A DNA stretch of 30,863 nucleotides, from contig NEEC01000489.1 of NCBI GenBank assembly GCA_002189035.1, positions 1 through 30,863 on the forward strand, given 5' to 3'. The stretch's first letter is position 1. Each line of letters begins with the position of its first letter. Both the position numbers and the translations under genes were made by a program. Shown here in pieces: positions 1 to 30,863 of this stretch. Under the pieces are notes generated by a model that had not been told where the DNA came from, did not search any database, and saw nothing but the letters and a program-made list of their open reading frames with translations. The stretch is from Utricularia gibba. Lineage: Eukaryota; Streptophyta; Magnoliopsida; Lamiales; Lentibulariaceae.

Positions 1-213
1 ATCTGAAGGCTAATATAAGGCAATCTTTCGAGCATTTGTGCCTCCTCGGACGAACAAGTTCTCAACACGAAAGAAGACCGGCTCGGAACGAGCTTCGAAA
101 CGGTATGCTATGTGCAACATGACTCATCACATTTGCAAGATATCCACTCGATACCGAAGAGTGCACGAGGCCACCATGAGGTTGTGGCTAGGGACACACC
201 CATGGCATCTTAA
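1..213 (+). repeat. Partial satellite monomer at left edge
   Basis: The window opens at consensus position 134 (ATCTGAAGGC) and runs to the end of the unit. The array is therefore cut by the window edge rather than ending there. It carries a one-base deletion in the CATCACCATTTGC segment, read here as CATCACATTTGC. Confidence 0.95.
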
Positions 214-1935
214 ATGATCATCTCGAAATCCAAATTTCACATCGTCCCATGAAATACATATGTCTTGCATGCCGAAAATCACATTCGCATCGAGTCGGGT
301 GTCCCGAGTCGCATCGTCGCGAACGTGGTGGCCACTTCGTTGCACATCTTAAGGCTAATATAAGGCAATCTTTCGAGCATTTGTGCCTCCTCGGACGAAC
401 AAGTTCTCAACACGAAAGAGACCGGCTCGGAACGAGCTTCGAAACGGTATGCTATGTGCAACATGACTCATCACCGTTTGCAAGATATCCACTCGATACC
501 GAAGAGTGCACGAGGCCACCATGAGGTTGTGGCTAGGGACACACCATGGCATCTTAAATGATCATCTCGAAATCCAAAATTTCACATCGTCCATGAAATA
601 CATATGTCTTGCATGCCGAAAATCACATTCGCATCGAGTCGGGTGTCCCGAGTCGCATCGTCGCGAACGTGGTGGCCACTTCGTTGCACATCTGAAGGCT
701 AATATAAGGCAATCTTTCGAGCATTTGTGCCTCCTCGACGAACAAGTTCTCAACACGAAAGAAGACCGGCTCGGAACGAGCTTCGAAACGGTATGCTATG
801 TGCAACATGACTCATCACCATTTGCAAGATATCCACTCGATACCGAAGAGTGCACGAGGCCACCATGAGGTTGTGGCTAGGGACACACCCATGGCATCTT
901 AAATGATCATCTCGAAATCCAAAAATTCACATCGTCCCATGAAATACATATGTCTTGCATGCCGAAAATCACATTCGCATCGAGTCGGGTGTCCCGAGTC
1001 GCATCGTCGCGAACGTGGTGGCCACTTCGTTGCACATCTTAAGGCTAATATAAGGCAATCTTTCGAGCATTTGTGCCTCCTCGGACGAACAAGTTCTCAA
1101 CACGAAAGAGACCGGCTCGGAACGAGCTTCGAAACGGTATGCTATGTGCAACATGACTCATCACCATTTGCAAGATATCCACTCGATACCGAAGAGTGCA
1201 CGAGGCCACCATGAGGTTGTGGCTAGGGACACACCATGGCATCTTAAATGATCATCTCGAAATCCAAAATTCACATCGTCCCATGAAATACATATGTCTT
1301 GCATGCAAAAATCACATTCGCATCGAGTCGGTGTCCCGAGTCGCATCGTCGCGAACGTGGTGGCCACTTCGTTGCACATCTGAAGGCTAATATAAGGCAA
1401 TCTTTCGAGCATTTGTGCCTCCTCGGACGAACAAGTTCTCAACACGAAAGAAGACCGGCTCGGAACGAGCTTCGAAACGGTATGCTATGTGCAACATGAC
1501 TCATCACCATTTGCAAGATATCCACTCGATACCGAAGAGTGCACGAGGCCACCATGAGGTTGTGGCTAGGGACACACCCATGGCATCTTAAATGATCATC
1601 TCGAAATCCAAATATTCACATCGTCCCATGAAATACATATGTCTTGCATGCCGAAAATCACATTCGCATCGAGTCGGGTGTCCCGAGTCGCATCGTCGCG
1701 AACGTGGTGGCCACTTCGTTGCACATCTGAAGGCTAATATAAGGCAATCTTTCGAGCATTTGTGCCTCTCGGACGAACAAGTTCTCAACACGAAAGAAAC
1801 GGCTCGGAACGAGCTTCGAAACGGTATGCTATGTGCAACATGACTCATCACCATTTGCAAGATATCCACTCGATACCGAAGAGTGCACGAGGCCACCATG
1901 AGGTTGTGGCTAGGGACACACCCATGGCATCTTAA

Positions 1936-2254
1936 ATGATCATCTCGAAATCCAAAATTTTCACATCGTCCATGAAAATATGTCTTGCATGCCGAAAATC
2001 ACATTCGCATCGAGTCGGGTGTCCCGAGTCGCATCGTCGCGAACGTGGCCACTTCGTTGCACATCTAAGGCTAATATAAGGCAATCTTTCGAGCATTTGT
2101 GCCTCCTCGCGAACAAGTTCTCAACACGAAAGAGACCGGCTCGGAACGTATGTGCAACATGACTCATCACCGTTTGCAAGATATCCACTCGATACCGAAG
2201 AGTGCACGAGGCCACCATGAGGTTGTGGCTAGGGACACACCCATGGCATCTTAA
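1936..2254 (+). repeat. Short monomer 6 (319 bp)
   Basis: Several small losses are visible: CGTCCATGAAAATATG near consensus 31-50, GAACGTGGCCAC near 109-123, CTCGCGAACAAG near 178-190, and CGGAACGTATGTGC where about 17 bp are missing. The CGTCCATG loss is shared with monomer 23, 17 units later. It has the CACCGTTTG allele. Confidence 0.85.
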
Positions 2255-3975
2255 ATGATCATCTCGAAATCCAAAATTTCACATCGTCCCATGAAATACA
2301 TATGTCTTGCATGCCGAAAATCACATTCGCATCGAGTCGGGTGTCCCGAGTCGCATCGTCGCGAACGTGGTGGCCACTTCGTTGCACATCTGAAGGCTAA
2401 TATAAGGCAATCTTTCGAGCATTTGTGCCTCCTCGGACGAACAAGTTCTCAACACGAAAGAAGACCGGCTCGGAACGAGCTTCGAAACGGTATGCTATGT
2501 GCAACATGACTCATCACCGTTTGCAAGATATCCACTCGATACCGAAGAGTGCACGAGGCCACCATGAGGTTGTGGCTAGGGACACACCCATGGCATCTTA
2601 AATGATCATCTCGAAATAATTTCACATCGTCCCATGAAATACATATGTCTTGCATGCCGAAAATCACATTCGCATCGAGTCGGTGTCCCGAGTCGCATCG
2701 TCGCGAACGTGGTGGCCACTTCGTTGCACATCTGAAGGCTAATATAAGGCAATCTTTCGAGCATTTGTGCCTCCTCGGACGAACAAGTTCTCAACACGAA
2801 AGAAGACCGGCTCGGAACGAGCTTCGAAACGGTATGATATGCAACATGACTCATCACCATTTGCAAGATATCCACTCGATACCGAAGAGTGCACGAGGCC
2901 ACCATGAGGTTGTGGCTAGGGACACACCCATGGCATCTTAAATGATCATCTCGAAATCCAAATATTCACATCGTCCCATGAAATACATATGTCTTGCATG
3001 CCGAAAATCACATTCGCATCGAGTCGGGTGTCCCGAGTCGCATCGTCGCGAACGTGGTGGCCACTTCGTTGCACATCGGCTAATATAAGGCAATCTTTCG
3101 AGCATTTGTGCCTCCTCGGACGAACAAGTTCTCAACACGAAAGAAGACCGGCTCGGAACGAGCTTCGAAACGGTATGCTATGTGCAACATGACTCATCAC
3201 CGTTTGCAAGATATCCACTCGATACCGAAGAGTGCACGAGGCCACCATGAGGTTGTGGCTAGGGACACACCCATGGCATCTTAAATGATCATCTCGAAAT
3301 CCAAAATTCACATCGTCCCATGAAATACATATGTCTTGCATGCCGAAAATCACATTCGCATCGAGTCGGGTGTCCCGAGTCGCATCGTCGCGAACGTGTG
3401 GCCACTTCGTTGCACATCTTAAGGCTAATATAAGGCAATCTTTCGAGCATTTGTGCCTCCTCGGACGAACAAGTTCTCAACACGAAAGAAGACCGGCTCG
3501 GAACGAGCTTCGAAACGGTATGCTATGTGCAACATGACTCATCACCGTTTGCAAGATATCCACTCGATACCGAAGAGTGCACGAGGCCACCATGAGGTTG
3601 TGGCTAGGGACACACCCATGGCATCTTAAATGATCATCTCGAAATCCAAATATTCACATCGTCCCATGAAATACATATGTCTTGCATGCCGAAAATCACA
3701 TTCGCATCGAGTCGGGTGTCCCGAGTCGCATCGTCGCGAACGTGGTGGCCACTTCGTTGCACATCTGAAGGCTAATATAAGGCAATCTTTCGAGCATTTG
3801 TGCCTCCTCGGACGAACAAGTTCTCAACACGAAAGAAGACCGGCTCGGAACGAGCTTCGAAACGGTATGCTATGTGCAACATGACTCATCACCATTTGCA
3901 AGATATCCACTCGATACCGAAGAGTGCACGAGGCCACCATGAGGTTGTGGCTAGGGACACACCCATGCATCTTAA

Positions 3976-4294
3976 ATGATCATCTCGAAATCCAAATATT
4001 CACATCGTCCCATGAAATACATATGTCTTGCATGCCGAAAATCACATTCGCATCGAGTCGGGTGTCCCGAGTCGCATCGTCGCGAACGTGTGGCCACTTC
4101 GTTGCACATCTGAAGGCTAATATAAGGCAATCTTTCGAGCATTTGTGCCCTCGGACGAACAAGTTCTCAACGAAAGAGACCGGCTCGGAACGCTCAACAT
4201 GACTCATCACCGTTTGCAAGATATCCACTCGATACCGAAGAGTGCACGAGGCCACCATGAGGTTGTGGCTAGGGACACACCCATGGCATCTTAA
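3976..4294 (+). repeat. Short monomer 12 (319 bp)
   Basis: Losses give GTGCCCTCGG, CTCAACGAAAGAGACC and CGGAACGCTCAACATG. It has the CACCGTTTG allele. Its partners are monomer 56 (44 later) and monomer 29 (17 later). Confidence 0.85.
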
Positions 4295-4640
4295 ATGATC
4301 ATCTCGAAATCCAAATTTCACATCGTCCCATGAAATACATATGTCTTGCATGCCGAAAATCACATTCGCATCGAGTCGGGTGTCCCGAGTCGCATCGTCG
4401 CGAACGTGGTGGCCACTTCGTTGCACATCTGAAGGCTAATATAAGGCAATCTTTCGAGCATTTGTGCCTCCTCGGACGAACAAGTTCTCAACACGAAAGA
4501 AGACCGGCTCGGAACGAGCTTCGAAACGGTATGCTATGTGCAACATGACTCATCACCATTTGCAAGATATCCACTCGATACCGAAGAGTGCACGAGGCCA
4601 CCATGAGGTTGTGGCTAGGGACACACCCATGGCATCTTAA

Positions 4641-4963
4641 ATGATCATCTCGAAATCCAAAATTCACATCGTCCCATGAAATACATATGTCTTGCATGCC
4701 GAAAATCACATTCGCATCGAGTCGGTGTCCCGAGTCGCATCGTCGCGAACGTGGTGGCCACTTCGTTGCACATCTGAAGGCTAATATAAGGCAATCTTTC
4801 GAGCATTTGTGCCTCCTCGGACGAACAAGTTCTCAACACGAAAGAGACCGGCTCGGATATGTGCAACATGACTCATCACCGTTTGCAAGATATCCACTCG
4901 ATACCGAAGAGTGCACGAGGCCACCATGAGGTTGTGGCTAGGGACACACCCATGGCATCTTAA
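4641..4963 (+). repeat. Short monomer 14 (323 bp)
   Basis: One main deletion joins CTCGGA to TATGTGC, removing most of consensus 221-242. It also carries GTCGGTGTC. Its partner 44 units on is monomer 58, but monomer 31 (17 units on) is full length. Confidence 0.85.
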
Positions 4964-5650
4964 ATGATCATCTCGAAATCCAAATTCACATCGTCCCATG
5001 AAATACATATGTCTTGCATGCCGAAAATCACATTCGCATCGAGTCGGGTGTCCCGAGTCGCATCGTCGCGAACGTGGTGGCCACTTCGTTGCACATCTGA
5101 AGGCTAATATAAGGCAATCTTTCGAGCATTGTGCCTCCTCGGACGAACAAGTTCTCAACACGAAAGAAGACCGGCTCGGAACGAGCTTCGAAACGGTATG
5201 CTATGTGCAATGACTCATCACCATTTGCAAGATATCCACTCGATACCGAAGAGTGCACGAGGCCACCATGAGGTTGTGGCTAGGGACACACCCATGGCAT
5301 CTTAAATGATCATCTCGAAATCCAAATATTCACATCGTCCCATGAAATACATATGTCTTGCATGCCGAAAATCACATTCGCATCGAGTCGGGTGTCCCGA
5401 GTCGCATCGTCGCGAACGTGTGGCCACTTCGTTGCACATCTTAAGGCTAATATAAGGCAATCTTTCGAGCATTTGTGCCTCCTCGGACGAACAAGTTCTC
5501 AAACGAAAGAAGACCGGCTCGGAACGAGCTTCGAAACGGTATGCTATGTGCAACATGACTCATCACCGTTTGCAAGATATCCACTCGATACCGAAGAGTG
5601 CACGAGGCCACCATGAGGTTGTGGCTAGGGACACACCCATGGCATCTTAA

Positions 5651-5921
5651 ATGATCATCTCGAAATCCAAATTTCACATCGTCCCATGAAATACATATGT
5701 CTTGCATGCCGAAAATCACATTCGCATCGAGTCGGGTGTCCCGAGTCGCATCGTCGCGAACGTGTGGCCACTTCGTTGCACATCTTAAGGCTAATATAAG
5801 GCAATCTTTCGAGCATTTGTGCCTCCTCGGACGAACAAGTTCTCAACACGAAAGGACCGGCTCGGAAAACATGGCGAAAACGAGTGCACATGACGTTGTG
5901 GACACACCCATGGCATCTTAA
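5651..5921 (+). repeat. Strongly shortened monomer 17 (271 bp)
   Basis: After GGCTCGGAA the unit reads AACATGGCGAAAACGAGTG, then CACATGACGTTGTGGACAC, so most of consensus 222-325 is lost, including GCTAGGG. Apart from this the unit is ordinary. The 263-bp monomer 61 has the same arrangement. Confidence 0.85.
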
Positions 5922-7635
5922 ATGATCATCTCGAAATCCAAATATTCACATCGTCCCATGAAATACATATGTCTTGCATGCCGAAAATCACATTCGCATC
6001 GAGTCGGGTGTCCCGAGTCGCATCGTCGCGAACGTGTGGCCACTTCGTTGCACATCTTAAGGCTAATATAAGGCAATCTTTCGAGCATTTGTGCCTCCTC
6101 GGACGAACAAGTTCTCAACACGAAAAGACCGGCTCGGAACGAGCTTCGAAACGGTATGCTATGTGCAACATGACTCATCACCATTTGCAAGATATCCACT
6201 CGATACCGAAGAGTGCACGAGGCCACCATGAGGTTGTGGCTAGGGACACACCCATGGCATCTTAAATGATCATCTCGAAATCCAAATATTCACATCGTCC
6301 CATGAAATACATATGTCTTGCATGCCGAAAATCACATTCGCATCGAGTCGGGTGTCCCGAGTCGCATCGTCGCGAACGTGTGGCCACTTCGTTGCACATC
6401 TTAAGGCTAATATAAGGCAATCTTTCGAGCATTTGTGCCTCCTCGGACGAACAAGTTCTCAACACGAAAGAGACCGGCTCGGAACGAGCTTCGAAACGGT
6501 ATGCTATGTGCAACATGACTCATCACCATTTGCAAGATATCCACTCGATACCGAAGAGTGCACGAGGCCACCATGAGGTTGTGGCTAGGGACACACCCAT
6601 GGCATCTTAAATGATCATCTCGAAATCCAAATATTCACATCGTCCCATGAAATACATATGTCTTGCATGCCGAAAATCACATTCGCATCGAGTCGGGTGT
6701 CCCGAGTCGCATCGTCGCGAACGTGGTGGCCACTTCGTTGCACATCTGAAGGCTAATATAAGGCAATCTTTCGAGCATTTGTGCCTCCTCGGACTTCTCA
6801 ACACGAAAGAAGACCGGCTCGAACGAGCTTCGAAACGGTATGCTATGTGCAACATGACTCATCACCATTTGCAAGATATCCACTCGATACCGAAGAGTGC
6901 ACGAGGCCACCATGAGGTTGTGGCTAGGGACACACCCATGGCATCTTAAATGATCATCTCGAAATCCAAATTTTCACATCGTCCCATGAAATACATATGT
7001 CTTGCATGCAAAAATCACATTCGCATCGAGTCGGTGTCCCGAGTCGCATCGTCGCGAACGTGTGGCCACTTCGTTGCACATCTGAAGGCTAATATAAGGC
7101 AATCTTTCGAGCATTTGTGCCTCCTCGGACGAACAAGTTCTCAACAAAGAAGACCGGCTCGGAACGAGCTTCGAAACGGTATGATATGTGCAACATGACT
7201 CATCACCATTTGCAAGATATCCACTCGATACCGAAGAGTGCACGAGGCCACCATGAGGTTGTGGCTAGGGACACACCCATGGCATCTTAAATGATCATCT
7301 CGAAATCCAAATTTCACATCGTCCCATGAAATACATATGTCTTGCATGCCGAAAATCACATTCGCATCGAGTCGGGTGTCCCGAGTCGCATCGTCGCGAA
7401 CGTGTGGCCACTTCGTTGCACATCTTAAGGCTAATATAAGGCAATCTTTCGAGCATTTGTGCCTCCTCGGACGAACAAGTTCTCAACACGAAAGAAGACC
7501 GGCTCGGAACGAGCTTCGAAACGGTATGCTATGTGCAACATGACTCATCACCGTTTGCAAGATATCCACTCGATACCGAAGAGTGCACGAGCCCACCATG
7601 AGGTTGTGGCTAGGGACACACCCATGGCATCTTAA

Positions 7636-7930
7636 ATGATCATCTCGAAATCCAAATTTCACATCGTCCATGAAATAATATGTCTTGCATGCCGAAAATC
7701 ACATTCGCATCGAGTCGGGTGTCCCGAGTCGCATCGTCGCGAACGTGTGGCCACTTCGTTGCACATCTTAAGGCTAATATAAGGCAATCTTTCGAGCATT
7801 TGTGCCTCCTCGACGAACAAGTTCTCAACACGAAAAAGAACGAGCTCGAACGCTATGTGCAACATGACTCATCACCATTTGCGCAAGAGTGCACGAGACC
7901 ATGGTTGTGGACACACCCATGGCATCTTAA
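7636..7930 (+). repeat. Shortened monomer 23 (295 bp)
   Basis: It carries CGTCCATGAAATAATATG near the start and lost bases in the variable part (GAGCTCGAACGCTATGTGC, then CATTTGCGCAAGAGTGC and ACCATGGTTGTGGACAC). Partner monomer 67 has matching breakpoints around CGCTATGTG and TTTGCG. Confidence 0.85.
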
Positions 7931-9657
7931 ATGATCATCTCGAAATCCAAATATTCACATCGTCCCATGAAATACATATGTCTTGCATGCCGAAAATCAC
8001 ATTCGCATCGAGTCGGGTGTCCCGAGTCGCATCGTCGCGAACGTGTGGCCACTTCGTTGCACATCTTAAGGCTAATATAAGGCAATCTTTCGAGCATTTG
8101 TGCCTCCTCGGACGAACAAGTTCTCAACACGAAAGAAGACCGGCTCGGAACGAGCTTCGAAACGGTATGCTATGTGCAACATGACTCATCACCATTTGCA
8201 AGATATCCACTCGATACCGAAGAGTGCACGAGGCCACCATGAGGTTGTGGCTAGGGACACACCCATGGCATCTTAAATGATCATCTCGAAATCCAAATAT
8301 TCACATCGTCCCATGAAATACATATGTCTTGCATGCCGAAAATCACATTCGCATCGAGTCGGTGTCCCGAGTCGCATCGTCGCGAACGTGGTGGCCACTT
8401 CGTTGCACTTCTGAAGGCTAATATAAGGCAATCTTTCGAGCATTTGTGCCTCCTCGGACGAACAAGTTCTCAACACGAAAGAGACCGGCTCGGAACGAGC
8501 TTCGAAACGGTATGCTATGTGCAACATGACTCATCACCATTTGCAAGATATCCACTCGATACCGAAGAGTGCACGAGGCCACCATGAGGTTGTGGCTAGG
8601 GACACACCCATGGCATCTTAAATGATCATCTCGAAATCCAAATATTCACATCGTCCCATGAAATACATATGTCTTGCATGCCGAAAATCACATTCGCATC
8701 GAGTCGGGTGTCCCGAGTCGCATCGTCGCGAACGTGGTGGCCACTTCGTTGCACATCTGAAGGCTAATATAAGGCAATCTTTCGAGCATTTGTGCCTCCT
8801 CGGACGAACAAGTTCTCAACACGAAAGAAGACCGGCTCGGAACGAGCTTCGAAACGGTATGCTATGTGCAACATGACTCATCACCATTTGCAAGATATCC
8901 ACTCGATACCGAAGAGTGCACGAGGCCATGATGAGGTTGTGGCTAGGGACACACCCATGGCATCTTAAATGATCATCTCGAAATCCAAATTTCACATCGT
9001 CCCATGAAATAAATATGTCTTGCATGCAAAAATCACATTCGCATCGAGTCGGTGTCCCGAGTCGCATCGTCGCGAACGTGTGGCCACTTCGTTGCACATC
9101 TGAAGGCTAATATAAGGCAATCTTTCGAGCATTTGTGCCTCCTCGGACGAACAAGTTCTCAAAACGAAAAGAAGACCGGCTCGGAACGAGCTTCGAAACG
9201 GTATGCTATGTGCAACATGACTCATCACCATTTGCAAGATATCCACTCGATACCGAAGAGTGCACGAGGCACCATGAGGTTGTGGCTAGGGACACACCCA
9301 TGGCATCTTAAATGATCATCTCGAAATCCAAATATTCACATCGTCCCATGAAATACATATGTCTTGCATGCCGAAAATCACATTCGCATCGAGTCGGGTG
9401 TCCCGAGTCGCATCGTCGCGAACGTGTGGCCACTTCGTTGCACATCTTAAGGCTAATATAAGGCAATCTTTCGAGCATTTGTGCCTCCTCGGACGAACAA
9501 GTTCTCAACACGAAAGAAGACCGGCTCGGAACGAGCTTCGAAACGGTATGCTATGTGCAACATGACTCATCACCGTTTGCAAGATATCCACTCGATACCG
9601 AAGAGTGCACGAGGCCACCATGAGGTTGTGGCTAGGGACACACCCATGGCATCTTAA

Positions 9658-9919
9658 ATGATCATCTCGAAATCCAAATTTCACATCGTCCCATGAAATA
9701 ATATGTCTTGCATGCCGAAAATCACATTCGCATCGAGTCGGGTGTCCCGAGTCGCATCGTCGCGAACGTGTGGCCACTTCGTTGCACATCTTAAGGCTAA
9801 TATAAGGCAATCTTTCGAGCATTTGTGCCTCCTCGGACGAACAAGTTCTCAACACGAAAGAGACTTAAACGCAATCTAGTGCACAGACCATGAGTTGTGG
9901 ACACACCATGGCATCTTAA
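9658..9919 (+). repeat. Shortest monomer 29 (262 bp)
   Basis: After CACGAAAGAGAC the unit reads TTAAACGCAATCTAGTGC and then ACAGACCATGAGTTGTGG, removing most of consensus 210-325. The start carries AAATAATATG. Partner monomer 73 (294 bp) shares AAACGC and CCATGAGTTGTGGACAC but keeps more of the middle. Confidence 0.85.
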
Positions 9920-11295
9920 ATGATCATCTCGAAATCCAAATATTCACATCGTCCCATGAAATACATATGTCTTGCATGCCGAAAATCACATTCGCATCGA
10001 GTCGGGTGTCCCGAGTCGCATCGTCGCGAACGTGTGGCCACTTCGTTGCACATCTTAAGGCTAATATAAGGCAATCTTTCGAGCATTTGTGCCTCCTCGG
10101 ACGAACAAGTTCTCAACACGAAAGAGACCGGCTCGGAACGAGCTTCGAAACGGTATGCTATGTGCAACATGACTCATCACCATTTGCAAGATATCCACTC
10201 GATACCGAAGAGTGCACGAGGCCACCATGAGGTTGTGGCTAGGGACACCCATGGCATCTTAAATGATCATCTCGAAATCCAAATATTCACATCGTCCCAT
10301 GAAATACATATGTCTTGCATGCCGAAAATCACATTCGCATCGAGTCGGTGTCCCGAGTCGCATCGTCGCGAACGTGGTGGCCACTTCGTTGCACATCTTA
10401 AGGCTAATATAAGGCAATCTTTCGAGCATTTGTGCCTCCTCGGACGAACAAGTTCTCAACACGAAAGAAGACCGGCTCGGAACGAGCTTCGAAACGGTAT
10501 GCTATGTGCAACATGACTCATCACCATTTGCAAGATATCCACTCGATACCGAAGAGTGCACGAGGCCACCATGAGGTTGTGGCTAGGGACACCCCATGGC
10601 ATCTTAAATGATCATCTCGAAATCCAAATATTCACATCGTCCCATGAAATACATATGTCTTGCATGCCGAAAATCACATTCGCATCGAGTCGGGTGTCCC
10701 GAGTCGCATCGTCGCGAACGTGGTGGCCACTTCGTTGCACATCTGAAGGCTAATATAAGGCAATCTTTCGAGCATTTGTGCCTCCTCGGACGAACAAGTT
10801 CTCAACACGAAAGAAGACCGGCTCGAACGAGCTTCGAAACGGTATGCTATGTGCAACATGACTCATCACCATTTGCAAGATATCCACTCGATACCGAAGA
10901 GTGCACGAGGCCACCATGAGGTTGTGGCTAGGGACACACCCATGGCATCTTAAATGATCATCTCGAAATCCAAATTTCACATCGTCCCATGAAATACATA
11001 TGTCTTGCATGCAAAAATCACATTCGCATCGAGTCGGGTGTCCCGAGTCGCATCGTCGCGAACGTGGTGGCCACTTCGTTGCACATCTGAAGGCTAATAT
11101 AAGGCAATCTTTCGAGCATTTGTGCCTCCTCGGACGAACAAGTTCTCAACACGAAAGAAGACCGGCTCGAACGCTTCGAAACGGTATGCTATGTGCAACA
11201 TGACTCATCACCATTTGCAAGATATCCACTCGATACCGAAGAGTGCACGAGGCCACCATGAGGTTGTGGCTAGGGACACACCCATGGCATCTTAA

Positions 11296-11612
11296 ATGAT
11301 CATCTCGAAATCCAAATTTCACATCGTCCCATGAAATACATATGTCTTGCATGCCGAAAATCACATTCGCATCGAGTCGGGTGTCCCGAGTCGCATCGTC
11401 GCGAACGTGTGGCCACTTCGTTGCACATCTTAAGGCTAACAATCTTTCGAGCATTTGTGCCTCCTCTGCAAAAGACGGGTATCGGAACGAGCTTCGAAAC
11501 GGTATGCTATGTGCAACATGACTCATCACGTTTGCAAGATATCCACTCGATACCGAAGAGTGCACGAGGCCACCATGAGGTTGTGGCTAGGGACACACCC
11601 ATGGCATCTTAA
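11296..11612 (+). repeat. Monomer 34 (317 bp) with divergent CTGCAAAAG segment
   Basis: It loses TATAAGG near consensus 147-153. The stretch from CCTCCTC to CGGAACG is replaced by a shorter one reading TGCAAAAGACGGGTAT. A similar segment occurs in monomers 78 and 84. The rest follows the consensus, apart from a small loss at CATCACGTTTGC. Confidence 0.8.
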
Positions 11613-11957
11613 ATGATCATCTCGAAATCCAAATTTCACATCGTCCCATGAAATACATATGTCTTGCATGCCGAAAATCACATTCGCATCGAGTCGGGTG
11701 TCCCGAGTCGCATCGTCGCGAACGTGGTGGCCACTTCGTTGCACATCTGAAGGCTAATATAAGGCAATCTTTCGAGCATTTGTGCCTCCTCGGACGAACA
11801 AGTTCTCAACACGAAAGAAGACCGGCTCGAACGAGCTTCGAAACGGTATGCTATGTGCAACATGACTCATCACCATTTGCAAGATATCCACTCGATACCG
11901 AAGAGTGCACGAGGCCACCATGAGGTTGTGGCTAGGGACACACCCATGGCATCTTAA

Positions 11958-12276
11958 ATGATATCTCGAAAAATTTCACATCGTCCCATGAAATACATAT
12001 GTCTTGCATGCGAAAATCACATTCGCATCGAGTCGGGTGTCCCGAGTCGCATCGTCGCGAACGTGTGGCCACTTCGTTGCACATCTTAAGGCTAATAAAG
12101 GCAATCTTTCGAGCATTTGTGCCTCCTCGGACGAACAAGTTCTCAACACGAAAGAGACCGGCTCGAACGCTATGTGCAACATGACTCATCACCGTTTGCA
12201 AGATATCCACTCGATACCGAAGAGTGCACGAGGCCACCATGAGGTTGTGGCTAGGGACACACCCATGGCATCTTAA
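11958..12276 (+). repeat. Short monomer 36 (319 bp)
   Basis: The phase motif itself is altered (ATGATATCTCGAAAAATTTC). GCTAATAAAGG lacks TA, and GGCTCGAACGCTATGTG carries the recurrent ~17-bp deletion. Partner monomer 80 is also short. Confidence 0.85.
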
Positions 12277-13312
12277 ATGATCATCTCGAAATCCAAATAT
12301 TCACATCGTCCCATGAAATACATATGTCTTGCATGCCGAAAATCACATTCGCATCGAGTCGGGTGTCCCGAGTCGCATCGTCGCGAACGTGTGGCCACTT
12401 CGTTGCACATCTTAAGGCTAATATAAGGCAATCTTTCGAGCATTTGTGCCTCCTCGGACGAACAAGTTCTCAACACGAAAGTAACCGGCTCGGAACGAGC
12501 TTCGAAACGGTATGCTATGTGCAACATGACTCATCACCATTTGCAAGATATCCACTCGATACCGAAGAGTGCACGAGGCCACCATGAGGGTTGTGGCTAG
12601 GGACACACCCATGGCATCTTAAATGATCATCTCGAAATCCAAATATTCACATCGTCCCATGAAATACATATGTCTTGCATGCCGAAAATCACATTCGCAT
12701 CGAGTCGGTGTCCCGAGTCGCATCGTCGCGAACGTGGTGGCCACTTCGTTGCACATCTGGGCTAATATAAGGCAATCTTTCGAGCATTTGTGCCTCCTCG
12801 GACGAACAAGTTCTCAACACGAAAGAAGACCGGCTCGGAACGAGCTTCGAAACGGTATGCTATGTGCAACATGACTCATCACCATTTGCAAGATATCCAC
12901 TCGATACCGAAGAGTGCACGAGGCCACCATGAGGTTGTGGCTAGGGACACACCCATGGCATCTTAAATGATCATCTCGAAATCCAAATATTCACATCGTC
13001 CCATGAAATACATATGTCTTGCATGCCGAAAATCACATTCGCATCGAGTCGGGTGTCCCGAGTCGCATCGTCGCGAACGTGGTGGCCACTTCGTTGCACA
13101 TCTGAAGGCTAATATAAGGCAATCTTTCGAGCATTTGTGCCTCCTCGGACGAACAAGTTCTCAACACGAAAGAAGACCGGCTCGAACGAGCTTCGAAACG
13201 GTATGCTATGTGCAACATGACTCATCACCATTTGCAAGATATCCACTCGATACCGAAGAGTGCACGAGGCCCACATGAGGTTGTGGCTAGGGACACACCC
13301 ATGGCATCTTAA

Positions 13313-13607
13313 ATGATCATCTCGAAATCCAAATTTCACATCGTCCCATGAAATACATATGTCTTGCATGCGAAAATCACATTCGCATCGAGTCGGGTGT
13401 CCCGAGTCGCATCGTCCACTCGGCTAATTCTTTCGAGCAATGTTAACAAGCGAGCACACGAAAGAAAGAAGACGGCTCGGAACGAGCTTCGAAACGGTAT
13501 GATATGTGCAACATGACTCATCACCGTTTGCAAGATATCCACTCGATACCGAAGAGTGCACGAGGCCACCATGAGGTTGTGGCTAGGGACACACCATGGC
13601 ATCTTAA
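13313..13607 (+). repeat. Rearranged monomer 40 (295 bp)
   Basis: After GTCGCATCGTCC the unit jumps to ACTCGGCTAATTCTTTCGAG, losing much of consensus 106-158. It then reads CAATGTTAACAAGCGAGC before CACGAAAGAAAGAAGACGG. This is the most altered unit in its middle part. Partner monomer 84 is also abnormal but in a different way. Confidence 0.8.
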
Positions 13608-14293
13608 ATGATCATCTCGAAATCCAAATTTCACATCGTCCCATGAAATACATATGTCTTGCATGCAAAAATCACATTCGCATCGAGTCGGGTGTCCCGA
13701 GTCGCATCGTCGCGAACGTGGTGGCCACTTCGTTGCACATCTGAAGGCTAATATAAGGCAATCTTTCGAGCATTTGTGCCTCCTCGGACGAACAAGTTCT
13801 CAACACGAAAGAAGACCGGCTCGAACGAGCTTCGAAACGGTATGCTATGTGCAACATGACTCATCACCATTTGCAAGATATCCACTCGATACCGAAGAGT
13901 GCACGAGGCCACCATGAGGTTGTGGCTAGGGACACACCATGGCATCTTAAATGATCATCTCGAAATCTGAAATTTCACATCGTCCATGAAATAATATGTC
14001 TTGCATGCCGAAAATCACATTCGCATCGAGTCGGTGTCCCGAGTCGCATCGTCGCGAACGTGGTGGCCACTTCGTTGCACATCTTAAGGCTAATATAAGG
14101 CAATCTTTCGAGCATTTGTGCCTCCTCGGACGAACAAGTTCTCAACACGAAAGAAGACCGGCTCGAACGAGCTTCGAAACGGTATGCTATGTGCAACATG
14201 ACTCATCACCATTTGCAAGATATCCACTCGATACCGAAGAGTGCACGAGGCCACCATGAGGTTGTGGCTAGGGACACACCCATGGCATCTTAA

Positions 14294-14621
14294 ATGATCA
14301 TCTCGAAATCCAAATATTCACATCGTCCCATGAAATACATATGTCTTGCATGCCGAAAATCACATTCGCATCGAGTCGGGTGTCCCGAGTCGCATCGTCG
14401 CGAACGTTGTGGCCACTTCGTTGCACATCTTAAGGCTAATATAAGGCAATCTTTCGAGCATTTGTGCCTCCTCGGACGAACAAGTTCTCAACACGAAAGA
14501 GACCGGCTCGGAACGCTATGTGCAACATGACTCATCACCGTTTGCAAGATATCCACTCGATACGAAGAGTGCACGAGGCCACCATGAGGTTGTGGCTAGG
14601 GACACACCCATGGCATCTTAA
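14294..14621 (+). repeat. Short monomer 43 (328 bp)
   Basis: It carries the recurrent deletion (CGGAACGCTATGTG), the CACCGTTTG allele, an unusual GAACGTTGTGGCC, and GATACGAAGAG lacking one C. Partner monomer 87 has the same main deletion and the same allele. Confidence 0.85.
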
Positions 14622-16693
14622 ATGATCATCTCGAAATCCAAATATTCACATCGTCCCATGAAATACATATGTCTTGCATGCCGAAAATCACATTCGCATC
14701 GAGTCGGGTGTCCCGAGTCGCATCGTCGCGAACGTGTGGCCACTTCGTTGCACATCTTAAGGCTAATATAAGGCAATCTTTCGAGCATTTGTGCCTCCTC
14801 GGACGAACAAGTTCTCAACACGAAAGAGACCGGCTCGGAACGAGCTTCGAAACGGTATGCTATGTGCAACATGACTCATCACCATTTGCAAGATATCCAC
14901 TCGATACCGAAGAGTGCACGAGGCCACCATGAGGTTGTGGCTAGGGACACACCATGGCATCTTAAATGATCATCTCGAAATCCAAATATTCACATCGTCC
15001 CATGAAATACATATGTCTTGCATGCCGAAAATCACATTCGCATCGAGTCGGTGTCCCGAGTCGCATCGTCGCGAACGTGGTGGCCACTTCGTTGCACATC
15101 TGAAGGCTAATATAAGGCAATCTTTCGAGCATTTGTGCCTCCTCGGACGAACAAGTTCTCAACACGAAAGTAGACCGGCTCGGAACGAGCTTCGAAACGG
15201 TATGCTATGTGCAACATGACTCATCACCATTTGCAAGATATCCACTCGATACCGAAGAGTGCACGAGGCCACCATGAGGTTGTGGCTAGGGACACACCCA
15301 TGGCATCTTAAATGATCATCTCGAATTCCAAATATTCACATCGTCCCATGAAATACATATGTCTTGCATGCCGAAAATCACATTCGCATCGAGTCGGGTG
15401 TCCCGAGTCGCATCGTCGCGAACGTGGTGGCCACTTCGTTGCACATCTGAAGGCTAATATAAGGCAATCTTTCGAGCATTTGTGCCTCCTCGGACGAACA
15501 AGTTCTCAACACGAAAGAAGACCGGCTCGGAACGAGCTTCGAAACGGTATGCTATGTGCAACATGACTCATCACCATTTGCAAGATATCCACTCGATACC
15601 GAAGAGTGCACGAGGCCACCATGAGGTTGTGGCTAGGGACACACCCATGGCATCTTAAATGATCATCTCGAAATCCAAATTTCACATCGTCCCATGAAAT
15701 ACATATGTCTTGCATGCAAAAATCACATTCGCATCGAGTCGGGTGTCCCGAGTCGCATCGTCGCGAACGTGGTGGCCACTTCGTTGCACATCTGAAGGCT
15801 AATATAAGGCAATCTTTCGAGCATTTGTGCCTCCTCGGACGAACAAGTTCTCAAACGAAAGAAGACCGGCTCGGAACGAGCTTCGAAACGGTATGCTATG
15901 TGCAACATGACTCATCACCATTTGCAAGATATCCACTCGATACCGAAGAGTGCACGAGGCCACCATGAGGTTGTGGCTAGGGACACACCCATGGCATCTT
16001 AAATGATCATCTCGAAATCCAAAATATTCACATCGTCCCATGAAATAATATGTCTTGCATGCCGAAAATCACATTCGCATCGAGTCGGGTTCCCGAGTCG
16101 CATCGTCGCGAACGTGGTGGCCACTTCGTTGCACATCTGAAGGCTAATATAAGGCAATCTTTCGAGCATTTGTGCCTCCTCGGACGAACAAGTTCTCAAC
16201 ACGAAAGAAGACCGGCTCGAACGAGCTTCGAAACGGTATGCTATGTGCAACATGACTCATCACCATTTGCAAGATATCCACTCGATACCGAAGAGTGCAC
16301 GAGGCCACCATGAGGTTGTGGCTAGGGACACACCCATGGCATCTTAAATGATCATCTCGAAATCCAAATATTCACATCGTCCCATGAAATACATATGTCT
16401 TGCATGCCGAAAATCACATTCGCATCGAGTCGGGTGTCCCGAGTCGCATCGTCGCGAACGTGGTGGCCACTTCGTTGCACATCTGAAGGCTAATATAAGG
16501 CAATCTTTCGAGCATTTGTGCCTCCTCGGACGAACAAGTTCTCAACACGAAAGAAGACCGGCTCGAACGAGCTTCGAAACGGTATGCTATGTGCAACATG
16601 ACTCATCACCATTTGCAAGATATCCACTCGATACCGAAGAGTGCACGAGGCCACCATGAGGTTGTGGCTAGGGACACACCCATGGCATCTTAA

Positions 16694-17019
16694 ATGATCA
16701 TCTCGAAATCCAAATTTCACATCGTCCCATGAAATACATATGTCTTGCATGCCGAAAATCACATTCGCATCGAGTCGGGTGTCCCGAGTCGCATCGTCGC
16801 GAACGTGTGGCCACTTCGTTGCACATCTTAAGGCTAATATAAGGCAATCTTTCGAGCATTTGTGCCTCCTCGGACGAACAAGTTCTCAACACGAAAGAGA
16901 CCGGCTCGAAACGCTATGTGCAACATGACTCATCACCGTTTGCAAGATATCCACTCGATACCGAAGAGTGCACGAGGCCACCATGAGGTGTGGCTAGGGA
17001 CACACCCATGGCATCTTAA
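16694..17019 (+). repeat. Short monomer 50 (326 bp)
   Basis: The recurrent deletion reads GGCTCGAAACGCTATGTG. CATGAGGTGTGGC lacks one T, and the CACCGTTTG allele is present. It pairs with monomer 6 at a shift of 44 and with monomer 67 at a shift of 17. Confidence 0.85.
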
Positions 17020-18737
17020 ATGATCATCTCGAAATCCAAAATTTCACATCGTCCCATGAAATACATATGTCTTGCATGCCGAAAATCACATTCGCATCGA
17101 GTCGGGTGTCCCGAGTCGCATCGTCGCGAACGTGGTGGCCACTTCGTTGCACATCTGAAGGCTAATATAAGGCAATCTTTCGAGCATTTGTGCCTCCTCG
17201 GACGAACAAGTTCTCAACACGAAGAAGACCGGCTCGGAACGAGCTTCGAAACGGTATGCTATGTGCAACATGACTCATCACCATTTGCAAGATATCCACT
17301 CGATACCGAAGAGTGCACGAGGCCACCATGAGGTTGTGGCTAGGGACACACCCATGGCATCTTAAATGATCATCTCGAAATCCAAATTTCACATCGTCCC
17401 ATGAAATAAATATGTCTTGCATGCAAAAATCACATTCGCATCGAGTCGGTGTCCCGAGTCGCATCGTCGCGAACGTGTGGCCATTCGTTGCACATCTGAA
17501 GGCTAATATAAGGCAATCTTTCGAGCATTTGTGCCTCCTCGGACGAACAAGTTCTCAAACGAAAGAAGACCGGCTCGGAACGAGCTTCGAAACGGTATGC
17601 TATGTGCAACATGACTCATCACCGTTTGCAAGATATCCACTCGATACCGAAGAGTGCACGAGGCCACCATGAGGTTGTGGCTAGGGACACACCCATGGCA
17701 TCTTAAATGATCATCTCGAAATCCAAATATTCACATCGTCCCATGAAATACATATGTCTTGCATGCCGAAAATCACATTCGCATCGAGTCGGGTGTCCCG
17801 AGTCGCATCGTCGCGAACGTGTGGCCACTTCGTTGCACATCTTAAGGCTAATATAAGGCAATCTTTCGAGCATTTGTGCCTCCTCGGACGAACAAGTTCT
17901 CAACACGAAAGAGGCTCGGAACGAGCTTCGAAACGGTATGCTATGTGCAACATGACTCATCACCATTTGCAAGATATCCACTCGATACCGAAGAGTGCAC
18001 GAGGCCACCATGAGGTTGTGGCTAGGGACACACCCATGGCATCTTAAATGATCATCTCGAAATCCAAATATTCACATCGTCCCATGAAATACATATGTCT
18101 TGCATGCCGAAAATCACATTCGCATCGAGTCGGGTGTCCCGAGTCGCATCGTCGCGAACGTGTGGCCACTTCGTTGCACATCTTAAGGCTAATATAAGGC
18201 AATCTTTCGAGCATTTGTGCCTCCTCGGACGAACAAGTTCTCAACACGAAAGAAACCGGCTCGGAACGAGCTTCGAAACGGTATGCTATGTGCAACATGA
18301 CTCATCACCGTTTGCAAGATATCCACTCGATACCGAAGAGTGCACGAGGCCACCATGAGGTTGTGGCTAGGGACACACCCATGGCATCTTAAATGATCAT
18401 CTCGAAATCCAAATATTCACATCGTCCCATGAAATACATATGTCTTGCATGCCGAAAATCACATTCGCATCGAGTCGGGTGTCCCGAGTCGCATCGTCGC
18501 GAACGTGTGGCCACTTCGTTGCACATCTGAAGGCTAATATAAGGCAATCTTTCGAGCATTTGTGCCTCCTCGGACGAACAAGTTCTCAACACGAAAGAAG
18601 ACCGGCTCGAACGAGCTTCGAAACGGTATGCTATGTGCAACATGACTCATCACCATTTGCAAGATATCCACTCGATACCGAAGAGTGCACGAGGCCACCA
18701 TGAGGTTGTGGCTAGGGACACACCCATGGCATCTTAA

Positions 18738-19061
18738 ATGATCATCTCGAAATCCAAATTTCACATCGTCCCATGAAATAATATGTCTTGCATGCGAAAA
18801 TCACATTCGCATCGAGTTGTCCCGAGTCGCATCGTCGCGAACGTGTGGCCACTTCGTTGCACATCTTAAGGCTAATATAAGGCAATCTTTCGAGCATTTG
18901 TGCCTCCTCGGACGAACAAGTTCTCAACACGAAAGAGACCCGGCTTCGAACGGTATGTGTGCAACATGACTCATCACCGTTTGCAAGATATCCACTCGAT
19001 ACCGAAGAGTGCACGAGGCCACCATGAGGTTGTGGCTAGGGACACACCCATGGCATCTTAA
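18738..19061 (+). repeat. Short monomer 56 (324 bp)
   Basis: It has AAATAATATG, GCATGCGAAAATC and CGAGTTGTCCCGAG near the start. The variable part reads GAGACCCGGCTTCGAACGG then TATGTGTGCAAC. It shares AAATAATATG with monomer 29 and the CACCGTTTG allele with monomer 12. Confidence 0.85.
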
Positions 19062-19406
19062 ATGATCATCTCGAAATCCAAAATTTCACATCGTCCCATG
19101 AAATACATGTCTTGCATGCCGAAAATCACATTCGCATCGAGTCGGGTGTCCCGAGTCGCATCGTCGCGAACGTGGTGGCCACTTCGTTGCACATCTGAAG
19201 GCTAATATAAGGCAATCTTTCGAGCATTTGTGCCTCCTCGGACGAACAAGTTCTCAACACGAAAGAAGACCGGCTCGGAACGAGCTTCGAAACGGTATGC
19301 TATGTGCAACATGACTCATCACCATTTGCAAGATATCCACTCGATACCGAAGAGTGCACGAGGCCACCATGAGGTTGTGGCTAGGGACACACCCATGGCA
19401 TCTTAA

Positions 19407-19734
19407 ATGATCATCTCGAAATCCAAATTTCACATCGTCCCATGAAATACATATGTCTTGCATGCCGAAAATCACATTCGCATCGAGTCGGTGTCCCGAG
19501 TCGCATCGTCGCGAACGTGGTGGCCACTTCGTTGCACATCTGAAGGCTAATATAAGGCAATCTTTCGAGCATTTGTGCCTCCTCGGACGAACAAGTTCTC
19601 AACACGAAAGAAGACCGGCTTCGAACGCTATGTGCAACATGACTCATCACCATTTGCAAGATATCCACTCGATACCGAAGAGTGCACGAGGCCACCATGA
19701 GGTTGTGGCTAGGGACACACCCATGGCATCTTAA
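19407..19734 (+). repeat. Short monomer 58 (328 bp)
   Basis: GGCTTCGAACGCTATGTG marks the recurrent deletion, and GTCGGTGTC is present, as in its partner monomer 14. Confidence 0.85.
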
Positions 19735-20427
19735 ATGATCATCTCGAAATCCAAAATTTCACATCGTCCCATGAAATACATATGTCTTGCATGCCGAAAA
19801 TCACATTCGCATCGAGTCGGGTGTCCCGAGTCGCATCGTCGCGAACGTGGTGGCCACTTCGTTGCACATCTGAAGGCTAATATAAGGCAATCTTTCGAGC
19901 ATTTGTGCCTCCTCGGACGAACAAGTTCTCAACACGAAAGAGACCGGCTCGGAACGAGCTTCGAAACGGTATGCTATGTGCAACATGACTCATCACCATT
20001 TTGCAAGATATCCACTCGATACCGAAGAGTGCACGAGGCCACCATGAGGTTGTGGCTAGGGACACACCCATGGCATCTTAAATGATCATCTCGAAATCCA
20101 AATATTCACATCGTCCCATGAAATACATATGTCTTGCATGCCGAAAATCACATTCGCATCGAGTCGGGTGTCCCGAGTCGCATCGTCGCGAACGTGTGGC
20201 CACTTCGTTGCACATCTTAAGGCTAATATAAGGCAATCTTTCGAGCATTTGTGCCTCCTCGGACGAACAAGTTCTCAACACGAAAGAAGACCGGCTCGGA
20301 ACGAGCTTCGAAACGGTATGCTATGTGCAACATGACTCATCACCGTTTGCAAGATATCCACTCGATACCGAAGAGTGCACGAGGCCACCATGAGGTTGTG
20401 GCTAGGGACACACCCATGGCATCTTAA

Positions 20428-20690
20428 ATGATCATCTCGAAATCCAAATTTCACATCGTCCCATGAAATACATATGTCTTGCATGCCGAAAATCACATTC
20501 GCATCGAGTCGGGTGTCCCGAGTCGCATCGTCGCGAACGTGTGGCCACTTCGTTGCACATCTTAAGGCTAATATAAGGCAATCTTTCGAGCATTTGTGCC
20601 TCCTCGGACGAACAAGTTCTCAACACGAAAGTTCGGAACGAACATGAGCGAAAAAGTGCACAGGTTGTGGACACACCCATGGCATCTTAA
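20428..20690 (+). repeat. Strongly shortened monomer 61 (263 bp)
   Basis: After CACGAAAG the unit reads TTCGGAACGAACATGAGCG, then AAAAAGTGCACAGGTTGTGG and ACACACCC. It has the same general arrangement as monomer 17, but the exact retained bases differ. Confidence 0.85.
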
Positions 20691-22154
20691 ATGATCATCT
20701 CGAAATCCAAATATTCACATCGTCCCATGAAATACATATGTCTTGCATGCCGAAAATCACATTCGCATCGAGTCGGGTGTCCCGAGTCGCATCGTCGCGA
20801 ACGTGTGGCCACTTCGTTGCACATCTGAAGGCTAATATAAGGCAATCTTTCGAGCATTTGTGCCTCCTCGGACGAACAAGTTCTCAACACGAAAAAAGAC
20901 CGGCTCGGAACGAGCTTCGAAACGGTATGCTATGTGCAACATGACTCATCACCATTTGCAAGATATCCACTCGATACCGAAGAGTGCACGAGGCCACCAT
21001 GAGGTTGTGGCTAGGGACACACCCATGGCATCTTAAATGATCATCTCGAAATCCAAAATATTCACATCGTCCCATGAAATACATATGTCTTGCATGCCGA
21101 AAATCACATTCGCATCGAGTCGGTGTCCCGAGTCGCATCGTCGCGAACGTGGTGGCCACTTCGTTGCACATCTTAAGGCTAATATAAGGCAATCTTTCGA
21201 GCATTTGTGCCTCCTCGGACGAACAAGTTCTCAACACGAAAGAGACCGGCTCGGAACGAGCTTCGAAACGGTATGCTATGTGCAACATGACTCATCACCA
21301 TTTGCAAGATATCCACTCGATACCGAAGAGTGCACGAGGCCACCATGAGGTTGTGGCTAGGGACACACCCATGGCATCTTAAATGATCATCTCGAAATCC
21401 AAATTTCACATCGTCCCATGAAATACATATGTCTTGCATGCCGAAAATCACATTCGCATCGAGTCGGGTGTCCCGAGTCGCATCGTCGCGAACGTGGTGG
21501 CCACTTCGTTGCACATCTGAAGGCTAATATAAGGCAATCTTTCGAGCATTTGTGCCTCCTCGGACGAACAAGTTCTCAACACGAAAGAAGACCGGCTCGG
21601 AACGAGCTTCGAAACGGTATGCTATGTGCAACATGACTCATCACCATTTGCAAGATATCCACTCGATACCGAAGAGTGCACGAGGCCACCATGAGGTTGT
21701 GGCTAGGGACACACCCATGGCATCTTAAATGATCATCTCGAAATCCAAATTTCACATCGTCCCATGAAATACATATGTCTTGCATGCCGAAAATCACATT
21801 CGCATCGAGTCGGTGTCCCGAGTCGCATCGTCGCGAACGTGTGGCCACTTCGTTGCACATCTGAAGGCTAATATAAGGCAATCTTTCGAGCATTTGTGCC
21901 TCCTCGGACGAACAAGTTCTCAACACGAAAGAAGACCGGCTCGGAACGAGCTTCGAAACGGTATGCTATGTGCAACATGACTCATCACCATTTGCAAGAT
22001 ATCCACTCGATACCGAAGAGTGCACGAGGCCACCATGAGGTTGTGGCTAGGGACACACCCATGGCATCTTAAATGATCATCTCGAAATCCAAATATTCAC
22101 ATCGTCCCATGAAATACATATGTCTTGCATGCCGAAAATCACATTCGCATCGAG

Positions 22155-22167
22155 TCGGGTGTCCCGA
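22155..22167. repeat. Short perfect inverted repeat in every monomer (reference copy)
   Basis: TCGGGTGTCCCGA can pair as a 5-bp stem (TCGGG/CCCGA) around a TGT loop. It is flanked by two direct copies of CGAGTCG spaced 14 bp apart. The element sits at consensus 83-95 and recurs in nearly all monomers. About a fifth of monomers lose one G here (TCGGTGTCCCGA), which shortens the stem. The stem is small, so structural significance is unproven, but the one-base loss is a useful marker for following monomer types through the array. Confidence 0.6.
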
Positions 22168-22245
22168 GTCGCATCGTCGCGAACGTGGTGGCCACTTCGT
22201 TGCACATCTTAAGGCTAATATAAGGCAATCTTTCGAGCATTTGTG

Positions 22246-22407
22246 CCTCCTCGGACGAACAAGTTCTCAACACGAAAGAAGACCGGCTCGGAACGAGCTT
22301 CGAAACGGTATGCTATGTGCAACATGACTCATCACCATTTGCAAGATATCCACTCGATACCGAAGAGTGCACGAGGCCACCATGAGGTTGTGGCTAGGGA
22401 CACACCC
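22246..22407 (+). other. Variable part of the monomer, consensus ~174-335 (reference copy)
   Basis: Most of the large deletions in the shortened monomers fall in this part of the unit; those in the 11296, 13313, 26113 and 28139 units begin further upstream. The most frequent event removes about 17 bp between CGGAACG and CTATGTG (consensus about 217-245), a segment that contains TTCGAA. In contrast, consensus 1-133 is almost unchanged across the 91 units apart from single-base differences. The boundary is judged by eye and is approximate. Confidence 0.65.
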
Positions 22408-22419
22408 ATGGCATCTTAA

Positions 22420-22720
22420 ATGATCATCTCGAAATCCAAATTTCACATCGTCCCATGAAATACATATGTCTTGCATGCCGAAAATCATTCGCATCGAGTC
22501 GGGTGTCCCGAGTCGCATCGTCGCGAACGTGGTGGCCACTTCGTTGCACATCTTAAGGCTAATATAAGGCAATCTTTCGAGCATTTGTGCCTCCTCGGAC
22601 GAACAAGTTCTCAACACGAAAGAGACCGGCTCGGAACGCTATGTGCAACATGACTCATCACCGTTTGCGAAAAGAGTGCACGAGGCCATGAGTTGTGGCT
22701 ACACACCCATGGCATCTTAA
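22420..22720 (+). repeat. Shortened monomer 67 (301 bp)
   Basis: GAAAATCATTCGC has lost CA. CGGAACGCTATGTG is the recurrent deletion. TTTGCGAAAAGAGTGC skips the GATATCCACTCGATACC part, and GCCATGAGTTGTGGCTACAC is shortened. Its partner is monomer 23. Confidence 0.85.
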
Positions 22721-23755
22721 ATGATCATCTCGAAATCCAAATATTCACATCGTCCCATGAAATACATATGTCTTGCATGCCGAAAATCACATTCGCATCG
22801 AGTCGGGTGTCCCGAGTCGCATCGTCGCGAACGTGGTGGCCACTTCGTTGCACATCTGAAGGCTAATATAAGGCAATCTTTCGAGCATTTGTGCCTCCTC
22901 GGACGAACAAGTTCTCAACACGAAAGAGACCGGCTCGGAACGAGCTTCGAAACGGTATGCTATGTGCAACATGACTCATCACCATTTGCAAGATATCCAC
23001 TCGATACCGAAGAGTGCACGAGGCCACCATGAGGTTGTGGCTAGGGACACACCCATGGCATCTTAAATGATCATCTCGAAATCCAAATATTCACATCGTC
23101 CCATGAAATACATATGTCTTGCATGCCGAAAATCACATTCGCATCGAGTCGGTGTCCCGAGTCGCATCGTCGCGAACGTGGTGGCCACTTCGTTGCACAT
23201 CTGAAGGCTAATATAAGGCAATCTTTCGAGCATTTGTGCCTCCGGACGAACAAGTTCTCAACACGAAAGAGACCGGCTCGGAACGAGCTTCGAAACGGTA
23301 TGCTATGTGCAACATGACTCATCACCATTTGCAAGATATCCACTCGATACCGAAGAGTGCACGAGGCCACCATGAGGTTGTGGCTAGGGACACACCCATG
23401 GCATCTTAAATGATCATCTCGAAATCCAAATTTCACATCGTCCCATGAAATACATATGTCTTGCATGCCGAAAATCACATTCGCATCGAGTCGGGTGTCC
23501 CGAGTCGCATCGTCGCGAACGTGGTGGCCACTTCGTTGCACATCTGAAGGCTAATATAAGGCAATCTTTCGAGCATTTGTGCCTCCTCGGACGAACAAGT
23601 TCTCAACACGAAAGAAGACCGGCTCGGAACGAGCTTCGAAACGGTATGCTATGTGCAACATGACTCATCACCATTTGCAAGATATCCACTCGATACCGAA
23701 GAGTGCACGAGGCCACCATGAGGTTGTGGCTAGGGACACACCCATGGCATCTTAA

Positions 23756-24090
23756 ATGATCATCTCGAAATCCAAATTTCACATCGTCCCATGAAATACA
23801 TATGTCTTGCATGCAAAAATCACATTCGCATCGAGTCGGTGTCCCGAGTCGCATCGTCGCGAACGTGTGGCCACTTCGTTGCACATCTAAGGCTAATATA
23901 AGGCAATCTTTCGAGCATTTGTGCCTCCTCGGACGAACAAGTTCTCAAACGAAAGGGCTCGGAACGAGCTTCGAAACGGTATGCTATGTGCAACATGACT
24001 CATCACCATTTGCAAGATATCCACTCGATACCGAAGAGTGCACGAGGCCACCATGAGGTTGTGGCTAGGGACACACCCATGGCATCTTAA
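23756..24090 (+). repeat. Mildly short monomer 71 (335 bp)
   Basis: It carries GCATGCAAAAATC, GTCGGTGTC and GTGTGGCC, all shared with monomer 27 at a shift of 44. Losses are CATCTAAGG and CTCAAACGAAAGGGCTCGG. Confidence 0.85.
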
Positions 24091-24436
24091 ATGATCATCT
24101 CGAAATCCAAATATTCACATCGTCCCATGAAATACATATGTCTTGCATGCCGAAAATCACATTCGCATCGAGTCGGGTGTCCCGAGTCGCATCGTCGCGA
24201 ACGTGTGGCCACTTCGTTGCACATCTTAAGGCTAATATAAGGCAATCTTTCGAGCATTTGTGCCTCCTCGGACGAACAAGTTCTCAACACGAAAGAAGAC
24301 CGGCTCGGAACGAGCTTCGAAACGGTATGATATGTGCAACATGACTCATCACCGTTTGCAAGATATCCACTCGATACCGAAGAGTGCACGAGGCCACCAT
24401 GAGGTTGTGGCTAGGGACACACCCATGGCATCTTAA

Positions 24437-24730
24437 ATGATCATCTCGAAATCCAAATTTCACATCGTCCCATGAAATACATATGTCTTGCATGCCGAAA
24501 ATCACATTCGCATCGAGTCGGGTGTCCCGAGTCGCATCGTCGCGAACGTGGTGGCCACTTCGTTGCACATCTTAAGGCTAATATAAGGCAATCTTTCGAG
24601 CATTTGTGCCTCCTCGGACGAACAAGTTCTCAACACGAAAGAGACCAAACGCTATGTGCAACATGACTCATGTTTGCAATCGAAGAGTGCACGAGGCCCA
24701 TGAGTTGTGGACACACCCATGGCATCTTAA
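24437..24730 (+). repeat. Shortened monomer 73 (294 bp)
   Basis: GAGACCAAACGCTATGTGC and GACTCATGTTTGCAATCG show losses through the variable part. It ends GGCCCATGAGTTGTGGACAC, like monomer 29. Confidence 0.85.
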
Positions 24731-26112
24731 ATGATCATCTCGAAATCCAAATATTCACATCGTCCCATGAAATACATATGTCTTGCATGCCGAAAATCAC
24801 ATTCGCATCGAGTCGGTGTCCCGAGTCGCATCGTCGCGAACGTGTGGCCACTTCGTTGCACATCTGAAGGCTAATATAAGGCAATCTTTCGAGCATTTGT
24901 GCCTCCTCGGACGAACAAGTTCTCAACACGAAAGAAGACCGGCTCGGAACGAGCTTCGAAACGGTATGCTATGTGCAACATGACTCATCACCATTTGCAA
25001 GATATCCACTCGATACCGAAGAGTGCACGAGGCCACCATGAGGTTGTGGCTAGGGACACACCCATGCATCTTAAATGATCATCTCGAAATCCAAATATTC
25101 ACATCGTCCCATGAAATACATATGTCTTGCATGCCGAAAATCACATTCGCATCGAGTCGGGTCCCGAGTCGCATCGTCGCGAACGTGGTGGCCACTTCGT
25201 TGCACATCTTAAGGCTAATATAAGGCAATCTTTCGAGCATTTGTGCCTCCTCGGACGAACAAGTTCTCAACACGAAAGAGACCGGCTCGGAACGAGCTTC
25301 GAAACGGTATGCTATGTGCAACATGACTCATCACCATTTGCAAGATATCCACTCGATACCGAAGAGTGCACGAGGCCACCATGAGGTTGTGGCTAGGGAC
25401 ACACCCATGGCATCTTAAATGATCATCTCGAAATCCAAATATTCACATCGTCCCATGAAATACATATGTCTTGCATGCCGAAAATCACATTCGCATCGAG
25501 TCGGGTGTCCCGAGTCGCATCGTCGCGAACGTGGTGGCCACTTCGTTGCACATCTGAAGGCTAATATAAGGCAATCTTTCGAGCATTTGTGCCTCCTCGG
25601 ACGAACAAGTTCTCAACACGAAAGAAGACCGGCTCGGAACGAGCTTCGAAACGGTATGCTATGTGCAACATGACTCATCACCATTTGCAAAGATATCCAC
25701 TCGATACCGAAGAGTGCACGAGGCCACCATGAGGTTGTGGCTAGGGACACACCCATGGCATCTTAAATGATCATCTCGAAATCCAAATTTTCACATCGTC
25801 CCATGAAATACATATGTCTTGCATGCCGAAAATCACATTCGCATCGAGTCGGGTGTCCCGAGTCGCATCGTCGCGAACGTGGTGGCCACTTCGTTGCACA
25901 TCTGAAGGCTAATATAAGGCAATCTTTCGAGCATTTGTGCCTCCTCGGACGAACAAGTTCTCAACACGAAAGAAGACCGGCTCGGAACGAGCTTCGAAAC
26001 GGTATGCTATGTGCAACATGACTCATCACCATTTGCAAGATATCCACTCGATACCGAAGAGTGCACGAGGCCACCATGAGGTTGTGGCTAGGGACACACC
26101 ATGGCATCTTAA

Positions 26113-26428
26113 ATGATCATCTCGAAATCCAAATTTCACATCGTCCCATGAAATACATATGTCTTGCATGCCGAAAATCACATTCGCATCGAGTCGGGTG
26201 TCCCGAGTCGCATCGTCGCGAACGTGGTGGCCACTTCGTTGCACATCTCTAATATAAGGCAATCTTCGAGCATTTGTGCATGCAAAAAGACGTGTCTCGG
26301 AACGAGCTTCGAAACGGTATGCTATGTGCAACATGACTCATCACCGTTTGCAAGATATCCACTCGATACCGAAGAGTGCACGAGGCCACCATGAGGTTGT
26401 GGCTAGGGACACACCCATGGCATCTTAA
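26113..26428 (+). repeat. Monomer 78 (316 bp) with divergent TGCAAAAAGACG segment
   Basis: CACATCTCTAATATAAGG lacks several bases. After ATTTGTGC the unit reads ATGCAAAAAGACGTGTCTCG in place of the usual CCTCCTCGGACGAAC stretch. Monomer 34 has a similar replacement at a shift of 44. Confidence 0.8.
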
Positions 26429-26775
26429 ATGATCATCTCGAAATCCAAATTTCACATCGTCCCATGAAATACATATGTCTTGCATGCCGAAAAATCACAT
26501 TCGCATCGAGTCGGGTGTCCCGAGTCGCATCGTCGCGAACGTGGTGGCCACTTCGTTGCACATCTGAAGGCTAATATAAGGCAATCTTTCGAGCATTTGT
26601 GCCTCCTCGGACGAACAAGTTCTCAACACGAAAGAAGACCGGCTCGGAACGAGCTTCGAAACGGTATGCTATGTGCAACATGACTCATCACCATTTGCAA
26701 GATATCCACTCGATACCGAAGAGTGCACGAGGCCACCATGAGGTTGTGGCTAGGGACACACCCATGGCATCTTAA

Positions 26776-27102
26776 ATGATCATCTCGAAATCCAAATTTC
26801 ACATCGTCCCATGAAATACATATGTCTTGCATGCCGAAAATCACATTCGCATCGAGTCGGGTGTCCCGAGTCGCATCGTCGCGAACGTGGTGGCCACTTC
26901 GTTGCACATCTTAAGGCTAATATAAGGCAATCTTTCGAGCATTTGTGCCTCCTCGGACGAACAAGTTCTCAACACGAAAGAGACCGGCTCGGAGTATGTA
27001 TGCAACATGACTCATCACCATTTGCAAGATATCCACTCGATACCGAAGAGTGCACGAGGCCACCATGAGGTTGTGGCTAGGGACACACCCATGGCATCTT
27101 AA
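26776..27102 (+). repeat. Short monomer 80 (327 bp)
   Basis: The deletion reads GGCTCGGAGTATGTATGC, removing most of consensus 221-240. Its partner is monomer 36. The junction looks more like that of monomer 14. Confidence 0.85.
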
Positions 27103-28138
27103 ATGATCATCTCGAAATCCAAATATTCACATCGTCCCATGAAATACATATGTCTTGCATGCCGAAAATCACATTCGCATCGAGTCGGGTGTCCCGAGTC
27201 GCATCGTCGCGAACGTGTGGCCACTTCGTTGCACATCTGAAGGCTAATATAAGGCAATCTTTCGAGCATTTGTGCCTCTCGGACGAACAAGTTCTCAACA
27301 CGAAAGAGACCGGCTCGGAACGAGCTTCGAAACGGTATGCTATGTGCAACATGACTCATCACCATTTGCAAGATATCCACTCGATACCGAAGAGTGCACG
27401 AGGCCACCATGAGGTTGTGGCTAGGGACACACCCATGGCATCTTAAATGATCATCTCGAAATCCAAAATTTCACATCGTCCCATGAAATACATATGTCTT
27501 GCATGCCGAAAATCACATTCGCATCGAGTCGGTGTCCCGAGTCGCATCGTCGCGAACGTGGTGGCCACTTCGTTGCACATCTGAAGGCTAATATAAGGCA
27601 ATCTTTCGAGCATTTGTGCCTCCTCGGACGAACAAGTTCTCAACACGAAAGAAGACCGGCTCGGAACGAGCTTCGAAACGGTATGCTATGTGCAACATGA
27701 CTCATCACCATTTGCAAGATATCCACTCGATACCGAAGAGTGCACGAGGCCACCATGAGGTTGTGGCTAGGGACACACCCATGGCATCTTAAATGATCAT
27801 CTCGAAATCCAATATTCACATCGTCCCATGAAATACATATGTCTTGCATGCCGAAAATCACATTCGCATCGAGTCGGGTGTCCCGAGTCGCATCGTCGCG
27901 AACGTGGTGGCCACTTCGTTGCACATCTGAAGGCTAATATAAGGCAATCTTTCGAGCATTTGTGCCTCCTCGGACGAACAAGTTCTCAACACGAAAGAAG
28001 ACCGGCTCGGAACGAGCTTCGAAACGGTATGCTATGTGCAACATGACTCATCACCATTTGCAAGATATCCACTCGATACCGAAGAGTGCACGAGGCCACC
28101 ATGAGGTTGTGGCTAGGGACACACCCATGGCATCTTAA

Positions 28139-28459
28139 ATGATCATCTCGAAATCCAAATTTTCACATCGTCCCATGAAATACATATGTCTTGCATGCGA
28201 AAATCACATTCGCATCGAGTCGGGTGTCCCGAGTCGCATCGTCGCGAACGTGGTGGCCACTTCGTTGGGCTAATATAAGGCAATCTTTCGAGCATTTGTG
28301 CCTCCTCTGCAAAAGGTACATGAACCGGCTCGGAACGAGCTTCGAAACGGTATGCTATGTGCAACATGACTCATCACCGTTTGCAATATCCACTCGATAC
28401 CGAAGAGTGCACGAGGCCACCATGAGGTTGTGGCTAGGGACACACCCATGGCATCTTAA
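28139..28459 (+). repeat. Monomer 84 (321 bp) with divergent CTGCAAAAGG segment
   Basis: CTTCGTTGGGCTAATATAAGG lacks the CACATCTGAA stretch. CCTCCTCTGCAAAAGGTAC then ATGAACCGG replaces the usual GGACGAACAAGTTCTCAAC part. TTGCAATATCC lacks GA. It resembles monomer 34 more than its positional partner, monomer 40. Confidence 0.8.
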
Positions 28460-29147
28460 ATGATCATCTCGAAATCCAAATTTCACATCGTCCCATGAAA
28501 TACATATGTCTTGCATGCCGAAAATCACATTCGCATCGAGTCGGTGTCCCGAGTCGCATCGTCGCGAACGTGGTGGCCACTTCGTTGCACATCTGAAGGC
28601 TAATATAAGGCAATCTTTCGAGCATTTGTGCCTCCTCGGACGAACAAGTTCTCAACACGAAAGAAGACCGGCTCGGAACGAGCTTCGAAACGGTATGCTA
28701 TGTGCAACATGACTCATCACCATTTGCAAGATATCCACTCGATACCGAAGAGTGCACGAGGCCACCATGAGGTTGTGGCTAGGGACACACCCATGGCATC
28801 TTAAATGATCATCTCGAAATCCAAATTTCACATCGTCCCATGAAATACATATGTCTTGCATGCCGAAAATCACATTCGCATCGAGTCGGTGTCCCGAGTC
28901 GCATCGTCGCGAACGTGGTGGCCACTTCGTTGCACATCTGAAGGCTAATATAAGGCAATCTTTCGAGCATTTGTGCCCTCGGACGAACAAGTTCTCAACA
29001 CGAAAGAAGACCGGCTCGGAACGAGCTTCGAAACGGTATGCTATGTGCAACATGACTCATCACCATTTGCAAGATATCCACTCGATACCGAAGAGTGCAC
29101 GAGGCCACCATGAGGTTGTGGCTAGGGACACACCCATGGCATCTTAA

Positions 29148-29474
29148 ATGATCATCTCGAAATCCAAATTTCACATCGTCCCATGAAATACATATGTCTT
29201 GCATGCCGAAAATCACATTCGCATCGAGTCGGGTGTCCCGAGTCGCATCGTCGCGAACGTGTGGCCACTTCGTTGCACATCTTAAGCTAATATAAGGCAA
29301 TCTTTCGAGCATTTGTGCCTCCTCGGACGAACAAGTTCTCAACACGAAAGAGACCGGCTCGGAACGCTAATGTGCAACATGACTCATCACCGTTTGCAAG
29401 ATATCCACTCGATACCGAAGAGTGCACGAGGCCACCATGAGGTTGTGGCTAGGGACACACCCATGGCATCTTAA
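29148..29474 (+). repeat. Short monomer 87 (327 bp)
   Basis: CTTAAGCTAAT lacks a G pair, and CGGAACGCTAATGTGC is the recurrent deletion with one extra A. It has the CACCGTTTG allele, as in partner monomer 43. Confidence 0.85.
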
Positions 29475-29816
29475 ATGATCATCTCGAAATCCAAATATTC
29501 ACATCGTCCCATGAAATACATATGTCTTGCATGCCGAAAATCACATTCGCATCGAGTCGGGTGTCCCGAGTCGCATCGTCGAACGTGTGGCCACTTCGTT
29601 GCACATCTTAAGGCTAATATAAGGCAATCTTTCGAGCATTTGTGCCTCCTCGGACGAACAAGTTCTCAACACGAAAGAGACCGGCTCGGAACGAGCTTCG
29701 AAACGGTATGCTATGTGCAACATGACTCATCACCATTTGCAAGATATCCACTCGATACCGAAGAGTGCACGAGGCCACCATGAGGTTGTGGCTAGGGACA
29801 CACCATGGCATCTTAA

Positions 29817-30863
29817 ATGATCATCTCGAAATCCAAATTTCACATCGTCCCATGAAATACATATGTCTTGCATGCCGAAAATCACATTCGCATCGAGTCG
29901 GTGTCCCGAGTCGCATCGTCGCGAACGTGGTGGCCACTTCGTTGCACATCTGAAGGCTAATATAAGGCAATCTTTCGAGCATTTGTGCCTCCTCGGACGA
30001 ACAAGTTCTCAACACGAAAGAGACCGGCTCGGAACGAGCTTCGAAACGGTATGCTATGTGCAACATGACTCATCACCATTTGCAAGATATCCACTCGATA
30101 CCGAAGAGTGCACGAGGCCACCATGAGGTTGTGGCTAGGGACACACCCATGGCATCTTAAATGATCATCTCGAAATCCAAAATTCACATCGTCCCATGAA
30201 ATACATATGTCTTGCATGCCGAAAATCACATTCGCATCGAGTCGGGTGTCCCGAGTCGCATCGTCGCGAACGTGGTGGCCACTTCGTTGCACATCTGAAG
30301 GCTAATATAAGGCAATCTTTCGAGCATTTGTGCCTCCTCGGACGAACAAGTTCTCAACACGAAAGAAGAACTCGGAACGAGCTTCGAAACGGTATGATAT
30401 GTGCAACATGACTCATCACCATTTGCAAGATATCCACTCGATACCGAAGAGTGCACGAGGCCACCATGAGGTTGTGGCTAGGGACACACCCATGGCATCT
30501 TAAATGATCATCTCGAAATCTGAAATTTCACATCGTCCCATGAAATAAATATGTCTTGCATGTCAAAAATCACATTCGCATCGAGTCGGGTGTCCCGAGT
30601 CGCATCGTCGCGAACGTGGTGGCCACTTCGTTGCACATCTGAAGGCTAATATAAGGCAATCTTTCGAGCATTTGTGCCTCCTCGGACGAACAAGTTCTCA
30701 ACACGAAAGAAGACCGGCTCGAACGAGCTTCGAAACGGTATGCTATGTGCAACATGACTCATCACCATTTGCAAGATATCCACTCGATACCGAAGAGTGC
30801 ACGAGGCCACCATGAGGTTGTGGCTAGGGACACACCCATGGCATCTTAAATGATCATCTCGAA
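29817..30863 (+). repeat. Start of a further HOR copy (monomers 89-91 and edge)
   Basis: Monomer starts are 29817, 30161, 30504 and 30850. Monomer 89 shares GTCGGTGTC with monomer 45, and monomer 91 has the CAAAAATC variant also present in monomer 47. This fits a third superrepeat, but three monomers are too few to be sure. Confidence 0.4.
30850..30863 (+). repeat. Partial satellite monomer at right edge
   Basis: The last 14 bases are the first 14 of a new unit, starting with ATGATCATCTCGAA. The array continues beyond the window. Confidence 0.9.

Follow-up and report, generated by a model that had tools for sequence, protein, structure and literature searches.

A candidate tandem duplication of 44 consecutive monomers in a satellite array of Utricularia gibba

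Background

Higher-order repeats (HORs) of the alpha-satellite style are made of many repeats with homogenised copies, and satellites assembled from long reads are known to suffer false duplication. For plant satellites, internal tandem duplications have already been described, in maize CEN10. The sections on CentC arrays of that study (PMC4806543) report adjacent segmental duplications together with HORs, attributed to double-strand-break repair, and an adjacent duplication of 10 monomers is a precedent for the structure considered here.

The satellite array and its distribution in the assembly

The window, that is the whole stretch of DNA analysed (30,863 bp), is the entire contig C128, and a single satellite of about 345 bp runs throughout. 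Anchoring on TAAATGATCATCTCGAAATCC gave 92 anchors and so 91 complete monomers (m1 to m91), with m1 starting at 211 and anchor 92 at 30847. These units are near-identical, share one orientation and fill the contig, as expected of a satellite array:

1..30863, + strand: satellite array, units of about 345 bp head-to-tail in a single orientation over the whole contig (TRF rows; 92 anchors; contig equal to window)

An Rfam scan of positions 1-3000 returned no match reaching the gathering score. In the 100-Mb assembly of 516 contigs that was searched, satellite arrays are present elsewhere too. The contigs that carry the satellite, located by a variant-pattern search, number at least 14; 13 are shorter than 150 kb, and 11 of the 13 other satellite contigs found span just 17.8-48.1 kb. 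A whole-monomer search gave 674 candidates, of which the best 2 were scored, and C107 was the only contig among the matches listed. Elsewhere in the assembly, on C515, mitochondrial cox1 has a plant-type reading frame broken by an intron with a LAGLIDADG-type frame; we take this frame to be an endonuclease and cox1 to be presumably that of an angiosperm.

A review, in its entry on the U. gibba PacBio assembly, gives 581 contigs and an N50 of 3.4 Mb. A 2021 paper (PMC8333044), in the passage concerned, describes satellite repeats as absent from putative centromeric regions of U. gibba, whereas one satellite has 1,609 exact 26-mer matches genome-wide here; the array is thus useful whether or not the duplication considered below is real.

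A pattern of short monomers repeated after 44 units

Monomers below 335 bp were called short. They are exactly m6, 12, 14, 17, 23, 29, 34, 36, 40 and 43 in the first half and exactly m50, 56, 58, 61, 67, 73, 78, 80, 84 and 87 in the second, so that all ten have a short partner at shift 44, just as the original prediction had it, and there is no miss in either direction (2.1 pairs expected, hypergeometric p 1.9e-10). The autocorrelation of the pattern is r = 1.0 at shift 44, and the runner-up is shift 61 with r = 0.58. The short monomers fall into three deletion classes, whose thresholds were chosen post hoc, with the alignments already inspected:

1933..2251, + strand: short m6, type 1 (partner m50, 16691-17016)
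3973..4291, + strand: short m12, type 1 (partner m56, 18735-19058)
4638..4960, + strand: short m14, type 1 (partner m58, 19404-19731)
5648..5918, + strand: short m17, type 2 (partner m61, 20425-20687)
7633..7927, + strand: short m23, type 2 (partner m67, 22417-22717)
9655..9916, + strand: short m29, type 2 (partner m73, 24434-24727)
11293..11609, + strand: short m34, type 3 (partner m78, 26110-26425)
11955..12273, + strand: short m36, type 1 (partner m80, 26773-27099)
13310..13604, + strand: short m40, type 3 (partner m84, 28136-28456)
14291..14618, + strand: short m43, type 1 (partner m87, 29145-29471)

Type 1 monomers have lost 18-27 bp around GGAACGAGCTTCGAAACGGTATGC, and type 3 monomers have their loss inside about consensus positions 125-206. 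In type 2, 45-84 bp are missing and a 6-bp deletion between GTTGTGG and ACACACC is clean in 5 of the 6 members, m67 being the one that does not carry it exactly. The corresponding deletion marker, GTTGTGGACACACC(N)ATGGCATC, has five exact matches genome-wide, every one in C128. The strings of deletion types are identical between m1-44 and m45-88, and none of 20,000 permutations (shifts 10-61) produced such a match.

Sequence markers and monomer distances

Ten markers were compared over 74 shifts, and for seven of them, the length class and six sequence markers (GTCGGTGTC, CACCGTTTG, CATCTTAAGG, GAACGTGTGGCC, AAATATTCAC and GAAAGAGACC), the best shift is 44; G65A, d223 and d341 have no peak there, their best shifts being 50, 71 and 48. 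The eight agreeing pairs earlier claimed for GTCGGTGTC were recovered (8, 14, 21, 25, 27, 38, 42 and 45; 2.55 expected, p 5.8e-5), together with six discordant pairs that had not been listed. The CACCGTTTG allele also agrees beyond chance (p 0.002), although its literal pairs number seven rather than the eight first counted, because m34 lost one C, and nine pairs are discordant. Agreement at common sites is partial as well, 23/30 at site 142 and 26/30 at site 270.

The all-against-all monomer matrix has the expected ridge at shift 44, and since no contig sequence lies beyond the window, the ridge is traceable only within it. The mean monomer distance at this shift is 10.98 alignment columns (median 6), against more than 20 at all other shifts from 1 to 74 and 15.8-20.2 at shifts 75-79, the latter from 12-16 pairs each. 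Units 44 and 88 (344 and 342 bp), singled out earlier as nearly identical, are indeed two columns apart. Among clean monomers only, shift 44 is the lowest for substitutions (1.05) and the sixth lowest when gaps are counted (5.24), the minimum then being 4.69 at shift 6. Among full-length units and shifts 1-59, it is the minimum for substitutions per kb (2.77; mean 4.47, sd 0.51) and the second lowest for indel events. The 33 full-length pairs differ by 93 indel events vs 28 substitutions, a ratio resembling uncorrected read noise. Base autocorrelation over the whole window was uninformative because indels disrupt the register.

An alignment-free count of rare two-copy k-mers (k = 21) placed 1 of 23 monomer pairs at shift 44, which is no excess, and 0 of 7 when restricted to k-mers absent from C107. 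Thus no private small variant was found to link the copies, although a segmental duplication would be expected to share such variants; independent noise may conceal them.

Extent and internal structure of the block

The best log-likelihood run at shift 44 scores 54.8 (pairs m5-m47), under a model fitted on shift-44 pairs and hence biased toward that shift, and the next is 21.7 at shift 6; with a fixed parameter the run scores 43.2, and shuffles reach at most 14.9. Approximately m5-m47 are thus paired with m49-m91. The block copies and the sub-period have these coordinates:

1589..16344, + strand: block copy 1, m5-m48 (best shift-44 run; left edge uncertain, about m1-m10)
16345..30846, + strand: block copy 2, m49-m91, truncated by the contig end (shift-44 run)
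5303..11292, + strand: 6-monomer sub-period (shift-6 run, m16-m27 similar to m22-m33; m17, m23 and m29 all type 2)

The similarity of m1-m4 to m45-m48 stays at background level (mean 5.75 of 9 sites vs 5.97, over 4 pairs only). The copy junction preserves the monomer phase, and the 6-monomer sub-period recurs in the second copy. One variant, d219/d223, behaves differently: 11 of its 13 occurrences lie within m32-m55 (p 3e-6, uncorrected for the choice of variant and interval), across the copy junction, and it is common to no shift-44 pair.

Sibling contigs

Three sibling contigs were examined, namely C107 (433 units), C184 (140) and C331 (120), of which 142.7, 48.1 and 40 kb were read. In the search for a local duplication, shuffled orders did as well or better in 58/60, 10/60 and 24/60 trials respectively, as compared to 0/60 for C128 in the same test. 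In the siblings similarity peaks, or nearly so, at short shifts. When the block itself was sought in C107, the best diagonal scored -0.83 vs -0.37 for the reversed order, and no copy rose above the null. An array-wide HOR found no support in the shift scans of C107, C184 and C331, with power limited by the noise of C107 and C331. These two contigs also contain stretches resembling raw reads, for which reason the assembly must be regarded as unreliable in these arrays.

Origin of the repeated block

A multi-monomer block lies in register with a second one, and partners are more alike than at other shifts, as in a segmental duplication. Our leading interpretation, to which we give an even chance of being right, is one recent, in-phase local tandem duplication of 44 consecutive monomers (about 14.75 kb) in a larger array. 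Since an integer number of monomers is copied with no phase break, the block would have been copied by homologous unequal sister-chromatid exchange, or by break repair within the array; since the set of length variants is unchanged between the copies, the event would be recent. The remaining differences between copies would be mostly consensus errors of noisy long reads: the full agreement of length types and the partial agreement of other alleles suggest near-identical templates blurred by such errors. We propose no role beyond ordinary satellite turnover. Against this interpretation count the missing k-mer excess at shift 44, the partial agreement at common sites, the three markers that peak elsewhere, the noise-like surplus of indels and the poor reliability of the assembly in these arrays. 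If the duplication is real, the contig would have caught a very small plant genome in the course of expanding its satellite block by block. The original prediction of a tandem duplication or a very long HOR can thus be kept in its first half, as a statement on C128, while the second half is not supported, with only two copies, an unmatched left edge and three negative siblings. Its proposal that about 15 kb, and not one monomer, was the unit of amplification is too broad, given that the siblings favour short shifts and the block holds a 6-monomer sub-period. It is improbable, though not negligibly so, that turnover is hierarchical, with rare copying of blocks of about 15 kb carrying nested 6-monomer repeats (1, then 6, then 44 units) instead of proceeding monomer by monomer.

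The earlier reading overlooked that one locus may have been assembled twice in an isolated, error-rich contig. Such a false duplication, in which two noisy reads from a single locus were merged by the assembler in the wrong monomer register, is a serious competitor, although we would not bet on it. The contig has about the length of a few long reads, like most of the other satellite contigs; complete agreement of the ten length types beside partial agreement of SNPs and small indels is what identical templates with noisy calls would give; the patches in short monomers are scrambled differently between copies, the block marker is confined to C128, and copy 2 extends to the contig end. Moreover, if the source is the published U. 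gibba assembly, its mean subread length (10,385 bases; PMC5793159) is shorter than the period. Against this stand some substitution alleles that differ cleanly between partners (e.g. m24/m68 and m22/m66) and the d219 cluster, which spans the junction without being repeated at shift 44; the cluster would fit two continuous, distinct DNA copies, to which it lends weak support, but it could be a quality artefact at the contig centre. Were the duplication false, it would be a warning that a superperiod seen in a short contig may be a product of assembling noisy long reads. A true 44-monomer HOR, with the contig holding two of many copies, is very unlikely: the period and order of the length variants are exact across 88 units, but a comparable run is absent from the three siblings, the block was not found in C107, and the four leftmost monomers match their partners at background level. 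More than two unit repeats spread along the array were not found, there being two copies and a marker in C128 alone; the latter and the lack of sibling duplications point to a single local event and not to an array-wide HOR. Chance, or a systematic basecalling artefact shortening certain monomers, we hardly credit at all, even if the short patches look untidy and certain fixed sites repeatedly show 1-bp deletions, because no permutation matched, substitution alleles agree too, and an artefact tied to context would not reproduce the irregular spacing 6,2,3,6,6,5,2,4,3.

Comparison with known systems

As in HORs of the alpha-satellite style, a multi-monomer unit is repeated in register in C128; unlike them, there are two copies, on a single contig out of the four that were studied in depth. 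As a candidate false duplication, C128 has in common with long-read cases two noisy versions of one block on an isolated short contig. The CentC duplications, as far as the relevant sections describe them (PMC4806543), come from BACs with low measured error, whereas the C128 copies are known from one noisy assembly, and the example given there has 10 monomers, whereas the C128 block has 44. Common to both, on the same account, are consecutive monomers copied in tandem, with partners at equivalent positions being the most alike (PMC4806543).

A 44-monomer block repeated in one contig

The window is the whole of contig C128, one of 516 contigs in the 100.1-Mb assembly. It consists throughout of a single ~345-bp satellite with every unit in the same orientation, and sequence anchoring placed 91 complete monomers (m1-m91) at 211-30,846. 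Monomers under 335 bp, which we call short, occupy the following places:

First half: m6, 12, 14, 17, 23, 29, 34, 36, 40, 43
Second half: m50, 56, 58, 61, 67, 73, 78, 80, 84, 87

All ten short monomers of the first half thus recur exactly 44 units later, as originally noted; the best other shift among shifts 1-74 reaches r = 0.58. The short monomers fall into three types, with classes and thresholds fixed after the alignments had been inspected.

Types of short monomer
Type 1: loss of 18-27 bp near consensus 205-250
Type 2: loss of 45-84 bp near consensus 205-330; 6-bp deletion, clean in 5 of 6
Type 3: loss of 25-51 bp, for the most part inside consensus 125-206

The order of types is identical in the two halves (1,1,1,2,2,2,3,1,3,1) and was matched by none of 20,000 permutations. 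The type-2 marker has five exact matches genome-wide, all in C128.

A log-likelihood scan delimited the shared run to pairs m5-m47, reaching the contig end (54.8, with parameters fitted on the shift-44 pairs and so biased toward that shift); a scan with one fixed parameter returned the same run (LLR 43.2). Agreement of m1-m4 with m45-m48 was not above background, four pairs being little evidence. The block also contains a 6-monomer sub-period, in which m22-m33 are resembled by m16-m27 (LLR 21.7) and the type-2 monomers m17, m23 and m29 are spaced six units apart.

Similarity at shift 44

The full monomer distance matrix confirmed an excess of similarity at shift 44, with a mean distance of 10.98 columns against more than 20 at all other shifts up to 74; at shifts 75-79 (12-16 pairs) the means are 15.8-20.2. 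With short monomers left out, shift 44 stands out less (5.51, the mean being 6.97) and is second lowest, after shift 57. For clean monomers in a second alignment it is lowest by substitutions (1.05) and sixth with gaps counted. Full-length partners aligned directly are 98.64% identical (33 pairs); the mean for shifts 1-59 is 98.18%.

Six of the nine sequence markers tested had their best shift at 44, the exceptions being G65A, d223 and d341. The allele CACCGTTTG, said to agree in eight pairs, agrees literally in seven and is discordant in nine, while the eight agreeing pairs for GTCGGTGTC were recovered together with six discordant ones. Independence of the markers from length is incomplete, as the 270G allele correlates with the short class (r = 0.47), and the 2-bp difference between units 44 and 88 is better stated as two alignment columns.

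Likeness of the two templates

Gaps make up most of the differences between units (93 events against 28 substitutions in the 33 full-length partner pairs). Scrambled patches in short monomers agree between partners in position and differ in content. Two monomers of C128, m43 (type 1) and m67 (type 2), share a clean 17-bp deletion junction, which is also present once in C107, another contig carrying the satellite; variants of this junction are seen in other short monomers. We infer that the short monomers represent true deletions and that reads from full-length units blurred their consensus. C107 and a further satellite contig, C331, contain stretches in which mismatches and gaps run to tens per monomer, as in uncorrected reads: several such stretches in C107, and in C331 the middle, with cleaner ends.

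At shift 44 common-site alleles agree only in part, whereas length types agree in 10 of 10. Partner pairs agree in 23/30 at site 142 (background 0.54) and 26/30 at site 89 (background 0.60); on a scale from background (0) to full agreement (1), computed from such counts, six of the nine sites fall at 0.4-0.7 and three at 0.1-0.3. Two-copy k-mers (k = 21, alignment-free) were not enriched at shift 44 (1 of 23 monomer pairs), and those absent from C107 gave 0 of 7. Gene conversion that randomised half of the alleles would also shift about half of the length variants, and none has shifted. Because all length variants are kept while common alleles agree partly, we think that the two block templates are nearly identical and that the remaining differences are consensus error.

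Near-identical templates fit equally well a recent duplication and a single locus that the assembler placed twice. A clue in favour of two physically joined copies is the loss of one base at consensus 219 (d219, labelled d223 in the earlier alignment): of its 13 occurrences, 11 lie in m32-m55 (10605-19058), across the copy junction, and none is common to shift-44 partners. The clustering has p 3e-6 for an interval picked after inspection among some 45 recurrent variants, and we give it little weight, since sequence quality in the middle of the contig could also account for it.

The satellite in the rest of the genome

Exact matches to the 26-mer CACTCGATACCGAAGAGTGCACGAGG number 1,609 genome-wide (84 in C128, 353 in C107), and a variant of it is matched 45 times, on 14 contigs. 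A 179-mer (26 matches) and a 114-mer (10 matches) of the window subfamily occur in C107 and C128 only. C331, C184 and the sampled part of C451 carry a different subfamily, with differences that are shared and, in C184, near-fixed. Changes shared by these three lie at consensus sites 86, 100, 104 and 105; in C107 and C128 they are rare or not listed (the C107 count for 105T being 5 out of 237 clean monomers). C107 and C184 were covered in full, C331 (41,133 bases) over 40,000 bases, and C451 over ~12.4 kb of its array plus an adjoining 3.6 kb; the remaining nine satellite contigs were represented by 60-base samples.

In a local-duplication scan over shifts 10-200, the LLR of C128 (43.2) was equalled by none of 60 shuffles, and nothing rose above the shuffles in C107 (58/60), C184 (10/60) or C331 (24/60), power being limited by noise in C107 and C331, with C184 cleaner. 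Of the proposed segmental duplication or very long HOR, a single duplicated block therefore stands, and a long HOR is not demonstrated. The idea of a 15-kb amplification unit for the array at large was not borne out: in C107, C184 and C331 short shifts have the highest similarity or come close to it, shifts 92-94 ranking above them in C331 on few, noisy units.

The satellite fills the small contigs C107, C128 and C184 as well as the 40-kb stretch examined in C331, and as sampled takes up the last ~34 kb of C451 (6,788,586 to about 6,822,852 of 6,822,880; ~12.4 kb of it covered). Since it ends a 6.82-Mb contig with CCCTAAA telomere repeats in its first 400 bases, a centromeric or pericentromeric position is possible for the C451 array, as is the opposite chromosome end. 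Among 20 small contigs from C108-C140, 17 carry in their first 400 bases a different repeat family (two sequence groups), sharing no 12-mers with the window satellite and probably a second major satellite. The mitochondrial cox1 (G000:C515) has a single ~960-bp intron with a homing-endonuclease-like frame.

Comparison with known systems

The Utricularia gibba assembly is described as made with PacBio and HGAP (PMC5793159), and satellites are said to be absent from the putative centromeric regions of this species in a remark in PMC8333044. If the genome is that of U. gibba, the remark merits a second look, because the satellite fills whole small contigs and the end of C451. As for the block itself, maize CEN10 is described as containing an adjacent duplication of 10 CentC monomers and a 22.7-kb segmental duplication (PMC4806543), and these offer a precedent for a repeated block such as that in C128.
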